In this document: piece by piece, positions 1 through 46,311 of the stretch
How positions within the stretch are numbered: position 1 is the first letter of the stretch
Layout: every line of letters starts with the position of its first letter
Program-made: the position numbers and the translations under genes
Notes under the pieces: generated by a model
What the model saw: only the letters and a program-made list of their open reading frames with translations
Databases searched by the model: none
What the model was told of the DNA's origin: nothing
Virus record (IMG/VR): IMGVR_UViG_3300032236_001318
Location: 1 to 46,311 of that record
DNA from: a virus
DNA length: 46,311 nucleotides
Strand: one strand, 5' to 3'

Positions 1-161
1 CCAGCGATTGCTACGCAAGCGTCAAAGTCGCCCTCGGAACCCCAATTGATTTGACCGTCGGCACCGTCGTTGTACCACTGAATGAGAGCCTCGGCATTGC
101 CAGCCTTGTGGATTTCAACCTCACGGGCTTTCAGCAACCAATTACGAATTTCATTTAGCAT
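1..161 (-). CDS. Partial phage protein, N-terminal 53 codons
   Basis: The reading frame starts at an ATG at 161 with AGGAGCC 5-11 nt upstream and is still open at the window edge. The visible part has a helical start (LNEIRNWLLKAREVEIHKAG) followed by WYNDGADGQINWGSEGDFDACV. I recall the pattern of a Trp-Tyr pair, then INWG.GDF..CV, from uncharacterised phage proteins near capsid genes, but cannot name a family with confidence. It is the last gene seen of the leftward head operon and follows the 85-aa tagged protein. Function unknown. Confidence 0.75.
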   Translation of the reverse strand, partial: MLNEIRNWLLKAREVEIHKAGNAEALIQWYNDGADGQINWGSEGDFDACVAIA

Positions 162-241
162 GAAGGCTCCTAGTAAACGACTAAACCGTTACTACTTTAG
201 CCCACTTCCAAAAAAATCTGAGTGGTGAACTGCGTCTTTTC

Positions 242-499
242 CTATTTGGTTCGCCAGCGTTTGATTGCTTCAAGGTGTTGTTTTGAGCCGGTGCCGTACA
301 TGAGTTCGGCAAAGTGGATTTTCTGTTCACCGCTGAAACCAAGTTTGCCGTTTTCGCCAATCTTGGCAGAAACAAACTTCATTCCATTGTTTGAGCCACC
401 ACCAACACCGTTTGAGTATTGGTTGCCACGAAATTCGTGACCAGCAAAATCTCCTTTTGTCAGTGGATAAAGGAGTTCATTGCTGGTGAAGCCTGACAT
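242..499 (-). CDS. Small protein with N-terminal LLYPLTKGD-GH-F-GNQY tag
   Basis: The 85-aa protein begins with the shared tag: GFTSNELLYPLTKGD at residues 3-17, then GHEFRGNQY. After a Gly/Asn-rich linker comes a short lysine-rich domain (about residues 45-85) with no recognised fold. The tag is the same as that on the ADP-ribosyltransferase-like proteins at 33.2-37.5 kb, which links this head-operon gene to that cluster. It lies 11 nt after the 619-aa tagged gene. A structural or internal head protein is an inference. Confidence 0.8.
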   Translation of the reverse strand: MSGFTSNELLYPLTKGDFAGHEFRGNQYSNGVGGGSNNGMKFVSAKIGENGKLGFSGEQKIHFAELMYGTGSKQHLEAIKRWRTK

Positions 500-510
500 T
501 GTTACCTTCT

Positions 511-2370
511 TTATTCTGGGCGCAAACGGTTGTTGTACATGGTGTCCACCTGCCCGTTGTCGTAGCGAATGGCAGACTGCTCTCGGTAGTTCACGGGCTT
601 GTAGTGACCGTCAATCTTTGGGATACCTCGTCCGTCGGTCTGGATTTCTCGTGGGTTGATAACCGTTCCCGTCTTGCCACTTGCTAAACCAGAACCTTCA
701 GAGACACGCACTCGTGTTCCAACGGCAGGGCCCTTACGACCCCAGCCCTTCCATTCATTCCCACCGCCGGTACCAGACTGATACTGATTTCCGTGGAAGG
801 GGTGTCCGTCCACATCACCCTTGGTGAGAGGGTATAGGAGTTCGTTAGTGGTGAAGCCACCGCCGTCAGACGACGAAGAACTGTCGTCCATTGAACTGTC
901 GTCCTCTTCGTCCTTCTTCGGCTTCTTGGTGAAGAGAGCCTTCGCCATGCTGGAACTTGACGACGAAGAACTGTCGTCCTCGCTCATGCCACCGTTCATG
1001 GTGTCGTCCTGCTCGCCTTCGGCAGGCACCTGACCTTCGCCGTCGCAGTACTCACAGGTAGGCATGGCATTGCCAGCCTGACACGCTGGGCAAACGACAA
1101 GGAGAGCAGTCGCCTTGCTGATTGACTTGTTCATAGCGTCCTGACGGTCAAGCCACGCACCAACGCCGGACTGCCTATAGCCAGCACCACGCTGTTGGGC
1201 GTTCCTATCTTCGTACATGGCTTCCGAAACGACAGACTTGGTAGCGTCGTCGGCGGTACCCGAAGCGACATGGGCGTTATTGACAGACGCTTCCAACATC
1301 TTGGCGAGTTTGGGGTCTTTGTCGCCAGCCTCAATCTGAGACTTGATAGCGGCTGCCTTTTCCCACTCTTCAGCAGCCTGATGATGAGCGTCCATTGCGT
1401 CGGCATGGGCGACTTCGGTGTTCAGGTGGCTCTCCATTGGGTTCTGAACGGCAATGGCTTCTCGGTTGTGTTCGTCCGCAAGCAAGCGGTGACCAGCAGC
1501 CGCCTCATTCATCTCCTTGGAGTGGCTCCAAGTGCCGAGGTTCTCAACCTTCTCGGTGTAGTGATTTTCTGAGTGGTCGGAAACCTTGTTCGCACCGGAA
1601 CCGGCTGAGTATTGGTTGCCGTGGAAAACATGACCCATGACATCACCCTTCATCACGACCTTCTTGCCCTTACATTCGGGGCAGGTGACATTTCCGCCAC
1701 GGATAGTTCCCTCGCCCTTACAGAGAGGACACTTCTTACCGCTGGCTTCGCCCTTGAAAAGGTCAGCAACCGACTTCATGGTAGCGGTAGGTGATTTCCA
1801 ACTTTCGGGAAGAGCGTCCATTGCGCCAATGCGCTTGGCTTGCTCAATGATGTGCTTCTTCGTAGCGTCGTAGTCCTTCGCACGACCCACCGACTGAATG
1901 GCGTTGGCGAGGTCAGCCTTGGTTTCAATGGGGTACGAGCCGTCGGGCATGGCGTGACCCTTAGACGCAAGTTCCTGACGCTTGGTGTCAGAGAATTCAC
2001 GCTTCACAACTTCGCCCTTAGCGATTGAGCGAAGGCTGGCAACGGTTTCCTGAGCCTTGGTGAAGGCTTCGGTAGCCTCAGCCACCTTCTTGTCAGCGTC
2101 ACGGAAGCGAGCCGTGGCTTCGTTGTACGCCTTGCGGATTTCGTCCTTGTTCCAAACCGACTTGGAAATCGTTTCACGGTAGGTGATTTCGGCGTCACGG
2201 AGCAACTCGGTCGCCTTGCTCAAACGGAAGTTTGCGTTCTCAAGGGCAACACGGGCTTCGCTCTCAAGAAGAAGCGCCTTGCTGATTTGGCTTTGAGCAA
2301 CAATCGCTGGGTTGTCCACCCCTTGCGTAAACGAAACAGTCTTGGGGGAGTTGTTTGAACCGTAGGTCAT
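511..2370 (-). CDS. Multidomain head-operon protein: coiled coil, DUF6582-like domain, two Zn-finger clusters, two tag copies
   Basis: The protein has 619 aa. Residues about 25-120 are a long charged helix, probably coiled coil. Residues about 128-192 (ELASKGHAMPDGSYPI...DLANAI..VGRAKD...HII..A) match a domain common in phage proteins that I recall as DUF6582. Two DnaJ-like clusters follow, CPLCKGEG..CPECKGKK near 212-234 and CPACQ...CEYCDGEG near 425-445. A short tag copy (KGDVMGHVFHGNQY) lies near 240 and a full tag (GFTTNELLYPLTKGD..GHPFHGNQY) near 508-533. An acidic/serine-rich linker precedes the full tag, and the C-terminal domain is a small basic one. GAAAGG lies about 13 nt before the ATG, and a late-type motif lies at 2398-2409. 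A scaffold or internal head protein is possible. The tag copies at domain borders suggest a modular or processed polyprotein. Confidence 0.85.
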   Translation of the reverse strand: MTYGSNNSPKTVSFTQGVDNPAIVAQSQISKALLLESEARVALENANFRLSKATELLRDAEITYRETISKSVWNKDEIRKAYNEATARFRDADKKVAEATEAFTKAQETVASLRSIAKGEVVKREFSDTKRQELASKGHAMPDGSYPIETKADLANAIQSVGRAKDYDATKKHIIEQAKRIGAMDALPESWKSPTATMKSVADLFKGEASGKKCPLCKGEGTIRGGNVTCPECKGKKVVMKGDVMGHVFHGNQYSAGSGANKVSDHSENHYTEKVENLGTWSHSKEMNEAAAGHRLLADEHNREAIAVQNPMESHLNTEVAHADAMDAHHQAAEEWEKAAAIKSQIEAGDKDPKLAKMLEASVNNAHVASGTADDATKSVVSEAMYEDRNAQQRGAGYRQSGVGAWLDRQDAMNKSISKATALLVVCPACQAGNAMPTCEYCDGEGQVPAEGEQDDTMNGGMSEDDSSSSSSSSMAKALFTKKPKKDEEDDSSMDDSSSSSDGGGFTTNELLYPLTKGDVDGHPFHGNQYQSGTGGGNEWKGWGRKGPAVGTRVRVSEGSGLASGKTGTVINPREIQTDGRGIPKIDGHYKPVNYREQSAIRYDNGQVDTMYNNRLRPE

Positions 2371-2397
2371 GATTGGTTTTTGCCTTTCGCTATGAAA

Positions 2398-2409
2398 AAA
2401 TGCTACACC
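2398..2409 (-). promoter_or_regulatory. Candidate late promoter motif GGTGTAGCATTT
   Basis: On the minus strand this reads GGTGTAGCATTT, about 28 nt upstream of the 619-aa gene. The same GGKGTAGYATTT string occurs at 3662-3673 and 5753-5764, each just upstream of a head gene on the same strand. TAGCAT would be the -10. No shared -35 is visible, so a phage-modified polymerase or an activator would be needed. Confidence 0.4.
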
Positions 2410-2434
2410 GTAATTGGTGAATTCCTATTCGTTC

Positions 2435-2593
2435 TTAGTAGCCAGAGAGAGGGTGTTCCTGCTCCGAACTGTCATCTTCGTACGAGCCACCGAAGTCAGA
2501 AAGTGGGTGTTCGCCTTCAGCGAGCATAAACGGTGGCTTCTTCATTGCCTTGTAAACCCATTGGGCAATTTCCAATTTGGTTGGCTCGGTCAT
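2435..2593 (-). CDS. Small acidic protein in head operon
   Basis: The 52-aa protein starts at the ATG at 2593 (MTEPTKLEIAQWVYKAM), 5 nt after the stop of the Dps gene. The frame extends further upstream, but that part lies inside the Dps gene. It has an amphipathic N-terminal helix and an acidic C-terminus in which the peptide EHPLS occurs twice (EHPLSDFG and EHPLSGY). No family recognised. Position suggests expression with the head genes. Confidence 0.65.
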   Translation of the reverse strand: MTEPTKLEIAQWVYKAMKKPPFMLAEGEHPLSDFGGSYEDDSSEQEHPLSGY

Positions 2594-2598
2594 TTTTA

Positions 2599-3033
2599 TT
2601 AACCCAACGAAGCCGAGAGTTGCCACGCCCACTTTTGGTGGTGGTCAATGCGGTCTGCGAGGAAGTTCGCAATGCCTTGCTGATTGGCTGAGACAGCCGA
2701 AGAGAAGGCGTCGTTCAGACTGTTCAATACGACCGTATTGGTCGCAAGAAGCGACGCTACGAGGGTCTTGGGGTCGTACGAGGTGATTTGTTCGTCCGAG
2801 ACGGTTGAAAGGCGAGCGAGGTCAGCAAGACGGAAGGGCGCAAAAACGCCAATCTTGCGAAGGTTCTCCGCAATGGGGTCAAGGCTCTCGTACACATCTG
2901 AATAGATTTCTTCAAACTTGGCGTGGTACTGAGGGAAGTCGGTGCCGACGACATTCCAATGGAAGCCGTGGACACGGTGATACATAATCGTGGCGTTAGC
3001 CAAGACAACTTGTAGTGCGTTTGATAGTTCCAT
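2599..3033 (-). CDS. dps: Dps-like ferritin (DNA-binding protein from starved cells family)
   Basis: The 144-aa protein has the four-helix ferritin-like pattern of Dps. The signature HGFHWNVVG lies at residues 22-30, YH at 36-37, E at 41, and LDPIAENLR at 51-59. The ferroxidase ligands of Dps line up as H25, H37, E41, D52 and E56, so an intact dinuclear iron site is expected. The C-terminal helix ends WAWQLSASLG. It lacks the long lysine-rich N-terminal tail that some Dps proteins use for DNA binding. Known Dps proteins form 12-mers that oxidise Fe(II) with peroxide and protect DNA. The gene sits between tagged head-operon genes and its ATG overlaps the stop of the 198-aa gene. Whether it acts in the host cell or as an internal virion protein cannot be told. 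Confidence 0.9.
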   Translation of the reverse strand: MELSNALQVVLANATIMYHRVHGFHWNVVGTDFPQYHAKFEEIYSDVYESLDPIAENLRKIGVFAPFRLADLARLSTVSDEQITSYDPKTLVASLLATNTVVLNSLNDAFSSAVSANQQGIANFLADRIDHHQKWAWQLSASLG

Positions 3034-3629
3034 TATGACGCTGCCCCTGTTTGTGGTTGAGAATTCTGAAGAGCATGAGCAAAACGACCCGACATCACGC
3101 TGTTGATGTGCGATTGGGTAGACGAGCCTGCTTCCATGGCTGATTGGACATCAGCCTGAGCCTTTTGCGCTGCCATGGCGAGGGCGTCGTGGTCTGCGCC
3201 CTCACGCAACATTTTGGCGTACGCCCGAACCGACTTGTTCGCCAACTGAGCCTTGTCGCCAGCGGAGTGGGCGATTGCGTAGGTCGTCTTGGCGTCACGG
3301 TGGGTGAATTCCGGTTGCTTCTTTTCTCCCATGACCTTCTTGCCAGCCCAAGCGCCATGGCGAGCAGCCTCATTAAAGTGGCGCATTGCTGAACCGTAAT
3401 CGCCAGCGTGAAGGGCAGCGTTGCCAGCCTGAATGTGCGAGTGAGCCTGAGTTACATGGTAGTGAGAGCCAAGGTGTTCGTCGCCACGAGGGTTGTGGTG
3501 ACCAGCCTGTGGAACGCCACCCGTGTGACCGTTGCCACGGAAGGGGTGACCCTTATGCTCGCCAGAACCCTCGCCACCCTTGTAGAGGGGAATGAGCCAC
3601 TCTTGGATTTCGTACTCGGTTTCGCTCAC
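3033..3629 (-). CDS. Histidine-rich helical protein with divergent tag
   Basis: The 198-aa protein starts at a GTG at 3629 with AAAGG upstream. Residues 12-38 carry a degenerate tag: LIPLYKGG, then GHPFRGNGHTGG. The rest is Ala/His-rich and helical (HYHVTQAHSHIQAGNAALHAGD resembles a TPR-like helix pair), ending in a Gln/Ser-rich tail. Its stop overlaps the start of the Dps gene by one base, which implies coupled translation. A late-type promoter motif lies at 3662-3673. Function unknown; the tag groups it with the proposed internal proteins. Confidence 0.8.
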   Translation of the reverse strand: MSETEYEIQEWLIPLYKGGEGSGEHKGHPFRGNGHTGGVPQAGHHNPRGDEHLGSHYHVTQAHSHIQAGNAALHAGDYGSAMRHFNEAARHGAWAGKKVMGEKKQPEFTHRDAKTTYAIAHSAGDKAQLANKSVRAYAKMLREGADHDALAMAAQKAQADVQSAMEAGSSTQSHINSVMSGRFAHALQNSQPQTGAAS

Positions 3630-3661
3630 GGTAAAGCCTTTCGTGCTGAAGCGTTCTGCGA

Positions 3662-3673
3662 AAATACTACCCC
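3662..3673 (-). promoter_or_regulatory. Candidate late promoter motif GGGGTAGTATTT
   Basis: The minus strand reads GGGGTAGTATTT about 33 nt upstream of the GTG start at 3629. It matches the motifs at 2398-2409 and 5753-5764. It overlaps the 3' arm of a hairpin that follows the 95-aa gene, so terminator and promoter may be combined here. Confidence 0.4.
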
Positions 3674-3690
3674 TTGTTTTTAAAACGGGG
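3670..3690 (-). terminator. Possible hairpin terminator after the 95-aa gene
   Basis: On the minus strand CCCC GTTTT A AAAAC AAGGGG can fold, just after the stop at 3693, followed by a loosely T-rich stretch. The stem has a bulge and is short, so this is weak. Confidence 0.35.
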
Positions 3691-3692
3691 TT

Positions 3693-3980
3693 TTAGACCT
3701 CGGCGTAAATGATTGAGCCGGTGCCGGTGCTGATTGCCGAGATAGCGCCACCGTAAGTCTGAAGCGTTACCGAAGCATTGGCAGCAAGCGGAATGCCCGT
3801 ACCCGAAACTGCGGTCGCTCCAAGGTTGATGTACGCCGTAGCGTTACAAGCGTTGGTAATCCAAACCTGAAGTCGCCCAGCATTTGCTGGACGCACAACA
3901 ACCGAAGTGTTCGCTGACACAGCGACCGAGCCGTTGTTACCGTTTACCTGCGTAAGGTTATTGCTGATGTGAGTAGGCAT
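3693..3980 (-). CDS. Small beta-rich protein, possible head decoration or fibre protein
   Basis: The 95-aa protein is rich in Ala, Thr, Asn and Val with alternating hydrophobic residues and few charges (for example SVVVRPANAGRLQVWITNA and GIPLAANASVTLQTYGGAISAIS). This fits a beta sandwich like small phage decoration or fibre-head proteins. The ATG overlaps the stop of the protease gene by one base. The assignment rests on composition and position, with no diagnostic motif. Confidence 0.7.
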   Translation of the reverse strand: MPTHISNNLTQVNGNNGSVAVSANTSVVVRPANAGRLQVWITNACNATAYINLGATAVSGTGIPLAANASVTLQTYGGAISAISTGTGSIIYAEV

Positions 3981-5725
3981 TAGTTACCACCGTTCAAAAA
4001 AGTAGGGGGATTGTCGTACTTCGTGGGAAGGTCTACCTCAACACCGGCTCCGGTACCGCCAATGCTGAAGCCACGGATTTCGCCCTTCTTGACCAAATCC
4101 CACGACCATGGTTCCCAGATAACTCCAAGGAAAACCGTGCCAGCAGGGAAAGTGGTCTTGCGGATTTGACCCGTATCGGCTTGGAGCATTGGAACCTCAA
4201 CCTCGTGAGGCCAGGTCATTGCCTCAACCCACTTACCAGCCACAATGTCTACATTGTGCTGAAGGCGAATGTCACGGTCGCCGTTCTCCACATAACCCCA
4301 CAGAGCCTTCTGGAGTTCTTCGGGGTCAGTCCACTCATTGTGGGCGTCCGCACGGTTTGGAACATACCAAGGAGCGAGCGTGTAGCGAAGTTCGGCGTTC
4401 TTTTGGATTGCGCCAACGATTTCGTCATCAGACTTCTGGAGAAGGTTTGCGTCCTGAACAACCCCCTCGTTCAGCACGGTCATGTTGGCTGGCTTCGTCT
4501 TGCGACGCTTGCGCCCACCAACAAAGGTTCCAACGGCGTCCACATGAACGCTTCCGACGGTGGGGCTGTCCTTCTTGACGCCATAAGCGCTGTCGCTTGC
4601 TGAAGAACTGTCTTCAGTTGAAGAACTGTCGTCGTTGGTGTTTTCGCCCACCGAAGAAGAACTGTCGTCTTGGTTTTTGCCGGACTGAGCCTTGTAGTAG
4701 TTGTCTACTTCGCTTGAGGCACGAATAAGGACGGGGACAACATTGAACTTACACCAGCCGGTGTTGGAGCATGAAACCGCAACCCAATCACAGCCGTTTT
4801 CGCCCATGGCTACGCAGTTGGCGCAGTTTTCGCCCTTGGCGAGGAATGGTGAAACATCAGTGTAGTTAGCGTCGGTCGTGGGTATGCGACCAAGTTCGCC
4901 AACCATGTCATCTAAAGCCTCGGCAAGTTCAACCTGCCACGGGTCAAGACCGTCCTTCCAATCCTCACCCAAAATGTCGCTATCCGACGCACTGCTGGAC
5001 GAAGACGAAGAACTGCTGGACGAGGACGACGAGGTGCTTGACGAGGAACTGCTAGACGAGGACGAACTGCTTGAGGAAGACGAGGAACTTTCGTCGTCGG
5101 AAGAAGTGCTGGAACTTGAGGACGAACTGCTAGACGAGGAACTATCGTCATCAATTTGACCCTGAACAGCGGAGAGAATTGCTGCGACGGTGGCTGGGTC
5201 AAGATTGACCTGAACTGCGCCGTCGGTCGTTGAACTGTCGTCGTCCACGGACGAAGCCATGGGCTGAACGGGTGCGGTGTTGAAAGTAAAAGGGAAGCCA
5301 ACAGCCTTGTCAATTGGCTGGCAAACATCAGTCTCGTTCAGAGAGCCACAGATGACGCAAGCGTGTTCGCCCCCAAACTCGTTAAAAGACCTGCTGAAAG
5401 GGTGAGGCACGGAAGCCAGACCCTTGGCGACATTGCGTGAAATAAGGCGCTGTTCGGCTTCGGCTGACATTCCGCTCTCGCCAAAAACACGCTCCGAAAG
5501 ACGCTTCCAAATCGGGTTGCTGTCCTTCGTTTCTTCGTTGGGGACAAGGACGAGCGAAACGCCCTCTTCGTCAGACTTGGAAACAGCGAGCAGGTCGGCG
5601 GTGGTGAACCCGTCCTTCAAAAGGTCGGCAGCGCCCTCACGAACTTCCGAGGTGACCGATTTATTAATGACAACTTCGCCAAGTGACACATTGACGACGA
5701 CATCAAGAATGTTCATCTGCTCCAT
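3980..5725 (-). CDS. XkdF-like prohead serine protease with polyserine insert
   Basis: The C-terminal 160 residues or so match the XkdF / phage S78-type protease family: APWYVPNRADAHNEW, a candidate catalytic His in LQHNVD, WPHEVEVP, FPAGTVFLGVIW, and the nucleophile motif GEIRGFSIGG. Such enzymes process scaffold and capsid during head maturation. The N-terminal part contains GFTTADLLAVSKSDEEG, which resembles a worn copy of the tag found on other proteins. The middle holds an acidic/polyserine tract of about 90 residues and a Cys-rich segment (CANC...CDW...C). The start at 5725 is preferred because GGAG lies 8 nt upstream; an in-frame ATG at 5752 has no such site and lies almost on the promoter motif. 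Confidence 0.85.
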   Translation of the reverse strand: MEQMNILDVVVNVSLGEVVINKSVTSEVREGAADLLKDGFTTADLLAVSKSDEEGVSLVLVPNEETKDSNPIWKRLSERVFGESGMSAEAEQRLISRNVAKGLASVPHPFSRSFNEFGGEHACVICGSLNETDVCQPIDKAVGFPFTFNTAPVQPMASSVDDDSSTTDGAVQVNLDPATVAAILSAVQGQIDDDSSSSSSSSSSSSTSSDDESSSSSSSSSSSSSSSSSSTSSSSSSSSSSSSSSASDSDILGEDWKDGLDPWQVELAEALDDMVGELGRIPTTDANYTDVSPFLAKGENCANCVAMGENGCDWVAVSCSNTGWCKFNVVPVLIRASSEVDNYYKAQSGKNQDDSSSSVGENTNDDSSSTEDSSSASDSAYGVKKDSPTVGSVHVDAVGTFVGGRKRRKTKPANMTVLNEGVVQDANLLQKSDDEIVGAIQKNAELRYTLAPWYVPNRADAHNEWTDPEELQKALWGYVENGDRDIRLQHNVDIVAGKWVEAMTWPHEVEVPMLQADTGQIRKTTFPAGTVFLGVIWEPWSWDLVKKGEIRGFSIGGTGAGVEVDLPTKYDNPPTFLNGGN

Positions 5726-5752
5726 GTGACTTTCTCCTTCACGCTTTGACAT

Positions 5753-5764
5753 AAATGCTACCCC
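5753..5764 (-). promoter_or_regulatory. Candidate late promoter motif GGGGTAGCATTT
   Basis: The minus strand reads GGGGTAGCATTT about 28 nt upstream of the protease start at 5725. It is the best-conserved of three such motifs in the head operon. TAGCAT resembles the -10 of other promoters in this window, but the sequence upstream has no clear -35. Confidence 0.4.
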
Positions 5765-5790
5765 ACGCTTTCCAAAACTCTGTTTGCGGA

Positions 5791-5904
5791 TTACTTTGTG
5801 CGAGGTCGTGCTGAAGGAGTTGTCTTTGGTGCGACGCTGTGAGAAGCGAAGGGAGCCTTACCCTTGGTGCGAGATGACTTTACTTTGCGAATACGAACGG
5901 TCAC
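5791..5904 (-). CDS. Very basic 37-aa protein coupled to portal
   Basis: A GTG at 5904 overlaps the portal stop as GTGA and opens a 37-codon frame: MTVRIRKVKSSRTKGKAP, then a Ser/Ala/Pro/Arg-rich end. The overlap type is the one seen repeatedly between real genes here. The protein is strongly basic and probably disordered, so binding to DNA or acidic scaffold is conceivable but unproven. There is no other gene in this 150-nt gap. Confidence 0.5.
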   Translation of the reverse strand: MTVRIRKVKSSRTKGKAPFASHSVAPKTTPSARPRTK

Positions 5905-7532
5905 GAGGTTGTTCCCTGATTATTAGTAAGAGGCCCGTTCATGCCGGTGGGCTTCTTTTTTCCGCCCTTTGCTGAGGGTGGGAGTTCTCCTGTTTGACCA
6001 GGGTAACCTTGCGACGAGATGTCAGCCTGAATGCCCGAGCCACCGCTCTGGTCGTTCAGTCCGCCCTGTGGGTTCTGAACCCCCGTGGGCTTAGTGTTTC
6101 CCTGTGGTGAAGCGCCGTCGGAGTTTTCCCCGTCCGCACCAATGAAACTCTTTCCGTCGTCGGTCATGGCTGGCTGGGGCTGAATTTGATTGCCACCGTA
6201 ACGAACATTCTCAGCCAAACCGTCCTTTTCAGGCTGGTGATTTGGAAGACCAGCGAGTTCACGCAGGTAGTCCTCAAGGTTGTTGTCTGGCGTAAGAAGT
6301 TGCGATTGCGTCAGCGAGCCAAGGAACGCACCCAATTCGTTGAGGTCTACAGCCTGAACCTGACCGTAGGTGAGGGTGGGGCAACGAGCGGTGTCAAAGC
6401 CATTAAGCGACATAAGGCGTGGAATTGCGTGGCTGTTGAACACTTCAGCAATCAGGCGAACCCAACTTTCAACCGCTGCCATGAACAAGTCCACTTTGGA
6501 AGCACCAAGAGCAAACGAACCAACGCTCTCGTGACCCAGCATGATGAAGTCCGCCAAGCAGGTCATGGCAATCTGCGTGTTGTAGCGATTAATAATTTGG
6601 TCAGTGTTGAACTGACGGGCGCCACCAGAGTTCAGCAACTTGAAGTCCACCAACTGCTTGCCGTTTTCGTCAAACATCATTGGAAGGACAATGCCTTCGG
6701 TTTCGTTGCGCTTTACGCCACGGACAATGCGCTCCATTGCCATAAGCGAAGCCTTTTCCGCTGCTGTTGCGTCGGCTGCGAGCCACTCGGCTGGCACATA
6801 ACCAACGGGCAAACCAGCAAGGTCACGCTCAACGCCAACGGCTTCAAACTCTTCAATGCGACGCTTGTAGTACCAAGCCTTGAACGCTGAACGCAAAATG
6901 GAACGACCCTCGGGGTTGCCTCGTGCTGAAGTCGTGCGGAACAAAAGCGCCTTCTCAATTGGAATGACATTCAAGCGACCCGTGGTGGGGTCACGCTGAA
7001 CCATTGCCTTGATACCGCCACTCTCGTCAAACTGCCATTGCCAAAGACTGTCTTGCGCTCGCATGACAATCTTGCGCCAGCCAATCTTGTTGTCGCTGAA
7101 CTTTGAACGCTTAGAAGGGTCTTTCTGTCCAGGGCCCTTCCGTTGCTTGTAGACAATCTCAAAGAAAGACCAGCCGAAGGTAAGGAACGAGGTGATAGCA
7201 ATCATCAATTCGTGCCATGAGTGGCTCATGTCGTCCATACACTCTTGGACAAAATCGGCAGCCTCTTGGTCTTGCGCTGGCGTATCTCCGGCTGGGTCTT
7301 GATGTGGGTCTACACGCCAATCAACCTGAAGAATAACTCGCTCAACTGCGAAGAGAATTGCCCCGATAATGGGGTCATTTTCCGCCATGTCACGGTAGGC
7401 AGTAAGAGCCTGCCTACCTCGCAACTGAGGCAGAATGTCATCAATAACAAATCCGCCGGTACGCCAAAGACCCGTCGCACCAAGTTCGGAAAAATTATCC
7501 AACTGTGGTAAAGGCTCTTTATCGTCGGACAT
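5901..7532 (-). CDS. Portal protein (DUF935 / Mu gp29-like)
   Basis: The 543-aa protein shows the portal pattern of the Mu gp29 type: TAYRDMAENDPIIGAILFAVER near the N-terminus, HELMIAITSFLTFGWSFFEIVYK around residue 110-130, and GNPEGRSILRSAFKAWYYK near 205-225. The C-terminal tail is Gly/Pro/Gln-rich and low in complexity. Portals form the dodecameric DNA channel at one head vertex and dock terminase. The gene overlaps the upstream WhiB gene by 14 nt and is followed by the basic mini-gene and the protease, a normal head order. The terminase lies more than 20 kb away, which is unusual. Confidence 0.9.
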   Translation of the reverse strand: MSDDKEPLPQLDNFSELGATGLWRTGGFVIDDILPQLRGRQALTAYRDMAENDPIIGAILFAVERVILQVDWRVDPHQDPAGDTPAQDQEAADFVQECMDDMSHSWHELMIAITSFLTFGWSFFEIVYKQRKGPGQKDPSKRSKFSDNKIGWRKIVMRAQDSLWQWQFDESGGIKAMVQRDPTTGRLNVIPIEKALLFRTTSARGNPEGRSILRSAFKAWYYKRRIEEFEAVGVERDLAGLPVGYVPAEWLAADATAAEKASLMAMERIVRGVKRNETEGIVLPMMFDENGKQLVDFKLLNSGGARQFNTDQIINRYNTQIAMTCLADFIMLGHESVGSFALGASKVDLFMAAVESWVRLIAEVFNSHAIPRLMSLNGFDTARCPTLTYGQVQAVDLNELGAFLGSLTQSQLLTPDNNLEDYLRELAGLPNHQPEKDGLAENVRYGGNQIQPQPAMTDDGKSFIGADGENSDGASPQGNTKPTGVQNPQGGLNDQSGGSGIQADISSQGYPGQTGELPPSAKGGKKKPTGMNGPLTNNQGTTS

Positions 7533-7908
7533 CTCTACTCCGTGCGTCTATCTGCTGGCTTGCTTCCAAAAGGCTACTACCCTTTTTCATCATTGAGTTC
7601 AACTTGCGACGCTGGCTTGCTGAATGACCGCCCCAAACGCCCCATTGTTCGTCCAATCCGTACTCTAAACAATCGTACCGCACAGGACACTGAAGGCACA
7701 TCTTGCGAGCAACCGCCAAGGGGTTACCGCCGTGTGCTGAAGGTTCGGGATAAAAGACTTCCAAATGTTCTGCGGTAGCGGAGCGACACAGTGCTTCCTT
7801 GCTCCAAACGGGTGGGAGCATTGCCTTCATTAGGTCATAGTCAATTGGAATGTAGTCGTTGGGCGCTACAAAGTCATCAAGTGCTGAATAGTCAAACTCT
7901 TCGGACAT
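7519..7908 (-). CDS. WhiB-like iron-sulfur regulator
   Basis: The 129-aa protein has the four WhiB cysteines at C41, C71, C74 and C80 (CLQCPVRYDC) and the G-W turn GVWGG at 90-94, followed by a basic helix (SASQRRKLN). WhiB proteins bind a [4Fe-4S] cluster and act with the primary sigma factor; they are almost confined to Actinobacteria and their phages. It is the second gene of the operon leading into portal, so a role in switching on head genes is plausible. Its stop lies inside the portal gene and its start overlaps the stop of the 60-aa gene as TAATG. Confidence 0.93.
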   Translation of the reverse strand: MSEEFDYSALDDFVAPNDYIPIDYDLMKAMLPPVWSKEALCRSATAEHLEVFYPEPSAHGGNPLAVARKMCLQCPVRYDCLEYGLDEQWGVWGGHSASQRRKLNSMMKKGSSLLEASQQIDARSRDVRR

Positions 7909-8090
7909 TAAAAATCGCCCTCAAAAATTGAACAAAAAGCAAGGAATTTCAAGGCTTGGTTTTCGGTGAAGCCAGCCTCAACCATGGAAATGAAAGTCTC
8001 ATTGAGTTCAGTGAACGCAAAAACTTTGCCCGAACCAGAGAATTGGAATTCCTCTGTGATGTCCTTGTCAAAGTCGTCGGTGGCGCTCAT
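7908..8090 (-). CDS. Small acidic protein upstream of WhiB
   Basis: The 60-aa acidic protein (MSATDDFDKDITEEFQFSG) has a helical C-terminal half. It is not recognised. It overlaps WhiB as TAATG and is the first gene of the leftward head operon. The 75 nt upstream are AT-rich (GTATTTAATTAC, TAACTAGATG) and may hold a promoter, but no clear -35/-10 pair stands out. Confidence 0.6.
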   Translation of the reverse strand: MSATDDFDKDITEEFQFSGSGKVFAFTELNETFISMVEAGFTENQALKFLAFCSIFEGDF

Positions 8091-8164
8091 GTTGATGAAG
8101 CGTACTACATCTAGTTACACCTTTGTAATTAAATACAAGATTTTGTGGTGAACCGCATAAAAAC

Positions 8165-8208
8165 GCAAAAATCGTCCGCCAAGGAATTTCCCCAACGGAC
8201 GATTTTGC
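8165..8208 (-). terminator. Strong hairpin terminator after SSB
   Basis: Arms 8165-8178 and 8196-8208 pair over 13 bp (GCAAAATCGTCCG against CGGACGATTTTTGC, with one extra base in one arm) around a 17-nt loop. On the minus strand the stem is followed by GCGTTTTTATG, and on the plus strand by TTTTT. It therefore fits a bidirectional terminator, mainly for the leftward SSB gene ending at 8247. Confidence 0.75.
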
Positions 8209-8246
8209 TTTTTGGTTGCCGACCCTAGGGGTTCAGCACCGACTTA

Positions 8247-8741
8247 TTAGAACGGGTCGCCACCAAAGTCGTCAAACGAGTTCTGCTCGCTGACACGACC
8301 ACCGTTTCCGGTGAACTGATTGCTACGGAAGTTGTTACCGCCGTTGCCGGAACCGCCAGCGTTTTCGCCGTCGGGTCGCTGGGTCTTGGTGATGACCAGC
8401 GTTGCGTACTTGACGGTGGCGCCGATTTCGTCCACAATCAATTCCAACTTGGTCTTTTCGGTTCCGTCCTGACCTTCGTACTTGCGTTGCTGGAGTTGTC
8501 CGGTGACAATCACACGGTTTCCCTTGCTGAACGAGTTTGCGAAGTTCTCCGCATTTTCGCCCCATGCTACGCAGTCAAAGTATGAAGTTTCCTTCACCCA
8601 CTCGCCCGTGGTCTTGTCCTTGCGTGACTTGTTTACAGCCACCGAGAACGAAGCCATAGCGGTGCCAGAGTTCGCAAAACGAACCTCTGGGTCTTTGGTC
8701 AGGTTTCCGATAATGGTAAGTGTTGCGTCATTTGAAGCCAT
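8247..8741 (-). CDS. ssb: Single-stranded DNA-binding protein
   Basis: The 164-aa protein has an OB-fold SSB domain at residues 1-115: LTIIGNLTKDPEVRF, FSVAVNKSRKD, ETSYFDCVAWGENAENFANSF and KGNRVIVTGQLQQRKYEG. A Gly/Asn-rich linker follows, and the acidic tip ends DDFGGDPF, the usual interaction tail for replication and repair partners. The leader contains AACTGACCCG, the element shared by many middle genes here. A hairpin terminator follows it. Confidence 0.95.
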   Translation of the reverse strand: MASNDATLTIIGNLTKDPEVRFANSGTAMASFSVAVNKSRKDKTTGEWVKETSYFDCVAWGENAENFANSFSKGNRVIVTGQLQQRKYEGQDGTEKTKLELIVDEIGATVKYATLVITKTQRPDGENAGGSGNGGNNFRSNQFTGNGGRVSEQNSFDDFGGDPF

Positions 8742-8822
8742 GGTAAGCCTCTTCTTTCTATTCGGGTCAGTTGTCTGACATTCGGATACTGCGTTGTTAC
8801 TGTACTGCGATTTTGCTGATTA

Positions 8823-9080
8823 CTACTTGGTTGGGTAATCGTCCTTGATTAGAGAACGAACCGCATTAATCGTGGCAAGGTTTTTTGCCACCTGCTTGCC
8901 CCTAGTGCTGGCAATTTCTTTGCGTACTTCAAGAACGGGAAGTTCTGTCAATTCGCAAATCCACTCAACGGCGTAATTCAACATCTTTAAACGAAGTTGG
9001 TCAAGAGAGACGGCGGACTTCAACCCTTCTTCCAAGGCTATGAGCCTCATCTCTTCTTTGCTGATTGGGTTTTCTTCCAT
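8823..9080 (-). CDS. Helical hypothetical protein
   Basis: The 85-aa all-helical, charged protein (MEENPISKEEMRLIALEEG..., ending RSLIKDDYPTK) lies in the SSB region with the same orientation. No family recognised. Its composition fits a small regulatory or replication accessory protein, but nothing shows which. Confidence 0.65.
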   Translation of the reverse strand: MEENPISKEEMRLIALEEGLKSAVSLDQLRLKMLNYAVEWICELTELPVLEVRKEIASTRGKQVAKNLATINAVRSLIKDDYPTK

Positions 9081-9118
9081 TTAGCAACTTCCTAGTTTCC
9101 CCAACCATACACGAGACA

Positions 9119-9472
9119 TCACGGAGTAATTGTTCGCTGAGAAGCAGCCAGCGTCCTAAGACCCTCAATGCGAGTTTTGGAAGCGTGGATTGCTTCACGC
9201 AAGGTCATCATGTTGTTCGTCGTTAGCAAACGGTTGTAGTACTCGCTCTCCGTGGCGACCGTAGCGTGGTCGTCGGCAGTGTCTACGGTGATTTTCGCAC
9301 CGTTCGCTCCGCCTTCCGCACGAACCTTTAGTCGCTCTTTCGCAAAGCCAATCTTGAAATCGGCTTCAGCACGAGCGTGGTCTATCGCAACTTGTCGCAA
9401 CTCTTCCAGCAATGTCTGTTGGCGCTCCATTTCGGCTTCAATCGCTTCTTGGATTTCAAATGGTGTGAGCAT
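9119..9472 (-). CDS. Coiled-coil hypothetical protein near SSB
   Basis: The 117-aa protein has a long N-terminal helix (residues 1-50, EIQEAIEAEMERQQTLLEELRQ), a short beta-like segment (GAKITVDTADD) and a C-terminal helix pair containing TNNMMTLREAIHASKTRIEGLRTL. Proteins of this shape are common near SSB in actinophages, but I know no function for them. Confidence 0.7.
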   Translation of the reverse strand: MLTPFEIQEAIEAEMERQQTLLEELRQVAIDHARAEADFKIGFAKERLKVRAEGGANGAKITVDTADDHATVATESEYYNRLLTTNNMMTLREAIHASKTRIEGLRTLAASQRTITP

Positions 9473-9484
9473 AGGAGCCTCAGA

Positions 9485-9727
9485 CTACAACTTGTAGATA
9501 GGTGATGTAGCGAACCCGTTGGCGCATACCTCGGAGTACTTGCCTGACGAAGTGAAGCCTTGCTGAACGACCCACGCTTCAAGTGCGTCGTTGGTCGGTT
9601 CAATGCGCTCGGTGTCGGTGATTGGGGAGCAAATGCCACCCTCTATGAAGCGGTAAATCATCACTTCATAGAAGGGGCGCAGTTCCTCAAACAGGGGGGT
9701 GACTGTGAGTTGGTAGGTCGCCGTCAT
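9485..9727 (-). CDS. Hypothetical protein overlapping the DUF6011-like gene
   Basis: The 80-aa protein starts at the ATG at 9727 (MTATYQLTVTPLFEELRPFYEV), which overlaps the upstream stop as TAATG. The longer frame up to 9814 runs inside the neighbouring gene and is not needed. It appears to be an alpha/beta domain with a conserved-looking GFTSSGKYSEVCANGF segment. Not recognised. Confidence 0.65.
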   Translation of the reverse strand: MTATYQLTVTPLFEELRPFYEVMIYRFIEGGICSPITDTERIEPTNDALEAWVVQQGFTSSGKYSEVCANGFATSPIYKL

Positions 9728-10365
9728 TACAGACCCCACCCGTACTTCTTCGCACAGACGGGCCCGAGCCCACGGTGAACGGACGCTGGCACCGTGAGAA
9801 CTCGCAGACAGCACAAGCAGTTGTTGCTCTTCATGGCGTACGCCTCGGCTTGGTTCATGAACTCGGCACGAGCCTCGTCCACCGAGCCGGTGAGCAAGAA
9901 TTCGGCGGCTGCTATTACACGGTGGTTCGTGGTTTGCGAACGAAAGACCTTCACGCCCTCGCTGGTGAGGAATGCGAAGTCCTTGTACTTCGTGGTGTTG
10001 TCGGCGCCGTAGAGGAACGCAATGGTGGTCTTGCCCTCAGCCCACGCTGGCGCTCCAATGCGGAGCGTAACCCAGCCACCCTGACCGTCAGCGACGGTGT
10101 AGAAGCCGTGAGCCAACTCACGCACGGGCGCAGGTGCGCTCACGGGCGTGGTGGCAACCTCAGCCACCTGCGAGGGCGCCACAGCGACCTTGGGCTGGCG
10201 GAGCAAGTAGGTGATGAAACGGCTGGCTTCCGCCTTACCGAAGGTGTTGTCAGCGACAGCCTTGGCGTACTTGGCGCTTACAGCCTCGGTGACCTCACGG
10301 GTAGCGAGCAGGTCGGTGATGTAGGCGACCTGACGGCTGGTCGGGGGAGTTGTTACTTGGGTCAT
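9727..10365 (-). CDS. DUF6011-like protein with C-terminal Cys motif
   Basis: The 212-aa protein has an N-terminal helical half (TSRQVAYITDLLATREV...) like actinophage proteins of this type, a Pro/Val linker, a middle beta domain (ELAHGFYTVADGQGGWVTLRI) and a C-terminal NNCLCCLRVLTVPASVHRGLGPVCAKKYG. The last segment matches a putative zinc-binding domain I recall as DUF6011. Start: AAAGGA upstream of the ATG at 10365, preceded by AACTGACC and a good promoter at 10408-10437. Confidence 0.75.
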   Translation of the reverse strand: MTQVTTPPTSRQVAYITDLLATREVTEAVSAKYAKAVADNTFGKAEASRFITYLLRQPKVAVAPSQVAEVATTPVSAPAPVRELAHGFYTVADGQGGWVTLRIGAPAWAEGKTTIAFLYGADNTTKYKDFAFLTSEGVKVFRSQTTNHRVIAAAEFLLTGSVDEARAEFMNQAEAYAMKSNNCLCCLRVLTVPASVHRGLGPVCAKKYGWGL

Positions 10366-10407
10366 TGCTTGTCCTTTCGGGTCAGTTGCTTCGTTTGGTA
10401 CTCAACC

Positions 10408-10437
10408 ATGGTACAGCATGGGTACTACGGGTGTCAA
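10408..10437 (-). promoter_or_regulatory. Promoter for the 10365 gene
   Basis: On the minus strand TTGACA (10432-10437), an 18-nt spacer and TACCAT (10408-10413). The spacer ends GTACCCATGCTG, identical to the promoter at 14297-14325. The leader then carries CAACTGACC before the ribosome binding site. Confidence 0.75.
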
Positions 10438-10453
10438 GCCTTTCCTAGGGGCT

Positions 10454-10876
10454 CTAGAGCCGATTTAATTGCTCGTTCTTTTCCTCTTCAACCCACTCTT
10501 CAAAGATTTCGTTGCCTTCGGTGACGAAGTTGAAGAAGTCCTCGTCGGAGCAAAGAGCCTCAAAGAGTTCTTCAGCCTCAATGGTGACCAATCCGAATTT
10601 GCCCACCTTGAAGGTGAAGGAGTGTTCGGCACGGGCGCCCCAGATTTCGTTGAAGAAAACGGTGTAGGGCGTCGTGGCGCTCGGGAGAGCAATGCGACGC
10701 TTGCCACTGCCCAAGTAAGCGTTTGGCGTGATGATGAGGTAGGCGTGGAAGAAGTATTGCCAATTCTCTTGAATGTAGTCAGAGAAGACGCTGGCACGGA
10801 ATTCGTCCATTGCGGTTTCCGTTTCTTCGTAACGGCGCTCCCAAACCAATTCCTGTGCTTCGTAGTTGGTGTACAT
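10454..10876 (-). CDS. Acidic hypothetical protein
   Basis: The 140-aa protein is rich in Glu and aromatic residues (for example YIQENWQYFFHAYLI and EVW-like C-terminal EEWVEEEKNEQ). It is not recognised. The leader reads GTAAATGACCCGAAAGGACAACTG, so the shared GACCCGAAAGGACAA leader of the 10365 gene is duplicated here with small changes. A promoter lies at 10913-10941. Confidence 0.7.
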   Translation of the reverse strand: MYTNYEAQELVWERRYEETETAMDEFRASVFSDYIQENWQYFFHAYLIITPNAYLGSGKRRIALPSATTPYTVFFNEIWGARAEHSFTFKVGKFGLVTIEAEELFEALCSDEDFFNFVTEGNEIFEEWVEEEKNEQLNRL

Positions 10877-10912
10877 AATCAGTTGTCCTTTCGGGTCATT
10901 TACTACAGATAC

Positions 10913-10941
10913 AGTTTATGTAAACCCTGTGACAAAAGCAA
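10913..10941 (-). promoter_or_regulatory. Promoter for the 10876 gene
   Basis: Minus strand TTGCTT (10936-10941), 17-nt spacer starting TTGTCACA, then TAAACT (10913-10918). The spacer start matches the promoters at 20533-20561 and 25552-25580. Confidence 0.6.
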
Positions 10942-10972
10942 GTCAATCCAAAGATTTTATTTTTCCGCTTTT

Positions 10973-11398
10973 TTAAAGGGTTTCCTCGTCCTCTTCGTAC
11001 GGCTCGCTGGTGCGCTCGTGGTGAACCTCAATCTCTTGGTGGAGTTCGTGGAGCGTATGCTCCGCCATGAGAAGCGCTGCTTCGGCTTCTTCTAGGCGCT
11101 CGTCAATAATCTTTTCGTCTTCGTCCTTGACGAGGTGTTCGCCAATCCTCGTTCCGAGGTAGCCACCCAGATAGTTGCCAGCAATCAAGTTGGCAATGGT
11201 GATAGCCGTCTCGCCAGCCCCGTGACCGCCGAGCGAACCCAGCGAGTACTTAGCAGCGACAAAATAAAGAACGCCCCAACCGGCTTCAAATGCTCCAGCC
11301 ATGTGTGGACGGTTTCGGTTCTCCGCCTGAACCATAAGCGCCGAGCAAATGTTTGCGACGACGAGACTGAAGAAGGTGATTACAAGAGTTCCAAACAT
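10973..11398 (-). CDS. Membrane protein with acidic coiled-coil tail, possible lysis function
   Basis: The 141-aa protein has about three hydrophobic segments (residues 3-22, about 38-58, about 65-85, the last Gly-rich: SLGSLGGHGAGET...NLIAGNYLGGYLG) followed by a highly acidic helix to the C-terminus. It is the last gene of the cassette endolysin, TM/coiled-coil protein, HNH protein, membrane protein, with one-base or short overlaps. A holin or holin-like role is inferred from position and shape only. Confidence 0.7.
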   Translation of the reverse strand: MFGTLVITFFSLVVANICSALMVQAENRNRPHMAGAFEAGWGVLYFVAAKYSLGSLGGHGAGETAITIANLIAGNYLGGYLGTRIGEHLVKDEDEKIIDERLEEAEAALLMAEHTLHELHQEIEVHHERTSEPYEEDEETL

Positions 11399-11841
11399 TA
11401 GATAATGAACCCCTTGATAAATTTCAATCCCTCAAAGTCGCTCGCACTTGCGACATGAGTGCCACCGTGTCCTCGGTGGTGAAACTCACACAACACGACA
11501 AGGTTCTCTGCGCTCTCAACCCATGCGCCTAACTTGTCGGGGTCGGACACGCCTGGATAGTCAATCTCTAGCCACGAGAGGTCTACGGAGTTTTGTAGCG
11601 CAAACTCAATGTGTGCGTGGTGAAGTTCAAGCGGTTTGTCTAGCGAGCATTCGGAAAAGTCGCCACGGTGCTTTCCAATGGCGCACTTCCACTTCTCTGG
11701 GTCTTTCTCCCACTCACGACGAAGGTGATTGAAGTCCACATAGTGTGGGTCGTTTTCACGAGCCTCATGTTCTGGGAAGCGCACTGCGTAGTTGTGCGTC
11801 ATCTTTTGAATGTGCGCTGGTGTTGTTTGGTCGTCACTCAT
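11398..11841 (-). CDS. HNH-endonuclease-like protein in lysis cassette
   Basis: The 147-aa protein starts at the ATG at 11841 (MSDDQTTPAHIQK). Its C-terminal half has an HNH-type pattern: CSLDKPLELHHAHIEF, then NLVVLCEFHHRGHGG with an Asn in AENLVVL. HNH nucleases cut DNA and are frequent in phages, sometimes in packaging. The location between lysis genes is odd. Whether all catalytic residues are present needs a profile alignment. Confidence 0.7.
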   Translation of the reverse strand: MSDDQTTPAHIQKMTHNYAVRFPEHEARENDPHYVDFNHLRREWEKDPEKWKCAIGKHRGDFSECSLDKPLELHHAHIEFALQNSVDLSWLEIDYPGVSDPDKLGAWVESAENLVVLCEFHHRGHGGTHVASASDFEGLKFIKGFII

Positions 11842-12154
11842 CTTGACCGTCCATTGGGTTGCGCTGAACATTGCGAGCGTGGCTACCGAATTCAATGTGT
11901 CGGTCTAAACGGTTTTGCGAACGCTTTACTTCGCCTTTGAATTCTTCAACGACGGCGATAATGCGAGTGTTCTCTTTGGTGTTCCCGTCCTTGACTTCAT
12001 CAATCTGTTTACGCAATGCTTCAATGTCGCTTTTCTTCGCAAGTTTGCGATTGAGCCAACCAAAGCCACCGGCAATGGAAGCGATAACGGCGCTCATGGC
12101 AAAAAGGGTTTGCCAAAGCGTCGCTGTGTTGTTGCTGATTACTACTGCGCTCAT
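11834..12154 (-). CDS. Single-TM coiled-coil protein, holin candidate
   Basis: The 106-aa protein has an N-terminal hydrophobic segment (residues about 12-33, WQTLFAMSAVIASIAGGFGWL), then a basic turn and a long helix (KSDIEALRKQIDEVKDG...). It overlaps the endolysin stop by a few bases. One TM plus a cytoplasmic coiled coil recalls XhlA-type or class III holins, but the family cannot be fixed. Confidence 0.7.
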   Translation of the reverse strand: MSAVVISNNTATLWQTLFAMSAVIASIAGGFGWLNRKLAKKSDIEALRKQIDEVKDGNTKENTRIIAVVEEFKGEVKRSQNRLDRHIEFGSHARNVQRNPMDGQDE

Positions 12155-13218
12155 AGTTTGATGTCTGCCTTTTTCGTTTTCATTTCTACGCCCATTGACT
12201 TACAAAGTTCGTCTTGCTTCATGGTGCGGTGATACTTCAAGAAAAAGTCGCTGGCGGTTTGCGTCTCGTTAGACCACACACCGTCGCCCTTAATTCCAAT
12301 CCTTTGCTGATAGACCTCTAGCGCCTGCTTGGTCTGAAGCCCGAACACGCCGTCGTTACTTCCCTTGGGAAGAAGCCCTTGCTGAATGAGCAAGGTTTGG
12401 ATTTGTACGACCTTAATTCCGTGCGAACCCGTGGTGTACAGAGGGTTCGCTGGCTTGCCGTTGTTTGACTGATTGTATCCAGCGCCCGTCCACTTGGTGA
12501 ACCACGAACTTTCCGCTACCGAAAGGTCGGTGTTGTTGTGCGTCCCGTTGGGTTCGGCAACGCTCGTGAACTGCCACATTTGCCAGCCCGTGTTACGCCA
12601 CGGCGCAGGAAGCCTTGGTGAAGGAAGCGAGCAAACATTTGCTACGGGCTGGTAGCCGTTGGGGTACGCAGGCAACCAGAGGTCGTAGGGCGCAAGGAAC
12701 GGGTACTGCGAGGCAGGGAAGAATGCTCCGACATAGATAATCGGCGCTCGGTTGGTCATGGCTTGAACGGTTTGTAGCCACAGCAACGCCCAGCGAGCGG
12801 TCGCTTCGGGCGAGAGAGTGGTGACTTCCAAATCAAGCGCAGGGGGCAACTGACCATTGTTGCCACCCTGAGCCAAGAAGTATTTGGCTGACGCTACGGC
12901 GTCAGTTTTGCCTGGTTGGGCGAACTGATACACGCCCCATGGAACGCCAGCCCTCGTTGCGTCACGGGCGTCACTCGTCCAATAAGGGTTGGTGTAGTTC
13001 ACGCCCTCGGTGTTCTTGATGTAGGCGCCAGCGATACCAGCCTTAACAAGTTGCGTCCAACCAAGTGGGTGCCTGTTGTTACTGCTGATGTCAATGACCC
13101 TGAGCCATGTCGCACAAGGCGTCTGGGCGACGGCAACCCTGCTAGGAACAACCGCAAACAACGAGGTGAACGCAATCGTTACCGCAAGGAAAATTGGACG
13201 AATTTTGAATGAGCGCAT
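12151..13218 (-). CDS. Secreted GH25 endolysin with peptidoglycan-binding domain
   Basis: The 355-aa protein starts with a typical signal peptide (basic MRSFKIR, hydrophobic core to about residue 22, cleavage near AVAQ at 29-32). The GH25 muramidase domain follows, with the catalytic Asp in VIDIS (D43) and the DLE pair at D129/E131, and fold markers GVYQFA and WQMWQF. Residues about 268-325 form a PG_binding_1 domain (GIKVVQIQTLLIQQGLL...DGVFGLQTKQALEVYQQ). It cleaves the MurNAc-GlcNAc bond. The signal peptide suggests Sec export, so the holin may only trigger timing. Confidence 0.95.
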   Translation of the reverse strand: MRSFKIRPIFLAVTIAFTSLFAVVPSRVAVAQTPCATWLRVIDISSNNRHPLGWTQLVKAGIAGAYIKNTEGVNYTNPYWTSDARDATRAGVPWGVYQFAQPGKTDAVASAKYFLAQGGNNGQLPPALDLEVTTLSPEATARWALLWLQTVQAMTNRAPIIYVGAFFPASQYPFLAPYDLWLPAYPNGYQPVANVCSLPSPRLPAPWRNTGWQMWQFTSVAEPNGTHNNTDLSVAESSWFTKWTGAGYNQSNNGKPANPLYTTGSHGIKVVQIQTLLIQQGLLPKGSNDGVFGLQTKQALEVYQQRIGIKGDGVWSNETQTASDFFLKYHRTMKQDELCKSMGVEMKTKKADIKL

Positions 13219-13245
13219 ACAAAATCGTACCGCCCGTTTTCCAAT

Positions 13246-13557
13246 TTACGAGGCTCGTGTTGCGTTGGTGATGTTGAGTTGTGGCTCCCAAAGAGAGATG
13301 TTCAAACGCTTACGAACCTTCGCTCGTTGCTGTGGTGTTAGTCCACCTTGGTAACCGTAACCTTCGTGAAGAACCGCCCACTCTTGGCACGGCTCCAACA
13401 CGGGACAGTTCAAGCAAGCGTTAATAACTTCTTCGGAGTAAATCTTCTTCGCTGAAGAACCCTTTTCTTCTTCGGGGAAGAAAAGATTTGGGTTCATGTT
13501 GCGACAGTTTGCCTGCTTAATCCACGCTTCACGGGTGAGACTGTTCGGCTTGCTCAT
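13246..13557 (-). CDS. Second WhiB-like iron-sulfur protein
   Basis: The 103-aa protein has cysteines at C18, C48, C51 and C57 (CLNCPVLEPC) and the turn GYGYQGG at 66-72, then TPQQRAKVRKRLN as the basic helix. It is shorter and clearly different from the WhiB at 7519-7908. It lies directly upstream of the endolysin, so it may serve the lysis or late-gene switch. The ATG overlaps the stop of the 94-aa gene. Confidence 0.92.
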   Translation of the reverse strand: MSKPNSLTREAWIKQANCRNMNPNLFFPEEEKGSSAKKIYSEEVINACLNCPVLEPCQEWAVLHEGYGYQGGLTPQQRAKVRKRLNISLWEPQLNITNATRAS

Positions 13558-13838
13558 GGTGTTTTGTAATCCTTTCCTTTGATTACTCTTGCTTTTTTAT
13601 GGTTCCTACTATCGGTTACCGACCAATGCTCGGCAACGACGAGGTTGTTCTTTGTTGCGTAAATCTTCACTTCAAACTCTGCTGTTGCTTCTTTGACATA
13701 CCCAATCGGATAAATCCGAGCAACGAGATTGGAGCCCGTAAGTTGTTCAACGAGGTAGGCGCCTCGCTTGCCCTTGTGTCGTGTGTCGTCGTGTAGGGCG
13801 CAGTAGATGTATCTGCTCTGTACGACATCTTCACTCAT
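13554..13838 (-). CDS. Hypothetical beta-rich protein with leaderless start
   Basis: The 94-aa protein (MSEDVVQSRYIYCALHDDTRHKGKRGAYLVEQLTG) is basic and beta-rich. Not recognised. The -10 hexamer TACTGT ends 8 nt before the ATG, so the mRNA is probably leaderless. It heads a transcript that continues into WhiB and the endolysin. Confidence 0.65.
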   Translation of the reverse strand: MSEDVVQSRYIYCALHDDTRHKGKRGAYLVEQLTGSNLVARIYPIGYVKEATAEFEVKIYATKNNLVVAEHWSVTDSRNHKKARVIKGKDYKTP

Positions 13839-13846
13839 GGGCGCAC

Positions 13847-13875
13847 ACAGTACTGTGCTGATACAACGAAATCAA
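13847..13875 (-). promoter_or_regulatory. Promoter for the WhiB/endolysin transcript
   Basis: Minus strand TTGATT (13870-13875), 17-nt spacer, TACTGT (13847-13852), then 8 nt to the ATG at 13838. One of the clearest promoters in the window. Confidence 0.7.
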
Positions 13876-13896
13876 GTTCATCTTCTTTCCGAATAA

Positions 13897-13936
13897 GTCG
13901 GAAGGGGGTCGGCTCCTACCCCGACCCCCTTCCGAC
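13897..13936 (-). terminator. Perfect 16-bp hairpin downstream of the 13966 gene
   Basis: GTCGGAAGGGGGTCGG (13897-13912) pairs perfectly with 13921-13936 across an 8-nt loop. It follows the stop of the leftward gene at 13966. The following minus-strand sequence is CTTATTC, so the T-run is poor, but the stem is very stable. Confidence 0.7.
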
Positions 13937-13965
13937 AAGGTGGTGAATGCGTCGTTACGGTTTGC

Positions 13966-14247
13966 TTACCGAGCCGACGCCTCTTCGCTCTCGGTGAGGA
14001 ACCAACCGTGCGTGGTCGGGTCGCTCTCAACCATTGAGGGGTCGGTCGGGTCAAAGCCGAACACGAACTTCTTGCCGGTGAGACGCTCAACGGTGACACG
14101 CAAGTTGCCCTCGCTGTAGCCAGCCCACTTGCCGTCCTGAACTTCCCACTCAAAGTTGGTGTTGGTAATGCGCTCAATCATGTTGATGTAGCGACGCTGG
14201 TTGTAGACCGACCAGCGGTTTGGTACTACGGGGCTTACTTCAGTCAT
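13966..14247 (-). CDS. Hypothetical protein
   Basis: The 93-aa protein starts at the ATG at 14247 (MTEVSPVVPNRWSVYNQRRY), which has TAGGAG upstream. The frame further upstream runs over the promoter and should be discarded. It is a mixed alpha/beta domain ending GWFLTESEEASAR. Not recognised. It is a single-gene transcript between a promoter (14297-14325) and a strong hairpin. Confidence 0.65.
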   Translation of the reverse strand: MTEVSPVVPNRWSVYNQRRYINMIERITNTNFEWEVQDGKWAGYSEGNLRVTVERLTGKKFVFGFDPTDPSMVESDPTTHGWFLTESEEASAR

Positions 14248-14296
14248 TGGCACTCCTAGTGTCAGTTGGTTCGTTGGTACCGTTTGGTACTCAACC

Positions 14297-14325
14297 ATGG
14301 TACAGCATGGGTACAACAAAATCAA
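14297..14325 (-). promoter_or_regulatory. Promoter for the 14247 gene
   Basis: Minus strand TTGATT (14320-14325), 17 nt, TACCAT (14297-14302). The sequence GTACCCATGCTGTACCATGG is shared with the promoter at 10408, and the leader has CCAACTGACAC before the AGGAG site. Confidence 0.75.
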
Positions 14326-14330
14326 ATCAT

Positions 14331-14882
14331 TCAAGAGACAATTTCAAAATGGTGCGTAACGATAATGCGAGGCTTCGCCTTGCGTGGCGACTTCTTCGGC
14401 GTGGGCTTCTTTGCCTTGCTGATTGAAACGACATTGTTCGTTGTCGCTGTGGCGCTTTCAATCTTGTAGGTGCCTTCAAAGAAATCAGAGTACCGCTTCT
14501 TGAGCGAAATGCCGACGGTGTGGGCAACGCTGAAGCGACACTTTTGCGTCTCAACAACCATTCCTCGGTCTGTTACGAACGAGACATTAACCAAGTCGTT
14601 TGCGCCGAACGGCGCCTTGGGCGATTGCTTCGTGCTGTTCTTCTTGGGTCGTGGGTAGCGAAGCATTGGCGAGATAGGAATAACGAGTTGGCGCTGTTTG
14701 CCGTCTTCAAAATTAAACTTGGCAAAACGCCAATTGGTCTTTGAGAACTCGGCAACAATTCCGTTGCCGAACTTTTCGTGGTAAACCTTGTCGCCAACGA
14801 TTAGGTCAATGCGATTATTTTCGCTGTTGTAAATCGGAAGTAACCGTGGCGCCTTCTTTGTGTCAGTTGGTGTAGATGTCAT
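14331..14882 (-). CDS. Tudor-like (PcrA/UvrD C-terminal type) domain protein
   Basis: The 183-aa protein has, at residues about 28-75, GDKVYHEKFGNGIVAEF...FAKFNFEDGKQRQLVIP, the pattern of the Tudor-like domain at the C-terminus of UvrD/PcrA helicases, which contacts RNA polymerase. The rest is basic, and the tail KPRIIVTHHFEIVS is nearly the same as the tail of the divergent gene at 15346-15753. The ATG at 14882 follows a TACACT -10 by 7 nt, and codons 6-8 encode the shared CCAACTGACAC element, so the mRNA is probably leaderless. An RNA polymerase-binding regulator is an inference. Confidence 0.75.
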   Translation of the reverse strand: MTSTPTDTKKAPRLLPIYNSENNRIDLIVGDKVYHEKFGNGIVAEFSKTNWRFAKFNFEDGKQRQLVIPISPMLRYPRPKKNSTKQSPKAPFGANDLVNVSFVTDRGMVVETQKCRFSVAHTVGISLKKRYSDFFEGTYKIESATATTNNVVSISKAKKPTPKKSPRKAKPRIIVTHHFEIVS

Positions 14883-14889
14883 GGGTAGA

Positions 14890-14922
14890 AGTGTACCACG
14901 GTTTAGTAGAGTGTGCTACACT
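14890..14922. promoter_or_regulatory. Divergent pair of leaderless promoters
   Basis: Two TACACT hexamers face away from each other: minus strand at 14890-14895 and plus strand at 14917-14922. Each is followed by 7 nt and an ATG (14882 and 14930). The 33-bp interval is an imperfect inverted repeat (AGTGTA...TACACT) containing ACTAAACC on the minus strand. A regulator binding here could control both directions. Confidence 0.6.
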
Positions 14923-14929
14923 ATCCCCC

Positions 14930-15346
14930 ATGGAAACTGACACCCCTACAAATAACATCACATTCTTTGCGTACGGAACCTTACGCAAAGGCGAGCGACT
15001 TCACGGTTGGATTGACGAAGAAATCGTTAGCGACCTTGGCACCGCCGTCATGCGAGGAACCCGACTGTACTTCTCAACCGAACACAAGGCGTATCCGTAC
15101 CTCGTGTTTACGGGTCGCATGAGCGACGAAGCCGTTGGTGAACTCTACGAGTTGCCGGTCAATGACAATGTAATCTCCATGTTGCGTATGGAGCAAAATG
15201 CTGGCTACACAATTTCCGAGGGAACGGTCACGCTCCCAAATGGTGAAGAGAAAGATGTCGTAGTTTGCTCTTGGAAGTACGAGCATGGCGACGAGGTTCC
15301 CGACAACGATTGGTGTTCAACCGAGCGTAAGGAGTGGTGGGTCTAA
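14930..15346 (+). CDS. Gamma-glutamylcyclotransferase-like (GGCT/AIG2 fold) protein
   Basis: The 138-aa protein starts at the ATG at 14930 (METDTPTNNITFFAYGTLRKGE); an upstream GTG/ATG frame crosses the promoter. FAYGTLRKGE is the substrate loop of the GGCT fold, and MEQNAGYTISEGTV with an acidic residue is the expected second motif. Family members release 5-oxoproline from gamma-glutamyl amines or peptides, but phage members have no established substrate. Next gene starts at TAATG. Confidence 0.8.
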   Translation: METDTPTNNITFFAYGTLRKGERLHGWIDEEIVSDLGTAVMRGTRLYFSTEHKAYPYLVFTGRMSDEAVGELYELPVNDNVISMLRMEQNAGYTISEGTVTLPNGEEKDVVVCSWKYEHGDEVPDNDWCSTERKEWWV

Positions 15347-15753
15347 TGGCGTTTAACGAAAAAGTCATAACTTCGTTGCTGGGCAACGAGGACTACATCT
15401 ATCTTTCGCAGGTCTACGGACTAACGGTGGACTTCATTCAAGGAATGAACGACGCTGATTGGTGCGCCTACCTTGGCTGTAGCGTTGATGAGTTGCCGTT
15501 CTACCTTCTTGATGACGAGGGTGGCAAGACGAATGAAGCATTCGGTTTGCTAGACGACTTTGAAAGTTTTGATGAAGCCGACACGCTTTTTGATTTGGGT
15601 GATTACATTGAGCGTCAGTTCGCAGAGACGCCAATTCCGAACGCACTACCGCCGGTCAATAAAATTCGCTCGGAGTACTCACGACCTTCCAAGTACGCAA
15701 CACAGCGCAAGCCGAAGATTGTCGTTACTCATCACTTTGAGTTGGTGAAGTGA
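15346..15753 (+). CDS. Hypothetical protein sharing a C-terminal tail with the divergent gene
   Basis: The 135-aa protein (MAFNEKVITSLLGNEDYIYL) has an acidic helical body and a basic end. The last residues, KPKIVVTHHFELVK, match the tail of the Tudor-like protein at 14331. Its start overlaps the GGCT-like stop as TAATG. The shared tail suggests a common partner or localisation signal. Otherwise not recognised. Confidence 0.7.
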   Translation: MAFNEKVITSLLGNEDYIYLSQVYGLTVDFIQGMNDADWCAYLGCSVDELPFYLLDDEGGKTNEAFGLLDDFESFDEADTLFDLGDYIERQFAETPIPNALPPVNKIRSEYSRPSKYATQRKPKIVVTHHFELVK

Positions 15754-15911
15754 TGACCGTGAACTACGACACAGACGGTACGCCGTGGATAACCGTGCGC
15801 TTCACGGTTGATGTTCCGGTGATTGCTACCAGCGAAGAGGAAGCGTTATACTTCGCAAATCTTGCTTTACCCGATTACGATTTTTCCAACTATGCCGAGG
15901 TGCTTAAATAA
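15753..15911 (+). CDS. Small acidic protein
   Basis: A 52-aa frame (MTVNYDTDGTPWITVRFTVDV, ending DFSNYAEVLK) starts at the TGATG overlap with the previous stop and ends in the TAATG that starts the next gene. The coupled overlaps at both ends support it as real. It looks like a small alpha/beta domain; no family known. Confidence 0.65.
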   Translation: MTVNYDTDGTPWITVRFTVDVPVIATSEEEALYFANLALPDYDFSNYAEVLK

Positions 15912-16300
15912 TGCGTGAACTTAAATTGACCGAAGAGCAGAACAATAATGTGTTGCTCTTTGCGAGTGGTGTTGCTGTCGCCATGCTGTACGAACTCCAA
16001 GAGGGTGGCGTACCGATTGAAGCGGTTGATTTTAGTGTTCGTCACGGTCTTGAAGAAATGGGCTTCAAGCAAGAAGATGAGAAGTGGCAAAGCGACTTCT
16101 TTGAATACACTTGCTCGCTGATTGCGCTAGAGCGTTACGGCTTTGAAGAAGCCCAAGACAACTACAACGACATCATTGCGGAGATAATTGGGCTGGCGAC
16201 CATGAGCGTCATGAACCTAAAGCAACCAATTGCTGTTGGCGTCATTCCAGACATGGACGAGGAATTTACCGTCCCCCAAGAATGGATAGACGAGTTCTAA
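15911..16300 (+). CDS. Acidic helical hypothetical protein
   Basis: The 129-aa acidic, mostly helical protein (MRELKLTEEQNNNVLLFASGV) ends the rightward mini-operon 14930-16300, where it meets the leftward gene 16297-16578 tail to tail with a 4-nt overlap. Not recognised. Confidence 0.65.
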   Translation: MRELKLTEEQNNNVLLFASGVAVAMLYELQEGGVPIEAVDFSVRHGLEEMGFKQEDEKWQSDFFEYTCSLIALERYGFEEAQDNYNDIIAEIIGLATMSVMNLKQPIAVGVIPDMDEEFTVPQEWIDEF

Positions 16301-16578
16301 TAAGGCAGGTGAAGTTTCGGAACCTTGATTTCGGGCTTCACAACCTTTGACGCACCGTACGCTTCGGTGACCGCTTGCGAGTAGCCCTCGTCTAAGCCGT
16401 CTGAAAGGACGCTGACGACCTCTCCAGCCGGTTTGCCGGTGGCGCCAACCAATGCCTGAATAGCACGAGACAACATCTGTCGCTCAATGGCGTGGATTTT
16501 GCGAACGACCATGAGTTCCTGACGGACGGTATCAATCGTCTCTTCAATTTGCTCTAGTTCGGCTTGCTCTTCAGTCAT
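16297..16578 (-). CDS. Helical hypothetical protein
   Basis: The 93-aa protein has an N-terminal coiled coil (EEQAELEQIEETIDTVRQEL) and a Lys/Pro-rich end. It overlaps the upstream gene by 8 nt. Not recognised. Confidence 0.65.
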   Translation of the reverse strand: MTEEQAELEQIEETIDTVRQELMVVRKIHAIERQMLSRAIQALVGATGKPAGEVVSVLSDGLDEGYSQAVTEAYGASKVVKPEIKVPKLHLPY

Positions 16579-16900
16579 TGTTTTCCAATCTGTTTGTTAG
16601 TTCGGTTGCTACCTTACTCTCTTGCGCTACGACCGTTAGGCAAGCACGAAGACGACCCATTAACGCCTCGTATTCGCCCCTTGCGTCTTCGCTGATTTCG
16701 GCGTACACGCCTCGCTCAGCAAGTCTTGAAACCAATTCGTTCCAAGCGTCCTTGTGGAACATAACCAACTCCATGGACGCCAGCAACGCTTGCTCCATTC
16801 CAACTGCTACTTGAACCTCTTGCGAAAGGATTGGAAGGGAACCCTCTTCGCTGAAGAGCGTCGCTTCTTCTATCTTCTTACGACCAAAGAAGCGACCCAC
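16571..16900 (-). CDS. Helical hypothetical protein with basic start
   Basis: The 109-aa protein starts at a GTG at 16900 (MGRFFGRKKIEEATLF) and continues as an amphipathic helical protein. The basic, aromatic N-terminus could contact membrane or nucleic acid. Not recognised. It belongs to the leftward run 16.3-17.5 kb. Confidence 0.6.
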   Translation of the reverse strand: MGRFFGRKKIEEATLFSEEGSLPILSQEVQVAVGMEQALLASMELVMFHKDAWNELVSRLAERGVYAEISEDARGEYEALMGRLRACLTVVAQESKVATELTNRLENND

Positions 16901-16902
16901 GA

Positions 16903-16995
16903 TTACGCCTTGTCTTTGCTGTTGAAGTCAATGGGTTGCCAACGGTCGTGCGTCTCGTTGTACTCGCAAAACCATGGCGTGGAGTTTCCTACCAC
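16903..16995 (-). CDS. 30-aa mini-protein
   Basis: A GTG at 16995 overlaps the stop of the 156-aa gene and opens MVGNSTPWFCEYNETHDRWQ, ending FNSKDKA, followed 2 nt later by the GTG of the next gene. The aromatic-rich, charged content and exact fit in the gap support translation. Function unknown. Confidence 0.45.
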   Translation of the reverse strand: MVGNSTPWFCEYNETHDRWQPIDFNSKDKA

Positions 16996-17459
16996 GACCA
17001 ACCCCGTGGTGTTTCAACGGAAAATGAAACATAGTTCTTGCCCTCGCTCTCAACATAGTTTTGAGCGACAACATCAACAACTTCCATTCCAGCGTTACGA
17101 GCCATACGAATGGCGTCCTCGTCCGAGATAACTCCGCCAACAAAAACGACGGTCAGTGGTGACGGCGCCACATCAACGAACTCGCTTCCACCCGTTTCAA
17201 ACCATTCAGGATACGCAAGCCAACCATGCTTACGAGCAAGCGTCTCAGCGAAGTCGTGCTGTTCTTCAACCTCTGGCTCAATTGAACCAAGGGAAATCGT
17301 ACGGGTCATACAACCATTGTCGTCAAGTGCTGACACGAACACTTCGTTCTTGGTAACTTCCAAAAGGACACGAGAGGGCAACGAGAAAGTGTCAAACACT
17401 TCGTCATCAATTGCTGTTGCTTCGGTGGAGCCGAACTTCCAAAACTTGGTTAGGGTCAT
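16989..17459 (-). CDS. Hypothetical protein with leaderless start
   Basis: The 156-aa protein (MTLTKFWKFGSTEATAIDDE) has a beta-rich N-terminal half and an alpha/beta C-terminal half (LTVVFVGGVISDEDAIRMARNAGMEVVDVV). The -10-like TAGAGT (17466-17471) lies 6 nt before the ATG. Not recognised. Confidence 0.65.
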   Translation of the reverse strand: MTLTKFWKFGSTEATAIDDEVFDTFSLPSRVLLEVTKNEVFVSALDDNGCMTRTISLGSIEPEVEEQHDFAETLARKHGWLAYPEWFETGGSEFVDVAPSPLTVVFVGGVISDEDAIRMARNAGMEVVDVVAQNYVESEGKNYVSFSVETPRGWSW

Positions 17460-17465
17460 AACCCA

Positions 17466-17572
17466 ACTCTAGTAGAAATCAATCGGCGCAGGAGAACTTT
17501 TATCCCTTTCTGTGGTCGGTGCTGATGAGTGAGGGGCTAAGAAGTAAACGGCGCAAGCCTAAAAATTTTTAG
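17466..17572 (-). promoter_or_regulatory. Upstream region with -10 TAGAGT and an AT palindrome
   Basis: TAGAGT at 17466-17471 (minus strand) is a -10-like hexamer 6 nt before the ATG at 17459. Further upstream, 17559-17572 is a perfect palindrome CTAAAAATTTTTAG next to an A/T-run, which could terminate the gene ending at 17627 or bind a protein. No clear -35 is visible. Confidence 0.4.
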
Positions 17573-17626
17573 AAAAAATTGCCCTCTATACCCCCGTACA
17601 GAAACTCCGGTTCCCCAGCGGTGGCG

Positions 17627-17932
17627 CTAGATAAAACTCTCCACGGTCGCCCCGTACGCTTCAAAAGCGTCACACGCACTCTTGACACAATCCACCGCAA
17701 GGAGCGTTTCGTCCACTTCTTCTTCAAAGAACGGTGGTGTTTCGCTCGTCGCAATCGCAAGGTCGGCGTCCTTGTGCGCTACGAACCACTCGGGCTGGTC
17801 GCTCTCGGTTGGCGAAATGGTGTACAGGTAGGTCTTTACCCCCATGTCGGTGACGATTGCTCGTAGCACAGCGTCCTTCCACGGTCGTGGGGTCATCTGG
17901 CTCTCAATGCTCTCAACTGTGTTGTCAATCAT
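17627..17932 (-). CDS. Acidic hypothetical protein
   Basis: The 101-aa acidic alpha/beta protein (MIDNTVESIESQMTPRPWKD, then TDMGVKTYLYTISPTESD) is not recognised. It follows the membrane protein gene at 17943 by 10 nt. Confidence 0.65.
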   Translation of the reverse strand: MIDNTVESIESQMTPRPWKDAVLRAIVTDMGVKTYLYTISPTESDQPEWFVAHKDADLAIATSETPPFFEEEVDETLLAVDCVKSACDAFEAYGATVESFI

Positions 17933-17942
17933 GGCGCTGAAC

Positions 17943-18224
17943 CTAATCTTCCATGACGCTCAAGGCGCAAAAGGTCAAGACGCCCACCATTACCCCAATG
18001 GTGATAGGCAACGAACGAACGAAACCAAGTTCAATGTACGCATAGATGACTGACACGAGAAGCGCAATCGTCACGGACACCGCAATGGTTCCAAAGAAGA
18101 AGCACAACCATGCGATTGCCAACTTTTCCTTCAGGGTCTTCTTGTTCCAATACTCACGCTTTAAGGCTCGGTATTCGGCTTTGCGCTCTTTACGCAAAAA
18201 GTCGTCAATGTCACGCTTGTTCAT
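17943..18224 (-). CDS. Two-TM membrane protein
   Basis: The 93-aa protein has a charged N-terminal helix (KRDIDDFLRKERKAEYRALKR) and two hydrophobic segments (about 36-63 and 68-90). No family known. The charged arm probably faces the cytoplasm. It overlaps the upstream gene by 14 nt. Confidence 0.65.
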   Translation of the reverse strand: MNKRDIDDFLRKERKAEYRALKREYWNKKTLKEKLAIAWLCFFFGTIAVSVTIALLVSVIYAYIELGFVRSLPITIGVMVGVLTFCALSVMED

Positions 18225-18441
18225 TGGTGTTTCCTTCTTTCCTATCTAGTAAGGGGATTAAATCTGCTACTTCTTGCGCTCGGTGGTGGAGCAATCCAAC
18301 TTGCTCTCCGTTACGAACCTTGGTGATGAACTCGTCGCCACTCATGCCCAACTTGACTTGGGCGTATTGGTCTATGCCGTAGCGAATTTCCTCGTTGGTG
18401 AAGTTCGCCATGAATTCTTCGTCGTTGGTTTCTTCAACCAT
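18211..18441 (-). CDS. Acidic helical hypothetical protein
   Basis: The 76-aa protein (MVEETNDEEFMANFTNEEIR) is acidic and helical. Not recognised. Overlaps on both sides place it in the same transcript as its neighbours. Confidence 0.6.
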   Translation of the reverse strand: MVEETNDEEFMANFTNEEIRYGIDQYAQVKLGMSGDEFITKVRNGEQVGLLHHRAQEVADLIPLLDRKEGNTNEQA

Positions 18442-18637
18442 GTTGTGCTTCCGCTACTTGTAGGTCAAAGATTGCCTGACGGTAACCAGCGTGGAAGGAA
18501 CAACAGAGGTATCCGGTCGTGAGGGGGTCACGACAAGAGGTTAAAGACACGCTCTCACGCAACTTCTCTGAAAGTATCTCTGACATGGTGTTCAGAGGCG
18601 ACTTCGGGGTTGTTTCGCTAACGGGTTCGGGGTTCAC
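18434..18637 (-). CDS. Small protein with Cys pair
   Basis: A GTG at 18637 overlaps the previous stop as GTGA and has AAGGA next to it. An alternative GTG at 18649 would give 4 more residues. The 67-aa product contains SLTSCRDPLTTGYLCCSFHAGYRQAIFD, whose Cys/His residues may bind metal. Not recognised. Confidence 0.55.
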   Translation of the reverse strand: MNPEPVSETTPKSPLNTMSEILSEKLRESVSLTSCRDPLTTGYLCCSFHAGYRQAIFDLQVAEAQHG

Positions 18638-18771
18638 TCCTTGACCCACATTTCAAGTTCGTTCAAAACTTTGATTACATCACAGGGGTAGGAAAGGAAA
18701 CATTCACCACACTTATTAAAGTGATACAGAAAGTGCTTCTCTCGCAGGGCTTGGCGTTCTTCGGCGTTCAC
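18634..18771 (-). CDS. 45-aa protein with Cys triad
   Basis: A GTG start at 18771 overlaps the upstream stop as GTGA. The product (MNAEERQALREKHFLYHFNK, then CGECFLSYPC) has a C-x2-C-x5-C cluster that could be a small zinc site. It lies in a chain of three GTG-started, GTGA-coupled micro-genes below the oligoribonuclease. Confidence 0.55.
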   Translation of the reverse strand: MNAEERQALREKHFLYHFNKCGECFLSYPCDVIKVLNELEMWVKE

Positions 18772-18944
18772 AGTTTCTCACCACACTTAGGGCAGTAGGC
18801 AAATCGTTCGTAAACCAGACCTTCATCGGTATAGTCGTATCCGTCTTCAATGTGGTCGCATGGTGTTCCGTCAAGAACGCCGACTTCTTCAAAGTCCAAA
18901 GCGTTCGCTTCTTCTTTTCGTTTACGGGCTTCGCTGTTCGTCAC
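18768..18944 (-). CDS. 58-aa Zn-ribbon-like protein
   Basis: A GTG at 18944 overlaps the oligoribonuclease stop as GTGA. The product has a charged N-terminus (TNSEARKRKEEANALDFEE), a CDH in the middle and AYCPKCGEKL at the end, a half zinc ribbon. The first Cys/His pair (C29, H31) may complete the metal site. Confidence 0.6.
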   Translation of the reverse strand: MTNSEARKRKEEANALDFEEVGVLDGTPCDHIEDGYDYTDEGLVYERFAYCPKCGEKL

Positions 18945-19498
18945 TTTTCTTCTCCAATGTTTGGAACTACACGGAACGAGTAGTAGCGATACTTACGCAT
19001 TTGGGTGACGCTACTCAAAATGTCGTCCAAGGCTCGGTGGGCGACGGCGCCCGATTGCTTCTTCATGAGGTCGTACGCTTCGGGGTGCCAACGCTTGACG
19101 CAATGCCCGATTGAGGTGACATCAAGGTTCTGGTGGGTAAAGCGCTTCATGAGGTCAGGCATGAGCCGAAGCATGAAGTATCGGTCAAAGTGGACGCTGT
19201 TTCCGCCCAAGACCAATCCCTTGGTCAATCCGTGCCGACCGAGGAAGGTCATAATCTCGCTCTCAACCACGCTGAGAGGCTTTGTAGCGGACGCTACCTC
19301 TTCCAGCAACCCAGAGTTGGTGTGAAGGTTAAAAACGAAGTTATCCATGCGCTTAAGGTCACGCTTCTTGGTCTTAACTACGGAGTTGTAGGTACCGACA
19401 AGTTCTAGGTCGTCGGTGGTGACAGCGACAGCGACTTCAAGGATTGCGTCCTTGTTGTGGTCAAGACCCGTCGTTTCTAGGTCAATCCAAACAATCAT
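18941..19498 (-). CDS. orn: Oligoribonuclease-like DEDDh exonuclease
   Basis: The 185-aa protein has Exo I WIDLETTGLD (D6, E8), Exo II LGGNSVHFDRYFMLRLMP followed by FTHQNLDVTSI, and Exo III AHRALDDI. This full set and the length fit oligoribonuclease, which degrades 2-5 nt RNA to mononucleotides. In a phage it could recycle nucleotides or clear nanoRNA. It starts the operon down to 16.3 kb; TACCAT lies at 19528-19533. Confidence 0.93.
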   Translation of the reverse strand: MIVWIDLETTGLDHNKDAILEVAVAVTTDDLELVGTYNSVVKTKKRDLKRMDNFVFNLHTNSGLLEEVASATKPLSVVESEIMTFLGRHGLTKGLVLGGNSVHFDRYFMLRLMPDLMKRFTHQNLDVTSIGHCVKRWHPEAYDLMKKQSGAVAHRALDDILSSVTQMRKYRYYSFRVVPNIGEEK

Positions 19499-19527
19499 GT
19501 CCGTGGTCTTCCTTTCGGTTGTTGTTT

Positions 19528-19533
19528 ATGGTA
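19528..19533 (-). promoter_or_regulatory. -10-like element upstream of orn
   Basis: Minus strand ACTAAACCCTGC-TACCAT, matching the ACTAAACCC-TG spacer motif of promoters at 20533 and 40748. A -35 at 17 nt is poor; an alternative pair is TTGAAT (19561-19566) with TAAACC (19538-19543) at 17 nt. Confidence 0.5.
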
Positions 19534-19576
19534 GCAGGGTTTAGTTACTCGGTGGTGACAATTCAAAAAAATTTTG

Positions 19577-19786
19577 CTACATAAATTTCTTGACACGCTC
19601 TATGTCAATCCCAGCCTTTTCCAAGTCCTTCCACCGTCTGTCCATGTGGGTGTACTTGGTGCTGATGATGACTTTGTTGTTTGGGCAAGTCACTATGTAG
19701 TGCGCTCCGTTGTTACGCATTGGCAAGCCGTACTTCTGTAGGGCTTTGATGAATTTCCTGACCTCGGTGCTTCCAAATTGCGACAT
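19577..19786 (-). CDS. HicA-like small protein
   Basis: The 69-aa protein starts at the ATG at 19786 (MSQFGSTEVRKFIKALQKYG), with GGAAAG upstream. The pattern of an N-terminal helix, then GAHYIVTCPNNKVIISTKYTH and a C-terminal helix, fits the double-stranded-RNA-binding fold of HicA toxins, whose catalytic His sits in G(S/A)HH/HY. No HicB antitoxin is adjacent, so an orphan RNA-binding protein is likely. The longer frame to 19930 lies inside the upstream gene. Confidence 0.6.
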   Translation of the reverse strand: MSQFGSTEVRKFIKALQKYGLPMRNNGAHYIVTCPNNKVIISTKYTHMDRRWKDLEKAGIDIERVKKFM

Positions 19787-19791
19787 GATGT

Positions 19792-20526
19792 TTACTTTCC
19801 TTTCGGCTTGTTGTGGGCTCGGACTAGTCCAAGGGTGGTGAGGGTTTGCCATTCTCCGCACGAGCATTTGCCGTAGCGGTAGGGGTACTTGGAGTGCTTC
19901 TCGGCTGGGACTTTGCCCGAGCCGTCGCAACGCTTGGCGAGACGCTCAGCGTCCTTGTGGCTCACGCCGTTCGTCCACTCCACGGGTGCTGAAGGGAAGC
20001 AAACCGTACACAGGATTGCGCCGTGCTGGGCTACAGCGTCCGCTTCGGTCAGACCGCTCAGTTCGGGAAGCCAGCCGAACGAGGTCGCCTTGCCAACCTT
20101 GTTACAGGTTGAGCAATCCATGGACGAGTGAATGTGTCCACCGTGGACGAGGAAGAACCTGCTCCAGCCCTTGTACTGCTTTTCGGCTTCGTTGATTTCT
20201 TCCTTCTTGGCACGGTACTTCGCTGAGATTGCGTCGTACTTCTCAAACTTCTCGGCTTCCACCTTGCGGTTCCAATCGTTGGCTGAACCAATTGCGCCTT
20301 CGTTGAAGAGACGGCGAAGGTTCTCCACCGTGGCGATTTCTTGTACGCCGTTCAAAGTGAAGGTACGGGCGCCACCTCGTCCACTCCTTGAAGCGAGTGG
20401 CAATAGGTACTCAATGTTTTTCTTGGCGCTCATGAGTTCAAAGTACAGGTCAGTGCTTTCGTTGTACAGACGGGCAATGTTGGTGTCAATCGCAACGATT
20501 TCTTCTCGGGTCAGTTGGTTTGTCAT
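19792..20526 (-). CDS. Conserved actinophage protein with Cys clusters
   Basis: The 244-aa protein has an N-terminal helical region (to about residue 115), then SRFFLVHGGHIHSSMDCSTCN, FGWLPELSGLTEADAV, GAILCTVCFPSAPVEW and a C-terminal CSCGEWQT. The arrangement HIHSSM.CSTC...LCTVCFP is familiar from actinophage genomes, where it has no known function; it is probably zinc-binding. The ATG at 20526 follows TACCAT by 6 nt and codons 3-6 encode the shared CCAACTGACCCG element. Confidence 0.8.
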   Translation of the reverse strand: MTNQLTREEIVAIDTNIARLYNESTDLYFELMSAKKNIEYLLPLASRSGRGGARTFTLNGVQEIATVENLRRLFNEGAIGSANDWNRKVEAEKFEKYDAISAKYRAKKEEINEAEKQYKGWSRFFLVHGGHIHSSMDCSTCNKVGKATSFGWLPELSGLTEADAVAQHGAILCTVCFPSAPVEWTNGVSHKDAERLAKRCDGSGKVPAEKHSKYPYRYGKCSCGEWQTLTTLGLVRAHNKPKGK

Positions 20527-20532
20527 GTACCC

Positions 20533-20561
20533 ATGGTACAGGGGTTTAGTGACAAAATCAA
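20533..20561 (-). promoter_or_regulatory. Promoter with leaderless start for the 20526 gene
   Basis: Minus strand TTGATT (20556-20561), 17-nt spacer TTGTCACTAAACCCCTG, TACCAT (20533-20538), then 6 nt to the ATG. A second ACTAAACCCCCG-TACCCA string lies near 20605-20625 on the same strand. The 20527-20736 gap holds no gene. Confidence 0.75.
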
Positions 20562-20736
20562 GTCATTGGAAAAAAATTTGGTGACAGAAGGTTTTTGGGG
20601 GGTTTGTTGGGTACGGGGGTTTAGTAGGGGAAAATGTTTGATGAGGCGTGTGGGGGTGCGGTCGCAAATCAAACCTCAAAAATCGCTTGAAATTCTGGTG
20701 GCGTGGTGCGCCTAGGGTCGGGCGTCGCACTACCCC

Positions 20737-21288
20737 CTACCCCATGTAGAGAACTTGAACTCCAGCCTCTCGCAACATTGTCTGGGCGACTTCAATGCTC
20801 TCGCCCCAGCGTCCCGTCGTGTCTATCGCTTCGTGTTGTATGACCTTGGCTATGCCAGCCTGAATGATTGCTCTGGCGCAATCGGCACATGGCGACCATG
20901 TAGTTACAAGGGTCATGCCCTCGGTGGGTACCCCTGCTCTACTCGCTTTGAAGATTGCGTTGCGCTCAGCGTGTTCTACAAAGAGGTACTTGGTCGGTCG
21001 TTCCCAACGCTCGGGGGTTGAGGATACGCCATTGGGGAATTCATTGACGCTCATAGTGGGTAGGCATACTGAGAGGTCGGGGTACGCAAGGAATGCGCCA
21101 ACCTTGGTGGTGGGGTCAGGAGATGTCGTACTCCATGCGACTGCGCCTTCTATGAGTGCTTCAGGAGTATTGGTTGTTTGTTCGGTCGCTTGGGCTTTGA
21201 TGTATTCCTCTAGTAGGAATGCTTCGTGCTCCTCGCACGGCGTGATGTCCGTACACTCGGTACAGGCTTTGATGTCGTTCCAATCCAT
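20737..21288 (-). CDS. dCMP deaminase-like protein
   Basis: The 183-aa protein has the zinc cytidine/deoxycytidylate deaminase motifs HAERNAIF at 106-113 and SPCADCARA at 132-140. The N-terminus carries an extra Cys/His cluster (CTECTDITPCEEH). The enzyme deaminates dCMP to dUMP, feeding thymidine or modified-pyrimidine synthesis. No thymidylate synthase or hydroxymethylase is seen in the window. The start overlaps the upstream mini-gene stop as TAATG. Confidence 0.9.
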   Translation of the reverse strand: MDWNDIKACTECTDITPCEEHEAFLLEEYIKAQATEQTTNTPEALIEGAVAWSTTSPDPTTKVGAFLAYPDLSVCLPTMSVNEFPNGVSSTPERWERPTKYLFVEHAERNAIFKASRAGVPTEGMTLVTTWSPCADCARAIIQAGIAKVIQHEAIDTTGRWGESIEVAQTMLREAGVQVLYMG

Positions 21289-21374
21289 TACTTGTCGTCT
21301 CGCCAGATGTCGCTTAGTAGTAAGAAGGCAAGGAGTGTGGCGTTTACTCCGAGCCAGATGATGAGTAACTTCAT
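21288..21374 (-). CDS. 28-aa single-TM mini-protein
   Basis: The ATG at 21374 overlaps the previous stop as ATGA. The product is almost only a membrane helix (MKLLIIWLGVNATLLAFLLL, then SDIWRDDK). The positive start and acidic end predict N-in topology. Coupled at both ends, so likely translated. Confidence 0.6.
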   Translation of the reverse strand: MKLLIIWLGVNATLLAFLLLSDIWRDDK

Positions 21375-21592
21375 CTTATTATCTCTCTCTTGTGTAGTAC
21401 GAATGTCTCGTGTACCGAGGGGTCTGTGTTGCTGGTCATTGTGATGAGGTCGGCGTCGGTATGGAATTGGCAATGAGGGTACATACGCTCTAGGCACTCT
21501 TTGAGTTCTTGCTCGTTGAGGGTTGTGAGCGTAGGGAGTTCTGGTAGTTCGCCGGTTTCGGGATTGACTTTGTACAGTTCGTACTTAGTCAT
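21371..21592 (-). CDS. Hypothetical protein
   Basis: The 73-aa protein (MTKYELYKVNPETGELPELP) has a short beta-hairpin-like start and an alpha/beta rest. It overlaps the neighbours on both sides (ATGACTAA and ATGA). Not recognised. Confidence 0.65.
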   Translation of the reverse strand: MTKYELYKVNPETGELPELPTLTTLNEQELKECLERMYPHCQFHTDADLITMTSNTDPSVHETFVLHKREIIR

Positions 21593-21734
21593 GTGTCTCT
21601 CGGGCGAGCGAGCGCATGAGTATTTGGGTGCGCTCTAGGTGCTTGTCTAGTTCTAGGTCTAGTACGCCTCGGTCGTGGAGTAGTGAGCGGAGTACCCAGA
21701 ACTCGTGGTCAATGGTCTGTTGCTTCGTGGGCAT
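21585..21734 (-). CDS. 49-aa helical protein
   Basis: The frame starts at the ATG at 21734 (MPTKQQTIDHEFWVLRSLLH) and ends inside the start of the next gene (ATGACTAA). It is charged and helical, first gene of the leftward dCMP deaminase operon. Not recognised. Confidence 0.6.
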   Translation of the reverse strand: MPTKQQTIDHEFWVLRSLLHDRGVLDLELDKHLERTQILMRSLARETHD

Positions 21735-21805
21735 TTTCCAATGCTAACAGAACGGCTCGTAGCAATTTCGGTACGGTCGCTCCGAAGTCGCTAGAGTGTG
21801 GTTTT

Positions 21806-22567
21806 ATGGTCACGAAATACTTGCTCACGAATGGAAATCGGGAACTCGCCAAGGACGGTATCTTCACTTGGACTATCCCTGCGCTCTCGGCACGAATTGG
21901 GTCTGGTGGTACTGAAATCCTTGTCAAGACCTGCCCGAATGCTGGGATTTGCGCCAACTTGTGTTACGCACGGTCGGGTACTTTTAATTTCAGCAATGTC
22001 CGCAAGGCGCACCTCGCCAAATTGGAAATGGTTGTAAACGACCTCGCTGGTTGGGAAGCGCAAATGACCGAGGAATTGAAGGCTCGCCGGTACCGAGGGG
22101 GAAAGTATGTCCGTATCCACGACGCTGGCGACTTCTTTTCGCCGGAGTATTTCCACGCTTGGTTGCGGATTGCGACAGCGACCCCAGATGTCACTTTCTA
22201 CGCCTACACGAAGGAAGTCAAGTTAGTGAAATCCGTCACTTTGCCCCCGAATTTCGTCATCATCTTCTCCATGGGTGGCAAGCAAGACGCTTTCATTGAT
22301 GTGGAGAACGACCGCCACGCTGATGTGTTCCCTACTTTGGAAGCCTTGCTGGACGCTGGTTATTCCGACCAAGGGGACAGTGACCTACTCGCTATTACGC
22401 TCCCGACCAACAAAATCGGGATTGTGGTGAACAACATTCCCCATTTAAAGAAGAAGCAAGGGGTGGCAACTTTTGCGTCGCTCCAAGCCGAGCGAGATGA
22501 GCGAGTTACTGAAATCCGCAGTAAGGGCGTTCGCAAACTGCCTAATTTGCCGGTTACGGTGAAGTAA
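21806..22567 (+). CDS. Phage GP88-like protein with CxxxxC..CYA motif
   Basis: The 253-aa protein starts at the ATG at 21806, 8 nt after TAGAGT; the longer upstream frame overlaps the divergent gene and is not supported. It contains TWTIPALSARIGSGG, then CPNAGICANLCYARSGTF, RIHDAGDFFSPEYFHAW and FYAYTKEVKLV. This is the pattern of the phage family I recall as GP88 (gene product 88), whose Cys cluster recalls radical-SAM proteins. The function is not established. It is coupled as TAATG to the glycosyltransferase gene. Confidence 0.8.
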   Translation: MVTKYLLTNGNRELAKDGIFTWTIPALSARIGSGGTEILVKTCPNAGICANLCYARSGTFNFSNVRKAHLAKLEMVVNDLAGWEAQMTEELKARRYRGGKYVRIHDAGDFFSPEYFHAWLRIATATPDVTFYAYTKEVKLVKSVTLPPNFVIIFSMGGKQDAFIDVENDRHADVFPTLEALLDAGYSDQGDSDLLAITLPTNKIGIVVNNIPHLKKKQGVATFASLQAERDERVTEIRSKGVRKLPNLPVTVK

Positions 22568-23673
22568 TGAAGTGGTCGCTGGCAATGATTGTCCGGAACA
22601 ACGAAGATGTCCTCGGACAGACCCTCGCTGGAGTACAAGAGTTCATTGACGAAATAATTATCGTGGATACCGGCTCCACTGACGACACGATTTCAGTAGC
22701 CAAGTCCTACGGAGCGAAGGTTTACGAGTTTGAGTGGATTGATGATTTTGCCGCTGCCCGAAATTACTCGTTCTCAAAAGCGACGGGCGATTGGATTATG
22801 TGGTTGGACAGTGGTGACATAATCCCTGATGAGAGCATTGAAGCGTTTAAGAAGTTAAAGCGGAGCGTCACTATTTGCGACCCGAAATCGGACGCTGAGA
22901 TGATTTGCTCGGTTCTCAACCGTGGCATTGACAAGAATGGAACTATTCAGAGCAGTTTCATGACGGTGCGCCTTTTGAAGCGAAGCGCCAACCCGATTTG
23001 GAAGGGCGCTGTTCACGAATGCCCGTATACCGACAACGAGGTTGCCTACGGCGCCGAAGGTTGTGTGGTGAACGACCCGATTGCGTTCGGCTCCACAGCG
23101 ACCGACCGAAACCTGCGTATTTTGGAGCGCCTAATCGCAGAAGGCGACAACTCGCCCAGAACTCGGTACTACCACGGCGTTGAGTTGATGTCGCTCCAGC
23201 GATTTGAGGAAGCGATTGAAGCGTTAGACCGCTACCTTGAACTTGGTGACTTTACTTGGCAGTACTACGACGCCTTGACGCAACAAGCGAAGTGTCACAA
23301 CGCTCTTGCCCAAAGTTCCAAAGCAGCCGAAGCCCTCTTACAGGCGATTTACTTTGACCCGACCCGTGCTGAAGCGTTTGTGATGTTGGGCGACGCCTAC
23401 TACGCCAAGGGCGAATGGAAGCGAGCGTTGCCGTTCTACCAAGCAGTCACGGGAATGGAAATCCCCCTTGACGGTTCGTTTACAAACACGATTTGCTACT
23501 CCTATTTGCCTTGGGAACGCATTGGTGTTTGCCTTCTACAACTTGAGCGTAAGAAGGAAGCGATTTCGGCACTCCACGAAGCAATCAAACTCGCTGACGA
23601 GGTTGTTGGCGCCCGATTGAAAACGCTCGTCAAAGTAATCAAGAACCCTGCGCTGGCTAAGAACTACGAGTAG
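22567..23673 (+). CDS. GT2 glycosyltransferase with C-terminal TPR-like repeats
   Basis: The 368-aa protein has a GT-A domain: SLAMIVRNNEDVL at the start, EIIIVDTGSTDDT (nucleotide binding), DDFAAARNYSF and the DxD-like WLDSGD near residue 77. After about residue 190 it becomes helical repeats (RFEEAIEALDRYLELGD, AEAFVMLGDAYYAKGEW). This SunS/WaaE-like architecture transfers sugars to peptide, lipid or DNA acceptors. Its place between a GP88-like and a DNA methyltransferase gene leaves the acceptor open. Confidence 0.85.
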   Translation: MKWSLAMIVRNNEDVLGQTLAGVQEFIDEIIIVDTGSTDDTISVAKSYGAKVYEFEWIDDFAAARNYSFSKATGDWIMWLDSGDIIPDESIEAFKKLKRSVTICDPKSDAEMICSVLNRGIDKNGTIQSSFMTVRLLKRSANPIWKGAVHECPYTDNEVAYGAEGCVVNDPIAFGSTATDRNLRILERLIAEGDNSPRTRYYHGVELMSLQRFEEAIEALDRYLELGDFTWQYYDALTQQAKCHNALAQSSKAAEALLQAIYFDPTRAEAFVMLGDAYYAKGEWKRALPFYQAVTGMEIPLDGSFTNTICYSYLPWERIGVCLLQLERKKEAISALHEAIKLADEVVGARLKTLVKVIKNPALAKNYE

Positions 23674-23717
23674 TGAAATCCCCACTTGTGAGCGTCGTCA
23701 CGCACTAAAGTGGCGTT

Positions 23718-24752
23718 ATGACGGAAGAGCAACTGACACTTTTCAGTAACTCCGATTTCGTAGCGCCCCGACTTTCGGCGGAACAAGAGCATGAAGTTTT
23801 GCTCGGCATACTTTCTCGCTGGCGAGAGCGTGGATTTCCCTACTACTCCACGGATTTCAGTAAACGAGAACACGAGTGGGAGAAGTTCGTCCGCTCTCCT
23901 AGGAACATTATTGAGGGAACGGTTATACGCCAGACCATGGCTGGACTTGCGCTGGCGTGGTCGTACTTTCCCCACGCTTGGGAAGTGCGGGTGCGTAACG
24001 CTCGTACGCCCATGGACATTTGGAACTCCGACGAACTCATGCTTCAAGCCATTCGGCGTCGCTTGGAACGCTCTGGCATACCGATTTCAGTAAACACTGA
24101 CCTGACCCCAGCCCGATTGCGGAAGGCGTTTGGTTCGGTGAGCCGAGTACAACGAGTTTCCAATTTCCGTCCCACCGCTGCTCGGGCGTTATACGACAGA
24201 TACGCCGACGGTGCTGTTTGGGATTTGTCCTGTGGCTACGGCGGACGGCTACTTGGAGCGATTGCGTCGCCCAAGGTGACGACCTACTTTGGAACCGACC
24301 CTGCGACCAAGACCTACGAGGGGCTGTGTGCGCTCCGAGACGACTTCGCCCACAAGACCGATACCGAGGTGTTGCTCCATTGCGTTGGTTCTGAGGACTT
24401 TGTGCCGGAGCCGGAGAGCCTGTCTTTTGCGTTCACTTCGCCCCCGTACTTCAGTACCGAGCAGTACGCCTACGAGGATACGCAATCGTTCGTGCGCTTC
24501 CCCGAGCGTGAGCAATGGAACGAGGGCTTTTTGCGAGCGTCCGTGCGTAACGCCCACAAGGGGCTACGACACGGCGCACATCTGGCGCTGAATGTCGCCA
24601 ACACACGAGAACACCCGACGCTAGAAGCCGACACGGTGCGTATCGCTACCGAGGAAGGCTTCATGCTGACCGAGACACTTCAGTTGGCGTTGTCCGCTGT
24701 GACGAATGGTGGGTTCAAGTACGAACCGACCTTCGTGTTTGTTAAGCCCTAG
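23718..24752 (+). CDS. DNA methyltransferase-like protein (TSPPYF type)
   Basis: The 344-aa protein has a SAM-binding motif VWDLSCGYGGRLLGA and the catalytic motif FTSPPYF near residue 241. S-P-P-Y points to amino-methylation (N4-cytosine or N6-adenine type) rather than C5. The N-terminal half is a helical domain also seen in the paralogue at 41458-42495. The ATG lies 6 nt after TAAAGT and codons 5-7 contain CAACTGACAC, so a leaderless start is likely. No restriction partner is adjacent, so host-restriction avoidance or a step in base modification is possible. Confidence 0.85.
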   Translation: MTEEQLTLFSNSDFVAPRLSAEQEHEVLLGILSRWRERGFPYYSTDFSKREHEWEKFVRSPRNIIEGTVIRQTMAGLALAWSYFPHAWEVRVRNARTPMDIWNSDELMLQAIRRRLERSGIPISVNTDLTPARLRKAFGSVSRVQRVSNFRPTAARALYDRYADGAVWDLSCGYGGRLLGAIASPKVTTYFGTDPATKTYEGLCALRDDFAHKTDTEVLLHCVGSEDFVPEPESLSFAFTSPPYFSTEQYAYEDTQSFVRFPEREQWNEGFLRASVRNAHKGLRHGAHLALNVANTREHPTLEADTVRIATEEGFMLTETLQLALSAVTNGGFKYEPTFVFVKP

Positions 24753-24970
24753 CGACGAGGCGTCGTGAGGACGAAGATGAGCGAGATGAGGATAGCGAAG
24801 CCAAACTCAATCGTAAAGAACACGCCCAAGCCACGAGCGAGGGTTGCCCAAATGTTCGTCGTCGCCAAATAGGGAGCGAGTGCGCTCGTCCACATGAGGG
24901 CGAGGAACATTGAGACGAGATGAATGAACGGCGTGTACTTGTTGCCACGCTTGCGACGGTTGGTGTTCAT
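24749..24970 (-). CDS. Two-TM membrane protein
   Basis: The 73-aa protein has a very basic start (MNTNRRKRGNKYTPF) and two hydrophobic helices (about 17-36 and 46-68). It converges with the methyltransferase gene (4-nt overlap). Function unknown. Confidence 0.65.
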   Translation of the reverse strand: MNTNRRKRGNKYTPFIHLVSMFLALMWTSALAPYLATTNIWATLARGLGVFFTIEFGFAILISLIFVLTTPRR

Positions 24971-25305
24971 GATTGCTCCTTAGGGGTCAGGTAATAGGTT
25001 TGTAGCACCGAGCGCACGAGGCTCTCAATGTTTGTTTCAAGCGACAGTGCGTTTCCGAATTCAACGCCTTGCTCGCCATGCTCAACAATCATTCCGTCCA
25101 CAGCGACCGTGTAGGTGCTGTCGGTGTTGCTGAGTTCTAGTCCCAAGACAACGCCGTTCACGACGGAGAGGACATGGGTGTAGGTGTCGGCGTCCGCAAA
25201 GGACACACGGTCAATCGCCTTGGCGACAATCTCGGCTGAGGTGTCCCACGCCATGAGCGTCTCAATGCGACCGACGAGGGCTGGGTCATTGGTGACGGCG
25301 TACAT
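24967..25305 (-). CDS. Hypothetical protein
   Basis: The 112-aa protein starts at the ATG at 25305 (MYAVTNDPALVGRIETLMAW), overlapping the Zn-ribbon stop as TGATG. The longer frame to 25392 runs inside that gene. It is a mixed alpha/beta protein. Not recognised. Confidence 0.65.
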   Translation of the reverse strand: MYAVTNDPALVGRIETLMAWDTSAEIVAKAIDRVSFADADTYTHVLSVVNGVVLGLELSNTDSTYTVAVDGMIVEHGEQGVEFGNALSLETNIESLVRSVLQTYYLTPKEQS

Positions 25306-25445
25306 CAGTTGCCTCGCACAATCGTCTTGGGAGCCTTCTCGCCACAGTCGGCGCAACGCAGGTTCTCCCAATACTTGGAACCGCAGTCGCAACGGTGGAC
25401 GCCTTCAAGGTCAGCGTCGGAACGCACGGGGATTGTCTTGGTCAT
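25305..25445 (-). CDS. 46-aa zinc-ribbon protein
   Basis: The frame from the ATG at 25445 gives MTKTIPVRSDADLEGVHRCD, CGSKYWENLRCADCGEK and a short basic tail. CDCGSKYW...CADCGEK is a four-Cys zinc ribbon. AAGGAG lies upstream, preceded by AACTGACC and a promoter at 25479-25508. Confidence 0.7.
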   Translation of the reverse strand: MTKTIPVRSDADLEGVHRCDCGSKYWENLRCADCGEKAPKTIVRGN

Positions 25446-25478
25446 GCTCTACTCCTTGGTCAGTTTTCCTACCCACCC

Positions 25479-25508
25479 ATTGTGCCACAGTTCCTATACC
25501 CCCGTCAA
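25479..25508 (-). promoter_or_regulatory. Promoter for the zinc-ribbon gene
   Basis: Minus strand TTGACG (25503-25508), 18 nt, CACAAT (25479-25484). It is divergent from the promoter at 25552-25580. Confidence 0.65.
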
Positions 25509-25551
25509 GTCTTTATCTATAGCGACCCACCAAAATACTTTTTTGAATGAT

Positions 25552-25580
25552 TTGATTTTGTCACAGCGGTGCTGTAGCAT
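25552..25580 (+). promoter_or_regulatory. Promoter for the amidoligase operon
   Basis: TTGATT (25552-25557), 17-nt spacer TTGTCACAGCGGTGCTG, TAGCAT (25575-25580), then a leader with CCAACTGACCAAGGAGCAGAA before the ATG at 25620. Closely matches the promoters at 27791 and 28417. Confidence 0.8.
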
Positions 25581-25619
25581 GGTTATGTTCCAAATGAACC
25601 AACTGACCAAGGAGCAGAA

Positions 25620-26684
25620 ATGCCAGCCAGCAACCGACCAACGCAGTACCAGCGCAGTGCCAACATCACTCGCACTCGTCAGGCGACGATTGCCCGTCAG
25701 GACGAGGCGCTTCGTCTCCGTCGCTCGGGTATGTCGTACATTGAGATTGCCCGTACGCTCGGCTTCACGCCCAACGGCATCGCTCGTCCGCAATCGGCTG
25801 CTGAGGCAGTTCGGGCTGCTGAGCGTCGCCTTGTTGTAGCGAACGCCGACGGCGCTGTTGCGACCGTCGCCCAGACTGCGACCGTTAGCCACCCGTCGCT
25901 TCCGTCCAACCGAACCTTCGGCTTTGAGTGCGAGTTCTTCGGTATCACGGTTCCTACGGCGCTCAACGCTTTGCGCTCCATTGGCTTGGACGCTGACTTT
26001 GAGACATACCACGCCAACACGGTTCCGTCCGGCTGGTGGAAGATTACGACCGACGGTTCGGTGACCGCTCGTGGCACCGGCATGGGTCGTGGTCTTGAAA
26101 TGGTGTCGCCGGTTCTCCGTGGCGAGCAGGGCTTGGAGATTGCTTCCAAGGCAGTCAAGGCGCTCCTGAACGCTGGTGCGAAGGTAGACCGTACTTGCGG
26201 ACTTCATGTCCACCTCGGCATGGACGGCTTGTCCGGCGCTGACCTCATCAAGGTCGTTGAGTTCTACTCTGCGAACCAGAACAACATCAACAATGTTGTT
26301 TCGCAGTCTCGCCACAACACTCGCTGGGCGAAGCGTTACGACACGAGCGTGTACCGCACCGCTTTTGAGAGCATTCGCAACACGAACTCCACCAGCGAGT
26401 TGCGTAATGCGGTCGGTCGTTTTGACCGCTACATGACGGTGAACCTGACCTCGTACTCCAAGTACGGCACGGTTGAGTTCCGCCAGCACCAAGGCACTCT
26501 CAACGCCGAGAAGGTTGTGTCGTGGGTCAAGTTCGTCATGGCGCTGACCGAGAAGGCTGTCGCTACGACCGACCCGACCGAGGCGTTCGCTTCGTTCCCC
26601 GAGTTGCTGGGCAACCTTCCGCTCTCCGAAGAGACGGTGGCGTTCCTGAACCGTCGCTCCGAGACGCTCGTTGCTAGTCGCTAG
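25620..26684 (+). CDS. Amidoligase-family enzyme (glutamine synthetase-like fold) with N-terminal HTH
   Basis: The 354-aa protein has an N-terminal helical segment (residues about 15-60, EALRLRRSGMSYIEIARTLGF), which looks like a helix-turn-helix. The amidoligase core then shows FGFECEFFGI, WWKITTDGSVT, GRGLEMVSPVL, CGLHVHLGMD and GTVEFRQHQGTL. These are the metal- and ATP-binding acidic, His and Arg residues of the amidoligase branch of the glutamine synthetase-like superfamily. Such enzymes form amide bonds, and in phages they pair with a glutamine amidotransferase, as here. The substrate is unknown; cell-wall or protein modification has been proposed. Confidence 0.88.
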   Translation: MPASNRPTQYQRSANITRTRQATIARQDEALRLRRSGMSYIEIARTLGFTPNGIARPQSAAEAVRAAERRLVVANADGAVATVAQTATVSHPSLPSNRTFGFECEFFGITVPTALNALRSIGLDADFETYHANTVPSGWWKITTDGSVTARGTGMGRGLEMVSPVLRGEQGLEIASKAVKALLNAGAKVDRTCGLHVHLGMDGLSGADLIKVVEFYSANQNNINNVVSQSRHNTRWAKRYDTSVYRTAFESIRNTNSTSELRNAVGRFDRYMTVNLTSYSKYGTVEFRQHQGTLNAEKVVSWVKFVMALTEKAVATTDPTEAFASFPELLGNLPLSEETVAFLNRRSETLVASR

Positions 26685-26719
26685 TCCAATCAACTGACAA
26701 AAGAAAAGAGGAAATCATT

Positions 26720-27451
26720 ATGTGCGGTATCGCAGGATTTTGTATTCACAAGGACGACAAAATTAACGCCAAGAAGTTGTCCATGGCAATGCTGAACCAG
26801 ATTGTCTCTCGTGGCGAGGACGCTACGGGGGCTGCTTGGGTTAAGTCTGACAAGGCGACCAAGAAGGCGAGCATTGCTGTTAGCAAGGCGCCGGTTCCGG
26901 CGTACAACTTTGAGCAGTACCTCGCTCAAATGGATACGAACACGAAGCGAGCAATCCTTCACACTCGTTGGGCGACCAAGGGAACGCCACAGAACAACCT
27001 GAACAACCACCCAATCGTTTCGGGTCGCATTGTCGGCGTACATAACGGGGTGCTGTCCAACGACGACGCTGTGTTTGATTACTTCCGTGAGGCTCGTAAG
27101 GCGCAAGTAGATAGCGAAGCAGCCTTCGCCCTACTGAACCGCACGGTGTACTCACCGGCTCAAGTGCTTAAGTCGCTCCAAGGTCGGGCAGCCTTGGCTT
27201 GGCTTGACGCTCGTGATAAGCGTGACCTTCATCTCGCTCGTGTCTCGGGCAGTCCGCTCGCTATCGGCGCAACCGAGGCTGGCTCGCTGTTCTTCGCCTC
27301 AACCATGCCGTTGCTCGTCAATGCCTGTGCTGACGCAAAGGTGGACTTGTCGTGGGCGGAAGAAATCAACCCCATGACTTACATCAAGGTTCGCAACGGC
27401 GAAATCATTGAATTGGAAAACATTGGTGAGAGCCTTAAGGAGATTGCGTAA
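26720..27451 (+). CDS. Class II glutamine amidotransferase
   Basis: The 243-aa protein begins MCGIAGFCIHKDDK, with the catalytic N-terminal Cys2, followed by SRGEDATGAAW, ILHTRWATKGTPQNNLNNHP and GRIVGVHNGVLSN, the classic Ntn-type GATase II motifs. It hydrolyses glutamine to give ammonia, which the neighbouring amidoligase could use. No synthase domain follows, so it is a stand-alone glutaminase. The leader has CAACTGACAAAAGAAAAGAGG. It is coupled as TAATG to the next gene. Confidence 0.92.
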   Translation: MCGIAGFCIHKDDKINAKKLSMAMLNQIVSRGEDATGAAWVKSDKATKKASIAVSKAPVPAYNFEQYLAQMDTNTKRAILHTRWATKGTPQNNLNNHPIVSGRIVGVHNGVLSNDDAVFDYFREARKAQVDSEAAFALLNRTVYSPAQVLKSLQGRAALAWLDARDKRDLHLARVSGSPLAIGATEAGSLFFASTMPLLVNACADAKVDLSWAEEINPMTYIKVRNGEIIELENIGESLKEIA

Positions 27452-27789
27452 TGGAAGACAACAACGCTTTCTTGACCCCCAATAAGGCGACATGGACGCT
27501 GGTGTGGGGTGGCGAGAAGTTCGTCGCCCCCTCAGCGTTTGACATTCTTGCCACCATTGGAGAACGCTCGTACATACCAAGCGACCGTAAGTACCCGAAG
27601 CGAGGCATTGCCTATCGGGTGTTTGTCCAGCACCGTGTTCTGATTGACGACGAACTGAGCGACGAGGAATTCCTGACCAAATTGGCGGAGTTCGGGATTG
27701 CGAAACTGACCGTTGAGGGCGTCCGACCCCCAGACATCTTGGACGAGGCGGTGCTGTTTTCCCAAGCGTGGCACGGGGGAACCGATTGA
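27451..27789 (+). CDS. Hypothetical protein after the amidotransferase
   Basis: The 112-aa protein (MEDNNAFLTPNKATWTLVWG) is a mixed alpha/beta protein with a C-terminal acidic helix. Its one-base overlap with the amidotransferase gene suggests it works with the amidoligase pair, perhaps as a partner or substrate. Not recognised. Confidence 0.65.
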   Translation: MEDNNAFLTPNKATWTLVWGGEKFVAPSAFDILATIGERSYIPSDRKYPKRGIAYRVFVQHRVLIDDELSDEEFLTKLAEFGIAKLTVEGVRPPDILDEAVLFSQAWHGGTD

Positions 27790-27790
27790 C

Positions 27791-27819
27791 TTGATTGTGT
27801 CACACCCATGCTGTAGCAT
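27791..27819 (+). promoter_or_regulatory. Promoter for the 27854 gene
   Basis: TTGATT (27791-27796), 17 nt, TAGCAT (27814-27819). The spacer end CACCCATGCTG and the leader GCAACTGACCAAAGGAG match the other members of the family. Confidence 0.8.
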
Positions 27820-27853
27820 GGTTATGTAAGAGCAACTGACCAAAGGAGTTCCA

Positions 27854-28411
27854 ATGACCGCCAAGAGCAAGCCCACCAAGACCGGCTTCGTACCGTGCGA
27901 GCGTTGTAACGGCAGGGGCGAGTGGGGTCGGGAAATCCGCAACGGCAACCTCGTCTCCCTCGGCGTTTGCTTCCGTTGCCGTGGCGCCAAGGCTGACCCC
28001 CGTGCGAAGTCGTGGGTGTTCACTTCCGAGTGGACTGAGGAAGAGCGTGAGGCGTTCATCATCAAGGAAGAAGCCAAGGCTGAGGCTCGCCGTATGAAGG
28101 CTTTTGAGAAGCGTGAGGCGGAGCGTCTCGCCAAGTTCCCACCCGTGGTTGCTCCGGTCGTTGAGCCGGTCGTTGAGCCGGTCAAGACCCCTGCGCCCAC
28201 CGGCAAAGTTGAGGTCGTTGCGACCGTCCTCGGCTTCAAGGGTGGGAAGGTTCTCATGGAGAGTGTTGAGGGCTGGCGCCTGTTCACTTCTTGCCCCGAC
28301 GGTGATTGGGAGCGTGGCGACACTATCCGCTTCACGGTCACGGTTGAGCAGTCTGACCGTGACGCCTTCTTCGCCTTCGGAAAGCGCCCGTCCGTTGCCG
28401 AGAAGATTTGA
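27854..28411 (+). CDS. Zn-finger protein with C-terminal beta domain
   Basis: The 185-aa protein has an N-terminal DnaJ-like cluster (CERCNGRGEW...CFRCRGAKA, residues 15-44), a charged helix (EEREAFIIKEEAKAEARR), a Pro/Val/Glu linker with a repeated VVEPV unit, and a C-terminal beta domain (VEVVATVLGFKGGKVLMESV...GDTIRFTVTVE) that looks like an OB fold. RNA or DNA binding is plausible. Similar architectures occur in actinophages without known function. Confidence 0.75.
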   Translation: MTAKSKPTKTGFVPCERCNGRGEWGREIRNGNLVSLGVCFRCRGAKADPRAKSWVFTSEWTEEEREAFIIKEEAKAEARRMKAFEKREAERLAKFPPVVAPVVEPVVEPVKTPAPTGKVEVVATVLGFKGGKVLMESVEGWRLFTSCPDGDWERGDTIRFTVTVEQSDRDAFFAFGKRPSVAEKI

Positions 28412-28416
28412 TTAAC

Positions 28417-28445
28417 TTGATTTCGTCTCACCCATGCTGTACCCT
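28417..28445 (+). promoter_or_regulatory. Promoter for the 28480 gene
   Basis: TTGATT (28417-28422), 17 nt, TACCCT (28440-28445), with CACCCATGCTG before the -10 and CCAACTGACCCC in the leader. Confidence 0.75.
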
Positions 28446-28479
28446 TTTCTAGTACCAACTGACCCCGTAGGAGAACCTG

Positions 28480-29301
28480 ATGAACTTGATTGAAACGAAC
28501 CTCTTGGAACTTCGTGCTGGCATTGTCCAACGAGCCGAACAAATCGCTCAGACTACAACGCCCGTCGCCCGTGTTGAGGTGTCGCAAGCCGTGGGCTTCA
28601 CGGTCGCTGACCTGCTTGACCTTGAAGCGAACGAGTACGGACGCTACGCCCTCGTTCTGGTTTCTGACCCTGCGTTCGTCAAGTCCGAGATTGCGCTGTT
28701 GCGTCAGGACGCCACGCCGGTCGTGCGCCGTATGTTCTCCGCCTTCGTCAAGGGCTTGGACGAAGCCATGGTCGTTGCCCAGAGCCGTCACACCAGAGAC
28801 ATTGCGAACAAGTTGGAGAGTTTGCTCGTGGCGGATAGCCGTCGCTCCGCTGGGATTGGTCGCCCGTTCGCTCGCCTCGGCGTCGTTGATTTGGTTCGCC
28901 TCAACAACGAACTCGTTGGAGCGGTCACTCGGGGTCGCTTCGTCATTGACGGTGAAGAGCAAGGCTCCGACAACTTCCGCACCTTGCTTGAGGGTACGGA
29001 AATCTACGCTACGACCCGTAGTCGCTTCAAGGTCGGTGCTGACGGTACGCCCACGCACTCATTCCGCCACACGATTTCGGCTAGTGGTTCTCTCCAACCC
29101 TTCTTGAGCGAGTACCGCCAAGCCTCGGGTGCTGAGCGTATCTTCATAGAGCGCCACAACTCTTCGCTGGGCGACGGCGTAGAACACATCAAGTCCTTTG
29201 TTCAGGTTGTCCTGACCAAAATCTCTGATGAGTTGTCCGCTCGTGTTGCCGAGTGCGCCGAGCAAGGCATGAACCTCGTGGTGACCAAGACCAACCCGTG
29301 A
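28480..29301 (+). CDS. Hypothetical helical protein
   Basis: The 273-aa protein (MNLIETNLLELRAGIVQRAE) is largely helical with a central beta segment (GEEQGSDNFRTLLEGTEIYATTRSRF). GGAG lies upstream of the ATG. No family recognised. It belongs to the rightward run with its own promoter. Confidence 0.7.
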   Translation: MNLIETNLLELRAGIVQRAEQIAQTTTPVARVEVSQAVGFTVADLLDLEANEYGRYALVLVSDPAFVKSEIALLRQDATPVVRRMFSAFVKGLDEAMVVAQSRHTRDIANKLESLLVADSRRSAGIGRPFARLGVVDLVRLNNELVGAVTRGRFVIDGEEQGSDNFRTLLEGTEIYATTRSRFKVGADGTPTHSFRHTISASGSLQPFLSEYRQASGAERIFIERHNSSLGDGVEHIKSFVQVVLTKISDELSARVAECAEQGMNLVVTKTNP

Positions 29302-29360
29302 GAGCGGTAGGTCTGTCACACCCCGTTGAGATACTTAACTGACCAATCAAGGAGCATGAA

Positions 29361-29582
29361 ATGAACCGAATGGAAATCTTGAAGGCACGAGCCGTTGAGG
29401 AAATCGCATGGAGCGTTTACACGCACTACCTCGCCGTCCGTGACGAGAACCCGTCCGAGGTAACCGAGCGCCTTTTCGCAGAAGCGGAGCGAGCCTTCGC
29501 TCAGGCTCAGTTCTCTCGCCGTCTGGCAGAGGGCGACGCTGACGCCCAAGCCACGCATAAGGGGCTTGTAGGGGTCGCATAG
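29361..29582 (+). CDS. Small helical protein
   Basis: The 73-aa protein (MNRMEILKARAVEEIAWSVY) is Ala/Glu-rich and helical. Its leader has TTAACTGACCAATCAAGGAG, and a degenerate promoter (TGTCACACCCCGTTGAGATACT) lies near 29312-29333. It is followed by two hairpins. Not recognised. Confidence 0.65.
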   Translation: MNRMEILKARAVEEIAWSVYTHYLAVRDENPSEVTERLFAEAERAFAQAQFSRRLAEGDADAQATHKGLVGVA

Positions 29583-29643
29583 CCTCGGGGGTACCTTCCC
29601 CTAGGGCGAGGCATTTGAACGCCCCAGAGAGGCTCTGAGGGGC
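29582..29643. terminator. Two adjacent hairpins between converging operons
   Basis: Hairpin 1 pairs GCCTCG (29582-29587) with CGAGGC (29607-29612), with GGGG/CCCC inside. Hairpin 2 pairs GCCCC+AGAG (29621-29629) with CTCT+GGGGC (29633-29643). They sit exactly between the rightward gene ending at 29582 and the leftward terminase gene ending at 29655, so a bidirectional terminator is likely although T-runs are weak. Confidence 0.65.
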
Positions 29644-29654
29644 TCTGGTGGGGA

Positions 29655-30284
29655 CTAAAAAGCCCAGCCGTTGCGCTGACCCAGCCCAATTGCCTGAATT
29701 CCGGCGATTGACTTACGGGGGCGTCGTCCCTGTAGGTTCAACTCCGCCAGCGCCCACACAAGGGCGTCAAGGCGGTCTGGTGACTTGGAGCCACGCTTGC
29801 CTTCGGCTGGTGGCACCCAACTCGTCATCTGTTCTTCCAATTGGGCGTACTGCGTCGGGTCGCCTAGGTGGTGTACTCGTCCTTGCTCGTAGAGCGCCAC
29901 GATTGGTTCCGCACGGGCTTTTTTGTTCTCACGGGCGTTCGGTCGGCTAATCGGTAGGTCGGCTCGCTTCGTACGCAACGCCATTTCCAAGAGTTCTTGC
30001 CCTTGGTTGCCTTCAATGACAATCAAGTTGGCGTTCCAATCCTCAAAGACCTCAATGACACGCTGTACCCACTTGTCCACGGAGTTCTTGTTGGACTTAG
30101 GGAGCGTGGCGTCCTGAAGCACATAGCCGTGCGCCGTACAGTGGTTGAGGACGCAACTATCCGGCTGGTGAGGGCCGCTCGCTACGACGACAATCCCCGT
30201 TTCGTCTGCGTCGTCGCCGGAAGTTACCGACGGGTCTACGCCAACCACAATTTTAGTGAAATCCTCTATGGAGACTTCAATCAT
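29655..30284 (-). CDS. Large terminase nuclease subunit (TerL C-terminal half as a separate gene)
   Basis: The product starts at the ATG at 30284 (MIEVSIEDFTKIVVGVDPSV) and has 209 aa. It holds the RNase H-like terminase nuclease: VGVDPSVTSGDDADETGIVVV, NLIVIEGNQGQELLEMAL and the final SPDRLDALVWALAEL, giving the three acidic metal-binding positions. The gene carries no ATPase motif. Its start overlaps the stop of the ATPase gene by 8 nt (ATGATTGA), so the two halves are translationally coupled. A frameshift error in the sequence is possible, but the reading frames join at a natural linker. Confidence 0.85.
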   Translation of the reverse strand: MIEVSIEDFTKIVVGVDPSVTSGDDADETGIVVVASGPHQPDSCVLNHCTAHGYVLQDATLPKSNKNSVDKWVQRVIEVFEDWNANLIVIEGNQGQELLEMALRTKRADLPISRPNARENKKARAEPIVALYEQGRVHHLGDPTQYAQLEEQMTSWVPPAEGKRGSKSPDRLDALVWALAELNLQGRRPRKSIAGIQAIGLGQRNGWAF

Positions 30285-31254
30285 AAGGGAGTTCCAATTC
30301 TCGCTTGGGTGGAGCGACGAGAACGCCACGGTGGGCGTCAATCATCTCTAGCGTAAAGAGCGCACCGTCCACATCAGTCATCATCACGCCCATAAGTTCT
30401 TGCTGTCCAATGCGAGTTCCCTCGTAGGCGGACAACACGCTTTCTCGGAACGACGGCGCAAGGTTGTCAAGGTTCTCGTAGGTCGTACCGTTCGTAACCA
30501 CGGTGGTCTTACGAGCCATAATTTCCTTCATGAGGCGCACTCGCTTGGGGGTACTAGTGAAAAGTGCCTTGGGGTTCGTGCCGAGGCGCAATCCCAGCAT
30601 GAGGTTGTTGTACGAAGTATCCAAAGTATCGCCCTTTGGAGCGTCCGTCCAAGCAGCGATTTCGTCGCCCCACGCTGCGTCATGTTGAGGGCCTCGCAAT
30701 TGGCTTGGGGCAGCCGCCGAATAAGTAAACGCTTGCGCCCCATTCTCCCAAATCAAGCGACGCTTCGTCGGCTCGTGAAGAGGTCGTGGGTGTGGGTCGG
30801 AGCAGTTCATAATCCCACTGTCCCCATAAATCATGACATCTCGCACATCTGCTGGAGTACGACCAATGAGCGCAATGCGTTGGTACCCTTGGTTCCAAAC
30901 CAAGTCCAGAACCCACTCGGCTCCCGAACGGGTCTTACCGACCCCTCGTCCACCAGCGTAAACCCACACGAGCCACGGATTGTCGGGGTCGTCCTTCGGC
31001 GGACGCTGGCTGGTACGAGCGTGTTTACAAAACGGCGTGTGCTTGCCGTCAATCGGGTGGTCGCACCAATGGAACCCAGCGTGAGGGTTGCCGTCACAGG
31101 TCAAGCGAGGGCAGTACCAATGACGCTGGGGGGCGTTCTCAATGGCTTCCAATTCCTTGTAGACGGTCGCCATTTCTAAAGGCGACAGGGCGGAGAGGAT
31201 TGCCTTGCGTTGCTCGGGGGAAGCGGTAAGAAGTCGCTGGATAGTGGGGTTCAT
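30277..31254 (-). CDS. Large terminase ATPase subunit (TerL N-terminal half)
   Basis: The 325-aa protein has a Cys/His-rich N-terminal segment (C48, C53, C64, C76, possibly zinc-binding), a Walker A VYAGGRGVGKTRSGAEW around 98-114, a Walker B AAWGDEIAAW near 200, and the coupling motif LFTSTPKR. It powers DNA translocation into the prohead. It ends PPKRELELPYD just where the linker to the nuclease normally begins, and the nuclease gene overlaps its stop. No intron or intein sequence lies between the two halves. Confidence 0.9.
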   Translation of the reverse strand: MNPTIQRLLTASPEQRKAILSALSPLEMATVYKELEAIENAPQRHWYCPRLTCDGNPHAGFHWCDHPIDGKHTPFCKHARTSQRPPKDDPDNPWLVWVYAGGRGVGKTRSGAEWVLDLVWNQGYQRIALIGRTPADVRDVMIYGDSGIMNCSDPHPRPLHEPTKRRLIWENGAQAFTYSAAAPSQLRGPQHDAAWGDEIAAWTDAPKGDTLDTSYNNLMLGLRLGTNPKALFTSTPKRVRLMKEIMARKTTVVTNGTTYENLDNLAPSFRESVLSAYEGTRIGQQELMGVMMTDVDGALFTLEMIDAHRGVLVAPPKRELELPYD

Positions 31255-31281
31255 TACTCAACCAGCGTACCGCAACCACAG

Positions 31282-31456
31282 GATTTCAGTAACCCCATTA
31301 CAAATTTGCTATACTCAACCCACCCAAGCAATCCCTAATTGACTGAACCCGTCTATCTCCAATGGGCAAGGTCGGTGCGCTGGCTTGAACCCAACTTTCC
31401 ATTCCAAAGTGTGGGTGTCAGGCTGTCCTGACACGGAAAACTGAGGATTTCAGTAA
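31282..31456. repeat. Intergenic region with two GATTTCAGTAA copies and a perfect hairpin
   Basis: Between the terminase ATPase gene and the small gene at 31470, GATTTCAGTAA occurs at 31282-31292 and 31446-31456 in the same orientation. Between them, 31415-31434 folds as GTGTCAGG-CTGT-CCTGACAC. TTGCTATACT near 31308 on the plus strand looks like a -10. No open frame of note is present. A cis-acting site near the terminase genes is possible. Confidence 0.45.
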
Positions 31457-31469
31457 ACCAATCTGCGAA

Positions 31470-31628
31470 TTAGTTAGTCTCGCTAACTAAAGCGTCAATC
31501 TTCTCGGCTTCGGAGCGGTGGTGCGACGCAACACGGCGCAAAACATTGGCTGGCACTACCGAGTAGTCGGGGTAGCCGTATTGGAAGATACTCCACGCCC
31601 ACTGTTCTTCATAGTTGGTTAGTTCCAT
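31470..31628 (-). CDS. 52-aa hypothetical protein upstream of terminase
   Basis: The frame from the ATG at 31628 gives MELTNYEEQWAWSIFQYGYP, DYSVVPANVLRRVASHHRSE and a helical end. The codon pattern and aromatic-rich start look real. The stop lies in an 8-bp inverted repeat (TTAGTTAG-TCTCG-CTAACTAA, 31470-31490). Not recognised. Confidence 0.6.
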   Translation of the reverse strand: MELTNYEEQWAWSIFQYGYPDYSVVPANVLRRVASHHRSEAEKIDALVSETN

Positions 31629-31670
31629 ACCCACTATGACGGGTCTTCCGTCCCAGACTGTCCAAAAAAG

Positions 31671-32249
31671 TTAGTTAGAGATTTTCCGCAACCAGACTTG
31701 ATAATTGGAGATAAGTAACTCGTACTTTTCTTGGTACACGAGATTAAAAGCGTCAATTGCCAACTGAGGGTCGTGGAGCGCACCCTTGCCAGAGCGCCAT
31801 TGGTAGTCATCAAAGCCCAAAATGCCCCCAACCTTCAAGTGGCGGTGGGCGTCCAGAGCGTCCTCAAGCACCCCTTGCGCTGTGTGGTCGCCGTCAATGT
31901 AGATGAAGTCGTAGTTTCCAATTGCGTGTTGTTGGAAGAACAGGCGTGAAGTCATCTTGAACTTGCGTACTCGCTTCCCGTACGGCGCAACCTTCTCGTC
32001 GTAGACACGCTCAACCTCAGCGAAGTCCATGGCGTCGTGCGCTTCCTCGTCGCTTCCCTTCCATGTATCCACATCATCTAGGCAATCGCCGTTCTTCGTC
32101 AATACGGATTTAAGTAACCACTGCGAAGCGTCGCCCGTGAATGTTCCAATTTGGGCGAACCGTAGGAAGTTTTGTTCCTTGAGTGGAAGGAGAGCCTGTG
32201 CGAAGTTCTCTTCTGCGACCATTGCGAACCAATTGGGGAAGTCTGTCAT
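31671..32249 (-). CDS. Class I SAM-dependent methyltransferase (Methyltransf_24-like)
   Basis: The 192-aa protein starts at the ATG at 32249 (MTDFPNWFAMVAEENFAQAL), 7 nt after TAGAGT. It has FAQIGTFTGDASQWLL as SAM motif I, then YDFIYIDGDHTAQGVLEDAL and LKVGGILGFDDYQW. The pattern matches O-methyltransferases of the macrocin/TylF-like type that act on sugars or small molecules. Its place between the two terminase genes is unusual; the substrate is unknown. Confidence 0.85.
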   Translation of the reverse strand: MTDFPNWFAMVAEENFAQALLPLKEQNFLRFAQIGTFTGDASQWLLKSVLTKNGDCLDDVDTWKGSDEEAHDAMDFAEVERVYDEKVAPYGKRVRKFKMTSRLFFQQHAIGNYDFIYIDGDHTAQGVLEDALDAHRHLKVGGILGFDDYQWRSGKGALHDPQLAIDAFNLVYQEKYELLISNYQVWLRKISN

Positions 32250-32305
32250 GTACGACACTCTAGCAATGTTGGGGGTGCTTGTTTAGATTGGAACTAGAGG
32301 GGGGT

Positions 32306-32926
32306 TCAGGACTGCGAATTTGGGCGTGGCTCGTCGGGGTTGAGGGTCACTCCCGTACTATTTCCACCCGTCTCCACAGCGTCCTTTGCTACCCCCGTAG
32401 CGCTTCCGGTCATCTCTGGCTCACTATCGTGCGTACTTGTAGACGCTGGCGCCAACTCTGGGGTATCCACCGCTTCCACCGAAATCAAGTTCTTGTCCAT
32501 AAGTGCTTCCAACTTGCGGTTCAAGGCTTCAGCGTTAATCTCAATTGCTCCGCCGTCCGCTCCCGTAATCTCCGTACGGGTAACCTTCCCCCAACGGTCT
32601 GAGGCGGTGCGTTCAAGATACCAAGCAGCGGCTTGCCATTGTGTCTGGCTCGCTTGTCTAATCACTTCCAAGGACTTCATCTCTGACACTGCTTTTGCCT
32701 TTTTTACTTCAAAAAAGAATTCAACAAACAGTTGTTCCTCTTCAGTCAGTTCCCTATCCTCTATCTGGCTCAGTTCCTCTCCCCGTATAAGCCAATTGCG
32801 TAATGTCGCATAGGTGATACCTGCGTAGTCTGCGACCACTGTTGCGTAGTTACCCATGAGGAACCCCTTAACTACGAGTTCTGAGAGTTCTTTGGTCAAG
32901 AGTGTCTTGCGACCTTGTTTTGCCAT
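32306..32926 (-). CDS. Small terminase-like protein (TerS)
   Basis: The 206-aa protein has an N-terminal helix-turn-helix (GNYATVVADYAGITYATLRNWLIRGEE, given in part), a central helical region, and QWQAAAWYLERTASDRWGK, a motif frequent in phage small terminases. The C-terminus is low-complexity and Thr/Pro/Glu-rich. TerS recognises phage DNA and loads TerL. The ATG lies 6 nt after TACACT, so the mRNA may be leaderless. Confidence 0.82.
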   Translation of the reverse strand: MAKQGRKTLLTKELSELVVKGFLMGNYATVVADYAGITYATLRNWLIRGEELSQIEDRELTEEEQLFVEFFFEVKKAKAVSEMKSLEVIRQASQTQWQAAAWYLERTASDRWGKVTRTEITGADGGAIEINAEALNRKLEALMDKNLISVEAVDTPELAPASTSTHDSEPEMTGSATGVAKDAVETGGNSTGVTLNPDEPRPNSQS

Positions 32927-33196
32927 GACTTTAGTGTAGTACGAAGTGGTGTTTAGTGCTTCTTTTCGTATCCATGGAGAAGCATTATCAAGTAGTCCTA
33001 CCCCTATGGGAGTAAGTGCGTATGTGTGTCTCTACCCTCTATAGAGAGTTTGTATTCTTTGTATCTCTCTATGTAGGTTTCTCTCTCCCTTTAGGGAGTT
33101 AGCCCGTATGGATTTTTTTCATGGCTGCCCCCGATTTTTGGGGTTCCAATTTGGGGTGTGTGGCGACGACGGCGTTTTGTCGTTCGGTGAAGCCGG
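32927..33196. other. Gene-free region rich in palindromes and CTCTCTAT-type repeats
   Basis: These 270 nt hold no convincing gene. Near 33035-33098 there are CTCTATAGAG, two TCTCTCTATGTAG-like units and the palindrome CTCCCTTTAGGGAG (33085-33098). At about 33129-33144 CCCCGATTTTTGGGG can fold. The region separates the effector cluster from TerS. It may hold terminators for the leftward cluster, a regulatory array, or a packaging site. Confidence 0.5.
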
Positions 33197-33988
33197 TTAT
33201 TTGAAGTTCACCTTTAGAACGGAGCGGTCAAGAATGAGTGTCAAACCACCGTATTCAACGGGTTGCTTGTATCCCTGATAACCGAGGGTCATGGCTAATC
33301 CGGCTGGGCTAGACATGAAGTTCGCTACGCCCTTTTGCTCCATTGGCGATAGTTCGTCAAAACTTGATTGGGTTTCGGGTGGCATGAGGTCACGGCATGA
33401 CTTGATTAGACCGTCTAGGTGTTCGGTGGGGTCTATTCCTAGTGCTTGCTGGTAGACATTTGGCAACATCAAGTTGGTGCTGTTGGGGTCGTACCATGCC
33501 TTGACTAGTCGCCCCGTGTCCGATTGCGGAACATACTCTTTGGCATTGTTCTCAATCGTGGTCATGTAGACCCCTGCGCCGTAGGCACTCATTCCATACT
33601 TTTGGTACGGGTTGTCCTCGCTGATTGGCTTCATCAGTGCGTCGGTTCCCCGTGTGTCGCACCCTCGGTAGAGCATTGGTGTTTTGGAAGGTGCTTCCGC
33701 CATGGTTACTCTGGTGGCTGGCTTATCAAAGCCCAGCATTTTTGAGAGTGCGACGGCTCCCTTTTGTTCGTCACCGGAGACGGCGTACTCGTAGTCCTCT
33801 ATCTCCAACGCCTTGGCAAAGTTCTTTAGTTCGTCGCCCGACAATTGGAACTTTCCTACGGGCGGGCGAGGGGTGTTGGTGCTTCCCTCACTAGCAACCT
33901 CACGGTATTGGTTGCCATGGAAGGAATGCCCTTGCTTATCCCCCTTGGTTAGTGGGTAGAGCAACTCTGAGGTAGTGAAGCCCGACAT
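33197..33988 (-). CDS. Tagged ADP-ribosyltransferase-like effector (ART-PolyVal type)
   Basis: The 263-aa protein begins with the tag GFTTSELLYPLTKGD (residues 3-17) and GHSFHGNQY. A short helical region with PPVGKFQLSGDELKNFAKAL follows. The C-terminal domain has PMLYRGCDTRG (about 105-115), YGAGVYMTTIENNAKEY (about 137-153), LVKAWYDPNS and a final LTLILDRSVLKVNF. The order R-G, G-x-G-x-Y plus A-x-x-Y, then a beta strand with DP, matches phage ARTs of the polyvalent-protein class. Such enzymes transfer ADP-ribose from NAD+ to host proteins. Last gene of the cluster. Confidence 0.75.
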   Translation of the reverse strand: MSGFTTSELLYPLTKGDKQGHSFHGNQYREVASEGSTNTPRPPVGKFQLSGDELKNFAKALEIEDYEYAVSGDEQKGAVALSKMLGFDKPATRVTMAEAPSKTPMLYRGCDTRGTDALMKPISEDNPYQKYGMSAYGAGVYMTTIENNAKEYVPQSDTGRLVKAWYDPNSTNLMLPNVYQQALGIDPTEHLDGLIKSCRDLMPPETQSSFDELSPMEQKGVANFMSSPAGLAMTLGYQGYKQPVEYGGLTLILDRSVLKVNFK

Positions 33989-33990
33989 GG

Positions 33991-34719
33991 TTAGTACTTT
34001 ACTTTCATAATGGAGCGGTCAAAGACGACCAAGCAAAATGGTGCCATGTACGCCTGATACCCCGTCAGTAGCGAGAGGTTACTTCCATACTCAATGAAAC
34101 TATCAAGTGCGTCTCTTTCATTGCCGGTCAGTTTGACGCTACCCATGTCCTCTGAGAGGAAGCGGTTGTACTCCGTGAACTGATTGTCCTCTTTTTCGGT
34201 ATCTGGGTTGGCTATCTGGGCGTTTGGGTCTATCCATGCTGATACGAGGGTGCCTTTTTCGTTGTCGGTGTTCGCATAGTCCTTGTAGACCGTTGCCGTT
34301 TCCTTGTTCCCTAGATACACGCCGTTACCGTTCAGTGTTCCGCCCGACATTCCGTAATGCTCTAGTGGCTGGGTCAGGCTCTTGGCTCCGGCTATGGAGC
34401 AACCTCGGTAAAAGTCTGGCTCTCCCTTCCCTTCCCCGATAGTCGCTGGCTTGTCGTATCCGAGTGCCTTCGCTATTGACACAGCAGCGATGTCATTAGC
34501 CTTGTCGTCTCCTATGGACTTGATGTTCTTGACGAGTTCCTTGGCGATTGACTTGACTTCCTTAGGTGTCAATTGGAACTTACCGATTGGTGGTCTGGTG
34601 GTTTTTTCTTCGGCTGCGCCGGTTTCGCCCCGTTCGTATTGGTTGCCTCTGAACGGGTGTCCACTCGCCTCACCCTTTGTGAGTGGATAAAGAAGTTCAT
34701 TCGTGGTGAAGCCCGTCAT
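33991..34719 (-). CDS. Tagged ADP-ribosyltransferase-like effector, paralogue
   Basis: The 242-aa protein carries the tag (GFTTNELLYPLTKGE, GHPFRGNQY) and is a clear paralogue of the 33197 protein: RPPIGKFQLTPKEVKSIAKEL, then PDFYRGCSIAG, NGNGVYLGNKETATVYKDY, LVSAWIDPNAQ and CLVVFDRSIMKVKY. The domains diverge more than the tags. Its start overlaps the previous stop as TGATG. Different host targets for the paralogues are an inference. Confidence 0.75.
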   Translation of the reverse strand: MTGFTTNELLYPLTKGEASGHPFRGNQYERGETGAAEEKTTRPPIGKFQLTPKEVKSIAKELVKNIKSIGDDKANDIAAVSIAKALGYDKPATIGEGKGEPDFYRGCSIAGAKSLTQPLEHYGMSGGTLNGNGVYLGNKETATVYKDYANTDNEKGTLVSAWIDPNAQIANPDTEKEDNQFTEYNRFLSEDMGSVKLTGNERDALDSFIEYGSNLSLLTGYQAYMAPFCLVVFDRSIMKVKY

Positions 34720-35378
34720 CAGACATACTCCTTGCCGATAGGTAGGCTTGCGACTGCTTTACACTCTTTGGCGTTCCAGCGACTAGACGGTGTTTCGCCA
34801 CTGCCAATGGTTCTGCCGATTGCTTCATGGTAAGACACCGAAGTGTCAAGGGCTTCCGAAGAAACTGAGGCATTGAACTTGGTCGCTGTACGGGCTGCCT
34901 CTACCTCTAGTGCTGTTCCAATTCCGTCGGGTTGGTTGGTTGAGCCAAGGTATCCAATTTTTATCTTGTTGTCGTCACGCATGAGCGACATGACACCCAC
35001 CAAGTTTCCGCTTGCGTCCTTAGCCACCAGCGCAGCGTTGTACATTCGTTGGCTTTGGTAATCAGTGCCTAGAGCCTTTGACATCATCAACAACGACTTG
35101 TATTCACGGCTTTCTGTGTCGTTGGGGTTGTTTTTCTTGAAGTCAGCAAAGTCCTTCTGAACTTTTTGGGCATACGGAGTGATTGCGTCGCTATTTTTGT
35201 TCACAAGTTCCACGGTTCCGCCAGCCTTGTAAAACTTGTTGGCGTTAGTGGTGATGAACTCGGCACGGTCAGCGGTAATCTTGCCAACTTTTGTCCACTG
35301 ATTGCCGTGAAATTCGTGTCCGGACACATCACCTTTTGTAAGCGGATACAACAATTCCAAAGTGCTGAAGCCCGACAT
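34719..35378 (-). CDS. Tagged GNAT-like acetyltransferase
   Basis: The 219-aa protein has the tag (GFSTLELLYPLTKGD, GHEFHGNQW) and then a GNAT-type domain. LVAKDASGNLVGVMSLM is the beta hairpin, and IGYLGSTNQPDGIGTALEVEA holds the acetyl-CoA loop (Q-x-x-G-x-G/A). VSYHEAIGRTIGSG would be the last strand/helix. It could acetylate a host protein or small molecule. It ends with its own short basic tail. Coupled as TAATG and TGATG to neighbours. Confidence 0.75.
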   Translation of the reverse strand: MSGFSTLELLYPLTKGDVSGHEFHGNQWTKVGKITADRAEFITTNANKFYKAGGTVELVNKNSDAITPYAQKVQKDFADFKKNNPNDTESREYKSLLMMSKALGTDYQSQRMYNAALVAKDASGNLVGVMSLMRDDNKIKIGYLGSTNQPDGIGTALEVEAARTATKFNASVSSEALDTSVSYHEAIGRTIGSGETPSSRWNAKECKAVASLPIGKEYV

Positions 35379-36877
35379 TAGAAGTACACCTTCATTTTGG
35401 AACGGTCAAGCACGACCATGGCTCCTTCGGGTGAACGGAAAGCGTCGTATCCATTGACCAAGGCGGAGTTCGCTGGGAAGCCGAGCCAATAATCAAACAA
35501 AGTTTTCTCGTCCGGCGTAAGTGACGAGGTTGCTTCTTCTGGTGTTTCGGGGAACCGTGGCTTGCGGTCAGTTTGTTCCGCTTCCCCGTATGGTAATTGT
35601 CGGGTGTTGATGTTGGTGGGTACGCTGTCCGTCACACTCGCACTTGGGTCAAGCCATGCTTGGACTACTACGCCGTCCTTGACTACCGACCCTTGAAGTC
35701 CGTTGATGTACTGCTGTGCCATGTCTTGGTTGGGTGTGGCGTAGATACCAACGCCCCAAACGCTACCGCCGTTTTTTTGGTAGGTATCCAACGGCTTGAC
35801 GAGGGCTTCTGCGCCCTGAGGGTCACAACCTCGGTAGAAGTCCGGTGGAGTGCTGAGGGGTGCGTCAAGTTTGGTCGCTGGTGCGTCCTTGCCCAGCATT
35901 TTGGACACCATTGCTGTTACTTGTTGAGTGAACTCATCACGGTTGTTCACTGCGTCGCTCATAAACTTGGCGACGGCTTTTGTTTCCTCGGCGGTCAGTT
36001 GATACCTGCCTACGGGTGGACGAGTGGTGTTCACACTGCCGTCGGTGGCGACGGTTTTCCATTGATTGCCGTGGAAGGCGTGACCGTCTTTGTCTCCCTT
36101 TGTCAGCGGATACAACAAGGCTTGGGTGGTGAACTTGATGATTTTTGGTTCCGGATTTGGAAGTTTGGCAATTTCCTGTGCTTGCGCCGTGGTGAAGCCA
36201 CTTAGCGAACGACCAAAATTTTCGGCACCCAGCATTTCGTGATAGGGGCTACTGTCCGCAGTCGTTTCATAGACAACGGGTATCTTGTTGTCGCTGGCAA
36301 TTTGGATTGCTTGCTCCATGAGAGAAGTCGCTGCTCCTGCCATTTTGCCGGTTGAGCCGAGGTACCCAATGTACACAGCCTTAGTTGCTGGTGCGTCATT
36401 GCTTATCCTCTTTTCGTTTTCGTCAAGGTGATAGCCGTCACGGATACTTGCGTTGATTGCGGATACCAAATTGCCCTGTGCGTCACGAGCCACAAGAAGA
36501 TACGACTTGGAAACTTCGTGTGGGTTCACTTCGCTTTGGCTTGCCCTAAAGTCCACATGGGCATACATTGCTGCTTGCTCTAGAAAACGGATACCCTGCT
36601 GGTGTCTGGTGTCCATGCTTTGGTATTCGGGGGTTTGTCGTAATTCTTGGGCTTCGTGAAGAACATTGAGCATTTCGTCTTGATTTTCAATACGCTGTAC
36701 TGTTCCGCCAGCGTCGTAAAATTCTTTTAGATTACGAGAAAATGCTTGAATGTGTGGGTCTTGTGATTGCCCACTTTCGCCTTGCTTGTATTGATTGCCA
36801 TGGAAGGCGTGACCTTCTTTATCGCCCTTGGTCAGGGGATAGAGCAATTGCTCAGTGGTGAACCCTGACACAATCAC
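35378..36877 (-). CDS. Two-unit tagged fusion: GNAT-like plus ADP-ribosyltransferase-like
   Basis: The 499-aa protein is two effectors in a row. Unit 1: tag GFTTEQLLYPLTKGD/GHAFHGNQY, then a GNAT-like domain (YLLVARDAQGNLVSAINASI, YIGYLGSTGKMAGAATSLM). Near residue 250 a second tag starts (FTTQALLYPLTKGD, GHAFHGNQW), followed by an ART like its neighbours (PPVGRYQLTAEETKAVAKFM, PDFYRGCDPQGAEAL, GVGIYATPNQDMAQQY, VVQAWLDPSA, MVVLDRSKMKVYF). The GNAT loop is degenerate (KMAGAA). The start is a GTG at 36877 (GTGA overlap); a GTG at 36871 would give the same MSGFTT start as the paralogues. Confidence 0.78.
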   Translation of the reverse strand: MIVSGFTTEQLLYPLTKGDKEGHAFHGNQYKQGESGQSQDPHIQAFSRNLKEFYDAGGTVQRIENQDEMLNVLHEAQELRQTPEYQSMDTRHQQGIRFLEQAAMYAHVDFRASQSEVNPHEVSKSYLLVARDAQGNLVSAINASIRDGYHLDENEKRISNDAPATKAVYIGYLGSTGKMAGAATSLMEQAIQIASDNKIPVVYETTADSSPYHEMLGAENFGRSLSGFTTAQAQEIAKLPNPEPKIIKFTTQALLYPLTKGDKDGHAFHGNQWKTVATDGSVNTTRPPVGRYQLTAEETKAVAKFMSDAVNNRDEFTQQVTAMVSKMLGKDAPATKLDAPLSTPPDFYRGCDPQGAEALVKPLDTYQKNGGSVWGVGIYATPNQDMAQQYINGLQGSVVKDGVVVQAWLDPSASVTDSVPTNINTRQLPYGEAEQTDRKPRFPETPEEATSSLTPDEKTLFDYWLGFPANSALVNGYDAFRSPEGAMVVLDRSKMKVYF

Positions 36878-37533
36878 GCCTTTGGACTAAAAGTTATGAC
36901 GGTGATTTTTGTTCCCCAATAGTCGTCTTTGGCAGTTTCAATTGATTTGACTTCAAAATTTCCGGCAGTTATTTTTTCTATGTCCGTGTAATCCATGCGT
37001 GGAGAATTTTCTGTAAAACGCATAAGGACTTCATTGCCACCCGTTTTCGCCCCGTTAGTTCCGCCAACTGTGTATGTGTTTGCTGTGCTTTTATCCGAAG
37101 TCGTGGCGGTCAATGGCAAGACAACGGTTTTACCTTCCTGATACTGCGAAAGTTGCTCATCTGTCATGTTGTGACCAGACCAAAGGACATCACCACCACC
37201 GCTCTCTTTGATTTGAGATAGGTAGTTGCTTGCTATTTTTTCGTCCTCAGACGAGCCGTCAAACCTAAATCCTTTCAACCCCAAAAGTTTTGCTGACGCA
37301 CCCGTAATGTTTTGAGAGTTTTCGCCCCATTTCTCGTCTTGTTCTTCCGTCAGTGAGTTGTCGGTTGAACTTGATTGCTCGGAGCCGTATCGGTCTGACG
37401 ACACTTGCCAACGATTGGGGTCTTTGGGCGCACCGCCAATGCCACCCGTATGTTGGTTGCCATGAAACTTGTGACCTGTTTCATCACCCTTAGTGAGAGG
37501 GTAAAGCAGTTCGTTGTTGGTGAAACCCGACAT
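36874..37533 (-). CDS. Tagged ADP-ribosyltransferase-like effector, second subfamily
   Basis: The 219-aa protein has the tag (GFTNNELLYPLTKGD, GHKFHGNQH) and a C-terminal domain with DVLWSGHNMTDEQL, EGKTVVLPLTATTSDKSTANTY and GNEVLMRF...ITAGNFEVKSIE. The order matches R-S-E type ARTs (for example ADP-ribosyl exotoxin families), where LPLTATTS is the S-T-S strand. The usual Arg of the first strand appears to be replaced (LWSG in place of a YRG-type motif), so activity is uncertain. Its closest relative in the window is the right-edge protein at 45397. Confidence 0.7.
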   Translation of the reverse strand: MSGFTNNELLYPLTKGDETGHKFHGNQHTGGIGGAPKDPNRWQVSSDRYGSEQSSSTDNSLTEEQDEKWGENSQNITGASAKLLGLKGFRFDGSSEDEKIASNYLSQIKESGGGDVLWSGHNMTDEQLSQYQEGKTVVLPLTATTSDKSTANTYTVGGTNGAKTGGNEVLMRFTENSPRMDYTDIEKITAGNFEVKSIETAKDDYWGTKITVITFSPKA

Positions 37534-37535
37534 GA

Positions 37536-37757
37536 CTAGTCCGTAGGGTAATTGGCAATGACCGCCGATTGGAGAGTGCTAGGCAAGTTGCCGACTGTCG
37601 CCTTGGCACCAAACTTTTTGTAAGTGCTGTCCAGCGTCGCATAGAAGTCCATGCGCTTTTCCGCTGGCAAGGAATGGACAACATCTGACAACGCCTTAGA
37701 AGGCTTTGGGTACGCAAGGGGCGTAGCAAGGATTACGGTAGTGCTGTCTTTAGCCAT
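37536..37757 (-). CDS. Hypothetical protein at the head of the effector cluster
   Basis: The 73-aa protein (MAKDSTTVILATPLAYPKPS) is small and helical after residue 20 (KALSDVVHSLPAEKRMDFYA). It has no tag. It lies 2 nt upstream of the first tagged gene. It could be an accessory or immunity-like protein, but no evidence beyond position supports that. Confidence 0.6.
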   Translation of the reverse strand: MAKDSTTVILATPLAYPKPSKALSDVVHSLPAEKRMDFYATLDSTYKKFGAKATVGNLPSTLQSAVIANYPTD

Positions 37758-37761
37758 GGCT

Positions 37762-38190
37762 TTAGTTTACCTCGGTTTGTTTATTTTCCCGTGCTAGACG
37801 ACGCTTTTCACGCTTATAGGCGTTTCGTCGCTCTTTTGCTTCTGGGCTTTCTTTGTATCCTCTACGGCGAATTCTTACTGCTTCCAAGCACAGTTCACAC
37901 CGACACCCGTAATAGGTGTAGGTAGATACTTTGCCGTGTACGAGGTTGGTGGGCTGATTTTCACGGTATTTGTGTCGCAACGATTTGGAGTACTCCGTGG
38001 CGCTCGTCCGACACTCGGCGCACCGACAACCGTAGGTGAAGTATCGCTTGTAGTCGCCGTGTTCTGGCATTGCTGATTTTTTGGGTTCCGTTCTGCGATT
38101 TTTGGGCTTGGTGACCGTACTGCGAACGGGGCGTGGTAGACGCTCTTCTTCTAGTACCGCTTTGATTGCTGTTTGTAGGTCAGTGGACAT
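37762..38190 (-). CDS. Protein with two HG...YGCRC..C motifs
   Basis: The 142-aa protein starts at the ATG at 38190 (MSTDLQTAIKAVLEEERLPR), which aligns with the start of the next gene upstream; an ATG at 38205 would add five residues. It has two copies of a Cys module: EHGDYKRYFTYGCRCAECRTSA and VHGKVSTYTYYGCRCELCLEA, given with the invariant HG, Y, GCRC and C. These repeats are frequent in actinophage proteins and probably bind zinc. The C-terminus is very basic. DNA binding is likely but unproven. Confidence 0.7.
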   Translation of the reverse strand: MSTDLQTAIKAVLEEERLPRPVRSTVTKPKNRRTEPKKSAMPEHGDYKRYFTYGCRCAECRTSATEYSKSLRHKYRENQPTNLVHGKVSTYTYYGCRCELCLEAVRIRRRGYKESPEAKERRNAYKREKRRLARENKQTEVN

Positions 38191-38635
38191 AGTTGTTGTT
38201 TTCATTTTTTCTTTGCGCCAAAATTTGACGGCGCTTTGCTTGGTATTCACGGGTAGCGAGCAAACACGGCTCACAACGGCAACCGTACTTTCCGTAGGTA
38301 TGCCTATCGCCATGGGGGAGTTTGGTGAAGTCGGCTTGTTGCGCTGCTTTAAGGCGTAGTTGCTTTGAGTAGTCACTGTTTCCCTTTTTACAAACATCAC
38401 AGCGACACTTGTACAACTTTGAGTTGTATCGCTGATAGCCGTGGGGCAATTCTTCTTTGGGCTTTTGTAGCGCACGGCGCTTTTCACGGCGCTTGGCATT
38501 TATGCGCTCACGGTTTCTCTCGTGCCACTCTCTGCGAATTTGTTTTTGCGCTTCGGTGCGAGGCGCCTTAACTTTCTTGGTCGGCTCGCTCTTTAGCACT
38601 TCGCTGATTGCTTGCTTCAATAGTTCGCTGTTCAT
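38180..38635 (-). CDS. Paralogous protein with two HG...CRC..C motifs
   Basis: The 151-aa protein (MNSELLKQAISEVLKSEPTK) is a tandem paralogue of the gene at 37762: the same N-terminal helix, a basic middle (RREWHERNRERINAKRREKR), then PHGYQRY..YKCRCDVC and PHGDRHTYGKYGCRCEPC. It overlaps the paralogue, which suggests local duplication. Confidence 0.75.
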   Translation of the reverse strand: MNSELLKQAISEVLKSEPTKKVKAPRTEAQKQIRREWHERNRERINAKRREKRRALQKPKEELPHGYQRYNSKLYKCRCDVCKKGNSDYSKQLRLKAAQQADFTKLPHGDRHTYGKYGCRCEPCLLATREYQAKRRQILAQRKNENNNYVH

Positions 38636-39048
38636 GGTGTGAAGAACCTTACTAGGGTTATGTTGATTTCGGCAAATTCTTCCGTCTCTGTGTAGACGGT
38701 TTTTTTGATAACTACGGGTGACGCTTGGAATACTTCTCCCGATACCGTCAAGCCACGAGTGCGTTCGTGGTTGAACATCACAAAGTGGCTGTTCGGTTTG
38801 GCAAACTTACGCTTGCGATTAGCAAAGTGGACATTTGGAAATGGGAACTTGCGCCCCTTCCAATTGTGCTTCACCTCTACCTCAAACCCGTGCGTCACTT
38901 CGTCACGCTCCGCCAATACATCAATTCCGTATTGGTCGGGATTTACTCGTGGGTTGGTGTAGCCAAGCGTGTCAAGGTAGGTGATGAGGTCGTTCTTTGC
39001 GTTGTCGTCCTCGTCGTACAGTTCCTTTGAGAAGGGTTTACTCTTCAT
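38632..39048 (-). CDS. PD-(D/E)XK nuclease-like protein
   Basis: The 138-aa protein has DNAKNDLITYLDTLGY, then YGIDVLAERDEVTHGFEVEVKHNWKG. The Asp in GIDV and the E-x-E-x-K of FEVEVK form the PD-(D/E)XK active-site pattern, and a preceding helix carries an Asp/Glu. Proteins of this size can be nicking or Holliday-junction enzymes. The following FPFPNVHFANRKRKF could contact DNA. The specific reaction is unknown. Confidence 0.75.
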   Translation of the reverse strand: MKSKPFSKELYDEDDNAKNDLITYLDTLGYTNPRVNPDQYGIDVLAERDEVTHGFEVEVKHNWKGRKFPFPNVHFANRKRKFAKPNSHFVMFNHERTRGLTVSGEVFQASPVVIKKTVYTETEEFAEINITLVRFFTP

Positions 39049-39322
39049 CTTGGACTAGCCACGGGTCAAGGTGGCAATTACCGATAACCGCCCAAATGTC
39101 GCAAGTGTTTTCGCCTCGGAAGTTCACGCCTTCGGGCAACTCAATCATTGCGTCGTGGCGACCTTTGTTGTAGGCGTCAATTGCTTCAATACATACCGAC
39201 ACCATGCTTTCGGGAATGGGTGGGTAATGATTGCTCGTGAGGTGAATGCGAATTCCCGTCTCACGGTTTACAATTCCGTCGTTTTCAAGATTGGCGAGTT
39301 CAAGTGCGTGTAGGAAGCCCAT
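39038..39322 (-). CDS. Hypothetical protein
   Basis: The 94-aa protein (MGFLHALELANLENDGIVNR) is alpha/beta with ENTCDIWAVIGNCHLDPWL near the end. Not recognised. It overlaps the nuclease gene by 11 nt. Confidence 0.65.
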   Translation of the reverse strand: MGFLHALELANLENDGIVNRETGIRIHLTSNHYPPIPESMVSVCIEAIDAYNKGRHDAMIELPEGVNFRGENTCDIWAVIGNCHLDPWLVQDEE

Positions 39323-39543
39323 TAGTTTCCTTCCGAGGTGATGACTGCGTGGCAGGTTGGTACGCCACAGTGAAGTTCGGTGCGCTGAACCTTAATGTTG
39401 GCTTCAAGAAGTTCAGCCGGTACGGGCAAAAACTCGTCGTCGGCGTGACGCTCGCTTGGGTTTGTTAGGTCAAATCGCTTCACGCAATTAAGGCATAAAA
39501 GCACACCGTTGTTGGTGTAAGCGACGGGCTGTTCAGTTGTCAT
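39322..39543 (-). CDS. Small Cys-rich protein
   Basis: The 73-aa protein has CLNCVKRFDL and a later CGVPTCHAV, a likely four-ligand zinc site. Its start lies 4 nt inside the glycosyltransferase gene. Not recognised otherwise. Confidence 0.65.
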   Translation of the reverse strand: MTTEQPVAYTNNGVLLCLNCVKRFDLTNPSERHADDEFLPVPAELLEANIKVQRTELHCGVPTCHAVITSEGN

Positions 39544-40403
39544 TTTGTTCCTTGGTTGTTGTTTGGTTGGGGATTGAGAGATACCAATTCCATGCCGTAC
39601 TCATTTGGTTCGGTAGGGAATTCAATGGGCTTACGGATAAGTTTGTTCTTGGCGAACGGCTTGTAGTCCACTTGGTGGTGCCACCTATTGAACTTGCGAG
39701 TGACCTTGACCACATCAGGGTGTTGGTCTACGAGAGATTGGGCGAACTCCATGCGCTCGTCGCCCGTGTTGTAAATGGTGTTGGTGTTTCCGCCACCTTG
39801 CGTCAGCGTGGCTCGCTTGCGAATAAGGAAGGCGTTGAATAAGACGGTTACCCACCCGTCCTTCATCATGCGAAGGCTGAGGTCGGTGTCTTCGTTGTAT
39901 CGTCCTCGCCAGCGGTAAGGCAAATCGTTGCGTAGCAAAATACAGGAATAGACACGGGTGTTGAAACGAACCGCTGGTCGTGCTTCGTGCGCCGGACAGA
40001 AGATGTCGTAGTTCATTCCGGCTTGGCTAATGTTCTCGTACCGCAACACAAAATCTTCCACAATGTAGAACGGCGTTGGTGTTACGCACGGGATTTTCTT
40101 GTTGTGATTGAACCTAAAAACATTTTCAATGTTGTCGTCAAGTATCCAATGCCATTTGTGACCCTCGGCAATGGAGTGTTCCCATACCCAATTTCGCACG
40201 GGAATACTGCCCTGACCAAGTTCGCTGAAGTTGCTTGGCAACATAATAATTTTTGAAGGGTCAATAACCTCGGCGTATTTGTCGTACTCGGCTGGCTCAA
40301 CAACAATGCGGTACGGTACGCCAAGGCGCTCCAAGGTTTTGACCGTTTGCCGACGCTCCCAACGACCTTTGCTGATGATGTAAACAGGAAAACGAGGTTT
40401 CAT
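39540..40403 (-). CDS. TET-associated-type glycosyltransferase (TAGT-like)
   Basis: The 287-aa protein begins FPVYIISKGRWERRQTVKTL and has VPYRIVVEPAEYDKY, GQGSIPVRNWVWEHSIAEGH, WHWILDDNIENVFRF (DD at 89-90 as metal ligand), and RWRGRYNEDTDLSLRMMKDG. This series matches a phage family described as TET/JBP-associated glycosyltransferases, proposed to glycosylate hydroxymethylated bases in DNA. No TET/JBP dioxygenase is in this window; it may lie outside. Its presence argues for hypermodified phage DNA. Confidence 0.82.
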   Translation of the reverse strand: MKPRFPVYIISKGRWERRQTVKTLERLGVPYRIVVEPAEYDKYAEVIDPSKIIMLPSNFSELGQGSIPVRNWVWEHSIAEGHKWHWILDDNIENVFRFNHNKKIPCVTPTPFYIVEDFVLRYENISQAGMNYDIFCPAHEARPAVRFNTRVYSCILLRNDLPYRWRGRYNEDTDLSLRMMKDGWVTVLFNAFLIRKRATLTQGGGNTNTIYNTGDERMEFAQSLVDQHPDVVKVTRKFNRWHHQVDYKPFAKNKLIRKPIEFPTEPNEYGMELVSLNPQPNNNQGTK

Positions 40404-40684
40404 TGGTATTGATACCCACTGCCGTTTTCGTTATGGGGGTACCAAGCGGACTTGACCGTTTTGCGCTGAATGCCGTCAAAGACACGCTTGCCGTTGTAGA
40501 TGTGTTCTTGAACGAGAGCGAGGAATGTCAAGAAATCTTCTTCGTTTCGGAATTTAAAAGTGGCGGTGATTTCGGGCTCCGGCTGATACACATTGTTGTA
40601 CTCCGGCATACCGACCCACTCTTCTCGCCAATCGTTTTCGGCAACCTCAAACAATTGAAACTGTGGTGATGTTTCCTCAGGCAT
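40400..40684 (-). CDS. Hypothetical protein upstream of the TAGT gene
   Basis: The 94-aa protein (MPEETSPQFQLFEVAENDWR) contains EITATFKFRNEEDFLTFLALV and GIQRKTVKSAWYPH. I recall similar small proteins next to TAGT genes in other phages, which suggests a partner. It is the first gene after the promoter at 40748. Confidence 0.65.
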   Translation of the reverse strand: MPEETSPQFQLFEVAENDWREEWVGMPEYNNVYQPEPEITATFKFRNEEDFLTFLALVQEHIYNGKRVFDGIQRKTVKSAWYPHNENGSGYQYQ

Positions 40685-40747
40685 TGCTTTTGTCCGTCTT
40701 TCCTAAAAACTCAAATTCCATGCGTACCCCTCGGTTCGGGTGTTTGT

Positions 40748-40778
40748 AGTATAGCAGGGTTTAGTATTGCGTGAGCAA
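40748..40778 (-). promoter_or_regulatory. Promoter for the TAGT-effector transcript
   Basis: Minus strand TATACT (40748-40753), preceded by ACTAAACCCTGC, the spacer motif of the promoter family. TTGCTC (40773-40778) is a possible -35 with a 19-nt spacer. From here a continuous leftward run leads to the effector genes at 33.2 kb. Confidence 0.6.
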
Positions 40779-40779
40779 A

Positions 40780-40938
40780 TCACTCGGTTTCTTTGTTTTC
40801 CTCAATCATCTTTTCAATGCTCCCCAAAAGTTCCTTCATGCGAGCAATGCCGTCGTTGATTGTCCACATGGCGAGGACAAATTCGGCGTGTTCCAATTGG
40901 AAGGCGACTTGTTCTTCCGGAACTTCCTCGGGTGTCAT
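40780..40938 (-). CDS. 52-aa helical protein
   Basis: The frame from the ATG at 40938 gives MTPEEVPEEQVAFQLEHAEF and a charged helix. It starts in a TAATG overlap. Not recognised. Confidence 0.6.
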   Translation of the reverse strand: MTPEEVPEEQVAFQLEHAEFVLAMWTINDGIARMKELLGSIEKMIEENKETE

Positions 40939-41105
40939 TAGCCTGTTACGCCCTTGGTGAGCATGAGTAAAAGTTCAACCGCTTTTTCCAGCGGAAGGGT
41001 GTCTTTAACGACCCATGCTGAATAATCATCTACGCCCAAGACTTGCCACAACTTGGTTCGGCGTCCACCTTGGGTGGAGCAGTAGTAGCGAGTGTACGGT
41101 GTCAT
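40938..41105 (-). CDS. 55-aa protein
   Basis: The frame from the ATG at 41105 gives MTPYTRYYCSTQGGRRTKLW, QVLGVDDYSAWVVKDTLP and a helix. It is coupled to neighbours by ATGA and TAATG overlaps. Not recognised. Confidence 0.6.
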   Translation of the reverse strand: MTPYTRYYCSTQGGRRTKLWQVLGVDDYSAWVVKDTLPLEKAVELLLMLTKGVTG

Positions 41106-41203
41106 TCTGCTGTTTCTTCCTCATCAACCTTTGAGGTCAAGCCAATCAAAAAGGCGTACTGAAGCATGGCAACCAATTTCTTTTTGCGGATTATAACTAT
41201 CAC
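41102..41203 (-). CDS. 33-aa mini-protein
   Basis: A GTG at 41203 overlaps the DUF3310 stop as GTGA. The product MIVIIRKKKLVAMLQYAFLI plus an acidic end looks like a short membrane or amphipathic helix. Confidence 0.45.
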   Translation of the reverse strand: MIVIIRKKKLVAMLQYAFLIGLTSKVDEEETAE

Positions 41204-41433
41204 TTTTTCATTCCTTCTAGTCGCTGAATTTCGTCGTTGATGTAGAAGATTGCCTTCTTCAGGTCATCAATGGTTCGGTTCTCGTCCTTCAAACCGGCTC
41301 GCCATAAATACTTGATTGCGTTTCCAATGTTGAAGTTTCGCCAACGGGTAATCTCCAAGCATTCAACGCCCGACGGGTCGCTCGTGTAATGCGTGGGGTG
41401 ATTTACAATGTCGGTTTTGGGTTTGCCAGCCAT
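41200..41433 (-). CDS. DUF3310 (SaV-like) protein
   Basis: The 77-aa protein has NHPTHYTSDPSGVECLEITR and IGNAIKYLWRAGLKDENRTI, then DDLKKAIFYINDEI. This is the DUF3310 pattern found in many phages; its role is unknown, though a nucleotide-linked function has been suggested for the family. AGGAAAT lies upstream of the ATG. Confidence 0.9.
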   Translation of the reverse strand: MAGKPKTDIVNHPTHYTSDPSGVECLEITRWRNFNIGNAIKYLWRAGLKDENRTIDDLKKAIFYINDEIQRLEGMKK

Positions 41434-41457
41434 TTAATTTCCTACTTTCTTAATTGT

Positions 41458-42495
41458 TTACAATTCAACATTGTTTCTTACAACAAACTCGTCAATCAAA
41501 GTTTGAAGATTTTTTGTCGGCTTCTTTCCAAACACCAAGACGGGTTCGGAAAATCCTGCGCCTGAACTTTTGGTGTTGTTGTGGTTGATACGCTTGCCCA
41601 ACTCGTATCCAATTGCGCCCATGTAGGTCGCCCCGATTGACCCCATAAAATCAATCAGTGGGTGGCAAATGACATTCACTCTGTGGTCGCAATAAACATC
41701 TGAGATGTTGAGAACCACATAGCCACCGTCTCGCACCGAGGTGAAGGCGTTTTCCGCCATTTTAAACAAAAACCCCTCAAGCCACTTATCCAATGTTTTA
41801 AACATTTCGTGCGACTGACCCTTACCGGCGTACTTTTCAACCTTGAAGTACGGCGGTGAGGTGAACGCTAAGTCAAAGTAGTTTTCGGCTGGACACGACA
41901 GTTCCGAGCCAACCATTTCAAAGTGCGCTGATGTTCCCCCTTGGCGATAGTTCTTAACTTGCTCGCTGAACCCACCAAATAAAAATGGGTTCACATCTCG
42001 CCCGTAATAAACCTCTGCGCCGTACGCCAACGCTCCCGATAGTCGGTCACCCCAACCCATACACGGGTCGTAAATTCTCTTTGCGCCAAACAGGTCGTAA
42101 ACCGCAATTGCTGACGCTGGGCGAAACTGAGCCGGAATGTACTTACGCATAGCGAGGGCTGTTCGTGGTGATTGCTCGTAAAACTTTGACGCTTCCAACC
42201 CTTTACGGAATTTGGCTATGTACCAACTTCGCACAACCGACGGCGAATTAACTGAGCCACACGCCATTCGTGCTGAATAGTGATAGCGATTGGACGATTT
42301 GGTTCCAACACGGTCAATAGGCAGTACATAGTCGTGGACTTTTTCCAACCCCTCGCTACGGCTCTCCCAAGACTTTTGCTTTAAGCGTGGCGTGTAGGCG
42401 CACAACTCACGGAAGTCGGAGTGCGCTTCTTCGTCGCTGGGGCAATCAATGGGAATTTCCGGCGGAACATTGAAAAAACTAGGCAGTGGCTCCAC
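41458..42495 (-). CDS. DNA methyltransferase-like protein, paralogue of 23718
   Basis: The 345-aa protein has a GTG start at 42495. Its body parallels the 23718 protein: an N-terminal helical domain, FRPASAIAVYDLFGAKRIYDP with a MGWGDRLSGAL SAM motif, and AFTSPPYFKVEKYAG as the catalytic segment. The S-P-P-Y type suggests amino-methylation. The two paralogues lie in opposite orientations 17 kb apart, so they probably have different target sites or roles. Confidence 0.85.
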   Translation of the reverse strand: MEPLPSFFNVPPEIPIDCPSDEEAHSDFRELCAYTPRLKQKSWESRSEGLEKVHDYVLPIDRVGTKSSNRYHYSARMACGSVNSPSVVRSWYIAKFRKGLEASKFYEQSPRTALAMRKYIPAQFRPASAIAVYDLFGAKRIYDPCMGWGDRLSGALAYGAEVYYGRDVNPFLFGGFSEQVKNYRQGGTSAHFEMVGSELSCPAENYFDLAFTSPPYFKVEKYAGKGQSHEMFKTLDKWLEGFLFKMAENAFTSVRDGGYVVLNISDVYCDHRVNVICHPLIDFMGSIGATYMGAIGYELGKRINHNNTKSSGAGFSEPVLVFGKKPTKNLQTLIDEFVVRNNVEL

Positions 42496-42500
42496 GACGA

Positions 42501-42656
42501 TTACTCGCCCGTTGCCTTTTGAACGGCGGAACGGATTGCTTCTTCAATGAATTCGTTGAGCGTCTGATTGCGCTCCTTCATTGCGCTGACAATAAGTTGG
42601 AGTTCGTCCGCTTCAAAGTCAATGAAGATACCCGTTGGCTCTTTGACCCCACCCAT
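42501..42656 (-). CDS. Ribbon-helix-helix-like 51-aa protein
   Basis: The frame from the ATG at 42656 gives MGGVKEPTGIFIDFEADELQ, LIVSAMKERNQTLNEFIEEA and IRSAVQ. A short strand followed by two helices with NQTLNEFIEEAI fits a ribbon-helix-helix DNA-binding fold. It sits just upstream of the methyltransferase gene and could autoregulate. Confidence 0.55.
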   Translation of the reverse strand: MGGVKEPTGIFIDFEADELQLIVSAMKERNQTLNEFIEEAIRSAVQKATGE

Positions 42657-42742
42657 TAGTTGCCCCTAGACCAAAATCCGCCAACAAATCCAATACAGCA
42701 TGAGATTATGGAGCAGATTACTGCGATTGCGGTGTGTGACAT
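42656..42742 (-). CDS. 28-aa single-TM mini-protein
   Basis: The frame MSHTAIAVICSIISCCIGFV followed by GGFWSRGN is one membrane helix. It has TAATG overlaps on both sides, which supports translation. Confidence 0.55.
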   Translation of the reverse strand: MSHTAIAVICSIISCCIGFVGGFWSRGN

Positions 42743-42903
42743 TACTTTCTTCCTTCTCTAATTGCTCGCACGATACGGACTGCCTCGGTAAAACCCTGAG
42801 CAAAGCCGTTCTCAAACTCGGTTTGCTTGGCGAAAGCCAATCGGGTGTGGTGTTCTGCTTCGTTGAGCAGTTTGTAATACGCCTCGTCTAGTTTCTTGCC
42901 CAT
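42742..42903 (-). CDS. 53-aa helical protein
   Basis: The frame MGKKLDEAYYKLLNEAEHHT, then RLAFAKQTEFENGFAQGF, is helical and basic at the end. It is coupled by TAATG overlaps. Not recognised. Confidence 0.6.
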   Translation of the reverse strand: MGKKLDEAYYKLLNEAEHHTRLAFAKQTEFENGFAQGFTEAVRIVRAIREGRK

Positions 42904-43148
42904 TAGTGACCAGCCCGAATGCTCATCATGCCACGAACCTCATTAGCCCAATTCCAACGCTCAATGTCGGAGAGTTGGTCAATTGTTTTCCATTCTTCTT
43001 TTTCGGCAACGGTCATTTCTTTCCATGGCAAGGTGATGATGTTGAAGTCTGCGCCGTACGAGCCGTAGATTGCGACCCACACAAACTTGGGCGCACTAAA
43101 ACCTTCAATTGAATTTTCGTCGTCATAGTAAGGGTAGGCAATGGTCAT
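42903..43148 (-). CDS. Hypothetical protein
   Basis: The 81-aa protein starts at the ATG at 43148 (MTIAYPYYDDENSIEGFSAP), in a TGATG overlap; an upstream TTG is less likely. It is an acidic alpha/beta domain. Not recognised. Confidence 0.65.
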   Translation of the reverse strand: MTIAYPYYDDENSIEGFSAPKFVWVAIYGSYGADFNIITLPWKEMTVAEKEEWKTIDQLSDIERWNWANEVRGMMSIRAGH

Positions 43149-43384
43149 CAAAGGGTTTCCTTTTCTACTTTGTTGATGAAATTAAGTGTCAGTTCAAATG
43201 CGTTCGCTTCGGCGTTGAGACGGTTTTGCCACGACCAATAAATTTGGCGCTCCAACCAAATTTTAAGTTGTTCGTTGTTCCGCTTCAGTTGGTGAATGTC
43301 CTCGGACAAATTAAAAATTGTGTTTTCGGCGTAATTGTTTGTAATGTTTTTAATTCTTCGCTGTTGCTTTTGGCGCTTAAACAT
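43148..43384 (-). CDS. Basic coiled-coil protein
   Basis: The 78-aa protein has a basic N-terminus (MFKRQKQQRRIKNITNNY) and a coiled-coil-like helix (SEDIHQLKRNNEQLKIWLER). Nucleic-acid binding is possible. Not recognised. Confidence 0.6.
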   Translation of the reverse strand: MFKRQKQQRRIKNITNNYAENTIFNLSEDIHQLKRNNEQLKIWLERQIYWSWQNRLNAEANAFELTLNFINKVEKETL

Positions 43385-43766
43385 TTCCCTCTCCTTCGTT
43401 GAGGATTGTGTCTAGGGCTTTGTTTAATTCGTCCTGTTGCTTTTTGCCACGGTTGATTGCTTCTACAACCATTTCGTTTAAACGGTTCGTGTTCATTTGG
43501 TGAACGGCTTTGATTTCGTCGTAGCGGTCGCTCGTTGTCATGGCAAGAATTGCGGAAAGGTTAGCCATGTTCTCGTCAGAAATTTCCCCCGACAACCACT
43601 GCTTGGTAATTTCTCCGGCTTTAGTGGCGTGAAGAACCGTGGCTTCGCTACGGTCGTGCTTGGCGTGATTGGCAAACATTTCTTCTACTTGAGCAACGAG
43701 GTAACCAAGTTTTTCTGCTTGGTGCTGAATGCTCGCAATCAATGCTTCGCTCGGGTACTCGGGCAT
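43377..43766 (-). CDS. Helical hypothetical protein
   Basis: The 129-aa all-helical protein (MPEYPSEALIASIQHQAEKL) has a Lys/Glu-rich C-terminus. It starts in a TAATG overlap with the mini-membrane protein. Not recognised. Confidence 0.65.
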   Translation of the reverse strand: MPEYPSEALIASIQHQAEKLGYLVAQVEEMFANHAKHDRSEATVLHATKAGEITKQWLSGEISDENMANLSAILAMTTSDRYDEIKAVHQMNTNRLNEMVVEAINRGKKQQDELNKALDTILNEGEGNV

Positions 43767-43879
43767 TACTTTCGCCAGCCCTTTTCCTGCTCGTAGCGAC
43801 GGCGGTTTGCTCGTTCTTCGGCGGAATTTAAGCCGTATACAACCAAAAGGGGAATAAACAGAATTAGGGCGACCAACAT
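43766..43879 (-). CDS. 37-aa single-TM mini-protein with leaderless start
   Basis: The frame MLVALILFIPLLVVYGLNSA followed by EERANRRRYEQEKGWRK has one TM helix and a strongly basic cytoplasmic tail. The ATG lies 7 nt after the TACTGT -10, so the mRNA is probably leaderless. It overlaps the next gene as TAATG. Confidence 0.6.
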   Translation of the reverse strand: MLVALILFIPLLVVYGLNSAEERANRRRYEQEKGWRK

Positions 43880-43886
43880 GGTGAAC

Positions 43887-43916
43887 ACAGTATCAGGGTT
43901 GAGTGCCGTGCGTCAA
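43887..43916 (-). promoter_or_regulatory. Promoter for the 43879 transcript
   Basis: Minus strand TTGACG (43911-43916), 18 nt containing ACTCAACCCTGA, TACTGT (43887-43892), then 7 nt to the ATG. Confidence 0.7.
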
Positions 43917-43919
43917 GTA

Positions 43920-44135
43920 TTACGAAGGATTTTTTCTCCACTTGAGAAATGCCCGAAAGTACATGATTGTGTACAGGGTTCCACCAAAAACAAAGCCGTA
44001 TTGGTGGGTGGTGAATGAGTAAATAAACCACAAACACTCGTTACTAAGCATGATGACCAAGCCCGTCGCCTTTTTCTTGCCGACAAAGAACAATCCGATT
44101 GAGCCGTAACAAGCCAAAATCCACGACCACAACAT
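43920..44135 (-). CDS. Small membrane protein
   Basis: The 71-aa protein has two to three hydrophobic segments (MLWSWILACYGSIGLFFVG, then VIMLSNECLWFIYSF and FVFGGTLYTIMYFRAFLKW). The shape recalls small PnuC-like phage membrane proteins, but the match is weak. It overlaps the ParB stop as TGATG. Confidence 0.65.
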   Translation of the reverse strand: MLWSWILACYGSIGLFFVGKKKATGLVIMLSNECLWFIYSFTTHQYGFVFGGTLYTIMYFRAFLKWRKNPS

Positions 44136-45346
44136 CAGTCACTCCCTTCACGAACAAGTGCTGACAGGGGAAGCCCAAGAGCGTGGAGTGCTTCGTTGGG
44201 CAACGAAACTTCTTCTAGCCAAGTTGTGTAGATGTTTTCAACGGTGCTGAATTTGTATTCGCCAATTTGGAACTTAACCTTTGCGGAGTTTGGGGTGCTG
44301 TCTTTGCCCTTGGCAATGTCCACCAAATCCTCGCTATCAAATCCCGAGCCTTCCAAATTTTCAAGACGGGAAACTGCTGATACGAGCAAATCATTGTCGT
44401 AAGTTGCTTTGTCGGCGGTGCGATTGTCCGCCAAGACGATACGGGTTGCTTGCTCGTCGTCTACATCAACAAACGCAACGGCAATTTCCTTCCAACCAAG
44501 CGCCGAAGCAGCGGCTGCTGTGTGATTACCTTTCAAAATTTGGTTATTTCGTTTGTTCACTACGATTGGTCGGTATTGACCCAGCACACGCAAACTTTCG
44601 CTGATTGCCCCAATGTCGCCTTCACGAGGATTGGAAGGGAACCGGCGCAACTCGCTCAACGGAACCAAGGTTGTGTCGTTCATGGAGAGTTTTGGCAATT
44701 CAGAGTTTGAAGGCTTAACCTTTTTTGCTTCTTTTGCTTTTGGCTTGGCTTCCTTGGGAATGTCAAGACGGTCACGAATTTCTTGAACAATCTTTGCCTT
44801 TTTGTCACCAACGGCTTCTTTCAATGAGGCAACCCAAATTTCGTACAGCGTTGGGTCAAGTTCGCCATAAAAAGCACTACCAAGTTTGATAATTGGCTTT
44901 GGCTCGTCGCTTACCGCTTCGTCTACGAGGGGTTTTGGTGATACCCCACCACCGTCGTCTTTATACAAACCGTCTAGTTCATCAAGGAATTCGGTGTCAT
45001 AGCCCGTTCCTTCTAGCGTGGGAAGACCACGCAAGAGGTCAAGCAACAACTCGTTGCTGTAGGTAGCAATGTCCGAAGTGCGATTGTCGGTGATAAGAAC
45101 ACGCAATGCGTCGTCCTCGGTTCCTTCAAAGTGGGTGACCGCAATTTCCTTCCAACCGAGGGATTTCGCTGCTTTCCATGTGTGGGTGCCAGCAATAATC
45201 GTCTTTCCCCAGACAACGACAGGTGAATACTGCCCGTTGATTTCAAGGCTTTCCGCAATTGCTGCGACATCTCCTAAACGGGGATTGGAAGGGTGAGCCT
45301 CAATGCTGTCAATCGCTACAAGTTCGGCTCGGACATTGATGTTCAT
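44135..45346 (-). CDS. Protein with two tandem ParB/sulfiredoxin-like domains
   Basis: The 403-aa protein holds two ParB-N domains. Domain 1 (about 5-110): IDSIEAHPSNPRLGDVAAIA, GQYSPVVVWGKTIIAGTHTW, VLITDNRTSD. Domain 2 (about 210-335): ELRRFPSNPREGDIGAISES, GQYRPIVVNKRNNQILKGNH, IVLADNRTAD. A Lys-rich linker joins them. The GTHTWKA/GNHTAAA boxes carry the expected nucleotide-binding residues. In phages such proteins occur near DNA-modification genes and do not imply plasmid partition. Domain roles (CTPase, nuclease or other) are unknown. Confidence 0.85.
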   Translation of the reverse strand: MNINVRAELVAIDSIEAHPSNPRLGDVAAIAESLEINGQYSPVVVWGKTIIAGTHTWKAAKSLGWKEIAVTHFEGTEDDALRVLITDNRTSDIATYSNELLLDLLRGLPTLEGTGYDTEFLDELDGLYKDDGGGVSPKPLVDEAVSDEPKPIIKLGSAFYGELDPTLYEIWVASLKEAVGDKKAKIVQEIRDRLDIPKEAKPKAKEAKKVKPSNSELPKLSMNDTTLVPLSELRRFPSNPREGDIGAISESLRVLGQYRPIVVNKRNNQILKGNHTAAAASALGWKEIAVAFVDVDDEQATRIVLADNRTADKATYDNDLLVSAVSRLENLEGSGFDSEDLVDIAKGKDSTPNSAKVKFQIGEYKFSTVENIYTTWLEEVSLPNEALHALGLPLSALVREGSD

Positions 45347-45384
45347 TTCATCAATCTACTACAGGGGTTTTGCTAAACCGTTGG

Positions 45385-45390
45385 TAGGAT
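45385..45390 (+). promoter_or_regulatory. -10-like TAGGAT for the right-edge effector
   Basis: TAGGAT lies 6 nt before the ATG at 45397. No clear -35 at 17 nt. On the other strand AAAACCCCTG-TAGTAG may serve the ParB gene, so the 50-nt gap is a divergent promoter region. Confidence 0.4.
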
Positions 45391-45396
45391 TTTGTC

Positions 45397-46311
45397 ATGG
45401 CGACTTCATTCCATTACTCAGACCTCGTGCCTTCGTGGGCAACGGCTTCTGAGATTTTGAAGGGCGACAAAAAAGGTCACGAATTTCACGGTAATCAGTA
45501 CAAGCAAGTGGCAAGCGGTGAGCCACTTAGCAAAGAACGCCTTGCTGAACTCGCAAACTTGTACATCAAAGTTTCCCGTTTCGCCCCAGCGACGAGCGTT
45601 GGTCGGGCAGTTACCGACCCATTCATGATTAGAAAGTCCTGTTTTGAAGCAGAACTTCACGCCCGTATGAATGGTGAACACATACCTAGCGAATGGAAAG
45701 TCGGCTCAGTAACCAACCACGCCGACCCTGAGCAACAGAAACAAGCAATCAAAGACGCTGACGACTTTATGCGAGCGATTAGCGAAAACTCACAGGTTTA
45801 TGATGTACTTCAGCGTGGCATTTTTGATAAGGGTGGTGAACTAGCCAAGCAGTTTGTAGAGGGCAAGACAATTGACCTTCCATTATCGTCGTTCACTACA
45901 AATCCAGAGGTTGCCGACGGATACGCCCAAGGCGGTAGAGGGCCTATGAACATTGGCGACGGCAATAACCACATTGTGATTTACACCATTGACAGCGTTG
46001 GTGGAACACTCGCACCGTATACGAACATTCCTTATTGGCAAGGTCAGGTGCTGACGGGTGGTCGCTTCACGGTGGAGAAGGTTGAGACGACACCAGCAAG
46101 TTTTGGTGGTGGCAATTATGTTGAAGTTTTATTGAAGCAAGAAGCCTTTGTTGCTAAGACCGTTGGCACAGATTGGAAAATTGTTCACCCCAATTTATTT
46201 CCAGCGTGGTTTCCGGACAATTTCAAACCAAACATGGTTCTTGCTTCGGCGTTATCAGACGCTGACGAACAAATCGCCAAAGGTGATGTTGAGGGTCATG
46301 AGTTTCATGGC
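45397..46311 (+). CDS. Tagged ADP-ribosyltransferase-like effector, partial, with a second tag at the window edge
   Basis: The frame starts at the ATG at 45397 and is open through 305 codons to the edge. It begins MATSFHYSDLVPSWATASEI and a short tag LKGDKKGHEFHGNQYKQ. A domain with VYDVLQRGIFDKGGELAKQF, GKTIDLPLSSFTTNPEVADG and QGQVLTGGRFTVEKVE follows, in the R, S-T-S, E/Q order of exotoxin-type ARTs; here the Arg is present. The visible end reads AKGDVEGHEFHG, a new tag, so another domain follows outside the window. It is the only tagged gene on the plus strand. Confidence 0.78.
   Translation, partial: MATSFHYSDLVPSWATASEILKGDKKGHEFHGNQYKQVASGEPLSKERLAELANLYIKVSRFAPATSVGRAVTDPFMIRKSCFEAELHARMNGEHIPSEWKVGSVTNHADPEQQKQAIKDADDFMRAISENSQVYDVLQRGIFDKGGELAKQFVEGKTIDLPLSSFTTNPEVADGYAQGGRGPMNIGDGNNHIVIYTIDSVGGTLAPYTNIPYWQGQVLTGGRFTVEKVETTPASFGGGNYVEVLLKQEAFVAKTVGTDWKIVHPNLFPAWFPDNFKPNMVLASALSDADEQIAKGDVEGHEFHG

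Follow-up and report, generated by a model that had tools for sequence, protein, structure and literature searches.

A start-associated sequence at the translation starts of non-structural genes in an uncultured freshwater actinophage

Actinophages have been known since 2011 to carry start-associated sequences (SAS), for which no mechanism was available, and whether they act in the DNA, in the RNA or at the ribosome was open. The window analysed here, that is, the whole 46,311-nucleotide stretch of IMG/VR record IMGVR_UViG_3300032236_001318, is a contig of an actinophage. The virus is an uncultured bacterial virus from freshwater, and about a dozen of its genes are tagged with CCAACTGAC at the translation start. 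In the cluster K mycobacteriophages, the SAS is a short asymmetric repeat that occurs 11-19 times per genome, in the sense orientation, at the starts of mostly non-structural genes; it is better conserved than the Shine-Dalgarno (SD) sequence requires and is linked to an upstream element, the ESAS, that overlaps promoters, and its consensus, GGGATAGGAGCCC, which includes the SD, is located 3-7 bp from the start codon (PMC3203893). The SAS of the cluster EF Microbacterium phages, with the consensus GGGAAAGGACCCC, is present in ten copies positioned at the ribosome-binding site (RBS) and accompanied by an extended element further upstream (PMC7302621).

The AACTGAC repeat at gene starts

All 13 sites at which the first-pass annotation had placed the heptamer AACTGAC are present, each on the coding strand and between positions -31 and +15 of the start codon. 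On the minus strand, the leader copies precede the genes starting at 8741 (8766..8772), 10365 (10381..10387), 14247 (14261..14267, followed by actAGGAG) and 25445, a gene of 46 codons (25459..25465, as AACTGACC-AAGGAG). On the plus strand, they precede the amidoligase gene starting at 25620 (25601..25607, again as AACTGACC-AAGGAG), the glutamine amidotransferase gene starting at 26720 (26692..26698) and the genes starting at 27854 (27834..27840, as AACTGACC-AAAGGAG), 28480 (28457..28463) and 29361 (29337..29343). The remaining copies reside within the first codons of genes that appear leaderless, namely, those starting at 14882 (14862..14868, minus strand), 14930, which encodes a gamma-glutamyl cyclotransferase-like protein (14935..14941, plus strand), 20526 (20510..20516, minus strand) and 23718 (23731..23737, plus strand). 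A probable divergent 14th copy, CAACTGA followed by T, is located between the SD and the ATG of the gene starting at 10876 (10879..10885, minus strand).

AACTGAC occurs 23 times in the window compared to 7.75 expected, a number that was reached in none of 100 shuffles. Thirteen of the 23 copies fall, on the coding strand, into the -35..+20 start windows that make up 5.5% of the strand positions (binomial p 3e-11). The list of starts used for this count was supplemented by hand with the very sites under test, so the unsupervised ranking of 7-mers is the cleaner test: when 7-mers other than the SD were ranked at automatically called starts with no preset motif, CAACTGA came first in the window and in two relatives (G002 and G016), and high in a third (G001). 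When one mismatch was permitted, AACTGAC showed no enrichment, so the signal is carried by exact or near-exact copies. The copies beyond 8742-29360 are all inside genes and seem to be chance occurrences.

Like the cluster K SAS, the window motif is short, asymmetric, sense-oriented and located at the starts of non-structural genes; it recurs 13 times in the exact form, or 14 times counting the copy at 10879, which is within the cluster K range, and is absent from the starts of the portal, protease and terminase genes and of the genes at 33-37 kb. Unlike the cluster K SAS, the core of the window motif, CCAACTGA(C/T), precedes the SD or lies in the first codons and does not include AGGAG. The motif and the cluster EF SAS are both repeated at the RBS position but differ in consensus. 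Neither published consensus is over-represented in the window at up to three mismatches (7 matches compared to 7.1 expected for cluster K, and 11 compared to 13.6 for cluster EF). The window motif is an element of the SAS kind, with a different sequence and placement.

Position relative to the Shine-Dalgarno sequence and the promoter

Most of the window copies lie, on either strand but always co-oriented, 11-29 nt behind a promoter resembling TTGA(T/C)-17/18-TANNNT; transcription starts in this analysis are those implied by such -35/-10 matches. The sigma-70-like promoter TTGACA-18-TACCAT (10408..10437, minus strand) is 20 nt ahead of the motif of the gene starting at 10365, and TTGATT-17-TACCAT (14297..14325, minus strand) is 29 nt ahead of that of the gene starting at 14247. 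The other promoters are TTGATT-17-TACCAT for the gene starting at 20526 (20533-20561), TTGACG-18-CACAAT for the gene starting at 25445 (25479-25508), TTGATT-17-TAGCAT for the amidoligase gene (25552-25580) and for the gene starting at 27854 (27791-27819), and TTGATT-17-TACCCT for the gene starting at 28480 (28417-28445); the motif ahead of the gene starting at 29361 has a possible weak -10 box, GATACT, directly upstream. Several of these promoters are parts of duplicated cassettes of 37-44 nt (repeats D5 and D11), and the 37-nt cassette that holds the promoter at 14297..14325 is 97% identical to that at 10392-10428. A string of the form CCATGCTGTA(G/C)CATGG overlaps three -10 boxes, and an ESAS-like 17-bp imperfect inverted repeat was not seen as a general feature.

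The main positional argument of the first-pass annotation, a constant distance between the motif and the transcription start, did not survive measurement, given that the -10 box and the motif are 11-29 nt apart (sd 4.3). By comparison, across the same 16 hand-curated sites, the gap between the motif and the SD is 0-5 nt (sd 1.2), and among 36 distinct leader sites pooled, AGGAG most often starts 1 nt past the 7-mer. The leader copies of the core precede the SD and lie about 19-31 nt ahead of the start codon, and the other copies are inside the open reading frame, where they are translated in two reading frames. At leaderless-like starts, the motif was found at +3..+22 in 7 of 102 cases, compared to 0-2 at distant offsets. 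The motif is also present at starts without a recognisable promoter, namely, at 26692, 7 nt past the stop codon that ends the preceding gene, at position 399 of L185, 5 nt past a stop codon, and in the leaders of the single-strand DNA-binding protein (SSB) genes of 13 phages.

These observations bear on the possibility that the motif is a DNA element just past the promoter to which a transcription factor of the phage or the host would bind, such as an asymmetric operator or a downstream promoter element. The co-oriented promoters, the duplicated cassettes and the related ESAS of cluster K, which overlaps promoters (PMC11373665), all speak for such an element, but the spacing from the -10 box ranges over 18 nt whereas that to the SD is nearly fixed, some copies directly follow an upstream stop codon with no recognisable promoter, and the motif is non-palindromic outside the SSB leader, so we regard this explanation as unlikely. 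Because the distance from the -10 box is short, though variable, a promoter-linked role or one at the 5' end of the transcript may nevertheless exist. The cassette repeats could also indicate that the motif was merely shared through recent duplication of a promoter-leader unit and has no function of its own. This is highly improbable considering that the motif stays invariant while the leader sequence around it diverges, both in the phage itself and among its relatives, that copies occur in codons and past stop codons, and that a variant replaces the motif at the same genes in other lineages.

The fixed placement beside the SD and the presence on many unrelated genes might suggest a translation enhancer of the host type, whereby the ribosome, through 16S rRNA or ribosomal protein S1, would read an extended RBS without any phage regulator. 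We consider this quite unlikely: pairing of the motif with the 16S rRNA of E. coli and Arthrobacter is no better than that of shuffled motifs, in leaderless genes the motif comes after the start codon, and close relatives differ in its sequence, although their hosts may differ as well. Among the functions suggested by the first-pass annotation, translation control fits best, being compatible with a motif that is locked to the SD and not to the promoter, with starts that have no recognisable promoter and with copies in the first codons of genes that appear leaderless; a promoter-proximal DNA site and nut- or put-like antitermination are disfavoured.

Lineage-specific tags in related phages

The same motif, as (A)CCAACTGAYTAGGAG, is found in about 15 relatives, and in other relatives the orthologous starts have ACCGACTAAGGAG or ACCTACCAAGGAG instead. 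Orthologues of the amidoligase and glutamine amidotransferase genes carry CAACTGA, CCGACTA or CCTACC, and those of up212 carry CAACTGA or CCGACTA, in each case depending on the lineage. In G022/G011, CGACTA[AGC] occurs at starts 17 times compared to 2.6 expected, and in G004/G005, ACCTACC occurs 9 times compared to 0.9; the leaderless G011 orthologue of the gene starting at 14882 has ACCGACTAAG in place of CCAACTGAC. Thus, each of the variants CCAACTGAY, CCGACTAAG and CCTACC is common to several genes of a phage and differs between phages at orthologous genes; the tags of a phage change together, as though a trans-acting factor were reading them. The cyclotransferase gene of G004 retains ACAACTGACAC although the other starts of this genome use CCTACC, and its counterpart in L152/L157 lacks the exact motif, so some of the in-codon copies may reflect conservation of the protein.

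In viral contigs, the exact 15-mer CCAACTGAYTAGGAG was found in 55 stretches compared to 16 for a scrambled control, and a high copy number at starts was observed only in the phage family of the window; a scan of the same kind for AACTGACC with AGGAG and ATG returned mostly chance matches. The string ACACCGACTAAGGAG is frequent in unrelated phages, apparently as a junction between a gene end and an SD, so single copies mean nothing. With regard to the host, genome contigs were scanned with the portal, and no relative was found. The cultured Arthrobacter phage Salgado has a distinct start string of its own, GAACCCCA, with 10 copies at starts and none elsewhere, and phage Ottawa has no start string of comparable strength.

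The existence of different tags at the same genes in close relatives, together with the copies away from the SD or the promoter, narrows the choice towards an element of the mRNA initiation region with a co-evolving reader and makes the old SAS question testable. A small antisense RNA, encoded by phage or host, with a GGUCAGUU seed and acting in the usual -35..+15 initiation window, would account for the short, seed-like motif, for its positions before and behind the start codon and, through a change of seed, for lineage-specific switching. This is nonetheless very unlikely in our estimate: Rfam matched no RNA in the window, and among known RNA families no sRNA candidate emerged. The window has no tRNA either. 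With moderate confidence, derived from sequence comparison, we favour a start-associated mRNA element that is read in the initiation region by a trans-acting factor controlling the gene set. Under this model, the 9-10 nt tag (A)CCAACTGA(C/T) of mostly non-structural, probably early or middle genes, which in most cases immediately precedes the SD but falls at the beginning of the coding sequence if the transcript appears leaderless, would work as RNA at the initiation step. A sequence-specific factor, most likely phage-encoded, would bind the tag and jointly set the translation (or decay) of the gene set, probably by repression after the build-up of early products.

Candidate readers and the SSB leader

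Among the window proteins scanned against Pfam and PHROGs, WhiB-like and SSB proteins were recognised, and none was identified as an RNA-binding regulator. The closest parallels to the proposed reader come from phage T4. The parallel to RegA is that many early mRNAs would be targeted in their initiation regions by a single phage factor; however, the RegA sites, which are A+U-rich and loosely conserved, lie across the AUG or immediately before it, unlike the window tag (PMC3014915), and no RegA-like protein was detected among the window proteins scanned. RegB is a phage factor that acts on GGAG in early-gene leaders, a position comparable to that of the tag, but its consensus runs 3' of GGAG, whereas conservation in the window is 5' of it, and no RegB homologue was identified (PMC3014915). 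In the autocontrol of gp32, as in the window, the leader of the SSB mRNA is structured and the RBS region after it is not; the gp32 structure is a pseudoknot about 67 nt upstream, in contrast to the hairpin of 4-5 bp in the window, where the motif forms the 3' arm and any action of the SSB is putative (PMC3014915, PMC535899).

The SSB gene (8247..8741, minus strand) is physically linked to one copy of the motif. The hairpin, GTCAG-acaa-CTGAC, spans 8766-8779, with GTCAG (8775..8779, minus strand) as the 5' arm. AACTGAC and TCAG are invariant in all 13 phage SSB leaders while the flanks diverge, and these leaders have a mean folding z-score of -2.0 compared to -0.6 in upstream control windows; the 4 hairpin pairs never vary, so covariation is absent. 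Hairpins as a general feature of motif leaders, suspected by eye in G022/G011, were not significant (p 0.10), and only that of the SSB leader holds; in the other motif leaders, any excess of structure over the remaining starts is slight at best (p 0.35 with the motif left out and 0.03 with it included).

The SSB is tentatively, with weak support from these sequence patterns, a candidate for the reader, or linked to it, in a gp32-like autocontrol. A bolder and rather doubtful possibility is that a phage-encoded factor, conceivably the SSB, reads the 9-nt tag throughout an early regulon, whether the tag lies before or behind the start codon, and that the specificity of this factor was switched between close relatives (CCAACTGAY, CCGACTAAG, CCTACC), the tags of a genome switching together. 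If true, this would provide a first mechanism for start-associated sequences. On the SSB tree, the tag-type label changes 2 times, compared to 3-5 times for neighbour genes, with very few independent events behind the SSB link, and the SSB sequence type tracks the motif lineage.

Distribution and placement of the tag

The window, a 46.3-kb IMG/VR virus contig of 52% G+C, encodes portal, protease, terminase, endolysin, SSB and WhiB-like proteins and most likely belongs to an actinophage, because the relatives of its portal, which include 69 viral loci with 40-92% identity, also include the portals of Arthrobacter phages, which are ~50% identical. Gene starts in the relatives, many of which are fragments, were called by a simple script, and the promoters considered here are consensus matches. 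The first-pass annotation had listed 13 sites of AACTGAC just before, or within the first codons of, genes, and all 13 were found. The string is indeed commoner than expected by chance (23 copies vs 7.75) and is concentrated at starts, with 13 of the 23 copies falling in sense start windows that cover 5.5% of positions (p 3e-11; the list of starts includes hand-added ones). When all 7-mers were compared, without supervision, between automatically called starts and the remaining genome, the core CAACTGA ranked first among the 7-mers not belonging to the Shine-Dalgarno sequence (SD) in the window and in the related genomes G002 and G016, and high in G001. A further probable copy, CAACTGAT, lies between the SD and the ATG of the gene starting at 10876.

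Across 36 distinct leader sites of the window and its relatives, the consensus is (A)CCAACTGA(C/T) followed, usually 1 nt later, by AGGAG. At 16 sites with a readable promoter, for which distances were curated by hand, the motif follows the -10 box by 11-29 nt (sd 4.3) and precedes the SD by 0-5 nt (sd 1.2). The position relative to the transcription start, previously thought to be constant, is thus the more variable of the two, so that, judging by these spacings, it is the ribosome-binding site and not the transcription start that sets the placement of the element. The motif also occurs without a recognisable promoter at 26692, 7 nt past an upstream stop codon, at position 399 of the related locus L185, 5 nt past a stop codon, and in the SSB leader. 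Separately, promoter cassettes of 37-44 nt, 66-97% identical, are repeated at unrelated genes (25545-25588, 27784-27827 and 28410-28453; 10392-10428 and 14281-14317), and CCATGCTGTA(G/C)CATGG overlaps the -10 box of three promoters.

In apparently leaderless genes, the motif lies within the first codons, in two reading frames, and is present at +3..+22 in 7 of 102 leaderless-like starts compared with 0-2 at distant offsets. Protein conservation may lie behind part of this signal, given that the cyclotransferase gene of G004 keeps ACAACTGACAC although other starts in that genome use another tag, and that the same gene in L152 and L157 is devoid of the exact motif.

Tag variants in relatives and other actinophages

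CAACTGA is absent from the starts of some relatives whose portals are 76-85% identical, and other tags sit at the same orthologous genes. The amidoligase leader (gene 25620) carries CCAACTGACCAAGGAG in the window, CCAACTGATTGGAG in G002, ACACCGACTAAGGAG in G022 and CACCTACCAAGGAG in G004; the glutamine amidotransferase gene (26720) shows the same three tags across lineages, of which the first two also occur at the up212 gene. Genome-wide, CGACTA[AGC] is found at 17 starts vs 2.6 expected in G022 and G011, and ACCTACC at 9 starts vs 0.9 expected in G004 and G005, contigs that have these ACCTACC sites in common. In our own reading, a single register, CCNACYRA, can be fitted to all three tags. 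The leaderless G011 orthologue of gene 14882 (42% identity, 150 aa) contains ACCGACTAAG in its first codons, one suggestive case only of a tag switch within codons. That many tag sites change together is what would be expected if they had a reader molecule in common; the number of independent switches is small.

The closest systems in kind are the (extended) start-associated sequences, SAS/ESAS, of cluster K mycobacteriophages (PMC3203893, PMC11373665, PMC12699233) and the SAS of cluster EF Microbacterium phages (PMC7302621), both present in many sense copies at non-structural gene starts. The window tag is likewise multicopy, sense-oriented and located at non-structural starts, but its sequence is unlike either, and it precedes the SD, which those repeats contain. 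Because of these differences, we do not file the tag as a member, although it would seem to work like the SAS. A different start-associated string again, GAACCCCA, is found in Salgado, a cultured Arthrobacter phage (L258; portal ~50% identical), where it marks 10 gene starts and is absent from the rest of the stretch read. This suggests that start tags specific to a lineage are widespread among actinophages. Structural-gene starts at 2407 and 5776 (-), and others in G022 and G017, seem to have a tagless upstream pattern, TTTGGAAA..GTAGCATTT, with few exact matches.

The SSB gene and its leader

Among the genes neighbouring the portal, the SSB sequence tracks the tag best: it is 50-70% identical to that of the window in phages with the tag vs 39-48% in others, and its tree requires 2 label changes vs 3-5 for the trees of the neighbours; labels from distant sites only likewise give 2 changes vs 3-5 (4 on the common set). 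In L157 and L151, the portals are identical and the neighbours 91-95% identical, yet the SSBs are only 54% identical and the SSB-leader types differ. The events are few and the SSB gene is linked to one tag copy, so SSB is a lead, a tentative candidate for the factor that reads the tag. Its role may be gp32-like (PMC3014915, PMC535899). In the L157/L151 pair, the SSB gene seems to have been swapped together with its leader, as one unit.

The SSB leaders of 13 phages all have AACTGAC and an upstream TCAG without any change, amid flanks that diverge, and the two can pair as GTCAG..CTGAC or TCAGT..ACTGA; since these base pairs never vary across the phages, they provide no covariation proof. In other lineages, some SSB leaders form a short, unrelated hairpin at this position (AAGCCC..GGGCTT, GCCCCC..GGGGGC), as in the tagless leaders of L178, L173, L158 and L179, where it lies ~20-30 nt before the start. 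Taken together, the leaders of these lineages are weakly structured (mean z -0.8 vs -0.6 in control windows).

A repeated protein module

A module of ~28 aa, SGFTTNELLYPLTKGDxxGHxFHGNQY, is present in eight to nine copies at 33197-37533 (-) and 511-2370 (-), where it begins or recurs in successive ORFs with differing C-terminal parts, of which one is weakly acetyltransferase-like. The module looks like a virion-targeting tag common to several proteins.
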